Shown here: piece by piece, positions 1-64,000 of the stretch | How positions within the stretch are numbered: position 1 is the first letter of the stretch | How the letters are laid out: every line of letters begins with the position of its first letter | NCBI RefSeq assembly: GCF_009932555.1 | Contig: NZ_BLJO01000004.1 | Location: forward strand, 195,640-259,639 | Direction of reading: 5' to 3' | Length of the DNA stretch: 64,000 nt | Source: Steroidobacter agaridevorans | GTDB taxonomy: Bacteria; Pseudomonadota; Gammaproteobacteria; Steroidobacterales; Steroidobacteraceae | Position numbers and translations under genes: made by a program | The notes under the pieces: generated by a model | Databases searched by the model: none | What the model was told of the DNA's origin: nothing | The model's input: the letters and a program-made list of their open reading frames with translations, nothing else

Positions 1-134
1 TCGATACCCACGTGAGCAACTTGCGTCGCAAGCTCGGCTTGGGTGAGAACGGCCTGCCAGAAATCCGTAGCATTCGCGGCGCGGGCTACGTGCTGATCGC
101 CACCGGCGAAGTGCGTGCCGAGCAGCGTGTCTGA
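1..134 (+). CDS. Response regulator, OmpR/CpxR type (C-terminal end only)
   Basis: The reading frame is open from base 3 to a TGA at 132-134; its 5' part lies outside the window. The visible peptide begins DTHVSNLRRKLG and continues to SIRGAGYVLI. This is the recognition helix and final beta-hairpin wing of an OmpR/PhoB-family winged-helix DNA-binding domain. The stop lies 3 bases before the GTG of the sensor kinase gene, so the two form a regulator-kinase operon. Only about 43 residues are visible, so the subfamily (CpxR-like, judged from its partner) is an inference. Confidence 0.85.
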   Translation, partial: DTHVSNLRRKLGLGENGLPEIRSIRGAGYVLIATGEVRAEQRV

Positions 135-137
135 GCC

Positions 138-1493
138 GTGCGCTCACTGTTCCTTCGCATCTTCCTGTCGTTCTGGGTAGCGACGCTGCTGGTGCTCGCC
201 ACCACCGCGGCGGTGGCCTGGTATCGCTTTCAGCGCGATCAGACGGCTTCGCCGAACATTCGACAACTGGCTTCGGAAGCACAGAACCGGCTGCTGGTCG
301 GCGGCATGAAGGATCTATACGCCTGGATCGAGAACGCCGAGGATCGTTTTCCCGGCCGGCACATTTATGTGGTGCGTCCGGACGGTCAGGACATTCTGCA
401 GCGGCCGCTGCCGCCGACCTATCGCAGCTATGCGAACCGGTTGAAGGACGCGGGCTTCTTCGGCCGTGAGCCGCCGCCCAACGGGCGCGACGATCCTCTG
501 TTGCTTACGCCGCTGTTCACCGATCGCGACGGCACCGTTTATACAGTGATGATCGGGCAGCGCTCGCCGATCAGTCCGCTGCAGGCGTCGGACGTGCGGC
601 TGGTCGTGTTCGCGTTCGCGCTGGTCATCAGCGGCCTGGTGTGCTGGTGGCTGGCGCACTACATCAGCAAGCCGTTGGAACGTTTGCAGTCGAGCGCGCG
701 CTCGCTGGCGGCCGGCAATCTCGATGAGCGGGTGGGCGAAGAGTTCTCGAGCCGTCGCGACGAGCTCGGCGTGCTGGCGAGAGACTTCGACGCGATGGCG
801 GACCACATCCGCACTCTGATCGCGTCAAGAGAAGATCTGTTGCGGGCGATGTCACATGAGCTGCGCTCGCCGTTGGCCCGGTTGCGGGTCGCATCGGGGC
901 TGGCACGCCGGCCGCAGGCGGACATCGTCAAACAGCTGGATCGCATCGAGCTCGAAGCCGAGCGCCTCGATACCCTGATCGGGCAGATGTTGCAGCTGTC
1001 GCAGCTGCGCTCGTACAAGCCGACGTTGCCCCTCGAGCCAATCGATGTGACCACGTTGTTGAACGAGGTGGTCGAGGATGCGCGTCTGGAAGCGAGCGCT
1101 GCCGACAAGAACGTCGATTGGACGCCCGGTGAAAACCTCTGGCTGAACGGCGATCACGACCTCATGCGCAGCGCCATCGAAAACGTATTGCGTAATGCCG
1201 TGCGCTTTACCAAGCCGGGCACGGCGGTCGCGGTCTCATTGGTTCGCGAGCACCGCGATGCCTTGATTGCGATCGAGGATCACGGTCCGGGTGTGCCGGA
1301 AGCCGAGCTGGCGCACATCTTCGAGCCGTTCTATCGAGTCGCCGAATCGCGCGATCGGGATTCCGGCGGCACTGGCATTGGCCTCGCGATCACCGCGCGC
1401 GTTGTCGGCTTATACAAAGGCCAGGTGCGTGCTCAGAATGCGGCGACTGGCGGCTTGCGGGTGGAGATCAGGCTGCCGCTGCGACGAGACTAG
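138..1493 (+). CDS. Two-component sensor histidine kinase, CpxA-like
   Basis: The 451-residue membrane kinase starts at GTG, 3 bases after the response-regulator stop. It has TM1 at about residues 8-28, a periplasmic sensor loop to about 150, TM2 at about 153-175, and a HAMP linker (HYISKPLERLQSSARSLAAG). The HisKA motif SHELRSPLARL carries the phosphoacceptor His at about residue 240. HATPase boxes follow: N (NVLRNAVRF), G1 (DHGPGVPE), F (FEPFYR) and G2 (GGTGIGLAI). It should autophosphorylate in response to an envelope cue and pass phosphate to the adjacent regulator. Domain order, HAMP spacing and gene order resemble CpxA, but the ligand is not deducible. Its TAG stop shares the palindrome CTAG with the stop of the convergent lipoprotein gene. 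Confidence 0.9.
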   Translation: MRSLFLRIFLSFWVATLLVLATTAAVAWYRFQRDQTASPNIRQLASEAQNRLLVGGMKDLYAWIENAEDRFPGRHIYVVRPDGQDILQRPLPPTYRSYANRLKDAGFFGREPPPNGRDDPLLLTPLFTDRDGTVYTVMIGQRSPISPLQASDVRLVVFAFALVISGLVCWWLAHYISKPLERLQSSARSLAAGNLDERVGEEFSSRRDELGVLARDFDAMADHIRTLIASREDLLRAMSHELRSPLARLRVASGLARRPQADIVKQLDRIELEAERLDTLIGQMLQLSQLRSYKPTLPLEPIDVTTLLNEVVEDARLEASAADKNVDWTPGENLWLNGDHDLMRSAIENVLRNAVRFTKPGTAVAVSLVREHRDALIAIEDHGPGVPEAELAHIFEPFYRVAESRDRDSGGTGIGLAITARVVGLYKGQVRAQNAATGGLRVEIRLPLRRD

Positions 1494-1972
1494 ACCTTCT
1501 CGTGTCCCTTCACGGCGTACTGCGAGACCGCGTGGCTGCGTAGCGATTGAGCTCGGTCACGTATAGCCGCGATCTCTTCGGCGCTCACATCTTTGTCGCC
1601 AGCTTTCGCTTTCAGTACTTTGCCTTGCTGATCGAGTTCCAGCTCGATGCTGTCGTTCGAGCTCAGCGCTGCGCCGTTGTACTTCATCAACCGCGCGCCG
1701 AGGAATTCGTAAGTGGCGGTTTGTGATGTCGCCTGGCGCGTCTCCTGCAGGCTCTGAATCTTTCCTTCCTTGAACTGCGCGCTGTAAGTCGCGGCGATGC
1801 CGCCCGGCGCAAACGAGCCGCGAAATTCATCGGCCGATCCTTGCGCCGGATCGGCAGCGCTTTGCTCGACGAGTGGTGTGCCCGGCGCGGTCGCCGGCCT
1901 GGGTTCTTTCGAGCAGGCGACAGCGAGCAGCAGCGTCGCGATGAACGGCGGGATTCTGAGTGCGGTCAGCAT
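1490..1972 (-). CDS. Putative lipoprotein of unknown function
   Basis: The ORF extends upstream, but the best start is the ATG at 1972, giving MLTALRIPPFIATLLLAVACSKEP. This is a short signal peptide ending in a lipobox (AVAC), so Cys would be lipidated. An alternative ATG at 1990 adds six residues; neither start has a strong ribosome binding site. The mature part of about 140 residues is hydrophilic. It has a Pro/Ala-rich linker and a segment with alternating beta-like character (YSAQFKEGKIQSLQETRQ, then LELDQQGKVLKAKAGDK). I recognise no family. It is convergent with the sensor kinase and overlaps it by 4 bases. It could be an envelope partner of the Cpx-like system, but only location suggests that. 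Confidence 0.65.
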   Translation of the reverse strand: MLTALRIPPFIATLLLAVACSKEPRPATAPGTPLVEQSAADPAQGSADEFRGSFAPGGIAATYSAQFKEGKIQSLQETRQATSQTATYEFLGARLMKYNGAALSSNDSIELELDQQGKVLKAKAGDKDVSAEEIAAIRDRAQSLRSHAVSQYAVKGHEKV

Positions 1973-2183
1973 TGGTGCAACGTTCTGCATTTCAGCGTCG
2001 AGTGCAAGAGGGTCTGTCGTCTGTCGTCGGCGACAAGCGCACGACATAAAACTGCGCGACCTCGAATCGCGGCATTCGAGCATCGCGCGTGACGTGCGAA
2101 CGTGATTTGCCTCACATGGCGGCTCGATTACTTCCTCTAGTCTGCCCGCCGACTCTCCCACGGATCTCTTTCGGAGGACATCG

Positions 2184-2405
2184 ATGAGCGCCGCCAGCCC
2201 CGCCCAGACTCAGGTTCGTCGCACAGCCGCGGCCGCGCCTTCTCAAGCGACCACGCGCGTGTATGACTTTTCGAAGCCGCGCGGCGAGGATGAGATCCGT
2301 GTGAACCTGGCCGACGTGCCGGTCATGCGCACGAGCATCGATGCCGACGTATTCGCGCCCACGCTGCTCAGCCGGCTGTTCGATCTGTTTGGACCGCGCC
2401 GCTAA
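2184..2405 (+). CDS. Small hypothetical protein (73 aa)
   Basis: The ORF has a good Shine-Dalgarno (TCGGAGGACATCG before the ATG) and is followed by an intrinsic terminator, so it is probably a genuine single-gene transcript. The N-terminus is Ala/Thr-rich and disordered-looking. The second half ([20 protein letters not shown] then [16 protein letters not shown]) could form one amphipathic helix. There is no signal peptide or membrane segment and I recognise no family. It is divergent from the lipoprotein gene. Confidence 0.6.
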
Positions 2406-2431
2406 GCGAACTACCGCTTGATTCACAAGAG

Positions 2432-2458
2432 CCCGCCGATGACCCCGGCGGGTTTTTT
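2432..2458 (+). terminator. Intrinsic terminator after the 73-aa gene
   Basis: The stem CCCGCCG (2432-2438) pairs with CGGCGGG (2446-2452) around a 7-base loop and is followed by six T residues. It lies 27 bases after the stop and 43 bases before the next start, separating the two transcripts. Confidence 0.9.
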
Positions 2459-2500
2459 ATTGGCGCGAAGTGCTACATTTCCTCGTCTTCAGGGGAAGGT

Positions 2501-3835
2501 ATGTCACTGCATAAATGCATTTTGATCGCGCTGGCGATGTTGTTCACGGCGAACGTCGCTGCCGCCGCGAGCTTTACCGGGCCGGCTGACGTGGCTGGTG
2601 TGTTCGATCTGATGCAGCGGCGGCTCGAGCTGATGCGCTCGGTCGCAGCCTGGAAGTTCGCCAACAACGTGCCGGTAACGGACCCCGCCCGCGAGCAGCA
2701 GGTCCTGGATGCGACCGTTGCCCAAGCGCAGCGTCTCGGCATCGACGCCAACTCGGCACGCGAATTATTCGCGCTGCAAATCCGCATGGCCAGCGACGTG
2801 CAAGAACACTTCATTGCGTCCTGGAAGGCTCAGAAGCCCGTTAACGAGCCGGTGCGCGACTTGAAGAATGAAATTCGCCCGCAGTTGGACCGCCTCGGTA
2901 ACGAGCTGCTGGGCGCCATCTATCTCGCGCTGCCCGAGCTGATGACGGACGGCTTTGCCGCTCGTTATCGATCGCAAGCCGAGAAGATCGTCATGCCGGG
3001 GTTGCAGGAGGACGATCAAGAAGCGCTGTTGAAAGCAGCGAGCCAGCTGCGTCCGTCTGCGATGCCGGCCTTCGAACGAATCGAAGCCAGCAAAGTGCTC
3101 CGCATCGGCATGACCGGCGATTACGCGCCGTTTACGCTGGAGCGCGGCGGCGAGCTTTCCGGCGCCGATGTGCAAATGGGCGAGGCGCTAGCGAAATCGC
3201 TGGGCGCGCAACCGCAGTTTGTGAGCACGAGCTGGAGCACGCTGATGCGGGACTACCAGGCCGGGCGCTTCGATATCGCGCTCGGTGGAGTCAGCATTAC
3301 GCCGGAGCGCGCCAAGCTGGCGGCGTTCTCCGTTCCTTATCATCAGGGCGGCAAGACACCCATCGTTCGCTGTGGCACCGAGGCGCGCTTCGACACCGTC
3401 GAAGAAATCGATCGTCCCGAGGTGCGCGTCGTCGTGAATCCCGGTGGGACCAATCAGCAGTTCGTGCGCGAGCGGCTGAGTCACGCGCAGGTCACCGTGC
3501 ATCCGGACAATCGCACGATCTTTGCTGAGATCGCGGCGGGTCATGCCGATGTCATGGTGACCGATGACGTTGAAGTCGACTTGCAGGCGCGCCGTGACAA
3601 GCGCCTGTGTCGCGCGACTTCGACCACGTTCACTCGCGGTGACAAGGCGATCCTGCTGCCAAAAGACGAAGCGCTCCGCAGCCAGGTCGATCGATGGTTG
3701 CAAGGTCAAATCGCCAGCGGCGCGGTGCAAGCCTGGTTGGAAAGCGCGCTCGCTGCGGAAGCTGGCAGGGCCGGTCCTGCGCATCCCTGCGCTCCCGGCA
3801 TTCGGGCATCCTGCCCAGCACAGCCTGTGAACTGA
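2501..3835 (+). CDS. Periplasmic chorismate mutase (AroQ gamma) fused to cyclohexadienyl dehydratase (PheC)
   Basis: The 444-residue exported protein has a ribosome binding site (GGGGAAGG) and a signal peptide ending near AAAAS (about residue 24). Residues about 27-175 match secreted gamma-class AroQ chorismate mutase: [16 protein letters not shown], a D-P-x-RE segment, and a helix containing [13 protein letters not shown]. Residues about 198-430 match PheC-type cyclohexadienyl dehydratase built on a periplasmic-binding-protein fold. Shared PheC motifs are [41 protein letters not shown] and D-x-M-V-T-D. Together they would convert chorismate to prephenate and then to phenylpyruvate (or arogenate to phenylalanine) outside the cytoplasm. 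A generic amino-acid-binding protein is unlikely, given the PheC-specific motifs and the mutase domain. Confidence 0.87.
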
Positions 3836-3958
3836 GTCACTTCACCGGCGCCGGCGAATGCCGTTTGCCGGTCGCGAGCGGCCGTTGGCCGGCGACACTG
3901 CTGGGGGCCGGACGCATTCGGTATGCTCTGATACGGCATTTGCCGTGGAGGTCGTCAG

Positions 3959-4540
3959 ATGGGTTGGATCGTTTTCATCGTCATCGTCCTGATCGCGATT
4001 TTCTTCATTTCCATCTACAACAAGCTGGTCGGCGGCCGGAACGCGTACAAGAATGCGTTCGCGCAGATCGACGTGCAGCTCACGCGCCGTCATGACTTGA
4101 TTCCGAACCTGGTGGAAACGGCCAAGGGCTACATGAAGCACGAGCGCGAGACGCTCGAAGCGGTGATCACGGCTCGCAACGCTGCGGTGGTCGGCTTGAA
4201 GAATGCCGCCGCGAATCCGACCGATCCCAATGCCGTTCAACAGCTGTCCGGTGCGGAGAATGCGCTGAGCGGCGCGCTGGGCCGGTTGTTCGCGCTGGCC
4301 GAAGCCTATCCGGACCTGAAGGCCAATCAGAACATGATGCAGGTGTCGGAAGAGCTGACCTCGACCGAAAACAAAGTCGCGTTCGCCCGGCAGGCGTTCA
4401 ACGACGCCGTGATGACGTACAACAACAGTCGCGAAATGTTCCCGAACAGCATCGTCGCAAACATGTTCTCGTTCCTGCCGGCGCAGTTGCTGGAGATCGA
4501 GTCGCCCGAGAAGCGCGCGGTGCCGGTGGTGAAGTTCTAA
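3959..4540 (+). CDS. LemA family protein
   Basis: The 193-residue protein has one N-terminal membrane anchor (about residues 2-20) followed by the family signature YNKLVGGRNAYKNAFAQIDVQ and RRHDLIPNLVETAKGYM, then long amphipathic helices. This is the usual size and layout for LemA, an inner-membrane protein of unclear function. A GTGGAGG ribosome binding site precedes the ATG. The stop is 7 bases before the M48 protease start. LemA and HtpX-like M48 proteases commonly form such pairs, which suggests joint membrane-protein quality control. Confidence 0.92.
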   Translation: MGWIVFIVIVLIAIFFISIYNKLVGGRNAYKNAFAQIDVQLTRRHDLIPNLVETAKGYMKHERETLEAVITARNAAVVGLKNAAANPTDPNAVQQLSGAENALSGALGRLFALAEAYPDLKANQNMMQVSEELTSTENKVAFARQAFNDAVMTYNNSREMFPNSIVANMFSFLPAQLLEIESPEKRAVPVVKF

Positions 4541-4547
4541 CACGCGC

Positions 4548-6476
4548 ATGAACTTCTTCGAGCGACAGGAACAGTCGCGACGCACGACCCGCTGGCTCGT
4601 CGTACTGTTCGTCGCCGCCGTGCTGGCGGTAGCGGCGGCGGTCAACGCGGTCGTGTGCTTCGTGTTGTCTCTCGGAGAAGCGAACCGGACTGGTTACTCG
4701 CCGACCTTGGGTGAGTGGATGACCGCTCACCCGGGAACGGTGTTGCTCACTACGTTAGCGGTGGTGGGCATCATCGCGCTGGCGAGCCTCTACAAAACAG
4801 TGGTGCTCGGCGGGGGTGGCGGTGTGGTCGCGCGCTCGCTCGGCGGCGTGCGTGTTTCGCCGGATACCACCGATCCGCAGCAACGACGCCTGCTCAACGT
4901 TGTCGAAGAGATGGCGATCGCCTCGGGGCTGCCCATGCCCGAGGTCTACCTGCTCGAGCAAGAGACCGGCATCAATGCCTTCGCCGCAGGCCACAATCCG
5001 GCGAACGCGGCGATTGGCGTCACGCGCGGCACACTGACGACGCTGAACCGAGCCGAGTTGCAAGGCGTGATCGCGCATGAGTTCAGTCACATCTTGAATG
5101 GCGACATGCGGCTGAACATCCGGCTGATGGGCTTGCTGTTCGGGCTGCTGGTGATCGCGCTGATCGGTCGCACCGTGCTCCGTCTCTCCTCCGGCGGCCG
5201 CGATTCCAAGAAGGCGATGCCGGTGCTGCTGGTTGCGCTCGCCGTGATGGTCGTTGGTTACATCGGATTGTTCTTCGGTCGCCTGATCCAAGCCGCGGTA
5301 TCTCGCAGTCGCGAGTCACTGGCGGACGCGTCGGCTGTGCAGTTCACGCGCGATCCCACGGGATTGCGGGGCGCGCTGGTGAAAATCGGTGCGGTGTCGG
5401 GCGGTTCGAGAATCGGCAATCCGGAAGTCGAAGAAGTTGCACACATGCTGTTCGCGCCGGGCATGAGCCGATTCTTCGCCACGCATCCGGCGCTGGAAGA
5501 TCGGCTCAAGGCGCTCGACCCGCGCTTCGATCCGAAAGAATTCGAGCGTGCGCGAGCGGAAATGGCGCGCCTCGCCGAACAGAAGAAAGCGGACGCGGTT
5601 CCGAAACAAACATCCGCGGAAAGATTGGAAGGGCTGATCAATGTGCCCGGCGCCGGCGCATCCGCCAGCGTCGCGGCACTGGTCGGCAATCCCAGTACGC
5701 TTCATATGCAAGTGGCGCGGGACATTCGCAAGTCGCTGCCCGACGCAATCGTCATTGCCAGCCGTCACCCGCATTCGGCGCGCGTACTGCTGCTGGCCCT
5801 GGCGCTCGATACAAATCCCGAGAGTCGAGACCGCCAGCGGCAATTCATCGGCCAGCAGATTGGTGCGCAAACGGCGGACGACGTGGCCGAGCTGTTGAGC
5901 TGGGTGGATGCGCTCGAGCCGGAACAGCGTATGCCGGCATTGCTGGGGGCAATTCCAGCGCTGCGTCAGCTGACGCGAGACGAGCGCATGCAGCTGCTGT
6001 CGACATTGAATGGCATGCTCCAGCGGGAAGGTCGGGTCTCCTTGCAGAGCTACGTGCTCCGCAAGCTCGCGCAAGTCCACCTGAACGACGATTTGAACCC
6101 TGCCGCTCGCGCCCGGCAGCTGCCGTTGAGCGCCGTGCAAAAGGATATTCAGGTGCTGTTCTCGGTGCTGGCTCAACACGGGCACACCGACGCCGCGGCA
6201 TCCCGCCGGGCGTATGAAGCGGGCGTGCACCACCTGCTGCCTCGGGAGCGGCCGTCTTTCGTCAATCTGGCGCACTGGGCGCAGCCGCTCGACCTGGCGC
6301 TGAGCCGGCTGGACCGGCTGGCGCCCATCATGAAGGAGCAATTGGTCGAGGCGCTGGTCAAGACGGTGACCCACGACCAGAAGCTGACGCTTGGCGAGGC
6401 CGAGCTGCTCCGGGCCATCTGCGCGACGGTTCACTGCCCGTTGCCGCCCTTGGTCACGTCCGCGATAGACACCTAA
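4548..6476 (+). CDS. HtpX-like M48 family membrane metalloprotease with long C-terminal extension
   Basis: The first 340 residues resemble HtpX. TM helices lie at about 15-38, 65-85, 190-210 and 224-246. The zinc site is HEFSH (residues 177-181), and a second conserved segment SRESLADASAVQFTRDP supplies the downstream Glu ligand. Canonical HtpX has about 290 residues; this protein has 642. The extra part of about 300 residues is mostly helical and soluble, with no motif I recognise. Co-transcription with LemA is very likely (7-base gap). The probable role is proteolysis of damaged inner-membrane proteins. The tail may be a substrate or adaptor domain. Confidence 0.88.
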   Translation: MNFFERQEQSRRTTRWLVVLFVAAVLAVAAAVNAVVCFVLSLGEANRTGYSPTLGEWMTAHPGTVLLTTLAVVGIIALASLYKTVVLGGGGGVVARSLGGVRVSPDTTDPQQRRLLNVVEEMAIASGLPMPEVYLLEQETGINAFAAGHNPANAAIGVTRGTLTTLNRAELQGVIAHEFSHILNGDMRLNIRLMGLLFGLLVIALIGRTVLRLSSGGRDSKKAMPVLLVALAVMVVGYIGLFFGRLIQAAVSRSRESLADASAVQFTRDPTGLRGALVKIGAVSGGSRIGNPEVEEVAHMLFAPGMSRFFATHPALEDRLKALDPRFDPKEFERARAEMARLAEQKKADAVPKQTSAERLEGLINVPGAGASASVAALVGNPSTLHMQVARDIRKSLPDAIVIASRHPHSARVLLLALALDTNPESRDRQRQFIGQQIGAQTADDVAELLSWVDALEPEQRMPALLGAIPALRQLTRDERMQLLSTLNGMLQREGRVSLQSYVLRKLAQVHLNDDLNPAARARQLPLSAVQKDIQVLFSVLAQHGHTDAAASRRAYEAGVHHLLPRERPSFVNLAHWAQPLDLALSRLDRLAPIMKEQLVEALVKTVTHDQKLTLGEAELLRAICATVHCPLPPLVTSAIDT

Positions 6477-6491
6477 TCGAAGCCACCCCAT

Positions 6492-6595
6492 GGGTACATG
6501 GATGTACCCCGCCGCTCGCGGCGGCGAGCGCCAAAAGTCACGCCTTTTGGCGCCTCGCACGAGGGTCGTGGCAGGATGCCTGATCCCTCGTTTTT
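6492..6595 (+). repeat. Four-hairpin intergenic element, copy 1
   Basis: Directly after the htpX-like stop there are four consecutive hairpins. Hairpin 1: GGGTACA / loop TGGA / TGTACCC (6492-6509). Hairpin 2: CGCCGC / GCGGCG (6510-6526). Hairpin 3: GCGCCAAAAG / loop TCACGC / CTTTTGGCGC (6528-6553). Hairpin 4: ACGAGGG / CCCTCGT (6559-6591) with an inner CAGG-ATG-CCTG, then T5. The same architecture recurs at 43939-44042 with altered stems but conserved loops. The last hairpin plus T-run can act as a terminator. The remaining bases up to 6738 hold nothing further that I recognise. Confidence 0.8.
6559..6595 (+). terminator. Putative intrinsic terminator for lemA-htpX
   Basis: The outer stem ACGAGGG (6559-6565) pairs with CCCTCGT (6585-6591), with an inner 4-bp stem, and runs straight into a T-tract (6591-6595). 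It is the fourth hairpin of the repeated element and would end transcripts from the htpX-like gene. Confidence 0.65.
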
Positions 6596-6738
6596 AACCA
6601 GACACGGACTGACAGCTTTCGGGGATTCAATGCGCCCTCGATTGGGCGCGTGGTTGAAGCTGCGCTTACAATCCGCATCTACTCCTCCCGGGTCCCCGGT
6701 TCCGTTTTTCCTACAGTGTTCATGGCCTGTGGCCATGG

Positions 6739-12531
<5,793 letters not shown>

Positions 12532-12542
12532 AAAAAAATCGA

Positions 12543-12626
12543 CCGACGAGGCGGCGAGGGATCGGGGGAAGGCCCACATCCTGTCGCCGGCCTCGGTCGG
12601 CTCACACTACTAACCAAAGTTAGTAG
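12543..12626. other. Two hairpins downstream of the double uvrA
   Basis: A 15-bp bulged stem pairs 12543-12557 with 12584-12600. It is flanked on its left by nine A residues (12530-12538), so on the minus strand it looks like a terminator hairpin plus T-tract. A second perfect hairpin, CTACTAAC / CAAA / GTTAGTAG, lies at 12607-12626. No minus-strand gene ends here. The rest of this 423-base gap up to 12954 carries only the TonB-receptor promoter motif and leader. Confidence 0.55.
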
Positions 12627-12808
12627 CTTCGTCTCATAGCGCGCGCCAGGCGTGCTCCTACGGTTGTCTTCGAGCAACATTGCGTCCGTATAGGCTTGTG
12701 CGCTGGCGGACTTGACACTGCGAGCCCGCTCCGAATCGGTATATGTGTGCGATTCTTGGGCGGGAGTGACGCTTGTATACAACGACAGTCCTTTAAATAG
12801 CTGAAATG

Positions 12809-12821
12809 CGGTTGTATGCTC
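12809..12821 (+). promoter_or_regulatory. Candidate promoter motif shared with the second TonB receptor gene
   Basis: The 13-mer CGGTTGTATGCTC also occurs exactly at 20566-20578, upstream of the other TonB receptor gene. It includes a -10-like TATGCT (12815-12820), about 135 bases before the receptor ATG. No good -35 hexamer stands at the usual distance here. The intervening leader holds a perfect hairpin, CACCGCAG / CTGCGGTG (12886-12909). Confidence 0.45.
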
Positions 12822-12954
12822 GGAGCCACGCTTGGGTCGGATCAGTTTTTTTCTGATCGGTAGAAAAAGGACGCCAAGAAGGGAGCACCGCAGTCTGCAA
12901 CCTGCGGTGGGCTTGCAAGCAGATTCAAACATACCTCTCGCAGGAGGGTTTCTA

Positions 12955-15936
12955 ATGTCGACGAGTAAATCGATTCGGCGTGCCGTCCAACTGGCATTGT
13001 GGACTGGCGCGGCGACCGTGACGGCCGCGCAGTCCGTGTACGCGGCCGATGATCAAAACATCCAGGAAGTCGTAGTCACCGGCACCCGCATTTCCGTTCC
13101 CGGCGCAATTTCATCGAGCCCGATCCTGTCGATCGGCACCGATGAAATCACCATGCAGCAGGCGACGGAAATCGAGCAAGTGTTCCGCGACCTGCCGGTC
13201 ACCGCAGTGGGTGACGGCTCGAACGTGAACAACGGCACGGCCGGCGCCGCTACGCTCAACCTCCGCGGCCTCGGAGCACAGCGCAACCTCATCCTGATCG
13301 ACGGCAAGCGCGTCACCCCGTTCAACTATGACGGTCAGGTCGACACGTCCATCATCCCGACCGCGCTGATCGAGCGCGTCGACATCGTGACCGGCGGCGC
13401 CTCGGCCGTGTACGGTTCCGACGCCATCGCCGGCGCCGTCAACTTCGTGATGAAGCGCGACTTCGAAGGCGTCGACCTCAGCACCGACTTCTCGCAGTTC
13501 GACGAGAAGGACGGCGATGTGCGCTCGGCGTCGTTCGTGATGGGCGCCAACGTGGCCGACGGCCGCGGCAACATCGTGGTGGGCTTGAACTGGACCGATC
13601 GCGACCCGGTCATGCTGGGCGATCGTCCGCTCGGCCAGCTGGGCATCGTGACCGCCTCCGGCGCTGGCTATGACAACTTCCTCAATGGCGTCGCGCCGAC
13701 GCCGGCTCCAGCCGGTTGCGGCGGCCCGAACTCGGTGGTCTCGGGTGGCTCGACGACGACGTTGCCGACCCGTATCGCGATCGCCGGTGGCGGCGCCATC
13801 GGTCAGTTCCGCGACGATGGTTCCATCGGCGCGAATTGCAGCGTCTTCAACTTCAACCCGTACAACTATTACCAGACCCCGCTCCAGCGCGTCGGCGGTA
13901 TGGTGATGGGCCACTTCGAGGTGAGCGAGCATGCCGAGGCGTATGCCCGGTTCGGCTACACCAGCACTGAAGTGCGTCAGCAGATCGCTGCCTCGGGCAT
14001 CTTCGGCAGCGCCTTCTGGACTCCGCTCAGCAACCCGTTCATCAACTCGTCCGCTCAGACGACGCTGATCAACGCGTACAACGCGGGTCGCGCGGGCGCC
14101 ACGCCGATCGTCAGCACCGGCGGTGACTTCCCCAACTGGCGTGACTTGAACGGCAACGGCGTGGTTGACGCCGCCGACGACGTGCGCATCACGTACTCGC
14201 GTCGTACGGTTGAGTTCGGTCCGCGTTCCACGACCTACGAGAACAATTCGTACAACATCCTGGTCGGTGTGCGCGGCCAGCTGATCGGCGACTGGGACTA
14301 CGACGTGTTCGGTCAGTACGGCGAAGCCGAGCGTTCCAACGTGAGCGCGGGCTATACCAACGTGACCGCGGCTGCGGACGCCATCGACGCCGTGATGGGC
14401 CCCAATGGCGTGCCGGTTTGCCGCAGCGGCAACCCCGGTTGCGTGCCGTTGAACCTGTTCGGCGGCTTCGGCTCGATCACGCAGGAAATGGCTTCGTACT
14501 CGAGCGCCTCGGCCATCGAGCAGCAGGCGTACGAGCAGAAGATCGTCGGCGCTTCGGTCAGCGGTCCGATCAATGCCGTGCAGATTCCGTGGGCGGGCAG
14601 CCCGCTGGCGATGAGCTTCGGCGTGGAGTACCGCGAAGAATTCGGTACCGCGACGCCGGACCTGTGCTGGCAGACGCAACCGGCCAGCTGCTTGGGCGGC
14701 GCCGGCGGCTCCATCCTGCCGATCGCGGGCGGCTTCGACGTTCGCGAAGTGTTCGGTGAAGTGCTGCTGCCGGTGGCGAGCGACCTGCCGGGCATCAGGG
14801 CGCTGGATCTGGAAGCCGGCTATCGCTACGCCGACTACGATCCGTCGGGCGTGAACCGTACCTACAAGTACGGCCTGAGCTACAAGCCGGTCGACCAGGT
14901 GTTGTTCCGTGTGATGAAGCAACGCGCGGCTCGCGCTCCGAACGTGGGCGAGCTGGCGGCGCCGAATACCACTGCGCTGGACAATGCCACGATCGATCCG
15001 TGCTCGGTGGAAAATGCCGGCAACATCACTCCGGAACTGAGCGCGCTGTGTATGTCCACGGGCATGACGGCCGGCCAGGTCGGCGTGGTGAACGATCTCG
15101 TGTCGGGTCAGGTCAACTCCTTCCAGGGCACCGACCTGGATAACCTGCCCAAGCCGGAACAGGCCGATACGTTGACGGTCGGCGTGGTGTGGACTCCGGA
15201 CTTCATTCCGCTCGCGAACGATGTCCTGATCTCCCTCGACTACTACGACATCGACATCAGCGACGTCATCGGCGAGTTCGGCGCTCAGGAAGTGCTGGAC
15301 GCCTGCTATGTCGGCGGCATCGCCGAGGAATGCGCCAAGATCCGTCGTATCGGCGGCGGCTTGACGCTGGACGGCTCGGGTATCGAAACCTATACGACCA
15401 ACCTGAAGTACCTGCGCGCCGAAGGCGTGGAGCTGGGCGTGGCGCTCGGTTTCGACATCGGCAAGTTCGGCAACCTGCGTGTGTCGGCCAACGTCAACAA
15501 GTACCTGACACACGAGTCGCAGAGTAGCGATCTGACCCCGCTGGTGGATTGCGTCGGCACCTTCGGCACGAACTGCGGTAACGGTCCTCAGGGCGGTCCG
15601 CTGCCCGAGACCCGCTGGCTGCAGCGTACGTCGTGGATGTACAACGACTTCACCGTGTCGCTGCTGTGGCGTCACCTGAGCGGCATCGAGAGCGCCGTGC
15701 CGGTGTTCCCGAAGTTCCAGAAGATCGATTCGTACGACTACTTCGATCTGTTCGGCAGCTGGCAGTTCATGGAACAGGCTACGGTGAACTTCGGCATCAG
15801 CAACCTGTTCGAGAAGGATCCGCCGGTGGTCGGCAACGAAGCCGCCGATACGGGTTCGAACTCGGGCAACACCTTCCCGCAGCTGTACGACGCCCTGGGT
15901 CGGCAGTACGCGGTCGGGTTGCGCTTCACGTTCTAA
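12955..15936 (+). CDS. TonB-dependent outer-membrane receptor 1
   Basis: The start is ATG 12955, preceded by GCAGGAGGG; the frame is open further upstream but has no better start. The signal peptide ends near VYAAD (about residue 30). A plug domain follows, with IQEVVVTGTRI, the NLRGLG segment, LIDGKRV and VYGSDAIAGAVNFVMKRDF. A 22-strand-type beta-barrel ends in an aromatic C-terminus (LRFTF). At 993 residues it is a typical large receptor of the Caulobacter/Xanthomonas-style class. It should import a siderophore, glycan, peptide or other bulky substrate using TonB energy. There is no adjacent sigma/anti-sigma pair or SusD partner. It is followed by a terminator and then two TPR-hydroxylase genes. 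Confidence 0.92.
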   Translation: MSTSKSIRRAVQLALWTGAATVTAAQSVYAADDQNIQEVVVTGTRISVPGAISSSPILSIGTDEITMQQATEIEQVFRDLPVTAVGDGSNVNNGTAGAATLNLRGLGAQRNLILIDGKRVTPFNYDGQVDTSIIPTALIERVDIVTGGASAVYGSDAIAGAVNFVMKRDFEGVDLSTDFSQFDEKDGDVRSASFVMGANVADGRGNIVVGLNWTDRDPVMLGDRPLGQLGIVTASGAGYDNFLNGVAPTPAPAGCGGPNSVVSGGSTTTLPTRIAIAGGGAIGQFRDDGSIGANCSVFNFNPYNYYQTPLQRVGGMVMGHFEVSEHAEAYARFGYTSTEVRQQIAASGIFGSAFWTPLSNPFINSSAQTTLINAYNAGRAGATPIVSTGGDFPNWRDLNGNGVVDAADDVRITYSRRTVEFGPRSTTYENNSYNILVGVRGQLIGDWDYDVFGQYGEAERSNVSAGYTNVTAAADAIDAVMGPNGVPVCRSGNPGCVPLNLFGGFGSITQEMASYSSASAIEQQAYEQKIVGASVSGPINAVQIPWAGSPLAMSFGVEYREEFGTATPDLCWQTQPASCLGGAGGSILPIAGGFDVREVFGEVLLPVASDLPGIRALDLEAGYRYADYDPSGVNRTYKYGLSYKPVDQVLFRVMKQRAARAPNVGELAAPNTTALDNATIDPCSVENAGNITPELSALCMSTGMTAGQVGVVNDLVSGQVNSFQGTDLDNLPKPEQADTLTVGVVWTPDFIPLANDVLISLDYYDIDISDVIGEFGAQEVLDACYVGGIAEECAKIRRIGGGLTLDGSGIETYTTNLKYLRAEGVELGVALGFDIGKFGNLRVSANVNKYLTHESQSSDLTPLVDCVGTFGTNCGNGPQGGPLPETRWLQRTSWMYNDFTVSLLWRHLSGIESAVPVFPKFQKIDSYDYFDLFGSWQFMEQATVNFGISNLFEKDPPVVGNEAADTGSNSGNTFPQLYDALGRQYAVGLRFTF

Positions 15937-15949
15937 CCATGCCTCGAAT

Positions 15950-16018
15950 CCGGCGGCCCGCGCGGGCCGCCGGTCTCCAAGCAAATCACTGCGGCGGGCT
16001 TCGGCCCGCCGTTTTTTT
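15950..16018 (+). terminator. Perfect palindrome and intrinsic terminator after receptor 1
   Basis: A perfect 24-base palindrome lies at 15950-15973 (CCGGCGGCCCGC and its complement). It is followed by a canonical terminator: CGGCGGGC / TTCG / GCCCGCCG (15992-16011) with seven T residues to 16018. This should isolate the receptor transcript from the TPR-hydroxylase gene 18 bases further on. Confidence 0.9.
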
Positions 16019-16035
16019 GCGCTAGGCTCATTCGC

Positions 16036-17292
16036 ATGTCGAACCAGGTCGAACAGCTGATACGCACCGCCGGCCAGCTGGCCAACGCCGGGCGCTGGGA
16101 TGAGGCAGAGCGCACGTGGCTGGAAGTCCGCCGCCTCGAGCCGCACAACTCGAAGGCATTGTTCAGTCTCGGCGTGCATGCGTTGCAGAGAGGCGAGCTG
16201 GCGCCGGCGATCGAATTGTTACGTTCCGCACGCTCGGTCGCGCCCGCCGATCCTGTGATCCTGATGACGCTGGTCAATGCATTTGCCCGGCAGGGCGATC
16301 GGGAAGCGGAGCATGAAGTCATCGAGGCGACGCTCGCGCTCGATGCCTATTTTCTGCCGGCGCTGCTGGCGCGAGCCAATTGGATGGAGCGCTATGGAAG
16401 AGCGTCCGCCGCCGCGACCATGTATCGGAATGCTTTGAAGGTCGCGCCGCCGCCGAGTCACTGGCCGGCACAGCTCAAGCCCCAATTGGAATATGCGCGC
16501 GACGTCGTCGAGCGTTACTCGAAAGCGCTCGGCGAGCATTTGGAAACAAAGCTGGCGGAGACACGCGCTGCTCTCGACCCGTCGGTCGCGGGGCGCTGGC
16601 AGGAAGCCGCGGCGATCGTCACTGGCCGCTCCAAACCGTTTGTCTCGGAAAGCAATCAATTGCTGGTGCCGCGGCTGCCGGCGATTCCATTTTTCGATCG
16701 CAGTCACTTTCCATGGATCGGCGAGTTCGAAGCGAAGACCGATGCCATCCGCGCGGAACTGCTGGCAGCCCTACAGTCCCAGAACGATCGCTTCAATCCA
16801 TACATCGCGTATGGCAAAGGCGATCCCGTCAATCAGTGGCGCGAGTTGAATCATTCGCTGCGCTGGAGCGCGTTCCACCTTTGGCGCGGCGGCGTGCCGG
16901 TGCAGGAAAATCTGCAGCTGTGTCCGTTGACAGCCGAAGCGCTCGCACTCGTGCCGCAGGTGACTATCGGCGGCCTGTGTCCGAATGCCATGTTCTCGGC
17001 ACTGGCGCCGAGAACTCACATTCCACCTCACAACGGCGAAACCAACGCGCGCCTGGTTGCGCACCTGCCCTTGATCGTGCCCGATGGCTGCTGGCTGCGA
17101 GTGGGCTACGAAAAGCACGAGTGGAAAGTCGGCGAGGTCGTGGTGTTCGACGACACGCTCGAGCACGAGGCGATGAATGGCAGCGATGAGCTGCGGGTCG
17201 TGTTGATCTTCGACGTTTGGAATCCGCTGCTCGCGCCCGCCGAGCGAGACATGGTGCGCGCGATGACGGCGGCCGTGCGCGAGTTCCAATAG
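16036..17292 (+). CDS. TPR protein with aspartyl/asparaginyl beta-hydroxylase domain (paralogue A)
   Basis: The 418-residue protein begins with TPR-like helical repeats (about residues 1-170; for example AGRWDEAERTWLEVRRLEPHNSKALFSLG). A C-terminal aspartyl/asparaginyl beta-hydroxylase domain follows (about 215-415). Family motifs are HIPPHNGETNARLVAHLPL, WKVGEVVVFDDTLEHEAMNG, then a conserved Arg and VVLIFDVWNP. The His of PPHNG and of LEHEA are the expected iron ligands in this two-His enzyme family, which hydroxylates Asp/Asn side chains using 2-oxoglutarate. No signal peptide is visible, so it should act in the cytoplasm, with the TPRs recognising the target. The next gene is a paralogue 15 bases downstream. 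Confidence 0.87.
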   Translation: MSNQVEQLIRTAGQLANAGRWDEAERTWLEVRRLEPHNSKALFSLGVHALQRGELAPAIELLRSARSVAPADPVILMTLVNAFARQGDREAEHEVIEATLALDAYFLPALLARANWMERYGRASAAATMYRNALKVAPPPSHWPAQLKPQLEYARDVVERYSKALGEHLETKLAETRAALDPSVAGRWQEAAAIVTGRSKPFVSESNQLLVPRLPAIPFFDRSHFPWIGEFEAKTDAIRAELLAALQSQNDRFNPYIAYGKGDPVNQWRELNHSLRWSAFHLWRGGVPVQENLQLCPLTAEALALVPQVTIGGLCPNAMFSALAPRTHIPPHNGETNARLVAHLPLIVPDGCWLRVGYEKHEWKVGEVVVFDDTLEHEAMNGSDELRVVLIFDVWNPLLAPAERDMVRAMTAAVREFQ

Positions 17293-17307
17293 GACATCGG
17301 GCTCGTC

Positions 17308-18486
17308 ATGCAAACTCCGGCAGATCAGATGCGCAGTCTCGTCGAAGCCGCTGCCGCCGCTTTGCAGGCGGGCGATGCGGGCGCCGCGCGCCGTCACTTC
17401 GAGCAGATCGTTGCGAGCGGGCAGGCCAATGCGGGCGTGTTTGTCGGCCTGGCGTTAGCGTGTCAGTCGCTCGGCGATCGAGCGGCCATGCTGGCGGCCA
17501 TCGAGCGCACGCTCGCACTCGATCCTGTGAATATCCGTGCGCTGGTCATGAAGGGCGATCATCTCGTCGCCTCGAATGCTTCGCGCTCGGCGACCGCATT
17601 CTATGCAGCAGCGATGCAGGCGGCTTCGCAAGCCACAGCATTGCCTCCCGGCGTGGTGCAGATGGCGCGTCACGCCGAACAAATGTATCAACGAATCAAC
17701 GCACAGCTGGAAAGCCACGTTCGCACACAGCTCGAAGCTACGGGCCACGCGCAAGGCGGCAGTGCGCGGTTCGCGCAGTCCGTCGAAATTCTGATGGGCA
17801 AGAAACAACGCTACGTGCAGGAGCCGCGCGCTTATTTCTTTCCGGAACTGGCGAACATCCAGTTCTTTCCGCGCGAGATGTTTCCGTGGCTCGCGCCCCT
17901 CGAGGCGGCAACGTCCGAGATCGCTGCCGAGCTGCAGCAGTTGATCGCGACCGATCAAGGATTCGAGCCTTACATTCGCCAGTCGGCCGATGCGCCGACG
18001 CGCCAGGACCATCCGTTGCTGAACAATTCAGCCTGGAGTGCCTTCTTTCTGTGGAAGGACGGAGCGCCAGTGCCGGGCAATGCCGAGCGCTGCCCGAAAA
18101 CATTGGCCGCGCTTGCCGGTCTGCCGCTGTGCCGGATTCCCGGACGCACGCCCTCGATCTTGTTTTCACGGCTTGCGCCGGGCGCGCGCATTCCGCCGCA
18201 TACGGGTTTCTTGAACACACGCCTGATCTGTCATTTGCCGTTGATCGTGCCGCCGAATTGTCATTTACGCGTCGGCAACGAGCGGCGCGAATGGCGCGCC
18301 GGCGCAGCCTGGGTGTTCGACGACACCATCGAGCACGAGGCCATCAATGGCAGCGACCGTTCGCGCGTGGTGCTGATATTCGACATATGGCGGCCGGAAC
18401 TTTCCGCCCAGGAACGAGAGCAGGTGGCGGCATTGCTGGCAGCGATCGATTCGTTCGGCCAGCGCGGCGAGGCATGGAGCGCGTGA
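17308..18486 (+). CDS. TPR protein with aspartyl/asparaginyl beta-hydroxylase domain (paralogue B)
   Basis: The 392-residue protein has the same architecture as its upstream neighbour: N-terminal TPR-like helices (about 1-150) and a hydroxylase domain (about 185-385). The domain shows RIPPHTGFLNTRLICHLPL, WRAGAAWVFDDTIEHEAING and RSRVVLIFDIWRPEL. The predicted iron His residues and the C-terminal Arg that contacts 2-oxoglutarate are retained. The 15-base gap to paralogue A implies a bicistronic transcript. The two differ enough in the TPR part to suggest different targets. Cytoplasmic; substrate unknown. Confidence 0.86.
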   Translation: MQTPADQMRSLVEAAAAALQAGDAGAARRHFEQIVASGQANAGVFVGLALACQSLGDRAAMLAAIERTLALDPVNIRALVMKGDHLVASNASRSATAFYAAAMQAASQATALPPGVVQMARHAEQMYQRINAQLESHVRTQLEATGHAQGGSARFAQSVEILMGKKQRYVQEPRAYFFPELANIQFFPREMFPWLAPLEAATSEIAAELQQLIATDQGFEPYIRQSADAPTRQDHPLLNNSAWSAFFLWKDGAPVPGNAERCPKTLAALAGLPLCRIPGRTPSILFSRLAPGARIPPHTGFLNTRLICHLPLIVPPNCHLRVGNERREWRAGAAWVFDDTIEHEAINGSDRSRVVLIFDIWRPELSAQEREQVAALLAAIDSFGQRGEAWSA

Positions 18487-18605
18487 GTCCTGGCCGTTCG
18501 TGTCCGGGGGCGGCCTGCTGAGCTGAATTGGCCCTGGGTCACATATCTGGCCGGTGCGGTCTCGGATATAGTCCCAAGCGCCTTTCACCGCTGCGGAGTC
18601 GTGTC

Positions 18606-18923
18606 ATGGCCAAGCTCGAAGTCGTGTGCGCCAGTGGCGCATTGATGCTGTCGGCACTTTTACTCGGCTGTGCAAATGCGCCGAGCCAGCCGCAGGCCGG
18701 TGCAAACCAGGCCCAGGCTGCTCCGGCCAAGCGGGTGGCAGCCAAGGATCGGACTCCGTCGTGGCAGAAGTATCGAGTCAGCGGTTCGCGGATTGCGCGC
18801 ACCCTGGATGCCAACGGCAAACCGAAGACCGCCGATTACGTGCAGAGCACGACCAGCAATGGATTACAGATGTTGCCGGCAGTCACGATGACTCCCTGTG
18901 AGCGGACCCGTCACGGCTGTTGA
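18606..18923 (+). CDS. Small putative lipoprotein
   Basis: The ATG at 18606 gives MAKLEVVCASGALMLSALLLGCAN, a signal peptide with a lipobox (LLGC). The mature protein of about 82 residues has a Gln/Ala-rich spacer and a segment WQKYRVSGSRIARTLD. This vaguely recalls the GSRI stretch of TonB-receptor plugs, but the rest does not. Two Cys lie near the C-terminus (PCERTRHGC). No family is recognised. A GC-rich hairpin, GGCGCCT / AGGCGCC, lies at 18940-18959 between this gene and the convergent lipoprotein gene. Confidence 0.6.
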   Translation: MAKLEVVCASGALMLSALLLGCANAPSQPQAGANQAQAAPAKRVAAKDRTPSWQKYRVSGSRIARTLDANGKPKTADYVQSTTSNGLQMLPAVTMTPCERTRHGC

Positions 18924-18974
18924 ACGGTCGCGCTTGGGCGGCGCCTCGAGTCAGGCGCCTGCTCCAGCCATCGC

Positions 18975-19319
18975 TTAGTTGCCCATGACCGGGTCGGCGC
19001 CGCCGCCACCCTTGCGGTCGCGGGCCTTCATCATCTGCTGCGCGGCTTCTTCTTCCATCTTGAATTGAGCGCGGGTCTTGCAGACGCGCTTGCCGATGCG
19101 AGTACCCAACGGCTTCTCGTTGCGACAGACGACTTCGCTGTCGTCGGCCGCCGCCTGAGCGATCGATTGTGGCGCCGGTGCGGGCTCGGCTGCCGGTGCG
19201 GCGGGAGCTACATTTGCCGGCACGGCCGGGGCGGGCGCTGGCAGGCTCTCCTTCGGTGCGGGCGCGCCGCAACCAGCCAGTGTCACCGCGAGCACTGCGT
19301 AAATCGTAATAGCACGCAT
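18975..19319 (-). CDS. Small lipoprotein with CR-(x)n-G[ST]R-(x)n-C-x-T motif
   Basis: The preferred start is ATG 19319, with a strong ribosome binding site (GCAGGGAGCG); an upstream in-frame ATG at 19370 is less likely. MRAITIYAVLAVTLAGCG is a signal peptide with lipobox LAGC. A Pro/Ala-rich linker leads to a compact domain VVCRNEKPLGTRIGKRVCKT, followed by an amphipathic helix rich in Met, Glu and Arg. The same Cys-Arg / Gly-[Ser/Thr]-Arg / Cys-x-Thr pattern occurs in the exported protein at 29195-29614. The two Cys could form a disulphide outside the cytoplasm. Function unknown. Confidence 0.68.
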   Translation of the reverse strand: MRAITIYAVLAVTLAGCGAPAPKESLPAPAPAVPANVAPAAPAAEPAPAPQSIAQAAADDSEVVCRNEKPLGTRIGKRVCKTRAQFKMEEEAAQQMMKARDRKGGGGADPVMGN

Positions 19320-19456
19320 CGAATTCGCTCCCTGCCCTGATCGATTGTCAGGCCGCTGTTTATTGATCAATTCATGCCACTGCGTCGGCGAAATTAGCCG
19401 CGCCGCGGGATTTTCTCAAGCGGGCTGAGGGTCCATATCGAAGGTTATGACAGCGT

Positions 19457-19939
19457 CTACTTGATGCGCCGGACGCGCAGCGCCGGGCCATTGGGAACGT
19501 CCATCAAGAACGAGCCGAAAGCGCCGCGCCGGATCGTGACCTGGTCGCCGGCCTTGGGCGCAAAAGCCGTCGAGCCGGTGATCTGGCGCCACGTCTGGCC
19601 GTTGTCGAGCGCGATTCGCAAACCGTCCCTCATGGAGCTCACGTCGCTGACGTTTGCAGTCACGGATGAGAGCGCTGCTTCGCTCTGCTCCGAGCCCGCC
19701 TTTTCGGCGCGCGATTCAGTGACATTGGTTTGCAGCCCGAAGCTGCTCTCGGCGGACGGCGCCGGCACATGCTCGCCGCCACGCTGCAAGTACGCGACCG
19801 CCCGGTCGTAGCACGCGAGCCGTTCACCGTTCTGCTGAATGCGCGAGCACGTCAGAAACTCCGGCGGCATCTCGACCGGTTCGGCTGCCAACGACGACAG
19901 CGAGTACCACAACAATCCGATGAGCAGGCAACGGCGCAT
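19457..19939 (-). CDS. Exported hypothetical protein (160 aa)
   Basis: The start is ATG 19939, with an excellent ribosome binding site (GGAAGGAGAGGATCAA); the upstream in-frame extension lacks one. The signal peptide MRRCLLIGLLWYSLSSLAAEP leads to an N-terminal motif C-x-I-x7-RLACYD, common in small exported proteins and in some secretion-associated proteins. After a linker comes a compact C-terminal beta domain (LDNGQTWRQITGS, then GDQVTIRRGAFGSFLM and LRVRRIK). I do not know a named family. It stands alone, divergent from the long leader of receptor 2. Confidence 0.7.
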   Translation of the reverse strand: MRRCLLIGLLWYSLSSLAAEPVEMPPEFLTCSRIQQNGERLACYDRAVAYLQRGGEHVPAPSAESSFGLQTNVTESRAEKAGSEQSEAALSSVTANVSDVSSMRDGLRIALDNGQTWRQITGSTAFAPKAGDQVTIRRGAFGSFLMDVPNGPALRVRRIK

Positions 19940-20487
19940 TTGATCCTCTCCTTCCGTCAATCCATCTTCGTCGCGCGTGCAGTAATCTTCAACTGACACT
20001 CGCGCAATCGACGCGCCATTGTTGTTCGCGCGCATATCGCAAAAATTCGCTCGCCGGGCGCTGGAAGCAAACAAAAAACGAGTACGCCCGTGCGCAACGC
20101 TGCGTGTTTCGACGTCGGCTGATCATGCATGGCGCTGCATCGCCCTCAGCGCGAAACGAGCAATGCATGCGACAGCTTTCCATGCTTCACCAAGCAGTGC
20201 GGAGCCGCATGTCCACTGATCGAGCCGCATCGCGCTCTGCAGCGAGCGTCTGGAAAGGTCGGCCCGCCACTGTCGTCGATCGCAGTCAAGTGCTGGATTT
20301 TTCAAGCCGTCCAGTCGAGGCGAGCGCGTGCGCGCCAGCGCCTCGAGCAGGTCGCGGGTGCCGGTCGTCGGTCGGGCGTGCTGGAAAAACTACAGCCGAA
20401 TTGGCCAGCTGGGGGCGTGCATAAATCGCTCACACGCCGTTGTCAACCTGCAACGAGGGTTCGACACTCATCACTTCGTGCTCCAAT

Positions 20488-20507
20488 TCACTCACTTAAG
20501 TGGGTGA
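20488..20507. promoter_or_regulatory. 20-bp near-palindrome, candidate operator upstream of TonB receptor 2
   Basis: TCACTCACTT faces AAGTGGGTGA with one mismatch and no spacer. This imperfect palindrome is centred about 53 bases upstream of a TTGACA hexamer. Its position and symmetry fit a dimeric regulator site; which regulator is unknown. The rest of the 761-base gap 19940-20700 shows no gene that I can support. Confidence 0.4.
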
Positions 20508-20550
20508 TTTTCAAGCTCCCTTTTCGGGGGAGCCGCAGCAAATACGCTTG

Positions 20551-20578
20551 TTGACAGGAAAGCAACGGTTGTATGCTC
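20551..20578 (+). promoter_or_regulatory. Candidate promoter of TonB receptor 2
   Basis: TTGACA (20551-20556) and TATGCT (20572-20577) are spaced by 15 bases. The -10 lies in the 13-mer CGGTTGTATGCTC, which is identical to 12809-12821 before receptor 1. The implied leader is roughly 115-120 bases. The short spacing suggests either an activated promoter or a different hexamer register. Confidence 0.5.
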
Positions 20579-20700
20579 CGCGCCCTTCGGTCCAGCGCTG
20601 TCGCCGATCTCGCTCGGCAGTTGTTGTGAATCGATCACAAGAGCGTTCAGCGCAATTGGATGCCGTTGACTTTCAATCCCTCGCAGGAGGAGCGGAAAAA

Positions 20701-23577
20701 ATGATCTCGACCAGTAACTCGCTTCGGCGCGCAGTGCATTGCGTGCTGCTGGCCAGTGCGGCCTCGGCCGTCACGGCCGTCCCCGCGGTAGCCCAGGAAA
20801 CCGACTCGGCTGCCCGTCCCATTGAAGAAGTGGTGATCACCGGTTCGCGCATTCGTCGCGTCGACGAAGAAACCGCGAGCCCCGTGTTCGTCATGGACTC
20901 CAGCACGATCGCCAACACCGGCGTGAAGACGATGGGCGATCTGATGATGCGCGTGCCGGCGATCTCCGGCGCCGCCACCAATCCGCAAGTGAACAACGGC
21001 GGCGGCACCGGCGAATCCAACGTCGAACTGCGCGGCCTCGGCGCTCAGCGCACTTTGGTGCTGCTGAACGGCCGTCGTCTCAACATTCTCGGCAACACGA
21101 CGACATCGGCCGTCGACGTCAACATGATCCCGATCAACATGATCGAGCGTGTCGAAGTGCTGAAGGAAGGCGCGGGCGCCGTGTACGGCTCCGACGCGAT
21201 CGCCGGCGTGGTGAACTTCATCACCAAGAAGAACTACGAGGGCGCCGAGGTCAGCGTGGAATACGGCCAGACCGGCGAGAGCGACGGCGAGTCGCAGACC
21301 GCCAGTCTCACGCTCGGCTCCACCGGCGAAAAGTTGAGCGTGCTGTTCGGCGCTCGCTACAGCAAACAGGATCCGGTCTCGGCGGCCGATCGGGCGTTCT
21401 CCGCGAACGCTCTGTATCTGTATGGCGGTGTGGTGACCGCTGCCGGTTCGAGCCGCACGCCAAATGGCTTCATTTCGATCGGCGACAGCGCATTCAGCGG
21501 CAACTTCCTCGAGGACGGGGAGGAGTGCGGCGTCGTGTCCCGCAATCCGGGCGCGGCCGGCACGAGTCCGACGGCCAGCGACTATCACTGCTTCGGCGGC
21601 TCCGACCTTTATAACTATCAGCCGTTCAACCTGCTGATCACGCCGCAGGAGCGCAGCAGCGTGTTCACGATGTTGAATTACAAGCTGGGTGAAACCACGG
21701 AAGCGTACGGCGAGGTGCTTTACAACCGCACCCGTTCGGGCTTCGAGCTGGCGCCGTTGCCGTTCGACGCCAACGCCGACGACATCATCATCTCGGCCAA
21801 CAACGCCTATAACCCGTTCGGCATCGACTTCGGCGGCGTGCTGGTCGGCGGCCCTGCGTTCCGTACGCGAATGGAAGCGCTCGGCAATCGCGCCAGCACC
21901 GTGGACACGGACGACATCCTCGCGAACGCGGGCGTGCGCGGCGACGTCGGCACCTCTACGTGGAAATGGGATGCCGGCGTCCAGGTCGGTCGCAAGAACC
22001 AGGACTCGAACATCTCGGGCTATATATTGCGGTCGGACCTGCAGAACGCGGTGGGGCCGACGACAATGGTCGACGGCGTGCTGCGTTGTGGTACGGCGGA
22101 CAACATCATTGCCGGCTGTACACCGATCAATCTGTTCAACATACAGGATCCGGCGCAGATCGCCGCGCTGCAGTCGATTTCGACCAACTACCGCACGGAG
22201 TACAGCTATGAGAGCTCCGGCGCCACGTTGAACGCCAACGGCGAGCTCTTCGATCTGCCCGCCGGTCCGGTGCTCATGGCCGTGGGCGGTGAATATCGAA
22301 CGCAGGAAGGCCAGTTCGAGGTCGACGTACTGACGCGTGGTGAACCGCCGTTGTTCCTGTCGTGTCTGCTCGCGCAGGAAACCTGTAGCGGCGACTCCTA
22401 CGCCAAGTACAACGTGCGCGAGCTGTACACCGAGTTCCTGGTGCCGATCCTGAAGGATATGCCGGGCGCGCAGCAGTTGAATATCAGCGCCGGCGTGCGG
22501 TACTCCGACTACTCCAAGGATTCGATCGGCGATTCGACCAACGCGCAGTTCCGCGTCGAGTACCGTCCGATCTCCGATCTGTTGGTGCGCGCATCGTATG
22601 CCGAAGTGTTCCGTGCTCCGACCATCGTCGACCTGTCGCTCGCGCCGACGCAGGACTCGCCGACGTTTGCCGATCCGTGCACGAACCTGACACCGGCCAT
22701 GGTGGCGGCGAACCCGAACCTGGCGATCGCGTGCCAGGGCGTGCCGCAAACCGGAGATTTCACGCAACCGAACAGCCAGGTCACCGGTTTGATCACCGGC
22801 CAGCCGAACCTGAAGCCGGAGACCGGCGAGGTGATGACGGCCGGCTTCGTCTACGATCCGAACTTCGTCGAAGGTCTGTCGTTCACGGCCGATTACTGGA
22901 CGTACAAGATCGAGGACCTGATCACGCAGCTGGATCCGAACTTCGCCAGCACCCAGTGCGTGAACACCGGCAACCCGGCGTTCTGCGGCCTGATCCATCG
23001 CTACCCCGAGGGTACCGCCGTCGCAGGCGAGATCCAGGTGTTCGAGGAGCCCATCGTGAACCTCGGCAAGCTCGAGACCGACGGTGTCGACATCGGCGTG
23101 AAATACTCGCTGCGCGATACGCCGGCGGGCACGTTCAACATCTCGTTGGATGTGACTCGCATCCTGAGCTACGAGAGCACGCCGGCGCCGGGCGCGGCCC
23201 CGATCGAAATCGCGGGCACGTTCGATCGTCAGTTCGGCAACTACGCCAAGTGGCGCGGCCTGATGGGCATCGGCTGGGCGATGGGCGGCTTCGACGGCCT
23301 GCTGTCGGTGCGTTACATCCACAGCCTGCAGGTCAACGATCCGGACGGCTTGATCGAGAACGCGCCGCCGCTGCAGATCGGCTCGATGACGTACATCGAC
23401 GCCAGCATCGGTTACACGTTCCCGACCGATACCAAGATCCAGTTCGGCGGAATCAACCTCAACGACAAGCAGCCGCCGCTGCTGTATCAGAACAACGTGA
23501 TCAATGCGAACACCGACGTGTCCACGTACGACCTGCTGGGTCGCCGCTGGTTCGTCGGCGTGACGCAGAAGTTCTGA
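20701..23577 (+). CDS. TonB-dependent outer-membrane receptor 2
   Basis: The start is ATG 20701, after GCAGGAGGAGCGGAAAAA. The signal peptide ends at AVAQE (about residue 31). Plug motifs are IEEVVITGSRIRR, VELRGLGAQRTLVLLNGRRL and VYGSDAIAGVVNFITKKNY. The barrel ends in VGVTQKF with a terminal Phe. At 958 residues it is a paralogue of receptor 1 with the same plug style, but the extracellular loops differ, so a different ligand is likely. No sigma factor or SusD neighbour is present. A terminator follows, then the TPR-sulfotransferase gene. Confidence 0.92.
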   Translation: MISTSNSLRRAVHCVLLASAASAVTAVPAVAQETDSAARPIEEVVITGSRIRRVDEETASPVFVMDSSTIANTGVKTMGDLMMRVPAISGAATNPQVNNGGGTGESNVELRGLGAQRTLVLLNGRRLNILGNTTTSAVDVNMIPINMIERVEVLKEGAGAVYGSDAIAGVVNFITKKNYEGAEVSVEYGQTGESDGESQTASLTLGSTGEKLSVLFGARYSKQDPVSAADRAFSANALYLYGGVVTAAGSSRTPNGFISIGDSAFSGNFLEDGEECGVVSRNPGAAGTSPTASDYHCFGGSDLYNYQPFNLLITPQERSSVFTMLNYKLGETTEAYGEVLYNRTRSGFELAPLPFDANADDIIISANNAYNPFGIDFGGVLVGGPAFRTRMEALGNRASTVDTDDILANAGVRGDVGTSTWKWDAGVQVGRKNQDSNISGYILRSDLQNAVGPTTMVDGVLRCGTADNIIAGCTPINLFNIQDPAQIAALQSISTNYRTEYSYESSGATLNANGELFDLPAGPVLMAVGGEYRTQEGQFEVDVLTRGEPPLFLSCLLAQETCSGDSYAKYNVRELYTEFLVPILKDMPGAQQLNISAGVRYSDYSKDSIGDSTNAQFRVEYRPISDLLVRASYAEVFRAPTIVDLSLAPTQDSPTFADPCTNLTPAMVAANPNLAIACQGVPQTGDFTQPNSQVTGLITGQPNLKPETGEVMTAGFVYDPNFVEGLSFTADYWTYKIEDLITQLDPNFASTQCVNTGNPAFCGLIHRYPEGTAVAGEIQVFEEPIVNLGKLETDGVDIGVKYSLRDTPAGTFNISLDVTRILSYESTPAPGAAPIEIAGTFDRQFGNYAKWRGLMGIGWAMGGFDGLLSVRYIHSLQVNDPDGLIENAPPLQIGSMTYIDASIGYTFPTDTKIQFGGINLNDKQPPLLYQNNVINANTDVSTYDLLGRRWFVGVTQKF

Positions 23578-23608
23578 TTTCGGCGTCCCGCGTGGGACGG
23601 TGATCCAG

Positions 23609-23639
23609 GGCCGGGGGGCTTTGCCTCCCGGCCTTTTTT
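23609..23639 (+). terminator. Intrinsic terminator after receptor 2
   Basis: The stem GGCCGGG (23609-23615) pairs with CCCGGCC (23627-23633) and is followed by six T residues. A smaller hairpin, GTCCC / GGGAC, precedes it at 23585-23598. It separates the receptor from the TPR-sulfotransferase gene, which starts 17 bases later. Confidence 0.88.
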
Positions 23640-23655
23640 CTGGTTATTTGATGGC

Positions 23656-25497
23656 ATGAGCCCAGTCCCAAAGGCGACGTTACAGGCATGGATGCGTGAA
23701 GCCGCCGCGCTGTATGGCGCCGGTCAGTTCGAGCGAGCGGAACCGTTGTGCCGCCAGCTTGCGAGCGCGCTGCCGACCAACGAGCCGGTGCTGAACTTGT
23801 GGGGCGCCGTATTGCATGCGCTCGAGCGATACGCCGAAGCCCAGCCGGTGTTCGCAAAGCTCATCGAACTGCAGCCGCACAACGCGAACTATTGGATGAA
23901 CCTGGGGACGGTGCGACGGGGACTGGGGCAGTACGATCAGGCGTTGCAGGCGTACACGCGCGCCGCCGAGTTGGGCTGCGCCACACCCGAGTTTCATTTC
24001 AACGTCGGGCTCACGCACCTGGACCGACGCGATTACGAATCCGCGCGCGCGGTACTCAAGCGGGCTGTCGAACTGGCGCCCGCCAACGCTTTGATGCGCT
24101 CGGAATACATCAAGGCCTGTTACGAATCCATGGCGATGGAAGAGGCGACAGCCGCGCTGCAAGGCTGGACTGATTTCTCGGGCCTGGCGCCGGAGCAGCT
24201 CGCCGAGGCCGGTCATCGCATCCTGAATCTTGGCGAGACCCGGCTCGCCGAGCGGGTCGTGAGCCAGCTGCATGCCACGCAACTCGACCCTCGCGCGACG
24301 CTGACGTTGGCGCAAATCATGGAACGCACCAATCGGATTCCCGAAGCTCAGCAGCTGATCGCTCGACTGGAAGCGGATCCGCAGGCCCAATCGCTGGGCA
24401 CGGACCTGCTCATCATGCGAGCCCAGATCGCGCAGCGGGCCGGGAACCACGAGCTCGCGCGTGAGCTGTTCGAGCGGACATTGCAGGGCACGAGCCAGTT
24501 TCACGACCGGCATTTCGCATTGTTTCCTCTGGTGCGCTCGCTGGACGCCTTGCGCAGCTATGACGAGGCGTTCGCGGCCATGGTGGAGGCTCACGAGTCG
24601 CAGATCGCGCACCTCGAATTGACGGCGCCGCTCGCGGTCGTGCGAGGCAGGCCGACCTGGGAGATCGCGAAATGGAGCTGCGATCCGCAAGACATCGAAC
24701 GGTGGGACGCGGCCGATCCGCCTTCCCTGCAGGACAGCCCGATCTTCGTCGTCGCATTTCCCCGCTCGGGCACGACGCTGCTGGAACAGACATTGGACGC
24801 GCATCCCGCGCTGCGTTCGATGGACGAGCAGCCGATCGTGCAGGCTGCGCTCGACGATATCGTCGCCGCCGGAGTTTACTACCCGGAGCAGCTGGCGAAG
24901 CTCACGCCCGAGCAACTGCGCACGATTCGAGCGCGTTACTTCACACGCGCGGCCGCCAAGGTGCAGCTGGAGCCCGGGCAGCGCCTGGTGGATAAGAATC
25001 CGCTGAACATGCTGCGCTTGCCGGCAATTCAACGACTGTTCCCGAACGCCCCCATCATTCTGGCGATCCGCCATCCTTGCGATGTGGTTCTGAGCTGTTT
25101 CATGCAGCACTTCCGCGCGCCGCATTTCGTGATGTTGTGCTCGGACCTGCAGACGCTGGCGGACGGCTACCGTCGTTCGTTCGACTTCTGGTATCAGCAG
25201 TCGGCCCTGCTGTCGCCGAATGTGCTGGAGGTTCGCTACGAGAATTTCGTGGCCGACTTCGAGCGCGGCGTGCGCGAGATCGCGGAGTTCCTGCACCTGC
25301 CCTGGCACGACGGCATGCTGGCGCCGGCCGAGCACGCACGCGCCAAAGGTTTCATCAGCACGCCGAGCTATTCGCAGGTCGTGCAGCCGGTGAATCAGAA
25401 GGCGGTGGGGCGCTGGCGCGCCTACGAACGACACCTCGCGCCGGTCATCCCTCTGCTACGGCCTTATTTACAGCGCTGGGATTACTCGGATCGATGA
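23656..25497 (+). CDS. TPR-sulfotransferase
   Basis: The 613-residue protein has N-terminal tetratricopeptide repeats (about residues 1-320, with repeats such as YAEAQPVFAKLIELQPHNANYWMNLG) and a C-terminal sulfotransferase domain. The PAPS 5'-phosphosulfate loop is FPRSGTTLLEQTLDAHP (P369 onward). The 3'-phosphate-binding segment is IILAIRHPCDVVLSCF, preceded by a VDKNPLN motif. It should transfer sulfate from PAPS to a hydroxyl or amine acceptor in the cytoplasm, the TPRs providing protein recognition. The style resembles the tyrosylprotein-sulfotransferase-like branch more than carbohydrate enzymes, but the acceptor is unknown. Its 3' end overlaps the convergent oxygenase gene by 53 bases. 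Confidence 0.88.
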   Translation: MSPVPKATLQAWMREAAALYGAGQFERAEPLCRQLASALPTNEPVLNLWGAVLHALERYAEAQPVFAKLIELQPHNANYWMNLGTVRRGLGQYDQALQAYTRAAELGCATPEFHFNVGLTHLDRRDYESARAVLKRAVELAPANALMRSEYIKACYESMAMEEATAALQGWTDFSGLAPEQLAEAGHRILNLGETRLAERVVSQLHATQLDPRATLTLAQIMERTNRIPEAQQLIARLEADPQAQSLGTDLLIMRAQIAQRAGNHELARELFERTLQGTSQFHDRHFALFPLVRSLDALRSYDEAFAAMVEAHESQIAHLELTAPLAVVRGRPTWEIAKWSCDPQDIERWDAADPPSLQDSPIFVVAFPRSGTTLLEQTLDAHPALRSMDEQPIVQAALDDIVAAGVYYPEQLAKLTPEQLRTIRARYFTRAAAKVQLEPGQRLVDKNPLNMLRLPAIQRLFPNAPIILAIRHPCDVVLSCFMQHFRAPHFVMLCSDLQTLADGYRRSFDFWYQQSALLSPNVLEVRYENFVADFERGVREIAEFLHLPWHDGMLAPAEHARAKGFISTPSYSQVVQPVNQKAVGRWRAYERHLAPVIPLLRPYLQRWDYSDR

Positions 25498-26059
25498 ACA
25501 GCAGGTAAGTGGAAATGATGTACTTGTCGCCCGAGACCGGTGGCATGCCTTCGTGCTGGTACATCCAGTACGGAGGAAACATCAGCAAGCGGCCGGCGCG
25601 CGCCGGGATGGCCACGTCCAGTTGCGGGAAGCGGGTTTCGCCGCCTTGCTCGACATCGTTCAGATACCACAGCAGCACCAGGTAACGATTCGCCACATGG
25701 TTGATGGAATCGAAATGCAGCTGAAACTGCTCCTGTTGCCCGGCGCGGTAGCGCTTCAACGTCAGGTTGGAGAACACCGGCGAGTTGGGGATGGGAAGGG
25801 CCAGCTCGATGTCGCGGTTGTAGCGCTCCAGCGCCCGATCGATGAGCTTGCGGAACATGCCCTGGAAGGCCGCGTCCGACAGGCGGCTGACGTTCAGCTC
25901 GGTCCAGGCCGAGTCCTCCAATCCTCTACGCACGCCGCGGCCGTTGCGCAGCTGGAAACGCTCCAGCCCCGAGAACGAGCCGATCATTTGCTGGCACAGC
26001 TGCGGATCCAGGTCCTGATCGTAGGTGCGGATATAGCGGCGCAGGTCTGCGTGGCTCAT
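25445..26059 (-). CDS. Prolyl-4-hydroxylase-like 2OG-Fe(II) oxygenase
   Basis: The 204-residue soluble enzyme has a complete facial triad: H-x-D in QLHFDSINH and a distal His in YQHEGMP. A Lys ten residues after the distal His (GDKYIIS) is the 2-oxoglutarate-binding position used in collagen-type prolyl 4-hydroxylases. Other family features are WYLNDVEQGGETRFP and the RAGRLLMFPPYWMYQH strand. It should hydroxylate a protein, peptide or amino acid using 2-oxoglutarate and O2. It is divergent from the next TPR-hydroxylase (21-base gap) and overlaps the end of the TPR-sulfotransferase gene tail-to-tail. There is no signal peptide. Confidence 0.87.
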   Translation of the reverse strand: MSHADLRRYIRTYDQDLDPQLCQQMIGSFSGLERFQLRNGRGVRRGLEDSAWTELNVSRLSDAAFQGMFRKLIDRALERYNRDIELALPIPNSPVFSNLTLKRYRAGQQEQFQLHFDSINHVANRYLVLLWYLNDVEQGGETRFPQLDVAIPARAGRLLMFPPYWMYQHEGMPPVSGDKYIISTYLLFIDPSNPSAVNKAVAEG

Positions 26060-26080
26060 AGGCAGCTATAGTAGCTCGGA

Positions 26081-27352
26081 ATGAATTCACCCGACGTCCA
26101 AACCCTGTTACAGCAAGGCCGGCTCGACGAAGCGGAGCGGCTGGCGCGCCAGTCGTTGCAGTCCCGGCCAGGCGATATCGATTCGCTCAACGCCTTGGGC
26201 CTGATCGCCCTGCGCCGCGGACAGCTGCCACGCGCGCAGCAGTTGCTGGAATCCGCCATCGAATCCAATCCCAACCATGCCTTGAGTCGTCACTATCTCG
26301 GGCGCGTGCACGACGCCGCCGGCAACGTGGATGGCGCGCTCGCAGCGCATGGCGCCGCCATCAAGCTGGCGCCGGGCATGTTCATCATCCGCTTGCACTA
26401 TGCGATCGCGCTGGAACGCGCCGGGCAGCAGGACCAGGCGGCGCTCCAGTATTTCCGGGCCAGCAACGACGCTCAGGCGCAAGGCCGCTGGACTAGCGCC
26501 GAGACCACGGCGCCGGGCTTGCGGCCGATGGTCGAACATGCCGTGCGCATGGTGAGACAGACGCGCAAGGCGACGTTCGCGAATCTGCTCGAGCCGTTGC
26601 GACAAAAATTCGGCGCCGATTCGCTCGACCGTGTCGAGCGCGCGCTGCGCATCTACTTTCGGGAAGAGGCGCCGGTCTATCCGGATCCGCGCCAGCAACC
26701 GACATTTTTCTATGTGCCGGACGTGCCGCCGGCTGCCTATCTGGATCGAGCGCTGTTCCCCTGGATCGAGAGGCTCGAAGCGCAGACGTTCGCGATTCGA
26801 CAAGAGTTGTTACAGCTCCTGCCTAGCACCGCCGGCCGTGAGCGCGTGTTTACGACGGAGGCGATCGAAAAGGAAAACCTGCGCGGCCTGCAATCGCCGC
26901 CGAGCTGGAATGGTTATTACTTTTACCGTCATGGCGAGCGGCGCGCCGACAACTGTGCGGCGTGCCCCGTGACGGCGAGCACGCTCGACATCCTGCCGTT
27001 GTCTCATGTGCGCGATCACGGTCCGGAAGTGTTGTTCTCGGTGTTCACGGCCGGCACGCATTTGTTGCCCCATCGCGGCGTGACCAACACGCGACTGGTC
27101 GGACATCTGCCGTTGCTCGTGCCGCCCGATTGCGCCTTGAAGGTCGGCGGCGAAGTGCACGAGTGGCGCGAAGGTCGCGCCGTCATTTTCGACGACACCT
27201 ACGAGCACGAGGCGTGGAATCGCAGTGAGCGCACCCGCGTCGTGCTGATCTTCGACATCTGGAATCCGCATCTCACCGAGGCGGAGCGCGCCGCGCTCGA
27301 AATGATCGTGCCCGCGATGGGGGATTTCCGGAAAGCGTCGGAGGCGGCGTAG
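26081..27352 (+). CDS. TPR protein with aspartyl/asparaginyl beta-hydroxylase domain (paralogue C)
   Basis: The 423-residue protein is the third with this layout. TPR helices fill about 1-150 (SRPGDIDSLNALGLIALRRG, then ALSRHYLGRVHDAAGNVDGA). The hydroxylase domain (about 215-420) shows HLLPHRGVTNTRLVGHLPLL, WREGRAVIFDDTYEHEAWN and RTRVVLIFDIWNPHL. Predicted iron His residues are intact. It ends 2 bases before the hydroxylase-sulfotransferase fusion gene, so the two are almost certainly co-transcribed and probably act on the same pathway. Confidence 0.87.
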   Translation: MNSPDVQTLLQQGRLDEAERLARQSLQSRPGDIDSLNALGLIALRRGQLPRAQQLLESAIESNPNHALSRHYLGRVHDAAGNVDGALAAHGAAIKLAPGMFIIRLHYAIALERAGQQDQAALQYFRASNDAQAQGRWTSAETTAPGLRPMVEHAVRMVRQTRKATFANLLEPLRQKFGADSLDRVERALRIYFREEAPVYPDPRQQPTFFYVPDVPPAAYLDRALFPWIERLEAQTFAIRQELLQLLPSTAGRERVFTTEAIEKENLRGLQSPPSWNGYYFYRHGERRADNCAACPVTASTLDILPLSHVRDHGPEVLFSVFTAGTHLLPHRGVTNTRLVGHLPLLVPPDCALKVGGEVHEWREGRAVIFDDTYEHEAWNRSERTRVVLIFDIWNPHLTEAERAALEMIVPAMGDFRKASEAA

Positions 27353-27354
27353 TC

Positions 27355-29169
27355 ATGCGTTTGCCCAAGCCGTTCTATCGTTTGCCGTGGCGCTTCGATG
27401 TGGAACGCCTGCGCGCCGAGGTGGCGGCCTTGCCTGCTGAAGCCTGGGCTCGGCACCCGAACGATATCAAGGGCAATAGCGCGGCACGTCTGATCAGCGT
27501 CGACGGCGGCGAGAACGACGACGTCAACGGCCGCATGCAAGCGACGGCGCATCTCCAGCAATCGCCGTACATCCGTCAGATTCTGGCGAGCTTCGGCGTG
27601 GTGTGGAGTCGCTCGCGCCTGTTGCGCCTGGCGCCGGGCGCGATTGTGCCGGAGCATGCCGATATCAACTATCACTGGTTCACGCGCGTCCGTCTGCACA
27701 TTCCCATCGCGACGCGGCCGGAAGTTCGTTTCTATTGCGCGGATCAGGTCGTGCACATGGCGGCGGGCGAGGCTTGGGTATTCGATAACTGGCGGCCGCA
27801 TCGAGTCGAGAACTTCACGACGGACGAGCGCATTCACCTGGTCGCGGATACTTCGGGCAGCGCCAACTTCTGGCAGCTGGTCGCGCAAAGTGACAATCCC
27901 GCCGCGCCAGTGCGCCAGGTTCCATACATCCCGGACCGTCAGCTGTCCCCGCTCATGGAGCGCGCCAGGCTCGCGCCCGTCATGACGCCCGGTGAGATCG
28001 ATTTCTTGATTCTCGACCTGCGCTCGGAGCTGATCGCTCAGGAAACCATTCCCGACGGTCGCGCGCGCCTGGTTCGCTATCACGGTTTGTTGGAAGCGTT
28101 CTGCAAGGATTGGCGGCAACTGTACGCGTTGTATGGCGACGAGCCGGATGGCTGGCCCGAGTTCGTCCGTCTTCGCGACAGCATTCGGAACGCGTCGCGC
28201 GAGTTGTCCGAAGGTCTGTTGATGCGCACGAACCGAGTGGCGGCCCATCAAGTGCTCGAAGGACGGGTGTTGCGCGCAATGCTTTCGTTGCCACAGCAGC
28301 CTGCGAGCGCGCCTGCGCCGTCGCGCGCACGCACGACGAAGTTGGAGGCGCCGATTTTTATCGTGTCCGCACCGCGTTCCGGCAGCACGCTGTTGTTCGA
28401 AACGTTGGCAGCCAGCTCACAGCTGTGCACGGTCGGCGGAGAAGCGCATTGGCTGGTGGAAGGCATCGAGAGTCTGCGGCCGGGCGCGCCGGGCGTTGAT
28501 TCAAATCGCCTGACCGCGGAGCACGCCAGCGACGCCATCGCCGATGATATTCGCCAGGAGATTCTGTCACGCCTGCGGGACCATACCGGTCAGCCGCTGC
28601 CGGAGCCCGGCCAGCGATGGTTCCTGGAGAAGACACCGAAGAACTCGCTGCGCATTCCGTTCTTCAATCGCATCTTTCCAGATGCGCGATTCGTGTTTCT
28701 GTGGCGCGATCCGCGTGAAAACATCAGCAGCATCATCGAAGCCTGGCGCTCCGGCCAGTGGCGCACGTATCCAAAGCTGGATGGCTTCGATGGGCCGTGG
28801 TCGATGTTGTTGCCGCCTGGCTGGCGCGGCATGAACGGCCGGCCGCTGGCCGAAATAGCCGCGTGGCAGTGGGATCGAACCAATGCCCACATCCTCGATG
28901 ATCTGCAGCGGTTGGGCGCTGAACGCTGGGCGGTCGTCGAATATGCTAATTTGCTTCGCGATCCGGCCGCCACGGTCGCCAGGCTATGCGAGTTCCTGCG
29001 TCTACCGGTAGATTCAGCGCTGGCCGAACGTTTGTCTGCGCCTTTGCCGCCGTCCCGCTACACACTGACCGCGCCCGCCGCGGACAAGTGGAGGACAAAT
29101 GAAGCGCAGATTGCTCCGGTGTTGCCGTCCGTTCAGGCTACGTGGGATAGGTTAAGGGCGCTGAGTTGA
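27355..29169 (+). CDS. Bifunctional aspartyl beta-hydroxylase / sulfotransferase fusion
   Basis: The 604-residue protein has two catalytic domains. Residues about 1-190 form an aspartyl/arginyl-type beta-hydroxylase domain. It shows EHADINYHWFTRVRLHIPI, MAAGEAWVFDNWRPHRVEN and a distal Arg-x-His-Leu segment. Residues about 330-600 form a sulfotransferase with the PAPS loop SAPRSGSTLLFETL (P340 onward), EKTPKNSLRIPFF and the 3'-phosphate segment FVFLWRDPRENISSI. A helical linker of about 130 residues joins them. The fusion implies that hydroxylation and sulfation act on one substrate or in one step series. There is no signal peptide or TPR; the upstream TPR-hydroxylase, 2 bases away, may supply substrate binding. 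A product of hydroxylation then O-sulfation is my inference. Confidence 0.87.
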   Translation: MRLPKPFYRLPWRFDVERLRAEVAALPAEAWARHPNDIKGNSAARLISVDGGENDDVNGRMQATAHLQQSPYIRQILASFGVVWSRSRLLRLAPGAIVPEHADINYHWFTRVRLHIPIATRPEVRFYCADQVVHMAAGEAWVFDNWRPHRVENFTTDERIHLVADTSGSANFWQLVAQSDNPAAPVRQVPYIPDRQLSPLMERARLAPVMTPGEIDFLILDLRSELIAQETIPDGRARLVRYHGLLEAFCKDWRQLYALYGDEPDGWPEFVRLRDSIRNASRELSEGLLMRTNRVAAHQVLEGRVLRAMLSLPQQPASAPAPSRARTTKLEAPIFIVSAPRSGSTLLFETLAASSQLCTVGGEAHWLVEGIESLRPGAPGVDSNRLTAEHASDAIADDIRQEILSRLRDHTGQPLPEPGQRWFLEKTPKNSLRIPFFNRIFPDARFVFLWRDPRENISSIIEAWRSGQWRTYPKLDGFDGPWSMLLPPGWRGMNGRPLAEIAAWQWDRTNAHILDDLQRLGAERWAVVEYANLLRDPAATVARLCEFLRLPVDSALAERLSAPLPPSRYTLTAPAADKWRTNEAQIAPVLPSVQATWDRLRALS

Positions 29170-29194
29170 GTTAAGGATGCTCGAGGAGTCGGTC

Positions 29195-29614
29195 ATGATG
29201 TTTCGTCAGCTCTGGTTGATGGTGGTCGCCATCGGTGCGACGGGTCAGGTACTCGCGCAGGACGCTGCTCCCGCCGAACCGGCAACGGCACCCCAAGCCG
29301 CAACTCCGGCGCCGCCACCGCCCGATGCCAGGCCAGTCAGCGAAAACGCCGCCACCCCGGAGCCTGCCCCCAAAGCAAGCTCACTGACCGAAGGCGAGCT
29401 CGACGCCGACAAGATCATCGCCATGCAAAAGGCCGGCTACCAGATCAAGAACGAGAACGGCCAGATACTGCTGTGCCGTCAGGACGTGCCGACCGGCTCG
29501 CGGCTCCGAAAAAAGACGTCGTGCATGACCGCGCGTGATTGGGACCGGCTGCAGGAAGACAACAAGCTGCAGCTCAAGGCGATCGAGCGCACGCCGCGCA
29601 TGTCCAATAAGTGA
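29195..29614 (+). CDS. Small exported protein with CR-(x)n-G[ST]R-(x)n-C-x-T motif
   Basis: The preferred start is ATG 29195, with GAGGAG six bases upstream; ATG 29177 is possible but poorly spaced. The signal peptide MMFRQLWLMVVAIGATGQVLAQD is followed by a Pro/Ala/Glu-rich linker. The C-terminal domain reads LLCRQDVPTGSRLRKKTSCMTARDWDRLQ. It shares the Cys-Arg, Gly-Ser-Arg, Cys-x-Thr pattern with the lipoprotein at 18975-19319. The pair of Cys suggests a disulphide. It lies just downstream of the hydroxylase-sulfotransferase fusion on the same strand, so it is a candidate partner or substrate, though nothing proves that. Confidence 0.68.
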   Translation: MMFRQLWLMVVAIGATGQVLAQDAAPAEPATAPQAATPAPPPPDARPVSENAATPEPAPKASSLTEGELDADKIIAMQKAGYQIKNENGQILLCRQDVPTGSRLRKKTSCMTARDWDRLQEDNKLQLKAIERTPRMSNK

Positions 29615-29635
29615 GCGGATTCGTCGCTGCTACTG

Positions 29636-30325
29636 CTAGAACGAGTAGCCGTGACGTTCGATGACCAGCCGATCGCGCTCGGCCACCAATTGCGCCAGCT
29701 CGGCATCGTAGAGCTGGCGATGAGGCGCATGCTCTGAAGTATTCAGTGCCGGCGCAGTGCTCATGTAGTCACGCAGCGCCGATGTCACAGGCTCACCTGC
29801 CGACTCCAGCAGGGGTGGCACTTCGACACGCAACTGCTCCATGCGCGCCAGCCTTACGGCGGTGACATCGGGCCCATACAAATAACGATATAGAAACGAA
29901 TAGAAGCCCAGTCCGCTGCCACGGATCGGTGCGAGAGCAACGCTCGGCAGATTCAGTCCCTGATTGATGTACGCTGCCGGCAGGGCCGCGAGCACTCGAT
30001 CCAGCAACGCCGTGTCGCGCTCCAGATTCAGCATGTTCCGAATCGTGCCGGCGAAGTCCAGCGCGCCGCCGTTGCTCAGCGCTTGAAACAATGCATTCGG
30101 TCTAGGGCGCGAGCGTTGAAAGCTGTACCACGAAACGTAATAGCTCCAGGGATTGCGCACCAGGCCCAGCAGCGGCAGCGCTGCGTACTGCGCAGGCAGC
30201 ATGGAGCGGGGCAGGTGATACCCGAGTTGCCTCGCGCCCGCGATGTGCTGCATGAGACCGGCATTCACAAAGGTGCCGCCGGACTTATGCAAATGCAGGA
30301 ACACGAATCGAGGGGTAACGATCAT
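29636..30325 (-). CDS. Sulfotransferase family protein (229 aa)
   Basis: This single-domain PAPS-dependent sulfotransferase has a phosphosulfate loop FLHLHKSGGTFVNAG near the N-terminus and a 3'-phosphate segment LLGLVRNPWSYYVSWYSF at about residues 54-71. This loop style resembles membrane-type glycan sulfotransferases of the Sulfotransfer_2 kind rather than the TPR-linked enzymes nearby. There is no signal peptide. It is the last gene of a minus-strand operon and overlaps the upstream hydroxylase gene by 4 bases (ATGA), which indicates translational coupling. The acceptor is unknown. Confidence 0.82.
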   Translation of the reverse strand: MIVTPRFVFLHLHKSGGTFVNAGLMQHIAGARQLGYHLPRSMLPAQYAALPLLGLVRNPWSYYVSWYSFQRSRPRPNALFQALSNGGALDFAGTIRNMLNLERDTALLDRVLAALPAAYINQGLNLPSVALAPIRGSGLGFYSFLYRYLYGPDVTAVRLARMEQLRVEVPPLLESAGEPVTSALRDYMSTAPALNTSEHAPHRQLYDAELAQLVAERDRLVIERHGYSF

Positions 30326-30966
30326 CCCGTAGCGTGCGTGGCGAAGTGCCGGTCGACCGCAGCGTTATGCTGGCCGAGATCGCGCTCGCCCGAGGTCATG
30401 AGTGCGAGCAAGGCGGGCGTCGGCAGGAAGTCACATATCATGTGAGTGCGCGAACGATCCGGATCCGCGTTCCATACGGCATGCGGCGCGCTGTTGTTCA
30501 ACACCCAGACTTCGCCGGGCCGCATCAGATAGGTGAGCTCGCCCGCGATCATATGCACCTGCTCATGCGATTCGATCGGAAAATGCAGCCGCAGGGTCTT
30601 GGCGAAATAGGGTGCGCGATCTATGTGCGGGTCGATGGATACACCGCCGGGCAGGCGCGCGAGTAAACATCGCTGCGGCGGGGCCGGTATCAACTGCTCG
30701 ATGATCTCGCGGGCATACGGCAGCATCGCCAGCGGCTCGCGATCCTCGATCGGCAAGGCTCCCTGGGCGGGGGCGTAACCGCGAAGAAACAAAGCCTCGG
30801 CGTTGCGATGAACGCCGACGCGTCCGCCCGTCGAGCCCCACAACGTCGCAGGCAGGACCGCGACCTCGGCGGCCAGACGCTGCGCATCGATCCGCACCGG
30901 CAGCCGCAGACAGCCACCCACCAGAGCGGTTTTGTCGATGACGGGATGGCCGGGAAGGTCGAGCAT
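30322..30966 (-). CDS. Stand-alone aspartyl/asparaginyl beta-hydroxylase domain protein
   Basis: The 214-residue protein is made only of the hydroxylase domain. It shows SIDPHIDRAPYFAKTLRLHFPI, LMRPGEVWVLNNSAPHAVWN and SRTHMICDFLP. It is closest in pattern to the N-terminal half of the fusion protein at 27355 (D-x-Y/F-x-R-x-H-x-PI, then GE-x-W-x-x-N-N/W), not to the TPR-linked copies. It is coupled by a 4-base overlap to the sulfotransferase gene that follows and lies 2 bases after the DUF192 gene. Hydroxylase and sulfotransferase are therefore paired here as separate genes, as they are fused at 27355. Confidence 0.83.
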   Translation of the reverse strand: MLDLPGHPVIDKTALVGGCLRLPVRIDAQRLAAEVAVLPATLWGSTGGRVGVHRNAEALFLRGYAPAQGALPIEDREPLAMLPYAREIIEQLIPAPPQRCLLARLPGGVSIDPHIDRAPYFAKTLRLHFPIESHEQVHMIAGELTYLMRPGEVWVLNNSAPHAVWNADPDRSRTHMICDFLPTPALLALMTSGERDLGQHNAAVDRHFATHATG

Positions 30967-30968
30967 GG

Positions 30969-31511
30969 TTACGGTTGAGGCGCTGAGAAGGCGGCGTGAA
31001 TCACTTGCGCACCGGGCGTGATTTTCAGGCGCGCTGCCGTGCCGGCGGGCAATTCGACCACGCCCAGCACTATACCGCCGGATTCGATCGTCTTCAGCGA
31101 GTGCGGCTCGGTATTCTCAGCGATGTGGATCACCTTGCCGTCAGCCGCCACGAACAGGATGTCCAGCGGTACGTAGGTGTTCTTCATCCACATCGCCACG
31201 GTCATTGGCTGCGGATAGATGAACAGCATGGAATCGTCGGGGCGCAGCTTGCGGATGAACATCAGGCCGCGCTGACGCCGCTGATCGTCATCGGCGATCC
31301 AGGTATTGAAACGGTGCAGGCGCGCGTCCGGAGTCGCGATCTGCAGGCTGTCCCGCTGGAAGACGCGGTCCAGGTCTTTGGCCGTGACCTCGGGTGCGGC
31401 CGGCGGACTGGCCGACGCGTCGGCGCCCAGCGCCGGGCCGCCCAGATGCATACAAATCAAAAACGCCGGGGCGAGGCGCCGCCATGCAGACATCGTGAAT
31501 TTGCTGATCAT
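30969..31511 (-). CDS. DUF192 family exported protein
   Basis: The 180-residue protein has an N-terminal signal-like segment (APAFLICMHLGGPALGAD) and a DUF192 domain. Family motifs are RGLMFIRKLRPDDSMLFIY, MWMKNTYVPLDILFV, and a final GVVELPAGTAARLKI region. DUF192 proteins are small exported beta-rich proteins of unknown function. The start at 31511 overlaps the stop of the upstream gene (ATGA), supporting this choice over the ATG at 31493. It is the second gene of the four-gene minus-strand operon. Confidence 0.86.
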   Translation of the reverse strand: MISKFTMSAWRRLAPAFLICMHLGGPALGADASASPPAAPEVTAKDLDRVFQRDSLQIATPDARLHRFNTWIADDDQRRQRGLMFIRKLRPDDSMLFIYPQPMTVAMWMKNTYVPLDILFVAADGKVIHIAENTEPHSLKTIESGGIVLGVVELPAGTAARLKITPGAQVIHAAFSAPQP

Positions 31512-32227
31512 TGCTGTTTCATCCGGCCCTGCGCCGTCATCGCTCCGCCTTCAAGTGTTTCATCTTTGTCTTCGGCGTCGAAGTCAATCCGGCCTACATA
31601 GTCGAAGCGCGGCAGCAGGATGACGCCGTTGCCCCGCACGGCCCGTGCAGGGTGTGTACAAAAGCCGCGCGCAATGATGCGGTACGAACGGGAACGGTGC
31701 GGTATGCCGACCAGCGGCTCCTGCCGCACCTCATCGAGCGTGCATTTGTTATCTCCCTGGGTGCTGTAAAACTCGCCCAGGCCTTCTCGTATGACAGTCA
31801 CATTCACCGGCAGTGCCTTGGCCGACTGTCCTTCGCGCAACGCGGCGATCCCGAACAGCAGCACCAGGCGGCCGCCGTCGACACCGTCTTTGTGGCTGAA
31901 ACGTACGCGAATACCGCCATCGGGGCGCACGGCGCCGGTGCACTCCGTGCCTTCGTTGCCCCAAACGAGCTCTGCTTGCACTGCGCCCGACAGCCGGGCC
32001 TTGAGAGAACCACTGCCGTCCGGCAGGCAGGTCGGGGCTGTCGGCGTGTTGTTAGCGTTGTCAGCGTCGTTGCCTGTCGCTTGAGCATGGACCTTGCAGG
32101 ACAGTCCCAACGTTAATGCACAGATGATCGTTAGTGCGGGCGGACAGCGACGCCAGCCCGCCAGGTGCGAGGAGCCGCAGCCATGTCCGAGCGCGAGGAC
32201 GACGTCGTTATAAAACCGTTGCAGCAT
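31508..32227 (-). CDS. Exported hypothetical protein heading the minus-strand operon
   Basis: The open frame continues far upstream as antisense to glgC. The plausible start is ATG 32227, giving a basic N-terminus, a hydrophobic stretch (ALTIICALTLGLSC) and a probable cleavage after VHAQA. The mature part of about 190 residues has two or three Cys pairs and a beta-rich pattern (GIRVRFSHKDG, GRLVLLFGIAAL, VNVTVIREGLGEFYS). No family is recognised. The start lacks an obvious ribosome binding site, so the N-terminus is uncertain. Its end overlaps DUF192 by 4 bases. The 219 bases to glgC hold divergent control regions. Confidence 0.6.
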   Translation of the reverse strand: MLQRFYNDVVLALGHGCGSSHLAGWRRCPPALTIICALTLGLSCKVHAQATGNDADNANNTPTAPTCLPDGSGSLKARLSGAVQAELVWGNEGTECTGAVRPDGGIRVRFSHKDGVDGGRLVLLFGIAALREGQSAKALPVNVTVIREGLGEFYSTQGDNKCTLDEVRQEPLVGIPHRSRSYRIIARGFCTHPARAVRGNGVILLPRFDYVGRIDFDAEDKDETLEGGAMTAQGRMKQQ

Positions 32228-32446
32228 GCCGGTATGCTTACTCTGGATGCGGGGTTCCGGCAGACTGTGGCGCCGGAGCCTCACCGGCCCCAATCTTTCG
32301 AGGATGGGGATGGCGAGCAGCCCACAATGCCGAAGCCGCGCCTGCGAGGCAAGCGGCTGCGGTCGTCGCCGACACTGCGGTCGGTCAACCCAACGGATGG
32401 TTCCCGTGCCGACGGGACTGCCCGACGCGAAGCGAGATTGCGCGAT

Positions 32447-33766
32447 ATGGACGATAGAGCAGAGCCCGCTCGATCGAGGGAAGGTTTGGGGCGCCGACGC
32501 GACGAAACGCAAGCCCGGACCCGCCGTTACGTCAGCCGCATCACACGCAATACGCTGGCGGTGATCATGGCCGGCGGACGCGGCGAGCGTCTGAAGCATC
32601 TCACCGATTTCCGCTGCAAGCCGGCCACGCCGTTCGGCGGCAAGTTCCGCATCATCGACTTCGTCCTGTCGAACTGCGTGAACTCGGGCATTCGCCGCAT
32701 TCAGGTGATGACCCAGTACAAATCGCATTCGCTGATTCAGCATATCCAGCGCGGCTGGGGCTACTTGCGCGGCGAGTTCGGCGAGTTCGTCGAGATCATT
32801 CCGGCGCAGCAGCAGATGGGCGATTCCTGGTACCGCGGCACCGCCGATTCGCTGTATCAGAACCTGCAGATCATCAAGCTGCACAATCCCAAGCACATCC
32901 TGGTGCTGGCGGGCGATCACATCTACAAGATGGATTACGGCGTGATGCTCGCCTCGCACGTCGCCAAGCGCGCCGATATCACAGTAGGCGTGGTCGAAGT
33001 GCCGCGCGAGCAGGCCACTGCGTTCGGCGTCATGAGCGTCGATCCGGACTATCGGATCACCAAGTTTTCCGAGAAGCCCAAGGAGCCCGAAGGCATCCCG
33101 GGCCGGGAGCACATGGCGCTCGGCTCCATGGGCATCTATGTATTCAAAGCGAGTCTGCTGTATCGCTTGCTCGAGGAGCAGGCCAAGCGGCCGGACACCT
33201 CGCACGACTTCGGCAAGAACATCATTCCCGGCGCGCTCAACAGTCACAAAGTGATCGCGTATCCATTCACGGACAACGAGACGCGCGTTCAGCATTACTG
33301 GCGCGACGTGGGCACGGTGGATGCGTTCTATGACGCCAACATGGAGCTGATCTACGTCAATCCCGAGCTGAACATTTACGACGATCACTGGCCGATCTGG
33401 ACTTATCAGCGCCAGTATCCGCCCGCGAAGTTCGTGCTCGACGAGGATGGCCGGCGCGGCATGGCGATCAATTCCATGGTCTCGGGCGGCTGCATCATCT
33501 CCGGCGCCACCGTCAATCAATCGCTATTGTTCTCGAACGTCCGCATCGACGAGCGCAGCTACATCGAGCGCTCGGTGATCTTCCCCGACGTGAAGGTGGG
33601 CGCCGGCAGCGTCATCAAGCGCGCCATCGTCGACACCGGCGGCGTCGTGCCTCCCGGCACCCAGATCGGCGTCAACCGCGAGGACGACGCCCGCCGCTTC
33701 TACATGAGCGAACAAGGCGTCGCGCTGGTGACGCGCGACATGCTGGCTCGGTTACAGCAGCCCTAG
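32447..33766 (+). CDS. glgC: Glucose-1-phosphate adenylyltransferase
   Basis: GlgC makes ADP-glucose from glucose-1-phosphate and ATP for glycogen synthesis. The start at ATG 32447 gives 439 residues; the longer in-frame reading from 32165 would add an atypical Arg-rich extension overlapping the divergent gene. Motifs include the nucleotide-binding MAGGRGERLKHLTDFRCKPA, GGKFRIIDFVLSNC, the HIQRGW segment, LAGDHIYKMDY, FSEKPKEP, and a C-terminal left-handed beta-helix (SGGCIISGATVNQSLLF). It should be controlled allosterically by glycolytic metabolites. glgA lies 2 genes away on the opposite strand. Confidence 0.95.
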   Translation: MDDRAEPARSREGLGRRRDETQARTRRYVSRITRNTLAVIMAGGRGERLKHLTDFRCKPATPFGGKFRIIDFVLSNCVNSGIRRIQVMTQYKSHSLIQHIQRGWGYLRGEFGEFVEIIPAQQQMGDSWYRGTADSLYQNLQIIKLHNPKHILVLAGDHIYKMDYGVMLASHVAKRADITVGVVEVPREQATAFGVMSVDPDYRITKFSEKPKEPEGIPGREHMALGSMGIYVFKASLLYRLLEEQAKRPDTSHDFGKNIIPGALNSHKVIAYPFTDNETRVQHYWRDVGTVDAFYDANMELIYVNPELNIYDDHWPIWTYQRQYPPAKFVLDEDGRRGMAINSMVSGGCIISGATVNQSLLFSNVRIDERSYIERSVIFPDVKVGAGSVIKRAIVDTGGVVPPGTQIGVNREDDARRFYMSEQGVALVTRDMLARLQQP

Positions 33767-33846
33767 GCCGGTCGGGCGGGGGCTGCGTCACATAATCCAG
33801 GCGCCGCCCTCTGTTATCCTTCGCCCCCATTCCTCTGGGGGACCCG

Positions 33847-34317
33847 ATGAACAGGATCATCGCTCGTTGCCTTGTGATTCTCGCGCTGGCAGTCGGCGTG
33901 AACGGCTGTAGCACCATGCGTCCGAAGCTGGAAGCGCCACGGCTCGCCCTGGTGGCGGTCGCGATGATGTCGGCGGATATTTTCAACCAGCAGTTCCTGA
34001 TCCGCATGAACGTGGAGAACCCGAACGATCGCGAGCTGCCGGTCACGGGGCTGGATTACAAGATATTCCTGGAAGGCGATGGCTTCGCCGAGGGCAAGTT
34101 GAACAAGCCGTTCACCGTACCCGCCAACGGTGAGATGGATTTCGAGATGACGGTGCGGACCAACTTCGTCAGTGGCGTCGGCCGGCTGCTGTCGCGGCTC
34201 AACGGCCGCACTCAGGTGAATTACGCGGTCGAGGGCAAGCTGCTCACCGACATCCGTTTCCTGAAGAAAATCCCGTTCAACGAGACCGGCAGCGTCAATC
34301 TGGCTGTAATGAAATGA
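33847..34317 (+). CDS. LEA14-like (WHy domain) lipoprotein
   Basis: The 156-residue protein has a signal peptide with lipobox VNGC (Cys at about residue 21). It is followed by a LEA type-2/WHy-like beta-sandwich: LEAPRLALVAVAMMS, QFLIRMNVENPNDRELPVTGLDYKIFLEG, and a VPANGEMDFEMTVRTNF segment. Members of this family are linked to desiccation or stress tolerance and to envelope functions. It sits between glgC and the convergent glgA. A hairpin, CTGACTG / TAAA / CAGTCAG (34328-34345), separates it from the glgA stop. Confidence 0.85.
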   Translation: MNRIIARCLVILALAVGVNGCSTMRPKLEAPRLALVAVAMMSADIFNQQFLIRMNVENPNDRELPVTGLDYKIFLEGDGFAEGKLNKPFTVPANGEMDFEMTVRTNFVSGVGRLLSRLNGRTQVNYAVEGKLLTDIRFLKKIPFNETGSVNLAVMK

Positions 34318-34350
34318 TCGATTGTTCCTGACTGTAAACAGTCAGCGGGA

Positions 34351-35814
34351 TCAATCCCATTTGCCGGTGAGCTCGCGATACAGCTTCACGTACTCGCCGG
34401 TCTGCCGGTCCCAGGAAAAGTCCTGCGCCATGCCGTTTAGCATGAGCTGGGTCCAGCCGTCCTGATCCTTGAAGAAGTCGAGCGCGGTGTGGATGGCCCA
34501 TTCCACCGCCGGCACATCGAAATCGTTGAACACGACACCGGTGCCCTGGCGCGTCGCCGGATCCCACATCTGCACCGAATCCGCCAGACCGCCGGTGCGC
34601 CGGACGATGGGCGCCGTGCCGTACTTCAGGCTGTACATTTGATTCAGCCCGCAGGGCTCGTACTGCGACGGCATCAGAAACATATCGCTGGCCGCTTCGA
34701 TCAGATGCGACAGCTCTTCGCTGTAGCCGCGATGGAAGACGACACGGTCGGGAAACCGCTGTTGTAAATGAACGAAGAAATTTTCGTAGTGCGGCTCGCC
34801 GCTGCCGAGCGCAACCAGGCCCATATCGCGCGTCTCGAGAATCCGCGGCAGCGAGTCGAACAACAAATCGAAACCTTTCTGGACCGTCATGCGCGAGACG
34901 ACGCCGACCAGCGGCGCGCTGTCGCTGACGGAAAGATTCAACCAATCGAGCAGCGAGCGCTTGGTGAAGCGCTTGCCGGACAGATTCTCCGGCGAGTAGT
35001 GATGCTTCAAATAACGGTCGGTCGCGGGATTCCAGTCGTTGTAGTCCACGCCATTCAAAATGCCGACGACACCGTCGGCGCGTGAGCGCAGCACGCCATC
35101 GAGGCCGTGACCGCCGATCGGCGTGCAAATCTCCTTGGCATACGTCGGGCTGACCGTCGTGACCCGATGCGCATGTCGCACGCCTTCACGCAGCCAGTTG
35201 CATGCGCCGCCCGCCGCTGTTTCCGGCGATATCAGCCGACTCACATCGCCGCCAATGTCGTAAGTCGTGCCCGCCGGGAAAATGCCTTGGTAGCCGATGT
35301 TGTGAATCGACAGCACCGGGCGGGTCGCCGCGAACAGGCTGTCCCAGGCGTACACGCTCTTGAGCATCATCGGCATCAGCGCCGTGTGCCAGTCATTACA
35401 GTGCAGGATGTCCGGTGCGAACTGCATCCGCTGGCAGGCGTCGAGCGTCGCTCGTTGCAACACCAGGAAGCGCAGATGCTCATCGACGCCCGAGGTATAG
35501 ATGGACGGCCGATCGTAAACTTCCGGACAGTGCACTAAATACAAAGGCACCGAGGAGTTCGGCAGCCGCGATTCGAGAATGGTGAACGAATAACGATGCG
35601 CGCCCAGCGCCAACGGCACATTCTGTGCGGCGGCCACCGGCCGCGCATCTCGCAACACGCCGTTGCTCATGCTCGAGTACAACGGCATGAACACGCGCAC
35701 CTCGTGACCCAGCGCATGCAGATGGCGCGGCAACACGCCGGCGACGTCGGCAAGCCCGCCAGTCTTGGCCAGCGGCGCGATTTCCGAAGCGACGAAACAG
35801 ATCTTCAGCGGCAT
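34351..35814 (-). CDS. glgA: Glycogen synthase (ADP-glucose)
   Basis: The 487-residue GT5 enzyme elongates alpha-1,4-glucan from ADP-glucose. It begins MPLKICFVASEIAPLAKTGGLADVAGVLP, with the KTGGL ADP-glucose-binding motif at about residues 17-21. It continues with HCNDWHTALMPM, VSPTYAKEIC, GVVSRMTVQKGFDLL and the C-terminal active-site block PSQYEPCGLNQMYSLKYGT then RRTGGLADSV. Length is normal for bacterial GlgA. It is encoded opposite glgC and 19 bases upstream of the PhaR stop, so glycogen and PHA genes are interleaved. Confidence 0.95.
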   Translation of the reverse strand: MPLKICFVASEIAPLAKTGGLADVAGVLPRHLHALGHEVRVFMPLYSSMSNGVLRDARPVAAAQNVPLALGAHRYSFTILESRLPNSSVPLYLVHCPEVYDRPSIYTSGVDEHLRFLVLQRATLDACQRMQFAPDILHCNDWHTALMPMMLKSVYAWDSLFAATRPVLSIHNIGYQGIFPAGTTYDIGGDVSRLISPETAAGGACNWLREGVRHAHRVTTVSPTYAKEICTPIGGHGLDGVLRSRADGVVGILNGVDYNDWNPATDRYLKHHYSPENLSGKRFTKRSLLDWLNLSVSDSAPLVGVVSRMTVQKGFDLLFDSLPRILETRDMGLVALGSGEPHYENFFVHLQQRFPDRVVFHRGYSEELSHLIEAASDMFLMPSQYEPCGLNQMYSLKYGTAPIVRRTGGLADSVQMWDPATRQGTGVVFNDFDVPAVEWAIHTALDFFKDQDGWTQLMLNGMAQDFSWDRQTGEYVKLYRELTGKWD

Positions 35815-35833
35815 GCGTGCGCGGACGAAAACG

Positions 35834-36370
35834 TCAGGACTCGTCGGCGTCGCTATCGGGAGCTTTGCCGCCAGTCTTGCTCTTCGTATTGTTGGCTTGG
35901 GTGTCGCGAGCTTGATCGCGAGGCGGCGTGAACGTCGCCAACAGCGTCTCCTGCATCTTGGCCCACAGCTCCAGGTTCTGTCGAGCCAGCTCGGCGAGCG
36001 GATTGGGCGCGCTGCCCGGAGAGCCGGTCCGATTCATCTGCTGCTGCATGACTTCCTGCTGGCGGATGAACGTCTCGACGCTCTTCTCGAGATAGCTGCT
36101 GAAATAGCTCTGCATGGAGTTGCCATAAAAGCGGATCATCGATTCGAGCAACGAGGTCGAAAGGATGGGACGGCCGAATTGTTCCTGATCGGCGATCACC
36201 TGCAAGAGCACGAGGCGCGTGATGTCCTCATTGCTTTTGTCCTCGATCACCTTCACGCGCGTGCCGGCAATCACCATGTCACGGATGTCGTCGATCGTGA
36301 TGTGACGACTTTGCGCGGCGTCGTACAGGCGCCGGTTCGCGTATTTTTTGATCAGTCGTTCTTCGCTCAT
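35834..36370 (-). CDS. phaR: Polyhydroxyalkanoate synthesis repressor PhaR
   Basis: The start is ATG 36370 (MSEERLIKKYANRRLYD); the in-frame upstream extension is not typical. The N-terminal PHA/PHB accumulation regulator DNA-binding domain is intact (KYANRRLYDAAQSRHITIDDI, then VIEDKSNEDITRLVLLQ). The accumulation-associated region follows, with a Gln/Met-rich helix and a disordered Asp/Ser tail. PhaR binds PHA granules and represses phasin and PHA genes. It is divergent from phaE, and the 178-base gap probably holds its target promoters. Confidence 0.92.
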   Translation of the reverse strand: MSEERLIKKYANRRLYDAAQSRHITIDDIRDMVIAGTRVKVIEDKSNEDITRLVLLQVIADQEQFGRPILSTSLLESMIRFYGNSMQSYFSSYLEKSVETFIRQQEVMQQQMNRTGSPGSAPNPLAELARQNLELWAKMQETLLATFTPPRDQARDTQANNTKSKTGGKAPDSDADES

Positions 36371-36548
36371 GCTCAGCTCGACAGGCTTTCGGCGCGCTCC
36401 GGCATGGTGGACACAATACAACCCTCGAGCGTCGGGGGCGGGCTACTGTAACGACGTGCATTTGGCGGTGCAACAGAAGACCACCGAGTTGAGGCAATTC
36501 GCGCCAGGACCATTGATAATGCCGTGTCGATGAGCTTCGGAAGCGGCA

Positions 36549-37364
36549 ATGACCGAGTCGAAAAACGACGGATCCGACTGGATCCAGGCCTGGATCGAGC
36601 AACAGCGCGAGCAGTTGCGCCGCGCCGGCATGCCTGGCGCCGATGCAGCAAGCACCGGCGGCCCGCAATCTGAAGGCGTCTCGGACCAGTACCGCGATCT
36701 CGGCATGCGCTGGCTGGAAGCCGGGCAGTCCTATCTGCAGGGATGGCAGCAGTTCGCGCAGCGAAGTGCGGGAGGCGAGACGCCGCTGAAGTTCGGCGAA
36801 GAAATGCTCAATGCGTGGCAAGGCACTTGGGCCGGCGCGGCTTCGGCCGGCGAGGGCGCGACTCGTCAATTCGCCGACTTGATCTCGCGCATGCCGGCGC
36901 TGGGTCTGGCTCGCGAACAGACCGAAGCATGGCGAGAGCTGCTGGCCGCGCAAGCCGAGTATCAACACCTGGAGCAAGAGCTGCGCACGGTGTGGTCCAA
37001 GGTCCAGACCGATGCGCTGGCGATGTTGGAAGCGGCCATTCGCGAGCGGCGCGCGAAGCACGGCGCTGCGCCGGGCATCGACGATTATCGCGAGCTGTAC
37101 AACTTGTGGGTGGAGTGCGGAGAGAAAGTGTTTGCACAGGTGGCGCACAGCGAATCGTACTGCAAACTGCAGGCGCAGCTCGGCAATGCAGCCATCCGCT
37201 TGAAGACGCGCCAGCAAGCCGTGTTGGAGCGCACGTTGAAACAGTTCGATCTGCCGACGCGCTCCGAGTTGAACACGGTGCATAAGCAGATGCGCGAGTT
37301 GCGCGAACGCATTGCCACGCTGGAAAGTCAGCTGGCTGCAGCGCGTGGGGAGGAACGATCATGA
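36549..37364 (+). CDS. phaE: Class III PHA synthase subunit PhaE
   Basis: The 271-residue helical protein has the PhaE pattern: WIQAWIEQQREQLRRAG at the N-terminus, a central amphipathic region, LYNLWVECGEKVFAQVAHSESY, and a C-terminal coiled coil (TRSELNTVHKQMRELRERIATLESQLA). PhaE activates the catalytic PhaC subunit of class III synthases. Its stop overlaps the phaC start by 4 bases (ATGA), so the two subunits are translationally coupled. Confidence 0.92.
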   Translation: MTESKNDGSDWIQAWIEQQREQLRRAGMPGADAASTGGPQSEGVSDQYRDLGMRWLEAGQSYLQGWQQFAQRSAGGETPLKFGEEMLNAWQGTWAGAASAGEGATRQFADLISRMPALGLAREQTEAWRELLAAQAEYQHLEQELRTVWSKVQTDALAMLEAAIRERRAKHGAAPGIDDYRELYNLWVECGEKVFAQVAHSESYCKLQAQLGNAAIRLKTRQQAVLERTLKQFDLPTRSELNTVHKQMRELRERIATLESQLAAARGEERS

Positions 37365-38455
37365 GCGGCGCCACGCCGGGCTCGGCCGAGCTTGCTGCCA
37401 TCACCAACGATTTCATGCGGCGCATGTCGCAGGGGCTCGCGGCGCTTGCGAACGCCGGCGAAGTGACGATCGGCAGCTCGGCCAAAGAGGCCGTCTTCAC
37501 CGAAGACAAAATCACGTTGTATCGCTATCGGCCCTCGGAAGTCGTCGCGCCCGAGAACCGCGTGCATACGCCGGTGCTGATCAGTTACGCGCTGGTCAAT
37601 CGGCCGTACATGATGGATCTGCAGGCCGATCGCTCGTTGATCCGCGGCCTGTTGCAACGGGGCGTCGATGTTTATCTCATCGATTGGGGCTATCCCGACG
37701 GCGCCGATCGTTACCTGGCGCTGGAAGATTACGTGTTGCGTTACATGTCGCACTGTGTGGACTTCGTGCGCAAGGCCAGCGGTCAGGATCGGATCAATCT
37801 GCTCGGCGTCTGCCAGGGCGGCTCGATGAGCCTGTGTTACGCGGCGCTCCATCCGCAGCGGCTGCGTAATCTGATCACGATGGTCACGCCGGTGGATTTC
37901 CATACGCCGGAAAATCTGCTCACCAAGTGGGCGAAACATGTCGATGTCGATGCGCTGGTTGCGGCGACGGGCAATGTTTCGGGCGAAGCGCTCAATGCAT
38001 TGTTCGTGAGCCTGATGCCGTTCCGGCTGAACAGCCAGAAGTACGTCGACCTGTTGCATCAGCTCAACGACCCGAACACCAGCGCCGCGGCGCTGGAGAA
38101 TTTCCTGCGCATGGAAAAGTGGATTTTCGACAGTCCCGACCAGGCCGGCGAGATGTTTCGCCAGTTCCTGACGTTGTTCGTCAAACAAAACCGGTTGTCG
38201 AAGGGCACGCTGGAAGTGGGCGGCCGCAAGGTGGATCTGAAGCAGATCACCATGCCGGTGCTGAACATCTATGCCATGCAGGATCACCTGGTGCCGCCGT
38301 CGAGCAGCAAGCCGCTGGGTGAGCTCACGGGCAGCAGCGACTACAGCACCCACGAATTCCAGGGCGGCCACATCGGCATCTACGTGAGTGGCACCGCGCA
38401 GCGGCAGATTCCGGACAAGATTGCCGGCTGGCTGAGAGAGCGGGATCGATCCTAG
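37361..38455 (+). CDS. phaC: Class III poly(R)-hydroxyalkanoic acid synthase, PhaC subunit
   Basis: The 364-residue alpha/beta-hydrolase-fold polymerase has the size of class III PhaC. The lipase-like box is GVCQGGS, with the catalytic Cys at about residue 151. The catalytic Asp lies in NIYAMQDHLVPPSSS and the His in QGGHIGIYVSG. It polymerises hydroxyacyl-CoA (typically 3-hydroxybutyryl-CoA) at granule surfaces together with PhaE. No phaA/phaB thiolase-reductase genes are adjacent. Confidence 0.94.
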   Translation: MSGATPGSAELAAITNDFMRRMSQGLAALANAGEVTIGSSAKEAVFTEDKITLYRYRPSEVVAPENRVHTPVLISYALVNRPYMMDLQADRSLIRGLLQRGVDVYLIDWGYPDGADRYLALEDYVLRYMSHCVDFVRKASGQDRINLLGVCQGGSMSLCYAALHPQRLRNLITMVTPVDFHTPENLLTKWAKHVDVDALVAATGNVSGEALNALFVSLMPFRLNSQKYVDLLHQLNDPNTSAAALENFLRMEKWIFDSPDQAGEMFRQFLTLFVKQNRLSKGTLEVGGRKVDLKQITMPVLNIYAMQDHLVPPSSSKPLGELTGSSDYSTHEFQGGHIGIYVSGTAQRQIPDKIAGWLRERDRS

Positions 38456-38561
38456 ACCATCACGAAAGTAAGTGAATCGTCACATGCAAAAGGGTTGTTG
38501 ACGCCGTTTCGGCCCGCGCGCAATCTGCCGCTCCTCCCCCAAAACCAAGTAGTTCCTCGCC

Positions 38562-39509
38562 ATGATCTACGACAACATTCTCGGCACCATCGGCCGCACC
38601 CCGATCGTCAGAATCAACCGGCTCGCACCGGCGAACGTGACGCTGTATGCCAAGTGCGAGTTCTTCAATCCGATGTCGTCGGTCAAGGACCGGTTGGCCA
38701 TCGCCATCATCGAGGACGCGGAGCGTCGGGGCACGCTGAAGCCGGGCCAGACTGTGGTCGAAGCCACGTCGGGCAACACTGGCATCGCGCTGGCGATGGT
38801 GTGCGCGGCCAAGGGTTATCCGTTCGTCGCGGTCATGGCCGAGACGTTCTCGGTCGAGCGTCGCAAGATCATGCGCCTGCTCGGTGCGAAGGTCATTCTC
38901 ACACCGGCCGCGGAGCGCGGCTCCGGCATGGTGCGCAAGGCGAAAGAACTGTCGGAGAAGCACGGCTGGTTCCTCGCCCGTCAGTTCGAGAACCAGGCAA
39001 ATCCCGAATATCACCGCAACACCACCGGTCCCGAGATCCTCAGCGATTTCGCCGGCCGCAAGCTGGATTTCTGGGTCACGGGCTGGGGCACGGGCGGCAC
39101 GCTCACGGGCGCCGGCGAAATGATCAAGAAGGCGCGTCCCGATGTGCGCATCATCGCGGCCGAGCCGGCGTCGGCTTCGCTGCTCGCCGGCGCCGAGTTC
39201 AAGCCTCACAAGATTCAGGGCTGGACGCCGGACTTCGTGCCGGGTGTGCTGAATCGCGAGGTGGCCGATGAGATCCTGACTGTGACCGATGACGAGGCGA
39301 TTCAGACATCGCGTCAGCTCGCGGCGAAAGAAGGCATCTTCTGCGGCATTTCCGCCGGCGGCACGATTGCGGCGGCGTTGAAGGTCGCGCAGAAGGCGCC
39401 GCAGGGCTCGGTCATTCTGGCGATGCTGCCGGATACCGCCGAGCGTTATTTGTCGACCGCGCTGTTCGAAGGCATCCCGGACGCCTCCGACGCCGAACCG
39501 ACGATTTAA
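38562..39509 (+). CDS. cysK: Cysteine synthase (O-acetylserine sulfhydrylase)
   Basis: The 315-residue fold-type II PLP enzyme starts MIYDNILGTIGRTPIVRINRL. PLP Lys is about residue 42 in NPMSSVKDRLA. The TSGNTGIAL substrate loop, the GTGGTLTGAGEMIKK phosphate-binding loop and the C-terminal GISAGGTIAAAL are all present. It condenses O-acetylserine and sulfide to cysteine. Motifs fit CysK more than CysM, but a CysM assignment cannot be excluded. It lies alone between phaC and the RND genes. Confidence 0.92.
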   Translation: MIYDNILGTIGRTPIVRINRLAPANVTLYAKCEFFNPMSSVKDRLAIAIIEDAERRGTLKPGQTVVEATSGNTGIALAMVCAAKGYPFVAVMAETFSVERRKIMRLLGAKVILTPAAERGSGMVRKAKELSEKHGWFLARQFENQANPEYHRNTTGPEILSDFAGRKLDFWVTGWGTGGTLTGAGEMIKKARPDVRIIAAEPASASLLAGAEFKPHKIQGWTPDFVPGVLNREVADEILTVTDDEAIQTSRQLAAKEGIFCGISAGGTIAAALKVAQKAPQGSVILAMLPDTAERYLSTALFEGIPDASDAEPTI

Positions 39510-39702
39510 AGCTTACATTTCTGTCAGCTAGAACCCGCCCCGCGGTTCGAATTTCTGAACCTCGGGCGCGGTCGTTCCGATTTGCGTAACTTTGCAACGT
39601 TCGGCACAAGTCTTACGAATTTTCGCATGAACGTTGCGAAGACAAGCTGCACTGCAGCTGGGAGAATGACTCGTTCTTCCTAGCTGACTCCGTGGCGGAT
39701 TC

Positions 39703-40784
39703 GTGAATCGCAATAACATCGTGGCGGTGGCGCTGGCTGTCGTCGTCGGCGCGGGCGCCTGGTATTACTTCGGGCGTTCCGACTCAGGCGCAGGCCAGGC
39801 GCCGGCCGGCGCCCGTGCTCCCGGCGCGCGTGAAGTGCCGGTCATGACGGCGCAACCCAAGCTGAAGGATTTCGCGCTCGAGGTCGAAGCGCTCGGCACC
39901 GTGCGGGCCAAGGAATCGGTCGACATCACCGCCAAGATCGCCGACCGCGTCACCGCCATTCATTTCGAGGAAGGCAAGCAGGTCCGCAAGGGCGACGTGC
40001 TGGTCGAGCTCGACAACACCGAAGCACTGGCCGATCTCGCCGCCGCCGAAGCGGCCGAGCGCGACAGCCGCAGCCAATACAAGCGCAGCCAGGAACTGTT
40101 CCAGACCAAGGCGCTGTCCGAGGCGCAGCTCGATCAGCTCGAAGCGACGATGCTCGCCAATCAGGCTCGCGTCGCTGCCGCCCGTTCGCGTGTCAGAGAT
40201 CGCACCATCACTGCGCCGTTCAATGGACGCGTCGGCCTGCGCAATGTGAGCTTGGGCGGATTGGTAAACCCGGGCGGCGTCATCACGACGCTCGACGATC
40301 TCAGTGTCGTGAAGCTCGACTTCGCGGTGCCCGAGTTGTTTCTTTCCAGCTTGAAGCCCGGCCTGACGGTCGAAGCCCACAGCGATGCGTATCCGAACTC
40401 GACCTTCAAAGGCCGGGTGGACAGCGTGGACACGCGAGTCGATCCCACCACCCGCGCCGTCGTGGTCCGCGCGCTGGTCGACAATCAGGACAGCCGCTTG
40501 CGACCGGGCATGTTCATGACGCTGCGGCTGGTGCGCTCCGAAGGCAAAGCGTTGATGCTGCCCGAGACTGCGATCGTGCCGGAGGACAGCAAGCATTTCG
40601 TGTTCGTCGTGGCTGACGGCAAGGCGCAGAAACGGGCAGTGACCATTGGCCGTCGTCGCCCGGGCGAAGTCGAGATCCTCAACGGTGTCACCGATCAGGA
40701 CGTGGTCGTCACCGATGGCACATTGAACGTGCACGATGGCACGCCGGTGGTCGCACGCTCCGAAGCCGCTCCTCAGGCCGCGTC

Positions 40785-40788
<4 letters not shown>
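39703..40788 (+). CDS. RND efflux system periplasmic adaptor (membrane fusion protein)
   Basis: The 361-residue protein starts at GTG. It has an uncleaved or cleaved N-terminal hydrophobic segment (NIVAVALAVVVGAGAWYYF), a barrel-sandwich/lipoyl half (VEALGTVRAKESVDITAKIADRV), an alpha-hairpin (RDSRSQYKRSQELFQTKALSEAQLDQLEATML), the second lipoyl half (ITAPFNGRVGLRNVSLGGLVNPG) and a beta-barrel region. It links the inner-membrane pump to an outer-membrane channel. It overlaps the pump gene by 4 bases. No TolC-like gene is adjacent, so an unlinked channel must serve it. Confidence 0.93.
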
Positions 40789-43928
<3,140 letters not shown>

Positions 43929-43938
43929 TGCAGCCCCA

Positions 43939-44042
43939 GGTACACGGATGTACCCGCCGCCGTCTGGCGGCGGCGACGAGCAAAAAGTCACGCCTTTTTG
44001 CAACGTCGCGCGCCGGGCGGGGCAGGAGCCCCGATCCGGTGC
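43939..44042 (+). repeat. Four-hairpin intergenic element, copy 2
   Basis: Just after the pump stop the same four-hairpin order as at 6492-6595 appears. Hairpin 1: GGTACA / CGGA / TGTACC (43939-43954). Hairpin 2: CGCCGCC / GTCT / GGCGGCG (43955-43972). Hairpin 3: GCAAAAAG / TCACGC / CTTTTTGC (43980-44001). Hairpin 4: GCGCCGG / CCGGTGC (44010-44042) with an inner CGGGGC / AGGA / GCCCCG. Stem sequences differ from copy 1 but pairing is kept, and the TCACGC loop is identical. There is no T-run here; an A-rich stretch follows. Confidence 0.8.
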
Positions 44043-44056
44043 CCGATAAAAAGAAA

Positions 44057-44173
44057 GAGCCGGTAGGCTGCAACACATACCGGCTCATGTCCCAGAGTGG
44101 CTTGCACCACTCTCGCAGGAGGACGATGTATGAGACCACGGCAGATACTGTGTGTTCCCTAAATATTTTGTAA
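44057..44173 (+). other. Structured leader with strong Shine-Dalgarno and two overlapping tiny ORFs
   Basis: Two perfect hairpins, GAGCCGGTA / TACCGGCTC (44057-44086) and GAGTGG / CTTGCA / CCACTC (44095-44112), sit just before AGGAGG (44117-44122). Two overlapping short ORFs follow. ATG 44126 encodes 15 residues (MYETTADTVCSLNIL). ATG 44130, at better spacing, encodes 10 residues (MRPRQILCVP). It may be a leader peptide/attenuator region, a small protein gene or a degraded gene start. The surrounding 423-base gap otherwise holds repeat copy 2 and an AT-rich tract. Confidence 0.45.
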
Positions 44174-44260
44174 TTCAGAAATACTTTTTTGGAATGGAAG
44201 CCGCATCATTGCGGCACCTGCTTGTCGCATTAATTAGGAAAATTTAAAAATCGATTGCGG
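44158..44260 (+). promoter_or_regulatory. AT-rich tract upstream of the M32 carboxypeptidase gene
   Basis: This stretch is strikingly A/T-rich against a GC-rich background (CTAAATATTTTGTAATTC, later TTAATTAGGAAAATTTAAAA). It contains a small hairpin, GCCGCA / TCAT / TGCGGC (44200-44215). TTGTCG near 44223 and TTAAAA-type hexamers further on could form a promoter for the gene at 44352, but no precise hexamer pair is convincing. Confidence 0.35.
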
Positions 44261-44351
44261 CCCGGCAGCGCTAGTGGCCAAACGGGCATTGCTAGAATGG
44301 CGCCTTTCGAGGATGGGCCCGCATCGGGCAACCTAGCTTTCGGATCGCGCC

Positions 44352-45848
44352 ATGGCTCTGACGCCTTATCAACAACTCGAACAGGAATTCCGGCGTCTGC
44401 ACGCCTTTCGCAGCGCTGCCAGCCTGCTGCGCTGGGATTCCGCGGTCATGATGCCCCGCGGCAGCTCGGAACTCCGGGGCGAACAGCTCGCTGCTTTGGA
44501 GACCGAATCGCACTCGCTGGTGACCTCCCCGCGGGTGTCGCGGCTGCTCGACCGCGCCGAGGCCAATCTGCAGGGGCTCGAGGATTGGCAGCAGGCCAAC
44601 CTGAAGGAGATGCGTCGGGAGCGCGACCACGCTATTGCCACCCCCCAGAACCTCGTCTCACGGCTCGCTAAAGCGACCGCACGCGCCGAAATCAAATGGA
44701 TCGAGGCTCGTCAGAAGAGCGATTTCTCCTTGTTCGCTCCACATCTGGAGGAAGTCACGGCGCTGGTGCGGAATAAGGCCGACCTGCTCGGCAAAGCGCT
44801 CAAGCTCCATCCCTACGACGCCCTGCTGGATGAGTTCAGTCCGGGCATGACCACCGCCGAGATCGACGCCATTTTCACTACAGTCGGTCGGCGCTTGCCC
44901 GGCCTGATTCAAGAAGCCATCGACACGCAGGCCAAGCATGCGCCGCTGGAAATCACCGGACGATTTTCCGCCAGCAAGCAGCGGCACCTGGCGAACGAAT
45001 TGATGAAGGTCATGGGCTTTCCCTTCGATCGCGGTCGACTGGACGAGAGCGAGCATCCGTTCACCGGCGGCATTCCCGGCGATATCCGCATCACCACCCG
45101 TTTCAATCCAGCCGAGCCGCTGACCGGCTTGATGGGCGTGCTGCATGAGACAGGTCATGCGATGTACGACGTGGGCCTGCCGGAGCAGTGGCGCGGTCAG
45201 CCTGTGGGGCGTGACCGCGGCATGGCCATGCAGGAAAGTCAGTCGCTGCTGCTGGAGATGCTGATCTGCCGGAACCGGCCGTTCCTGCGCTATCTGAAGC
45301 CGCTCATGGAAAAGGCCTTCGGCGTCACCGGGCCGGAATGGGAAGTGGAAAATCTATATCGGCTGCTGACGCGGGTTCGCCGCAGCCTGATTCGCGTCGA
45401 CGCCGACGAGGTCACGTATACAGTGCACATTCTGCTGCGCTATGAGTTGGAGCAGGAGATCCTGAAGGGCGAGCTGAAGATCCGGGATCTGCCCGAAGCC
45501 TGGAATACCCGCATGGGCGACCGGCTCGGCGTGCGGCCCGCGAACGATGCCGAGGGTTGCCTGCAAGATGTGCATTGGGCGGTGGGCTCGTTCGGGTATT
45601 TCCCGTCGTACGCGATCGGCGCGGTGATCGCCGGCCAGCTGTACGAAAGCCTGCGCTCCGATCGTCCGCAGCTCGATGAGGAGATCGCCGCGGGACAATT
45701 CGGGGGATTATTCGACTGGTTGCGGCAGAATGTACATTCGCTCGCCGCGAGCGTGAGCACGCCCGACCTGATCCGCAACGCCACCGGCAAGCCGCTGTCC
45801 GCGGCCGCCTGGCTGCGCTATATCGAAGGCAAATACCTGGAAGCCTGA
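44352..45848 (+). CDS. M32 family metallocarboxypeptidase
   Basis: The 498-residue cytosolic zinc carboxypeptidase is related to Thermus Taq carboxypeptidase 1. The active-site motif is HETGHAMYD (HExxH at residues 265-269), with the third ligand region in [14 protein letters not shown]. Other family blocks are [51 protein letters not shown], and the long N-terminal helical region. It removes C-terminal residues, often with broad specificity. Its stop is 1 base before ttcA, so the two are likely co-transcribed. Confidence 0.94.
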
Positions 45849-45849
45849 C

Positions 45850-46680
45850 ATGTCCGCCGTTCCTGACTACTCGAACAACTTCAAGCGCCTGCAAGCACGG
45901 CTGCGCAGCCTTGCCGGCAAGGCCATCGAAGATTTCCGCATGATCGAAGCGGGCGACAAGGTGATGGTGTGCCTGTCGGGCGGCAAGGATTCGTACACCA
46001 TGCTCGACATCCTGATGTCGCTCCAGCGCAGCGCGCCGGTGCACTTCGAGCTGATCGCGGTGAACCTGGATCAGAAACAGCCGGGCTTTCCCGAGCATGT
46101 ATTGCCCGGTTATCTGAAGGCGCTGGGCATTCCGTTTCATATCATCGAGCAGGACACCTACAGCGTCGTCAAACGCGTGATTCCCGAAGGCAGGACCATG
46201 TGCGGCCTGTGCTCGCGGCTGCGTCGAGGCGCCTTGTATCGGTTCGCGGCGGACAATGGCATCACCAAGATCGCGCTCGGCCACCATCGCGACGACATCA
46301 TCGAGACGTTGTTCCTGAACATGTTCTTCGGCGGCAAGCTCAAGGCCATGCCGCCGAAGCTGCATTCGGAAGATGGCCGGCACATCGTGATCCGTCCGCT
46401 GGCCTATGTCGCCGAGCAGGACATCGAGCGCTACGCGCGCGCCCGGGAGTTCCCCTTGATTCCGTGCTCGCTATGCGGCTCGCAGGAGAACATGCAGCGG
46501 GTCGAGATCAAGAAGATGCTGCGCGAATGGGAGCGCCAGTACCCGGGCCGCACCGAGTCGATCTTCTCCAGCCTGCGCAACGTGGTGCCGTCGCACCTCG
46601 CCGACCCGACACGCTACGATTTCAACGAACGACCGACCCCGGCAGGCGAGGTCACCAACAATCCCGGGGAGCTGTTTTAG
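45850..46680 (+). CDS. ttcA: tRNA 2-thiocytidine biosynthesis protein TtcA
   Basis: The 276-residue enzyme thiolates C32 in certain tRNAs using an Fe-S cluster and ATP. It has the PP-loop SGGKDS (residues 43-48), the paired CxxC motifs CGLC and CSLC that hold the cluster, and [16 protein letters not shown]. Length and order match TtcA. Its final TAG overlaps the GTG of the next gene by 1 base. Confidence 0.95.
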
Positions 46681-47192
46681 TGAGTCAGCAATACATCGTG
46701 TTCTCGCATGGCCAGGATGGCGACCCTTGGGGCACGAAGATCGTCGCCATGGCCGAGGTCGCGAAGAAACATGGTCTGACGGTCGAGTCGGTGGACTATC
46801 GCGGCATGGCCGATCCGGCCGCGCGCGTCACCAAGCTGCTCGAGGTCTGCAAGAAGTTGCCGGGCGAGTTGCTGCTGGTGGGCTCGAGTCTCGGCGCGCA
46901 CGTGTGCACGACGGTGTCGACTCAGGTCGTCACGCGCGGCCTGTTCCTGCTCGCGCCGGCGTTCTTCATGCCGGGCTATGAAAAATACACGCCGGCGCCC
47001 CCGGCCTGTCCCGTGGATATCGTGCACGGCTGGAACGACGACATCGTTCCGGTGGAAAACAGCATCCGTTATGCGCGCCAATACAAGAGCGCGCTGCATA
47101 TTCTCGATTCAGATCACCGGCTGACAGCCAACCTGACCGATGTGTGCGCGCTACTGGACAATTTCCTGCGGCGCCTGGCGGCCAGCGCATGA
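46680..47192 (+). CDS. Small alpha/beta hydrolase
   Basis: The start is GTG 46680, which overlaps the last base of the ttcA stop; GGGGAG lies just upstream. The 170-residue protein begins [18 protein letters not shown] and has the nucleophile elbow GSSLGAH. The acid lies in IVHGWNDDIVPVENS and the His in ILDSDHRL. The size fits small RBBP9/YqiA-like or dienelactone-hydrolase-like esterases without a lid. The substrate is unknown. Frame use and tight spacing place it in the M32-ttcA operon. Confidence 0.83.
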   Translation: MSQQYIVFSHGQDGDPWGTKIVAMAEVAKKHGLTVESVDYRGMADPAARVTKLLEVCKKLPGELLLVGSSLGAHVCTTVSTQVVTRGLFLLAPAFFMPGYEKYTPAPPACPVDIVHGWNDDIVPVENSIRYARQYKSALHILDSDHRLTANLTDVCALLDNFLRRLAASA

Positions 47193-47254
47193 ATTTGCGC
47201 TCCTGCTAATATTCGCGACCGGACGTGGCGAGGTCGATCGACAGGAGTTCCCAT

Positions 47255-47488
47255 ATGACCAAGAAGAGCAGGAATCGCAGCCTACTGTCGCTGGCGCTCA
47301 TGGCGTCATTGCTCGCCGCTTGCGGTTCCGAGCAGCAACCGAGCGAGCCGCCGCCGGTCGAAGAAACCGCGTTCGGTGACATGGCGGGCGCCGTCGACAA
47401 GGCGCGCGCCGTCGAGGGCCAGGTTCAGGATCACAAGCAAGCGATCGACCGCGCGCTCGAACAGAACGAGAACCCGACCGCCGAATAA
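47255..47488 (+). CDS. Small lipoprotein (77 aa)
   Basis: ATG 47255 is preceded by CAGGAG at good distance; the longer reading from 47225 is less likely. MTKKSRNRSLLSLALMASLLAACGSEQ is a signal peptide with lipobox LAAC. The mature part of about 55 residues is Pro/Glu-rich and then helical, with many Gln and Asp (GDMAGAVDKARAVEGQVQDHKQAIDRALE). It lies 18 bases before plsB. Function unknown, perhaps an envelope spacer protein. Confidence 0.72.
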   Translation: MTKKSRNRSLLSLALMASLLAACGSEQQPSEPPPVEETAFGDMAGAVDKARAVEGQVQDHKQAIDRALEQNENPTAE

Positions 47489-47506
47489 CGCGGCGCGAAC
47501 CCACCC

Positions 47507-49960
47507 ATGGCTGATTTCTCCGGACTCGACAGACTCTGGTTGAGCTTGCTGCGCGCGCCCGTTTCGATGTGGGCGCGTCCGCACGTTTTGCCCGAAGATC
47601 TGCGCGCCCGCTATGCCCAGCGGGAACGGCCGATCTGCTATGTCCTGAGCGAGTCCGCGATCGCCGACCTGGTCGTGCTCGAAAAGGTGTGTGCCGCGCA
47701 TGGGTTGCCAGCGCCGTCGCAGGCGTTGAAAAAGCCTCTGCCGTCGGAATCCGTGCTGTTCCTCGAGCGCCGCGCGGGTTTTTGGGGAGATCGCACCGAC
47801 TATCGTATTTCCGACTCGATGCGCTCGCTGGTCGCCGCGGCGTTCGACGATCCCACGCTCGATGTCGATTTGATCCCCGTCACCGTTCTGTGGGGCCGTG
47901 CGCCCAATCGCAAAGACTCGTGGCTGCGCATCCTGCTGTCCGAGAACTGGGAGCGCGTCGGGCGCTTCCGTCGGTTGCTGTCGCTGATGGTGAATGGCCG
48001 CAATCTGTTCGTTCAGTTTGGCGAGCCGGTCTCGCTGCGGGCGGCCGTGAACGAAGGCACCGACAAGGCGCGCACCGTTCGGCGTCTCACTCGCGCGTTG
48101 CGGCTCAACCTGGCGCGCCAGCGTGCGGCGACCCTCGGGCCCGATCTTTCGCATCGACGGACGATGGCGACGCAAGTGCTGCGTGCGGGCGCCGTGCGTC
48201 GTGCGATGGCCGACGAGATGCGCTCGAAGAAAATCTCCCGCCGCGAAGCGTTGAAGCTGGCGCAGGACTACGTTTGGGAGATTGCCGCCAACTATTCGCA
48301 CATCTTCGTGGCCTTCATGGCCAAGGGGCTCAGCTGGTTCTGGACGCGGCTCTACGATGGCGTCGAGTTGCATCACGTCGAACAGCTGCAGAAAGTGATC
48401 GACGGCAACGAAGTGATCTACGTGCCGTGCCACCGCAGTCACATCGACTATCTGCTGCTGTCCTACGTCATCTATTACAAGGGCTACGCCATTCCGCACA
48501 TCGCGGCCGGCATCAACCTGAACATGGCCGGCGTCGGGCGCTTCCTGCGCAAGGGCGGCGCGTTCTTCATGCGCCGTAGCTTCAAGGGCAATGCGCTGTA
48601 CACCATGGTGTTCATGAAATACCTGGGTTTGATGATGGCGCGCGGTCATTCGATCGAATATTTCATCGAAGGCGGGCGCAGCCGCACCGGGCGCTTGTTA
48701 CAGCCCAAGACCGGCATGCTGTCGATGACTTTACGCAGCTACTTGCGCGATCCGCGGCGGCCCATCGTGTTCCTGCCGGTGTACTTCGGCTACGAGCGAC
48801 TGATCGAAGGCAAGACCTACGTCAACGAGATGCTCGGCAAGCCCAAGGAGAAGGAATCCATCTTCACCATGCTGCGGACGTTGCCGGCGCTGCGCAAACG
48901 CTTCGGCAAGGTGCATGTGAGCTTCGGCGAAGCCATTCATCTGAACGAGATCCTGAAGCGTCACGATCCGGACGGTCGTCATCTGGTCGAGAAAATAGAG
49001 CGGCCGGCGTGGCTGTCGCCGGCGGTCGACGAGCTCGCGACGCGCATCATGACGAACATCAACGGCGCCGCCTGCGTCGCGCCGATGAATTTGATTGCGA
49101 CGGCATTGCTCGCGACACCGAAGCAGTCGATGCTCGAAAGCGATCTGGCGCGGCAGTTGGAGTTGTATGCGTCGCTGCTGCGACAGGCGCCGTATTCGTC
49201 TTTGATCTGGGTCACCGAGATCGATGGCGCGTCGATCGTGCGCCATGGCGAGCGCATGGGCGTGATCCAGCGGCTCAAACATCAGCTGGGCGATGTCATG
49301 CAGATGACGGAGGAGAACTCCGTGCTCATGACTTACTTCCGCAACAACGTGCTGCATCTGATGGCGCTGCCGTCGCTGATCGCGTGCTGCTTCCTGAACA
49401 ACCGCACCATGCGCACCGAGGATATCCAGCGTCTGATGTGGCGAATCTATCCCTATGTCCGGGACGAGTTGTTCCTGCGCTGGACGGAAGAGGAAATGAG
49501 CGCGGTCACGCTCGAAACGCTGGATGACCTGGCGAATCATGGCCTGCTCGAGTCGGTCGAAGCCGGCGCGCAATGGCGGCGTCCGCCGACCGGATCCGCC
49601 GAGGCCGTGCAGCTGTCGAACCTCGCGCAGGTCACGGTGCAGATCATCGAGCGTTACTATCTGGTGATCGCCGTGCTGTTGAAACATGGCAGCGGCCGCA
49701 TCAGCCAGGACGCCCTCGAAACCCAATGCCAGCTCATGGCGCAGCGGATGTCGCTGCTGTACGAGCTGAACTCACCGGAGTTCCACGACAAAATCCTGTT
49801 CAAGAACTTCATCGATCTGCTGCGTGCTCGCAATGTGCTGGGGGTGAACGCCGAGGGACGCTTGACCTATACGGACATGCTGCCGGCGGTGGCCGACGAC
49901 GCGCAGTTGGTTTTGCACGAACAGATCCGGAACAGCGTGCTCCAGGTTACACACCGCTGA
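47507..49960 (+). CDS. plsB: Glycerol-3-phosphate 1-O-acyltransferase
   Basis: The 817-residue inner-membrane-associated enzyme makes lysophosphatidic acid, the first step of phospholipid synthesis. The acyltransferase HX4D motif is HRSHIDYLL (H309, D314), followed by GGAFFMRRSFKG, FIEGGRSRTGR and the fourth block PIVFLPVYFGYERLIEG. Length and the large N- and C-terminal helical regions match E. coli PlsB (about 807). It is followed by pldA, so synthesis and breakdown of phospholipid are adjacent. Confidence 0.94.
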   Translation: MADFSGLDRLWLSLLRAPVSMWARPHVLPEDLRARYAQRERPICYVLSESAIADLVVLEKVCAAHGLPAPSQALKKPLPSESVLFLERRAGFWGDRTDYRISDSMRSLVAAAFDDPTLDVDLIPVTVLWGRAPNRKDSWLRILLSENWERVGRFRRLLSLMVNGRNLFVQFGEPVSLRAAVNEGTDKARTVRRLTRALRLNLARQRAATLGPDLSHRRTMATQVLRAGAVRRAMADEMRSKKISRREALKLAQDYVWEIAANYSHIFVAFMAKGLSWFWTRLYDGVELHHVEQLQKVIDGNEVIYVPCHRSHIDYLLLSYVIYYKGYAIPHIAAGINLNMAGVGRFLRKGGAFFMRRSFKGNALYTMVFMKYLGLMMARGHSIEYFIEGGRSRTGRLLQPKTGMLSMTLRSYLRDPRRPIVFLPVYFGYERLIEGKTYVNEMLGKPKEKESIFTMLRTLPALRKRFGKVHVSFGEAIHLNEILKRHDPDGRHLVEKIERPAWLSPAVDELATRIMTNINGAACVAPMNLIATALLATPKQSMLESDLARQLELYASLLRQAPYSSLIWVTEIDGASIVRHGERMGVIQRLKHQLGDVMQMTEENSVLMTYFRNNVLHLMALPSLIACCFLNNRTMRTEDIQRLMWRIYPYVRDELFLRWTEEEMSAVTLETLDDLANHGLLESVEAGAQWRRPPTGSAEAVQLSNLAQVTVQIIERYYLVIAVLLKHGSGRISQDALETQCQLMAQRMSLLYELNSPEFHDKILFKNFIDLLRARNVLGVNAEGRLTYTDMLPAVADDAQLVLHEQIRNSVLQVTHR

Positions 49961-50056
49961 CGTGCAGTCGGAGATTCCCCAACTACCCACGCTGGCCGGA
50001 TCAGGCGCGGCCCGGTAGGCTTCGGCTCCATTGCCTGCTCGCGGTCGCCCGGTGTC

Positions 50057-51247
50057 ATGAATATTTCCAAGCTGTTACTCGTGCTCGCTGTATTCATCAG
50101 CTGGGGCGCGCGCGCCGACATCATTCTTTCCACGCCTCACGCCCAGGTCGTTTCAGGCACACCGCTGCAGCTCGATCTGACTTTGACGAACAGCGACCCG
50201 GAGCCGCTCATCGTGGAACTGCCGGACAAGCTTCATGTGCGCTTCGAGACGCCTACCGGGCTGTCCGTCATCGAGATGACGCCGGAGCGCACCGGGCATA
50301 TCGAGGTTGCTTCAGGCGGCTTCACGCGCATGAAGTTGCAAGGTGCGTTGCCGCCGAACGTCGAAGGGGTCGCAACACTCGTGCCCACGGGGCTGGCGTC
50401 GAACTCGGTCGCTCTGCAAATTCTTCCGCCTGCGGCCAACGCGGAGGCGGTCGCGGCTAACGAGGCTACCCGTCCTGCCGAGCCGGCGAAGCAGACGTAC
50501 ACGACGGCGCTCGTGGATAAGCCGCCGCCGCTGGCGGTGTCGGTGTATGAGCCGGTTTATTTCATCGTCGGCGGCGACGGCGGCCTGAACGCGAAGTTTC
50601 AGATCAGTCTGCGCTATCAGCTGTTCGACAATCGGGGCCGGCTGGCCAGCCGGCTGCCCTGGATCGACGATTTGTATCTTTCGTATTCGCAGACGTCGTT
50701 GTGGGACCTCGGCGATCTCTCCAAGCCGTTCAAGGACTCGAGCTACCGGCCCCGGCTGTTCTACTCGAATACCGATCTCACCCGGCTGTTCGATGGCCAA
50801 CTGCGTCTGGGCGTGGAGACTGGCTTCGGTCACGAGTCCAACGGCAAGGAAGGCGAGGACTCGCGCAGCTTCAACATGTTCTATGTGCGACCCATTCTGA
50901 CTTTCGGCGACCCGGCCGGCCTGCGGTTCTATGCCGCGCCGCTGGTCCACAACTACATTTCCGCCGACGAGAATCCGGACATCGCGGACTATCGGGGCTA
51001 TGTCGACTGGGTGCTCGGCTTCGGCGCGAGAGGCGGCCTGGATTTCTGGACCACGCTGCGCAAGGGCAAGCGCGGCAACAATGGCAGCGTCGAGCTGAAT
51101 GTTTCCTATCCGCTGTCCAAGCTCAGCGGCGGCGATCTCACCGGCTGGCTGACCCTGCAGTACTTCAACGGCTACGGCGAGAGCCTGCTGGATTACAACC
51201 GCAAGCTGGATTCGCAGCTGCGTCTGGGCATCGCGGTGGCGTTGTAG
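50057..51247 (+). CDS. pldA: Outer-membrane phospholipase A with N-terminal Ig-like extension
   Basis: The 396-residue protein has a signal peptide ending near ARADI. The C-terminal part of about 270 residues is the OMPLA barrel, with the active-site signature GFGHESNGKEGEDSRSFN (catalytic His about 259, Ser about 261, downstream Asn). It should degrade phospholipids that leak into the outer leaflet. E. coli PldA has about 289 residues. Here about 100 extra residues after the signal form a beta-rich Ig-like domain (STPHAQVVSGTPLQLDLTLTN and following) and an Ala/Pro linker. Confidence 0.9.
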   Translation: MNISKLLLVLAVFISWGARADIILSTPHAQVVSGTPLQLDLTLTNSDPEPLIVELPDKLHVRFETPTGLSVIEMTPERTGHIEVASGGFTRMKLQGALPPNVEGVATLVPTGLASNSVALQILPPAANAEAVAANEATRPAEPAKQTYTTALVDKPPPLAVSVYEPVYFIVGGDGGLNAKFQISLRYQLFDNRGRLASRLPWIDDLYLSYSQTSLWDLGDLSKPFKDSSYRPRLFYSNTDLTRLFDGQLRLGVETGFGHESNGKEGEDSRSFNMFYVRPILTFGDPAGLRFYAAPLVHNYISADENPDIADYRGYVDWVLGFGARGGLDFWTTLRKGKRGNNGSVELNVSYPLSKLSGGDLTGWLTLQYFNGYGESLLDYNRKLDSQLRLGIAVAL

Positions 51248-51257
51248 ACGACTCGAG

Positions 51258-51716
51258 TCAAAGCAACGCTTTCAGCGACAGCGGGCCGCAATACATAACG
51301 GTGTTGCAGATGACGAGGTTGTTCAGGAAGAAGCCTGCGCCCCAGCCGAACGCGCCGAGTGCGAGCATCGGAATCGCCACCGCGTGCCGCCGGGCCAATA
51401 CCAGGCCGAGCAGATGGCCGATCGCGCCGCCGGGGATAGAGCACAAGTGGCCCAGGCCGAGCAGGCCTTCCGGCCGCGTTGCCGTGTAGTTCACCATCAT
51501 ATAAACGAAAAACGCCGCAGCGACGGTTAGCGACGCGCCCGTGAGATAGGGCGGCGGCGCTTTCATCAGCAGCCCGGTGCCAATGATGAATGCCGGAATG
51601 GCCAGGTAATACCAAAGACCGATGAAGAGCGGATCTCCCAGGGTCAGAACCGCAATCGGCGCCGGCAGCGCCAGCGCCGTTGCTTGCAGTAGATCTCTTT
51701 TGCGGGCCGGTTCCAT
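51258..51716 (-). CDS. Integral membrane hypothetical protein
   Basis: The 152-residue protein has about four or five membrane segments: LLQATALALPAPIAVLTL, GLWYYLAIPAFIIGTGLLM, LTVAAAFFVYMMVNY, GAIGHLLGLVLA, and the final region AIPMLALGAFGWGAGFFLN. No family is recognised. It is convergent with pldA (10-base gap) and follows the CPBP protease gene by 18 bases on the same strand, so it is probably the second gene of that operon. Confidence 0.7.
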   Translation of the reverse strand: MEPARKRDLLQATALALPAPIAVLTLGDPLFIGLWYYLAIPAFIIGTGLLMKAPPPYLTGASLTVAAAFFVYMMVNYTATRPEGLLGLGHLCSIPGGAIGHLLGLVLARRHAVAIPMLALGAFGWGAGFFLNNLVICNTVMYCGPLSLKALL

Positions 51717-51734
51717 GGTTGCCTCGGTGACAGT

Positions 51735-52391
51735 TCATTCAACATGCGGCCACAGCGCCAGGAAGTCCATGAGCGCGTGCGCGACCACCAGCGGCCACAG
51801 TCGGCCGGTCTTCGCGAACCAGTAACCGAAGATCAGCCCCATGGGGACGATGCTCGGCACGGCGATCGGGCCTTGATACAGGTGATACGCCAGTCGTATC
51901 GCGACGCTCACGTTGATCGCGAACACCACGCTGCGACGTTTCTTCACCGCGGTGATCAGATAGCCGCAAACGAACAGTTCCTCGAAGAATCCGTTCACCA
52001 GCGACAGCAGCACTACGTTCGATGCCTGCAGACCTGCCGAGATCGGCAGATTGCCGCCCGCCGCGGCGAACTGGCTGTAGATCGACCAGGCGACGATATA
52101 AACCATGTAGTCTGCCAGAACGATGACACCGCCGATGGCGGTGTCCTTCAGGGTGGGCGAGAGGCCCACATCGGCCGGGCGCCAGCCGCGCAGCGACAGG
52201 AAGATTCCCAGCATGGCCAACAGGACCGCCTCATAGGCGACCAGATCGAGCAGGGCATCGTTGGTGAGCGGGCTGGACGGTCCGCCGTCGAAGGCCGCCG
52301 TGAGGCTGCTCATCACGAACATGCCGAACGCGCCCAGCATCACCGTGGCAAACTCGGCGCGTGGCGATAATGACTCGATGATCTGTCTCAA
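51735..52391 (-). CDS. CPBP family intramembrane metalloprotease
   Basis: The 218-residue multi-spanning protein carries the CPBP/Abi (Rce1-like) motifs. These are NGFFEELFVCGYLI (the Glu-Glu motif), a YQGPIAVPSIVPMGLIFGYWF segment, and a C-terminal VAHALMDFLALWPH that supplies a His. Members cleave prenylated proteins, bacteriocin precursors or anti-sigma factors; the substrate here is unknown. It is divergent from the DUF1444 gene, with about 90 bases between the starts. Confidence 0.87.
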   Translation of the reverse strand: MRQIIESLSPRAEFATVMLGAFGMFVMSSLTAAFDGGPSSPLTNDALLDLVAYEAVLLAMLGIFLSLRGWRPADVGLSPTLKDTAIGGVIVLADYMVYIVAWSIYSQFAAAGGNLPISAGLQASNVVLLSLVNGFFEELFVCGYLITAVKKRRSVVFAINVSVAIRLAYHLYQGPIAVPSIVPMGLIFGYWFAKTGRLWPLVVAHALMDFLALWPHVE

Positions 52392-52481
52392 GATCGGTCG
52401 TCCGTGGCTCGTTCAGCTGCAGAAAATATCTCAGGTCGACGCAACGGGGTGAGGCATGCTTGGCAATTCGAGGAACGGGCG

Positions 52482-53330
52482 ATGAAACGGATCTTTGCAC
52501 TGGTGGGCCTGCTGCTGGCGCTGGGCGTGCATGCGGCGTCGGATGTGTTATCGCCCCAGCAATTCACGGAAGAATTCAGGGCGGCGCTCGCGGCAGCTTT
52601 GCCGGATGCGACGGTTGCCGTCGTCGAGCCGCTGCATCTGACGATCAAGGCGCCGGAAGGGGAAACAGCGCGCGCGTTTCTCGACAATGCCTATAGCGAA
52701 TATTCGCGCGCGCCTGAAGACAAGTCGGACGTGATTGCACGCTACGTCGCCTCGTTCGCCGAGAGCACGAAGGAGCCGGGGCCGCTGGATCCACAGCAAA
52801 TCGTGCCGGTGGTCAAAGATCGCGCGTGGTCGAAAGAGGCGCGACGCGCCGCCAGAGCGCGCGGCGGCAAGGCGCCCGCGGAGCAGGTGATCGAGGAGTT
52901 GAACGATGACCTGGTGATCGTCTACGCCGAAGACACTCCGCAGAACATCCGTTATTTCGGCCCGAAGGATCTGCAGGAAGCCGGCGTACAGAAAGACAAG
53001 CTGCGGGCGCTGGCGATCGAGAATCTGCGCCGGATCCTGCCGCATCACGAAGCTGTGAAGGGGCCGCTGGTCTCCATGATGACCGCGGGCAGCGATTATG
53101 TGCCGAGCTTGCTGTTGCTCGATGAGGTCTGGAGCGCCGAGGAGCTCGGCGTCGAGGGCGAGATCGTCATCGCGGTGCCGACGCGCGATGTGCTGTTGTT
53201 CACCGGCTCGAACAACAAGGAAGGCGTAAAGAAGCTCCGCGAGCTGGCCAAGAAGACCGCCGCCGACGGCCCGTACTCACTCACCGATCGGTTGTTTGTT
53301 TATCGCGGCGGGAAGTTCGAGCGCTTCTAG
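52482..53330 (+). CDS. DUF1444 family exported protein
   Basis: The start is ATG 52482, after GAGGAACGGGCG; the upstream extension lacks a signal. MKRIFALVGLLLALGVHAASD is a signal peptide. The body of about 260 residues matches the DUF1444 (YtpQ-like) pattern: QFTEEFRAALAAALPDA, then LDNAYSEYSR, QIVPVVKDRAW, DLVIVYAEDTPQNIRY, and a C-terminal LLLDEVWSAEELGVEGEIVIAVPTRDVLLFTGS. Function unknown. It is notable that this copy has an export signal, since many family members are cytoplasmic. Confidence 0.82.
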   Translation: MKRIFALVGLLLALGVHAASDVLSPQQFTEEFRAALAAALPDATVAVVEPLHLTIKAPEGETARAFLDNAYSEYSRAPEDKSDVIARYVASFAESTKEPGPLDPQQIVPVVKDRAWSKEARRAARARGGKAPAEQVIEELNDDLVIVYAEDTPQNIRYFGPKDLQEAGVQKDKLRALAIENLRRILPHHEAVKGPLVSMMTAGSDYVPSLLLLDEVWSAEELGVEGEIVIAVPTRDVLLFTGSNNKEGVKKLRELAKKTAADGPYSLTDRLFVYRGGKFERF

Positions 53331-53343
53331 GAGACGGCGCGGG

Positions 53344-53760
53344 TCACCAGTCGTGCGTGACCTTCCGTCCTTTCTTCACGTCGCTGCGCTTCTGTTTGCC
53401 TTCCAGCCGTCGTTCCTTCGACGCGCGAGTCGGCTTGGTCGCCTTGCGAACGCGAGGCTCGATGCGGGCTTGGGCGATCATCTCGCCCAGCCGTTCCAGC
53501 GCGTCGCGTTTGTTATGTTCCTGCGTGCGGAAGCGCTGCGCGCTGATGACGATCACGTCGTCGCTGGTGAGCCGGCGGCCGGCGAGGGTGCGCAGGCGAG
53601 CGCGAACGCGCTCCGGCAACGCGGGCCATAACTTCAAGTCGCAGCGGAGTTGGGCCGCGGTGGCGACCTTGTTGACGTTCTGTCCGCCTGGGCCTCCGGA
53701 GCGGATGAAGCGCAGGTCGATGGCTTCTTCCGGGATGCCCAGCTCATTCTCGAGCGCCAT
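53344..53760 (-). CDS. arfB: Alternative ribosome-rescue factor (peptidyl-tRNA hydrolase) ArfB
   Basis: ArfB (YaeJ) releases peptides from stalled ribosomes. The 138-residue frame from ATG 53760 starts MALENELGIPEEAIDLRFIRSGG. It has the catalytic GGQ motif (GPGGQNVNK, residues about 23-31) and the basic C-terminal tail (RKATKPTRASKERRLEGKQKRSDVKKGRK) that enters the mRNA channel. It follows the MscS-type gene by 2 bases, so the two form an operon. Confidence 0.93.
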   Translation of the reverse strand: MALENELGIPEEAIDLRFIRSGGPGGQNVNKVATAAQLRCDLKLWPALPERVRARLRTLAGRRLTSDDVIVISAQRFRTQEHNKRDALERLGEMIAQARIEPRVRKATKPTRASKERRLEGKQKRSDVKKGRKVTHDW

Positions 53761-53762
53761 GA

Positions 53763-55079
53763 TCAAACATCGCGCGCGACCGGGCCGCGCTCGCGCATTT
53801 CCAGAATGACTTCGCGCTGGGCGACCGGAATGATGATGTCGTTCTCCTTGAACAGCCGCCAGATGGCGCGATTCGCTTCGGAGCGCACGTTGTTCACGCC
53901 CTCCTGCGGATCGGCGATCCAGAAGCGCAGCTCCAGGTCGAAACCGTAATCGTTGAAGCCCATCATGCGCGACACCGGCTTGGGATCGCGCAGGATGCGA
54001 GGCTGGTCCTCCGCCGCCTTGAGCAGCAGCTCCAGCGCCTTCTCCGGATCGCACTTGTAACTGACGCGCACGGGCAGCTTGAGGCGAACGCGCGGATCGG
54101 TATAGCTCCAGTTGATCACCGGACTGGTGATCAAATTCTGGTTCGGCACCAGCGTCTCGACGCCGTCGCGGTCGCGCACGACGACGTAACGGCCGCGCAG
54201 CTCCTGCACCCAGCCGAAGCCTTCGGTGCTGGTGCCGGTCGTGCCCGTGAAGCTGATGACATCGCCCGGCTTGATCGAGCGATCCATCAGCAGCACGAAG
54301 CCGCTGACGAAGTTCGCCGCGATGGCTTGCAGGCCGAAGCCCAGGCCGATGCCGAGCGCGCCGGTGAAAATGTTCAGGGTGGTGAGATCCAGGCCCGCGG
54401 CATTCAGGCCCAGCAGGATCGACAAGCCGATCAGGAACGCCTGCGAGAACTTCGCAATGCCGATGCGCATGCTGAGCGCGAGACCCTGCATCGACATCAG
54501 CCGCCGCTCGAACCAGCGCGCGATCCACACCGCGACCAGGATGAACGCGCCGACAGTGAACAGGATCTTGATCACCGACCACAGCGTGATGCGCCGGTTG
54601 CCGGCGTTGATGCCGACGCTGTCGAATGCCTGCACCAGCGGATCGAACCAGCCCAGCACGTGCAGCGCCAGCAAGCTCCAGATCGCGAACGTGATGAAGT
54701 TGCCCCAGCCCTTGGTGCGGTTGCCGAGCGACACGCGCACCACATAGACGGCGAAGCGGATCAGCAGCAGCAGGCCGGACAGTGTGATCGCCAGGTCGAC
54801 CAGCTTGCTGTCGGCCTTGAGCGCATGCAAAGCGCCGCCGAATGCCGCAATGAGCACCAGCGCCGCGAGGTGCGGAGCGGTGATCATCAGCGCTTCGGTC
54901 AGGCGTGCCTGAAACCCGGTCTGCACCAGCGCAAGCTTGCCGCGCTCGGTATTGCGCACCTGCCGGCCGAACCACCAGGCCACCAGAATGGCGATGGCGA
55001 TCGCTGCCAGTTGCAGAAGCGATGTAGGAGTGAGCAGGGCCTCCAGAGCCAGGCCTGCGTTATGCAGCAATTCCTGCAT
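53763..55079 (-). CDS. Mechanosensitive ion channel, MscS family
   Basis: The 438-residue inner-membrane channel has several N-terminal TM helices. The pore-lining TM3 and beta domain read GALGIGLGFGLQAIAANFVSGFVLLMDRSIKPGDVI, then VPNQNLITSPVINWSY, and a C-terminal alpha/beta vestibule (FDLELRFWIADPQ). It should protect cells from hypo-osmotic shock. It has extra N-terminal TMs relative to E. coli MscS (286 aa), like the YbdG/YnaI class. It is downstream of ydcH and upstream of arfB on the minus strand. Confidence 0.92.
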   Translation of the reverse strand: MQELLHNAGLALEALLTPTSLLQLAAIAIAILVAWWFGRQVRNTERGKLALVQTGFQARLTEALMITAPHLAALVLIAAFGGALHALKADSKLVDLAITLSGLLLLIRFAVYVVRVSLGNRTKGWGNFITFAIWSLLALHVLGWFDPLVQAFDSVGINAGNRRITLWSVIKILFTVGAFILVAVWIARWFERRLMSMQGLALSMRIGIAKFSQAFLIGLSILLGLNAAGLDLTTLNIFTGALGIGLGFGLQAIAANFVSGFVLLMDRSIKPGDVISFTGTTGTSTEGFGWVQELRGRYVVVRDRDGVETLVPNQNLITSPVINWSYTDPRVRLKLPVRVSYKCDPEKALELLLKAAEDQPRILRDPKPVSRMMGFNDYGFDLELRFWIADPQEGVNNVRSEANRAIWRLFKENDIIIPVAQREVILEMRERGPVARDV

Positions 55080-55088
55080 GAGTGGGGA

Positions 55089-55313
55089 TCAAGCGTTGAG
55101 GTCGGGGATCAGCTCGCTTTCCAGGCGGGCGATCTGGTCCTTCAACATGAGTTTTCGTTTCTTGAGGCGTCGCAGTTGCACTTCGTTGACGTACAAGTCC
55201 ATCTGCAACCGGTGGATGACGTCATCCAGGTCGCGATGCTCGATGCGTAACTCCCGCAGCCGCTCCAGGCGACGGAAAGTTTCAGTCTCGACGTTGTTTT
55301 CCGCTTCGCTCAT
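55089..55313 (-). CDS. YdcH family protein (DUF465)
   Basis: The start is ATG 55313 (MSEAENN); a longer in-frame ATG at 55340 exists but is atypical. The 74-residue protein is almost all helical coiled coil, with the family pattern ERLRELRIEHRDLDDVIHRLQ then LRRLKKRKLMLKDQIARLES. YdcH/DUF465 proteins are small, widespread and of unknown function. It lies 9 bases before the MscS gene, in a probable four-gene operon with DUF3301 and arfB. Confidence 0.87.
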   Translation of the reverse strand: MSEAENNVETETFRRLERLRELRIEHRDLDDVIHRLQMDLYVNEVQLRRLKKRKLMLKDQIARLESELIPDLNA

Positions 55314-55339
55314 CGGCGCGTACTTTAGCGCAAGCCGCA

Positions 55340-55876
55340 CTACTGATGGTGATCCTGACCGTTTGTGTGGTCGGTCGCGCCCGTGCGCCGCTGTGAGGGC
55401 GGTTGCTGTTGTTCGGTCCCGCGGCGACGCGCACGCCAGTCCGCAAGGTCGAAGACCTGGGCGCTTTCCACCGGGCCGGGCGCCGGAGGTTCGGCGGGCG
55501 GTGGCGGAGTGAAGGTCGCCGACAGCGAAATCGATGGCGCCGGCGGCTGCGGCTGACCGCGCCGCTCCTCGCCGGGTGCGTAACCTACTGACTCGACGCG
55601 CCGACCGAGCAATATGACGAATCCTTGACGCCGCTCGATACTGTTGGCGGTGTAATCGAACACGTACGTTCTACGGATGGCGAGTTGACCCTGCTCACGG
55701 GTGAACGCCAGTCGCGCGAATGCGACAGTACCGTCCAGGAATTGCAGGCTCAGGCGCTGGCAGGCCTCCATGGCCGCGGCATTGGCGCGTTCACGGGCCG
55801 CGAGACTGTCCCGCAGGAACCAAAGACCTGCGGCGCTCATCACGATCAGCACCAGTGCGCCCCAACCCAATTGCAT
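55340..55876 (-). CDS. DUF3301 family protein
   Basis: The 178-residue protein has an N-terminal membrane anchor (GALVLIVMSAAGLWFL) and the DUF3301 core RERANAAAMEACQRLSLQFLDGTVAFARLAF, then RTYVFDYTANSIERRQGFVILLGRRVESV. A Pro-rich disordered tail extends well beyond the family domain. Function unknown; the family is typical of Gammaproteobacteria. It is the first gene of the minus-strand operon leading to ydcH, mscS-type and arfB. Confidence 0.82.
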   Translation of the reverse strand: MQLGWGALVLIVMSAAGLWFLRDSLAARERANAAAMEACQRLSLQFLDGTVAFARLAFTREQGQLAIRRTYVFDYTANSIERRQGFVILLGRRVESVGYAPGEERRGQPQPPAPSISLSATFTPPPPAEPPAPGPVESAQVFDLADWRARRRGTEQQQPPSQRRTGATDHTNGQDHHQ

Positions 55877-55970
55877 TAACCCGCATCCCCCGACATTGCC
55901 GACTCAAGCTGCCACAAAGGTTGCCCTATCATACGGCCACCCGCCGCCGCCACGAACCGAGAATTTGCGC

Positions 55971-56675
55971 TTGAGCTCCTCCCTGATTTCCGCAGCCCGG
56001 TCCGTGGCTTCCCTGCCGCGCTGGCAGGCTATCGATACTGTGTTGCTGGACATGGACGGCACGCTGCTGGACCTGCGATTTGACAATTATTTCTGGCTGG
56101 ATCTGGTTCCGGAGCGTTACGCCGCCAAGCACGGACTGACACTGGACGAGGCACGCGAGGTGTTGCGCCCGATGTTCGCGGACCGGCAGGGCACGTTGGA
56201 CTGGTACTGCACGGATTTCTGGACGCGCGCGCTGTCGCTGGATATCGCCGGCATGAAGCGCGAAGTGTGCGAACACGTGCGGTTCCTGCCGGGCGCGGAG
56301 GAATTTCTGCGCGCGTTACGAGAGAAGGACGTGCGCATCGCGTTGGTAACCAATGCGCATCGCGACTCGTTGAAAGTGAAGGCGACCCAGACCGGCTTGC
56401 TGAACTATTTCGACGTGGTGTTCAGCTCGCACAGCTTCGGCATGCCGAAGGAACATCCGGCGTTCTGGCAGCAGCTCGAAGCGGCATTGGGATTCGATCC
56501 GCAGCGGACGTTGTTTGTCGATGACAGTCACTCGGTGCTGCGCGCCGCGAAGAACCACGGCATCGCGCACATCTTCGCCATTTCGAAGCCGGATTCCGGG
56601 ATGGACAAGCGCGAGGTCACGGAATTCATGTCGGTCGAAGCCGTGAGCCATCTGCTCGGCGAGCTGGCTGAATAA
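55971..56675 (+). CDS. yrfG: GMP/IMP nucleotidase, YrfG-like HAD hydrolase
   Basis: This HAD-superfamily phosphatase shows motif I DMDGTLLDLRFDNYFW, motif II VTNAHRDSLKVK, motif III around MPKEHPAF, and motif IV FVDDSHSVLRAAKNHGI. LDLRFDNYFWLDLVPERYA is specific to the YrfG group, which dephosphorylates purine mononucleotides. The N-terminus is uncertain because no ATG is suitable. TTG 55971 or GTG 56004 are both in frame; the GTG start gives a length close to E. coli YrfG. It ends convergently 21 bases from the rhlB stop. Confidence 0.88.
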   Translation: MSSSLISAARSVASLPRWQAIDTVLLDMDGTLLDLRFDNYFWLDLVPERYAAKHGLTLDEAREVLRPMFADRQGTLDWYCTDFWTRALSLDIAGMKREVCEHVRFLPGAEEFLRALREKDVRIALVTNAHRDSLKVKATQTGLLNYFDVVFSSHSFGMPKEHPAFWQQLEAALGFDPQRTLFVDDSHSVLRAAKNHGIAHIFAISKPDSGMDKREVTEFMSVEAVSHLLGELAE

Positions 56676-56696
56676 CGCCGGCTCGCCGCGCTCCGA

Positions 56697-58211
56697 TCAA
56701 GTCGCTTCCGGCGCCGGCGGCGTGCCTGGGCTAGTGCTGTTCGAACGTTTGCTACGACGTCTGCGGCGTCTCTTTCTCGGCGGCGCTTCGTGCGCAGCTT
56801 CGCCGTTGGCTCCGCTCGCATCGGCTTCGTTGGAGACGACAGCCGCGGGCGCTTCTGCCGCGGGCGGACGAGGTGATGAATGACCACCGCCACTTCCACC
56901 ACCACGACGCCGATCGCCACGGCCTCCACCGCCTCCGCGACCGCCGCCGCCTGAGCGACCACCACCGCCACGTCCTGGTTTGCCACGACCGCCGCCACCA
57001 CCGAAGCGACGTCTCGGCAGTGGAGCAGGGGAAACGATCTCGGGAAGCATGTCAGTTGCGACAGCCGCGACGGGCAGCTTGCGACCGATGTACGCCTCGA
57101 TGTCCGGCAGGGAAATCACGTACTCCTCGCAACCGAAGCTGATCGCATCGCCTTCGGTGCCGGCGCGCGCGGTTCGGCCGATGCGATGCACGTAGTCCTC
57201 GGGATCCTGCGGCAAATCGTAGTTGAATACGTGACTCACATCGGGAATGTGCAAACCGCGCGAAGCGACGTCGGTGCCGATGAGAACCGCGAGCGTGCCT
57301 TCATGAAAATCACGAAGCATTCGCAGGCGTTTGCGCTGAGGCACGTCGCCTGAAATCGCTTCGGCGTTGATGCCATTGCCGCGCAACAGCCCTTCGATTT
57401 CCTCGGCCGCGCGTCGGGTGTTCACGAACACCATACTGCGGCGCGGGTCCATGTGCTTGAGCAAGCCGACCAACAAGCGCGGCTTCTCATCGTTGGATGG
57501 GTAGTAGATCACCTGACGGACGCGATCCACCGTCATCTTGTCCGGCTCGATGCGCACCAGCGTCGGCTCGTTCATGTGCTCGTAGGCGAGCTCGAGCACG
57601 CGATGGGAGAGCGTTGCCGAGAACAACATGTTGAGACGGGCTTGAGGATCCGGCAGCCGCCTCAATATGTAGCGGATATCCGCGATGAAGCCGAGATCGA
57701 ACATGCGATCGGCCTCATCCAGCACCAGCACTTGCACCGAGCGCAGGTCGATCACCTTCTGTTTGACGAAGTCGATGATGCGGCCGGGCGTGCCCATGAG
57801 AATGTCGACGCCCTGCTCGAGGTGATGCTTCTGTTTCTCGTAGTCGACGCCGCCGAAGGCGAGGCCGAGTTGCAGGCCCGTGTGCGAGCCGAGCACCTCG
57901 GCGTCGCGATGGATCTGGACAGCGAGCTCGCGCGTTGGGGCGATGATCAAAGCCCGCGGTGCATTCAAGCTGCGCGACGCCGGAGCAGGCTCGCGCATCA
58001 GTCGCGCGTACATCGCTACTAGAAATGCCGCGGTTTTCCCCGTTCCTGTTTGCGCCTGCCCGGCTACATCGAGCCCGGCAAGAGCTTGCGGCAGGGTTTG
58101 TGCCTGGATGGGCGTGCAACGCTCGAACGAGGCGTCAGCCAGTCCTTTCTGCAGAGCTTCCGGCAGATGCAGGCTCGAGAAGGACAGCTCGGTTAAGTGC
58201 GAATCAGCCAT
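56697..58211 (-). CDS. rhlB: DEAD-box RNA helicase RhlB with RGG-rich tail
   Basis: The start is ATG 58211 ([20 protein letters not shown]). The core carries [28 protein letters not shown] ([13 protein letters not shown]), SAT and [10 protein letters not shown]. It closely resembles E. coli RhlB throughout, including [12 protein letters not shown] and YDLP near the HIP segment. RhlB unwinds RNA, often with the degradosome. After about residue 400 a long Gly/Arg-rich tail (blocks of GGGGR) and basic patches give 504 residues, against about 421 in E. coli. The divergent neighbour of trxA-rho matches the enteric gene order. Confidence 0.93.
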
Positions 58212-58360
58212 TCGATATGATTTACCCGGTGGAAGAGAGGGGGGCGCTTGCAAATTGCCAGGCACCCGGTTTTAATAAGCCTCAACGAAGCGGACTCATC
58301 CGCACCTGCCCCGAACGGAGCACAGGCTCCAAGCCCCTCGAAGTCGTATCCCTCAGCGGA

Positions 58361-58420
58361 GTATCTCATTCGATACTCATGAGGGTGCTCAGGGGGATAC
58401 TCAAGCGGACACTCGACCGG
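58361..58420. repeat. Degenerate 12-base tandem repeat between rhlB and trxA
   Basis: Five consecutive 12-base units share the core R-Y-R-C-T-C-A: GTATCTCATTCG, ATACTCATGAGG, GTGCTCAGGGGG, ATACTCAAGCGG and ACACTCGACCGG. They lie in the 508-base gap between the divergent rhlB and trxA starts. No gene in this gap can be supported. The repeats may be a minisatellite or clustered binding sites. Confidence 0.5.
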
Positions 58421-58719
58421 AAGGGGCGAGTAACTGGCTTTAGCTTTAGCAGACTGGCTTACATCGAGCACGAGCACCGCTCACACAGATTTTTCCGAAG
58501 CATTCACGCGGCCTTCGTATGGAGTTCGGCCCAAGGCAATCAAGTCACTAGGCCCGGGCATTGTGCCCGACCGGACACGTTCAAGCCACCCGGTCATTTC
58601 TGCCGACCCATATGGCGCGTCGCCGCCCACATTCACACGCATGACCGAACCGAAGGTTTGAGTCGCTCCAATTCCACACCACCCGCCTATTTCATTCCAT
58701 CACCCCCGGAGAGTTTCTG

Positions 58720-59045
58720 GTGAGCAGCGAGACGATTGTGCATGTCACCGACGCCAGCTTCGAAGATGACGTCGTCAAGGCCAAGGGCCCGGTCCTGCTG
58801 GACTTCTGGGCGGAATGGTGCGGGCCCTGCAAGATGATCGCGCCGATGCTGAACGAGATCGCGACCGAATATAAAGAGAAAGTCACGATCGCCAAGCTCA
58901 ACATCGACGAGAACCCCAAGACGCCGCAGCGCTTCGCCGTGCGCGGCATTCCCACCCTGATTCTCTTCAAGAACGGTCAGGTCGAAGGCCAGAAGGTGGG
59001 AGCCCTCCGTAAATCAGACCTGGCCGCATTTCTGGACAGCAAACT

Positions 59046-59049
<4 letters not shown>
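58720..59049 (+). CDS. trxA: Thioredoxin
   Basis: The 109-residue thioredoxin starts at GTG 58720, after CCGGAGAG. The active site is WCGPC (residues 33-37) inside [18 protein letters not shown]; the cis-Pro loop is [12 protein letters not shown]. It is the general cytoplasmic disulphide reductant. Its TGA overlaps the GTG start of rho by 3 bases, so rho translation is probably coupled to trxA. The gene order rhlB / trxA-rho is as in enterics. Confidence 0.96.
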
Positions 59050-60545
<1,496 letters not shown>

Positions 60546-60549
60546 ACCA

Positions 60550-60646
60550 GCGCACCGGTACCACCCCCTCCCCAAGGGGGGCAGGGCTTGGGCAGGGAGG
60601 CCCTGATGCAGCGGGCACATGGACGTGCAGGAGCTGCCCGGTGTGC
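60550..60646 (+). other. Multibranched structured element downstream of rho
   Basis: A 9-bp closing stem pairs GCGCACCGG (60550-60558) with CCGGTGTGC (60638-60646, one G-T pair). Inside are a C-run/G-run hairpin (60564-60581), CAGGGC / GCCCTG (60582-60605), and a stem GCAGC / GCTGC (60608-60637) enclosing GCAC / GTGC (60615-60628). The last hairpin has an A-T-G-G-A loop like hairpin 1 of the repeats at 6492 and 43939. There is no T-run. The rest of the gap to 60810 holds one hairpin (60684-60702) and no gene. Confidence 0.55.
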
Positions 60647-60810
60647 GGTCCCTCACAGATTCCGCATTTGTATGTGTAGTCCACGATGGCTCGGTGCCGT
60701 CGATGCGAAACCGTTCTCTGTTCCCATTCGGGGGACGGACTTAACTTGCGTCAACTCCAAAACCCTACGGAATCGAGGGGAAGGCCGGGTAATCCCGGCA
60801 ACAGTTGCGC

Positions 60811-62661
60811 ATGTCCGACCCACGTCCCGACTCGCCGACGCTACGCCTGCGCCGATTGGATGCATCGGCGCTGGAGCTCGCGGAGCTCATGCGCGAGGGA
60901 CGCGTCACAACCCTGTTTCAGCCCATCGTCGACCCGCGCTCGCGCGGCGTTTGCGGCTACGAAGCCCTGACCCGCGGCCCGTCCGACAGCTGGCTGCACG
61001 CCCCTCAGAATCTGTTTGAAGCGGCCCGTCGCGCCGGCCTGAAGGTCGAGCTCGACTTCCTGTGCATGCAAAACGCCTTCAAGCGCTTCGTCGCGGCGCG
61101 CGTGTCCGGCCAGCTGTTCATCAATGTTTCGCCCGACACCATCTACGAGCATCCGAACTTCGCGCAGCGTTTCGTCGATCTGGCGAGCAGCGTCGGCATG
61201 CCCATGGACCGTTGTGTCATCGAGCTGACCGAGGAAAGTCTGCTGGAAGACTACGACCGCCTGCGCTCTGCCATGCAGCGGTTGCGCGAGGTGGGCTGCG
61301 CCATTGCCATCGACGATCTCGGGGCGGGCTCGTCGGGCCTGCGCACCTGGTCGGAGCTGAAGCCCGATTACGTGAAGATCGATCGTTATTTCGTCACCGG
61401 CATCGATGCCGACGCCACCAAGCTCGAGTTCGTGCGCTCCATGCTCGACATGGGCCGCGCCATGGGTTGTCGCGTCATCGCCGAAGGCGTCGAGACCGAG
61501 CGCGAATGCCGCGAGCTCGTGGATCTCGGCCTGGATCGGCTGCAAGGCCATTTGTTCGGCCGTCCCAGCTCGACGCCGGCCGTGGCGCTCCAGCAGGTGG
61601 AGTCGCTCGATCGCTCCATCGTTACTTACACGGCGCTGCTCGCCGAGCACATCGCGACGTACGTGCCGCCGGTGCCGCCGGACATGCGTGTCACCGAAGT
61701 CGCCGATTTGTTCCGTGACAACCCCGAGCAACTGACGCTGCCGATCGTGCAGGAAGGCCGGCCGCTCGGCGTCGTGCGTCGCGAGCGCCTGTTCGATCTG
61801 CTCGCCAAGCCGTTGCATCCGGAGATCTTCAACAAGAAGCCGGTTACCGCGGTGATGGAGACGCCGACATTGCTCATCGACGGTCAGCTGCGCCTGGAGC
61901 AGGTGAGCCGCCTGGTGACGCAGAAGAGCCGGCCGCGGCTCACCGAAGAGTTCGTCATCACCAAAGACGGGCGCTATCACGGTCTGGGTCAGACCATCGA
62001 CGTGCTACGGCTCATCACCGAACAGCAGCTGCAGTCGGCGAAACATTCCAATCCGCTGACGCTGCTGCCCGGCAACGCCGCGGTCCGCAGAAGCATCGAC
62101 AAGCTCATCGAAGTGCGCAAACGTTTCATCGTCGCGTATTTCGATCTGGATTCCTTCAAGCCCTACAACGACGTGTATGGCTATGCGCACGGCGATCAGG
62201 TGATCCTGCATCTGGCCGGGCTGCTCAAGGAGCATTTCTCGGCGCGGCTGGATTTCGTCGGTCACGTGGGCGGCGACGACTTTCTGGTCGTCATGCGTTC
62301 GGCCGACTGGCGCGAGCGCGTGGTGAATGTGCTGAACCGATTCAGCGAAACCGTCGCAGCGTTCTATTCGCCCGAGCATGCCTCGGCGAAGTCCATCACC
62401 GCGACCGACCGCGACGGCCGCCCGCGCAAGTATCCCTTGCTCACCCTGTCCGTTGCCGCGCTGGATTCGGAGACTATCGGTGCGACCAGCGCCGATGCCG
62501 TTGCGCAGCTGCTCGCACACGTGAAGAAGTATGCCAAACAGCAGACCGGCAACAGCTTCGTGCTCCGAAGCGACGACCGAATCGTCGACCTGCTCGCCGC
62601 CGCCCGGCGCGCCTCGCAGGCCGACATGCTGCCGATGGAGCAGCTGATGAATAGCGCCTGA
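60811..62661 (+). CDS. EAL-CBS-GGDEF domain cyclic-di-GMP signalling protein
   Basis: The 616-residue cytoplasmic protein starts at ATG 60811. The EAL phosphodiesterase domain (about 30-270) has EAL at 51-53, FINVSPDTI, IELTEES, AIDDLGAGSSG, PDYVKIDR, AEGVETE and LQGHLFGRP. All expected metal/substrate acidic residues appear present, so it should hydrolyse c-di-GMP. A CBS pair (about 290-410) is followed by a GGDEF domain (about 420-600) whose motif reads VGGDDF (487-491). No RxxD inhibitory site is evident. The degenerate GGDDF may bind GTP and act allosterically rather than synthesise c-di-GMP. Confidence 0.92.
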   Translation: MSDPRPDSPTLRLRRLDASALELAELMREGRVTTLFQPIVDPRSRGVCGYEALTRGPSDSWLHAPQNLFEAARRAGLKVELDFLCMQNAFKRFVAARVSGQLFINVSPDTIYEHPNFAQRFVDLASSVGMPMDRCVIELTEESLLEDYDRLRSAMQRLREVGCAIAIDDLGAGSSGLRTWSELKPDYVKIDRYFVTGIDADATKLEFVRSMLDMGRAMGCRVIAEGVETERECRELVDLGLDRLQGHLFGRPSSTPAVALQQVESLDRSIVTYTALLAEHIATYVPPVPPDMRVTEVADLFRDNPEQLTLPIVQEGRPLGVVRRERLFDLLAKPLHPEIFNKKPVTAVMETPTLLIDGQLRLEQVSRLVTQKSRPRLTEEFVITKDGRYHGLGQTIDVLRLITEQQLQSAKHSNPLTLLPGNAAVRRSIDKLIEVRKRFIVAYFDLDSFKPYNDVYGYAHGDQVILHLAGLLKEHFSARLDFVGHVGGDDFLVVMRSADWRERVVNVLNRFSETVAAFYSPEHASAKSITATDRDGRPRKYPLLTLSVAALDSETIGATSADAVAQLLAHVKKYAKQQTGNSFVLRSDDRIVDLLAAARRASQADMLPMEQLMNSA

Positions 62662-62727
62662 GGCGTGTCAACCCGATAACGCGATCTGCGTTATTGTTCT
62701 CATCTGCTGCCTTCCGGAGGTTGGGCG

Positions 62728-64000
62728 TTGACGCTCTCCGCCATCATTGCCGCCAATCGCTTTGGACTCGGCGCCCGGCCGGGTGAGTTGACCGACATCG
62801 CCGACGATGCAAAGGGTTGGCTGATTCGACAGGTCGAAGGTACACGGCCGGTGCCGCAGGAAGTGGCCGCATTGCCGTCGTCGGCGACGGCGTTCCAAAC
62901 GTTTGCCAAAGCCCTGCGGGAGCGGCGCCAGCAAGGCGAGAAAGACGGGAAAGGCCGGCAGCAGATCGGCGCGATGTATCGCGATCAAGTTGCCGCGCGC
63001 TATCGATTGGCGATCCGTACCGAGGAGCCGTTTCGCGAGCGGCTGGTGCATTTCTGGACCAATCATTTCGCTGTGTCCGCGGACAAGGCGCAAGTGGTCG
63101 GGCTGGCGGCTACGTTGGAGAACGAGGCGATCCGGCCGAATCTCGGCGGGCGCTTCGTCGATCTGCTGCTCGCGGTCGAGGCGCATCCGGCGATGATTCT
63201 GTATCTGGACAATCAGGCATCCATCGGACCGAACTCGCCGCTTGCGCAACGAGCGGCGCGGCGTGCCAACAGCGATCGCAAGCTCGACATCAATGAGAAC
63301 CTCGCGCGAGAGATTCTCGAGCTGCATACGTTGGGCGTGAATGGCGGTTACAGCCAGACTGATGTCACGACGTTCGCTCGTGCGCTGACTGGGTGGTCCG
63401 TCGCAGCGGCTCGTGGCAAGGAGCCCGAGCAGGCGGGTCAATTCCAGTTTCGGCAGATGGCGCATGAGCCGGGGTCGAAGACGATTCTCGGCAAGCGCTA
63501 CAGCGAAGATGGCCTGGCTCAGCCGCGTGCGGTGTTGAAAGATCTCGCAGATCATCCGGCCACAGCGAAGCATCTGGCGACCAAGCTGGCGCGTCACTTC
63601 ATTGCAGATGAACCGCCGGAGAGTGCGGTCTCGCGGCTGGCGAAAGTGTTTCGGGATACGGGTGGGGATTTGCCGGCGTTGCATCGTGCGCTGGTGGAAT
63701 GTCCCGAGGCCTGGGCGCGTCCGACGGCGAAGTTCAAGACGCCGCATGATTTCGTGGTCTCGACGTTCCGCATGCTCGACTTCGTGCCGCCGGTTCCCGA
63801 GCAGATGCTCGCGCCGTTCCAATTGCTGGGCCAGCGGCCGTATACGCCCGGCTCGCCCGCCGGCTGGCCGGACACCGCCAGTCAGTGGGATGGTCCGGAT
63901 GCGCTGCTCAAACGAATCGAATGGGCGAGCGCGGTTGGCAAGCGCATGGGCTCGAAGGTGCAACCTCTCGACGTCGGCGCAGCGTCGCTCGGCAGCGCGC
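62728..64000 (+). CDS. DUF1800 family protein (3' end outside window)
   Basis: The frame opens at TTG 62728, 7 bases after GGAGG, and runs to the window edge without a stop (424 codons visible). It starts TLSAIIAANRFGLGARPGE, a DUF1800 hallmark. Further family motifs are RERLVHFWTNHFAVS, NEAIRPNLGGRF, AHPAMILYLDN, NENLAREILELHTLGVNGGYSQTDVTTFARALTGW, and a later LAKHF-like segment (TKLARHFIADEPP). DUF1800 proteins are usually exported and followed by a DUF1501 gene; their activity is unknown. No clear signal peptide is seen with this start. A long minus-strand frame over this region is a shadow. Confidence 0.86.
   Translation, partial: MTLSAIIAANRFGLGARPGELTDIADDAKGWLIRQVEGTRPVPQEVAALPSSATAFQTFAKALRERRQQGEKDGKGRQQIGAMYRDQVAARYRLAIRTEEPFRERLVHFWTNHFAVSADKAQVVGLAATLENEAIRPNLGGRFVDLLLAVEAHPAMILYLDNQASIGPNSPLAQRAARRANSDRKLDINENLAREILELHTLGVNGGYSQTDVTTFARALTGWSVAAARGKEPEQAGQFQFRQMAHEPGSKTILGKRYSEDGLAQPRAVLKDLADHPATAKHLATKLARHFIADEPPESAVSRLAKVFRDTGGDLPALHRALVECPEAWARPTAKFKTPHDFVVSTFRMLDFVPPVPEQMLAPFQLLGQRPYTPGSPAGWPDTASQWDGPDALLKRIEWASAVGKRMGSKVQPLDVGAASLGSA

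Follow-up and report, generated by a model that had tools for sequence, protein, structure and literature searches.

Human ASPH, an enzyme of the endoplasmic reticulum (ER) in which TPR is combined with PF05118, hydroxylates EGF domains, and the TPSTs are Golgi enzymes without TPR. The gene island described here encodes proteins that can be compared with both. As in ASPH, TPR precedes PF05118 and the catalytic segment can be aligned, but ASPH is an ER enzyme, whereas inspection by eye reveals no signal peptide in the bacterial proteins, and their candidate substrates contain no EGF-type motif. TPST1 and TPST2 are the closest solved relatives of the sulfotransferase (ST) domain of one island protein, TPR-ST, with the Glu aligned, the island's enzyme differing by the addition of TPR. 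A receptor standing beside such bacterial look-alikes of animal sulfating and hydroxylating enzymes points to an undescribed chemical editing of the receptor or of a small exported partner.

Described bacterial systems offer partial parallels. The passages of PMC6637879 on RaxX-RaxST of Xanthomonas describe a bacterial tyrosylprotein sulfotransferase that uses PAPS and whose co-encoded protein substrate is exported afterwards. The island likewise pairs predicted sulfotransferases with co-encoded exported proteins, but it has a TPR-ST, TonB-dependent receptors (TBDRs) and hydroxylases, whereas those passages give RaxX a double-glycine leader and a type I exporter, RaxAB; the island proteins that were scanned with Pfam include no exporter. 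In Pseudomonas aeruginosa the Fe2OG dioxygenase gene of PiuC lies next to the TBDR gene piuA, an adjacency of dioxygenase and receptor also seen in the island; the relevant passages of PMC11878004 connect PiuC with the expression of piuA rather than with any modification of the receptor, and mention no sulfotransferase or ASPH-like enzyme. Among the papers listed in searches of the open-access PMC literature (subscription papers being outside their scope), none describes a TBDR/TPR-ST/TPR-AspH cluster.

Gene content of the island

The island lies in the window (the whole 64,000-nucleotide stretch of Steroidobacter agaridevorans DNA that was analysed) and comprises the following genes, numbered by window position:

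12955-15936, + strand: TonB-dependent receptor 1 (TBDR1), 993 aa, ATG start; Pfam PF07715 (Plug) and PF00593 (barrel)
16036-17292, + strand: AspH1, TPR and aspartyl/asparaginyl beta-hydroxylase; PF05118 E 5.7e-43, TPR_14 and TPR_2 over cut-off
17308-18486, + strand: AspH2, aspartyl/asparaginyl beta-hydroxylase with a long N-terminal part; PF05118 E 3.4e-44
18606-18923, + strand: small lipoprotein, 105 aa; signal segment judged by eye
18975-19319, - strand: small exported Cys-loop lipoprotein, A1 family, one of two genomic copies; signal segment by eye
20701-23577, + strand: TonB-dependent receptor 2 (TBDR2), 958 aa, ATG start, reading frame open from 20500; PF07715 and PF00593
23656-25497, + strand: TPR-ST, TPR and TPST-like sulfotransferase, 613 aa; PF13469 E 1.7e-36
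25445-26059, - strand: P4H-like 2OG-Fe(II) oxygenase; PF13640 E 3.5e-11
26081-27352, + strand: AspH3, TPR and ASPH-like hydroxylase; PF05118 E 1.4e-44, Pfam TPR
27355-29169, + strand: AspH4-ST, fusion of a short PF05118 domain and a sulfotransferase; PF05118 E 1.4e-14, PF13469 E 6.1e-30
29195-29614, + strand: small exported Cys-loop protein, 139 aa, A1 family; signal segment by eye
29636-30325, - strand: ST2, probable sulfotransferase; conserved segments, AlphaFold2 and Foldseek to SULTs
30322-30966, - strand: AspH5, short PF05118 hydroxylase; PF05118 E 6.8e-14

The initial annotation had listed two TonB-dependent receptors, five PF05118 domains, a P4H-like oxygenase and several small exported proteins, all of which are present, the receptors with Plug and barrel domains and the PF05118 domains with E values of 1.4e-44 to 6.8e-14 (52.4-152.2 bits against a curated cut-off of 22.6). 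Its picture of hydroxylase and sulfotransferase genes as adjacent, coupled or fused also holds: gaps in the plus-strand runs are 99, 15, 78, 2 and 25 nt, ST2 and AspH5 overlap by 4 nt, and one gene is an AspH-ST fusion. The P4H-like gene, on the minus strand, shares 53 nt at its 3' end with the TPR-ST gene. The end of the described range (about 31512-32227) falls outside the conserved genes.

The host is a soil-type bacterium. Five of the six PF05118 matches in its 8.0 Mb genome sit inside the island, so their grouping is not due to chance. With at least 116 TBDRs in this genome, a TBDR nearby means little alone, and neighbourhoods were tested for this reason. An Rfam scan of positions 5000-40000 gave nothing at gathering score, and thus no riboswitch to name a ligand.

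Hydroxylases and sulfotransferases

TPR is recognized by Pfam in AspH1, TPR-ST and AspH3; in AspH2 none of the TPR families of Pfam reaches E 0.001, and its matches to TPR-type NCBIfam models are weak. AspH1 and AspH3 conform to the ASPH-type layout, with TPR N-terminal to PF05118, and AspH4 and AspH5 are short. The nearest solved relatives of AspH3 are ASPH entries (E 8e-28, about 145 residues of the catalytic segment aligned), those of the P4H-like oxygenase being prolyl 4-hydroxylases (E 1e-8). Two His and one Arg, which we take to bind Fe and 2-oxoglutarate (2OG) respectively, are kept in at least 90% of 65 aligned long AspH sequences, and H114, D116, H162 and R173 of AspH5 are invariant among 9 sequences.

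The initial annotation had also counted three sulfotransferase domains. Two of these, in TPR-ST and AspH4-ST, are confirmed by PF13469. The catalytic domain of TPR-ST has protein-tyrosine sulfotransferases 1 and 2 as nearest solved relatives (E 6e-18) and can be aligned to TPST1 over the PAPS-binding segments and the Glu, presumably the catalytic residue; P9, R10, G12, T14, E31, R112 and S120 are found in at least 85% of 134 ST sequences. Judged by these features TPR-ST is a predicted TPST-like protein-tyrosine sulfotransferase. The ST part of the fusion matches the CurM ST. The third domain, ST2, has no Pfam match at E 0.001 (best PF00685, E 0.069); its segments HLHKSGGT and RNPWSYYVSWYSFQ are conserved across 10 sequences, and the best PDB matches of its AlphaFold2 model (pLDDT 80.9) in Foldseek are SULTs (E 1.6e-3, probability 1.00, TM 0.50), which makes ST2 a probable, not a certain, sulfotransferase. 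PF13469 occurs in 127 of 150 sampled Steroidobacteraceae genomes, the best matches listed lying mostly in open frames of more than 600 aa. Overall, the similarity to ASPH, TPST and P4H speaks for the protein-modifying role suggested earlier for these enzymes.

Conservation of the gene neighbourhood

Neighbourhood conservation in relatives had been set beforehand as a test, and a conserved gene order was found. The succession TBDR, TPR-ST, (antiparallel P4H), TPR-AspH, AspH-ST is repeated in related genomes over several genera, in a shortened form in Rhodanobacteraceae. Among the 22 closest loci, the P4H-like gene occupies the same antiparallel position in 18, and the commonest non-enzyme is a TBDR, within 3 kb in 17 (counted around AspH3, except that the automatic focal gene was a short AspH in loci L016 and L046). 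Chance or horizontal transfer could have gathered unrelated enzymes, with no joint function, in a genome so rich in receptors, but this is highly improbable, as the neighbourhood data already contradict it through the order kept over several genera, the antiparallel P4H and a receptor link seen in 15 to 16 of 16 cases (see below). AspH3 stands without ST and without TBDR in three loci (L021, L022, L026), and four others (L037, L038, L040, L045) have the TPR-ST/TPR-AspH pair without a TBDR within the fetched stretch.

Linkage to TonB-dependent receptors

TBDR2 carries GSRIRRVDEETASP at the start of its plug, a motif that may mark only a clade. Sixteen TBDR2-type receptors (at least 49% identity, the island's own included) were found in 150 genomes of the family; 15 of them adjoin a TPR-ST, while the remaining receptor, which sits where its contig ends, has a TPR fragment as neighbour. 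A PF05118 match is listed within 6 kb of 14 of the 16, the contigs of the other two having none listed. Two weaker relatives (35-37%) have no labelled partner.

Long STs of Steroidobacteraceae, chosen down the Pfam ranking, have a TBDR neighbour at 17 of 20 loci (on the same strand in 16); any TBDR was found in 16.6 kb in 7 of 20 control regions, and STs sampled across the phylum have a TBDR neighbour in 8 of 20. Many receptors (for example beside the ST in L095) escaped our initial TBDR profile, so its TBDR counts in the locus survey were too low, and profiles TB2 and TB3 replaced it. Since TB2 was trained on ST loci and not on control regions, it favoured the receptor-link reading; in a recount with TB3 and a profile also trained on controls, the control regions rose from 5/20 to the 7/20 given above and the ST loci were unchanged. 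On a FastTree phylogeny of ST domains, TBDR linkage takes 16 changes against 46.7 in shuffles (0/500 as low), a contrast inflated by near-copies. Linkage of STs to TBDRs is clustered on this tree, yet it has switched repeatedly and does not mark a single clade. The link to a receptor proposed in the initial annotation is supported by this conserved TBDR neighbourhood.

A labelled hydroxylase is found at none of the 20 long-ST loci; hydroxylation and sulfation therefore need not act together, and their sequential action on a shared substrate, as envisaged in the initial annotation, is conjectural; the interpretation given there is partly supported as a whole. ST/TBDR pairs without hydroxylase are often near amine-catabolism genes, an MTTB-type ORF cluster occurring in 8 of the 20 loci. 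This would suit enzymes acting on a small molecule or lipid, either an imported ligand hydroxylated or sulfated inside the cell, or a sulfated and hydroxylated metabolite (metallophore, lipid) made by the cell and recovered by the receptor, along the lines of methanobactin or LpxO/OlsC chemistry. PF05118 includes lipid hydroxylases, with AspH3 reaching the highest NCBIfam scores of AspH1, AspH2 and AspH3, 107.8 bits for OlsC and 71.1 for LpxO, far under the cut-offs of 450 and 500. The AspH4 domain of the fusion matches L-proline cis-4-hydroxylase, and both short domains (AspH4 and AspH5) match TIGR04531 weakly and resemble free-amino-acid hydroxylases in sequence. Some groups of methanobactin operons also bring together TBDT, sulfotransferase and ribosomal peptide, according to the passages on them in PMC3621798; the island proteins that were scanned with Pfam matched no MbnB/MbnC or MATE family. 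Small-molecule chemistry seems unlikely nonetheless, as the TPR fusions and the similarity to TPST and ASPH favour proteins and the mostly short PF05118 genes lack such linkage (ST within 3 kb in 0/34 loci). Moreover, in the 22 closest loci the most frequent gene outside the module is found 9 times (DUF192 in 9, p205 in 7, no unlabelled ORF cluster in more than 7), and there is therefore no conserved synthetase, precursor or exporter as far as clustering sees.

Proposed function

Our preferred inference, at a probability of roughly 45%, is that the island's enzymes form a system which modifies side chains in the cytosol and is devoted to an outer-membrane receptor. Before or during Sec export of a co-encoded protein, the TPR-ASPH-like, TPR-TPST-like and P4H-like enzymes, the AspH-ST fusion and AspH5/ST2 would bind it, those with TPR domains by means of these. 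Hydroxyl groups would be installed with 2-oxoglutarate and Fe, and sulfate transferred from PAPS, and the modification may tune ligand binding or receptor assembly. To our knowledge, the precursor of an outer-membrane protein has not been described as modified in the cytosol, which counts against this reading.

Should the receptor be the substrate, TonB-dependent uptake would be under a new kind of post-translational control, many bacterial sulfotransferases would acquire a role, and ASPH and TPST would gain soluble bacterial models. It is conceivable, if on balance doubtful, that Proteobacteria have a general, hitherto unrecognized layer of receptor maturation in which TPR-guided cytosolic STs, with ASPH- and P4H-like hydroxylases in some lineages, covalently edit TBDRs or a small partner before export, as a bacterial counterpart of the sulfation of receptor tyrosines in the Golgi and of receptor hydroxylation in the ER.

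Candidate substrates and small exported proteins

The role of bacterial TPR-ST and TPR-AspH proteins becomes testable with named candidate substrates. Within the receptor-modification explanation the partner TBDR is the likeliest substrate, a choice we favour somewhat, followed by the small Cys-loop protein. Two site motifs tried as pointers to the substrate were negative, both among the receptors and among the small proteins. Paired receptors show no raised acidic-Tyr fraction (0.073 in the island and 0.095 in ST-paired receptors, 0.100 in unpaired ones), the island receptors being lower than the unpaired ones (p 0.03), and the EGF-type ASPH substrate motif, CX[DN]X4[YF]XC, is found in 0 of 106 receptors (27 + 28 + 51) and 0 of 79 small proteins.

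The modified substrate could instead be the small Cys-loop protein (29195-29614, 18975-19319), acting as a secreted factor or as a lipoprotein associated with the receptor and produced from the same operons, with the receptor as its unmodified partner. Both genomic copies of this A1 family (E 0.1 or better) are in the island, and the protein recurs in island operons without a fixed place: it follows AspH-ST in L015-L017 and lies beside AspH5 and/or ST2 in L016, L017, L018, L020 and L136. With contigs matched to the profile's source sequences left out, a listed PF05118 match lies within 12 kb of 14 of 87 family members against 0.78 expected (Poisson p 1.7e-13, overstated because several genomes are related), and the family co-occurs with PF05118 at genome level (57/77 vs 29/73, Fisher p 3e-5, relatedness ignored). 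We nevertheless consider this quite improbable, since the family is missing from all 20 long-ST loci and its proteins contain few acidic Tyr and lack a conserved Asp/Asn site. In a sample spanning the phylum the wider family occurs in 17 of 199 genomes, and only one of 20 fetched loci (L261) lies beside AspH and TBDR; the other 19 have no AspH nearby, by which exclusivity of the family to the system is rejected.

The 29195-29614 protein belongs to no family in Pfam or NCBIfam. AlphaFold2 predicts a beta-beta-alpha core (mean pLDDT 66.0), with no PDB match at E 0.001 in a fold search. The 18606-18923 lipoprotein has a weak DUF6491 match (E 0.03), and its relatives adjoin TBDR1 or AspH2 in L015 and L017.

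Layout of the island

The island lies in an 8.0 Mb genome, and its genes are found between 12955 and 30966 in the order listed.

Genes of the island in order (minus-strand genes marked)
TBDR1, TonB-dependent receptor
AspH1 and AspH2, beta-hydroxylases (PF05118)
small lipoprotein
small Cys-loop lipoprotein (minus)
19457-19939 (minus), exported protein, here named p205
TBDR2, TonB-dependent receptor
TPR-ST, TPR protein with sulfotransferase domain
P4H-like oxygenase (minus)
AspH3, beta-hydroxylase
AspH-ST fusion
small Cys-loop protein
ST2, probable sulfotransferase (minus)
AspH5, beta-hydroxylase (minus)

From TBDR2 onward the plus-strand genes are spaced by 78, 2 and 25 nt, and the antiparallel P4H gene sits in the 583 nt separating TPR-ST from AspH3. 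The five PF05118 domains claimed by the initial annotation were all recovered by Pfam, and five of the six PF05118 matches in the genome fall inside the island. Pfam likewise bears out two of the three sulfotransferase (ST) domains claimed (2/8 PF13469 matches in the genome are in the island), while ST2, the third, is proposed from sequence segments and a structural model. The sixth PF05118 gene (G000:C4:51062-51523, L101) is about 157 kb away, with no labelled ST or receptor within the 17 kb fetched. Upstream of the island, a 1930-aa ORF (6739-12531, plus strand) whose domains include those for UvrA interaction and for DNA binding, as well as several ABC ATPase parts, is a UvrA-like protein of unusual length.

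Conservation of the neighbourhood

AspH3 similarity alone, with receptors and STs ignored, was used to gather loci (the best 80 of 189 confirmed). AspH3 itself is 95% identical to its Peristeroidobacter agariperforans counterpart (L015), which makes the source most likely a relative of Peristeroidobacter; its assignment to the family Steroidobacteraceae follows from this identity. Of the 22 closest loci (L015-L036), 19 have an ST and 17 a receptor within 3 kb; three (L021, L022, L026) have neither, and the other misses are one locus cut at the contig start (L016) and one with its receptor 7 kb away (L035). The P4H gene keeps its antiparallel position in 18 of the 22, and the AspH-ST fusion is next in line in 14, plus one cut by the contig end; DUF192 (9/22) and p205 (7/22) also recur, as do unlabelled ORF clusters (at most 7/22). 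Of the next 24 loci (L037-L060), 15 have an ST within 3 kb and 11 a receptor within 6 kb. Short PF05118 proteins make up most of the last 34 (L061-L094; the long ones are L061, L062 and L064), where no locus has an ST within 3 kb and three have a receptor within 6 kb. In Rhodanobacter-type loci the core is reduced to receptor, TPR-ST and TPR-AspH (L043, L044, L047, L051) or is accompanied by several extra STs (L048 and L049 and, lacking the receptor, L041 and L058). These last two islands, from Rhodanobacter and Dyella (L041:1-9953, L058:1-9925), carry five ST genes and an AspH-ST fusion beside TPR-AspH, with no receptor in the fetched stretch.

The receptor of the island is a specific one. 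Searching 150 family genomes at E 1e-120 gave 19 TBDR2 matches, 16 of them (its own included) at 49% identity or more. A TPR-ST ORF adjoins 15 of these 16, and the sixteenth (G129, at a contig end) adjoins a TPR fragment; the receptor match in G090 is partial. Among the PF05118 matches listed, one lies within 6 kb of 14 of the 16, and G129 and G093 have none on the receptor's contig, although PF05118 is present in both genomes. Of three weaker matches (35-41%), one has a P4H-like neighbour (L318) and two no labelled partner. The plug-start motif GSRIRRVDxETASP, which may be simply a clade marker, occurs in 21/27 island receptors, 1/28 other ST-paired receptors and 0/51 others (24 from the same genome and 27 from other loci, part of which lie in islands but more than 400 nt from any enzyme).

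Proposed function

Judged by PDB chain matches, three island enzyme types resemble protein-modifying enzymes: the AspH3 catalytic segment matches aspartyl/asparaginyl beta-hydroxylase (ASPH) entries (E 8e-28), the ST domain of TPR-ST protein-tyrosine sulfotransferases 1 and 2 (E 6e-18), and the P4H-like protein prolyl 4-hydroxylases (E 1e-8), with a weak match to LH3 as well. By contrast, the short PF05118 domains appear more like small-molecule enzymes, that of the AspH-ST fusion matching L-proline cis-4-hydroxylase together with a PDB entry titled proline oxidase; the top match of the fusion's ST part is the CurM ST. Two His and one Arg are conserved in 90% of 65 AspH sequences and one Glu in 85% of 134 ST sequences, at what we take to be the positions of known catalytic residues.

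The island enzymes have, by eye, no signal peptide, and PAPS and 2-oxoglutarate are cytosolic, so the enzymes should act on their substrate before export. Since TPR domains often bind protein partners and no non-enzyme is commoner in the islands than the receptor, we rank protein modification first, placing receptor or small protein above small-molecule chemistry. The receptor is tentatively preferred (probability about 0.45); small-molecule chemistry, to which the short PF05118 domains point, seems unlikely, and the small Cys-loop protein, the second substrate candidate, rather improbable taken singly. Neither the expected excess of acidic-flanked Tyr nor an EGF-type motif was found in paired receptors, and therefore no modification site can be named. 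No result here supports one place being first hydroxylated and then sulfated.

The nearest tested bacterial protein sulfation before export is that of RaxX by RaxST (PMC6637879), the 2OG oxygenase gene piuC adjoins the receptor gene piuA (PMC11878004), and some methanobactin operons combine receptor, ST and peptide (PMC3621798). As far as the parts of these sources consulted go, all three differ from the island in lacking its pairing of ASPH-like and TPST-like enzymes with a receptor. Searches of the open-access PMC library brought up no account of such a cluster. A categorically new reading, that of a general receptor-maturation layer with cytosolic editing of TonB-dependent receptors or a small partner, is conceivable though on the doubtful side.

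Sulfotransferase-receptor pairs beyond the islands

The link between STs and receptors is widespread, not universal, as receptors adjoin only part of the sampled ST loci. PF13469 was found in 127/150 family genomes, and 20 long STs were hand-picked down the listed best matches (one per genome, preferably well inside a contig); TPR was confirmed by Pfam in the single one checked. A receptor is adjacent to the ST or its tandem copy in 17 of the 20, on the same strand in 16, the exceptions being L175 (cut), L177 and L178. Of 20 control regions, drawn from 14 of the same genomes, seven held a receptor with better receptor profiles (five with an earlier profile), a rise that leaves the odds of the readings unchanged because controls count any receptor in 16.6 kb and STs only adjacent ones. 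Across the phylum (PF13469 in 133/199 genomes), a receptor adjoins 8 of 20 hand-picked ST loci from many families, six on the same strand.

No hydroxylase and no small Cys-loop protein is labelled in any of the 20 long-ST loci. Recurrent ORF clusters around them are of MTTB (8/20), DAO/GCV_T (8/20) and enolase-superfamily (7/20) type, one example of each having been checked by Pfam, which suggests methylated amine uptake in this branch; the neighbours of the pairs (L173-L192) hint at methylated amine or betaine receptors. Mean Tyr content is 5.1% in ST-paired receptors outside islands and 3.8% in unpaired ones, in sets that differ in origin.

The small Cys-loop proteins

Both genome members of the Cys-loop family found at E 0.1 (profile A1) are inside the island, and a scan of five members against Pfam and NCBIfam assigned none to a family (best E 0.06). 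The model shows a helix at the N-terminus, a stretch rich in Ala and Pro at low confidence, and a beta-beta-alpha core. The profile has 98 matches in 77 of the 150 family genomes, at least 25 within 12 kb of a PF05118 match among those listed. Leaving out seven contigs matched to profile sources, at least 14/87 are near PF05118 against 0.78 expected from its density at 3.3 Mb per genome (p 1.7e-13, overstated since related genomes share places). In L165, L166 and L171 the protein occurs among STs and receptors with no AspH. Profile A4 found the family in 17/199 phylum genomes; L261 is the single locus among the 20 fetched from these to have AspH, receptor and ST nearby. Exported proteins with CRxxxxTGSRxxxxxCxT are dispersed in other Proteobacteria (L253-L272), mostly away from these enzymes. 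A short GSR/GTR segment is common to receptor N-termini (VTGSRI) and small exported proteins (TGSRL, SGSRI, LGTRI; window 18606-18923, 18975-19319 and 29195-29614), a likeness that may be convergence, mimicry or chance.
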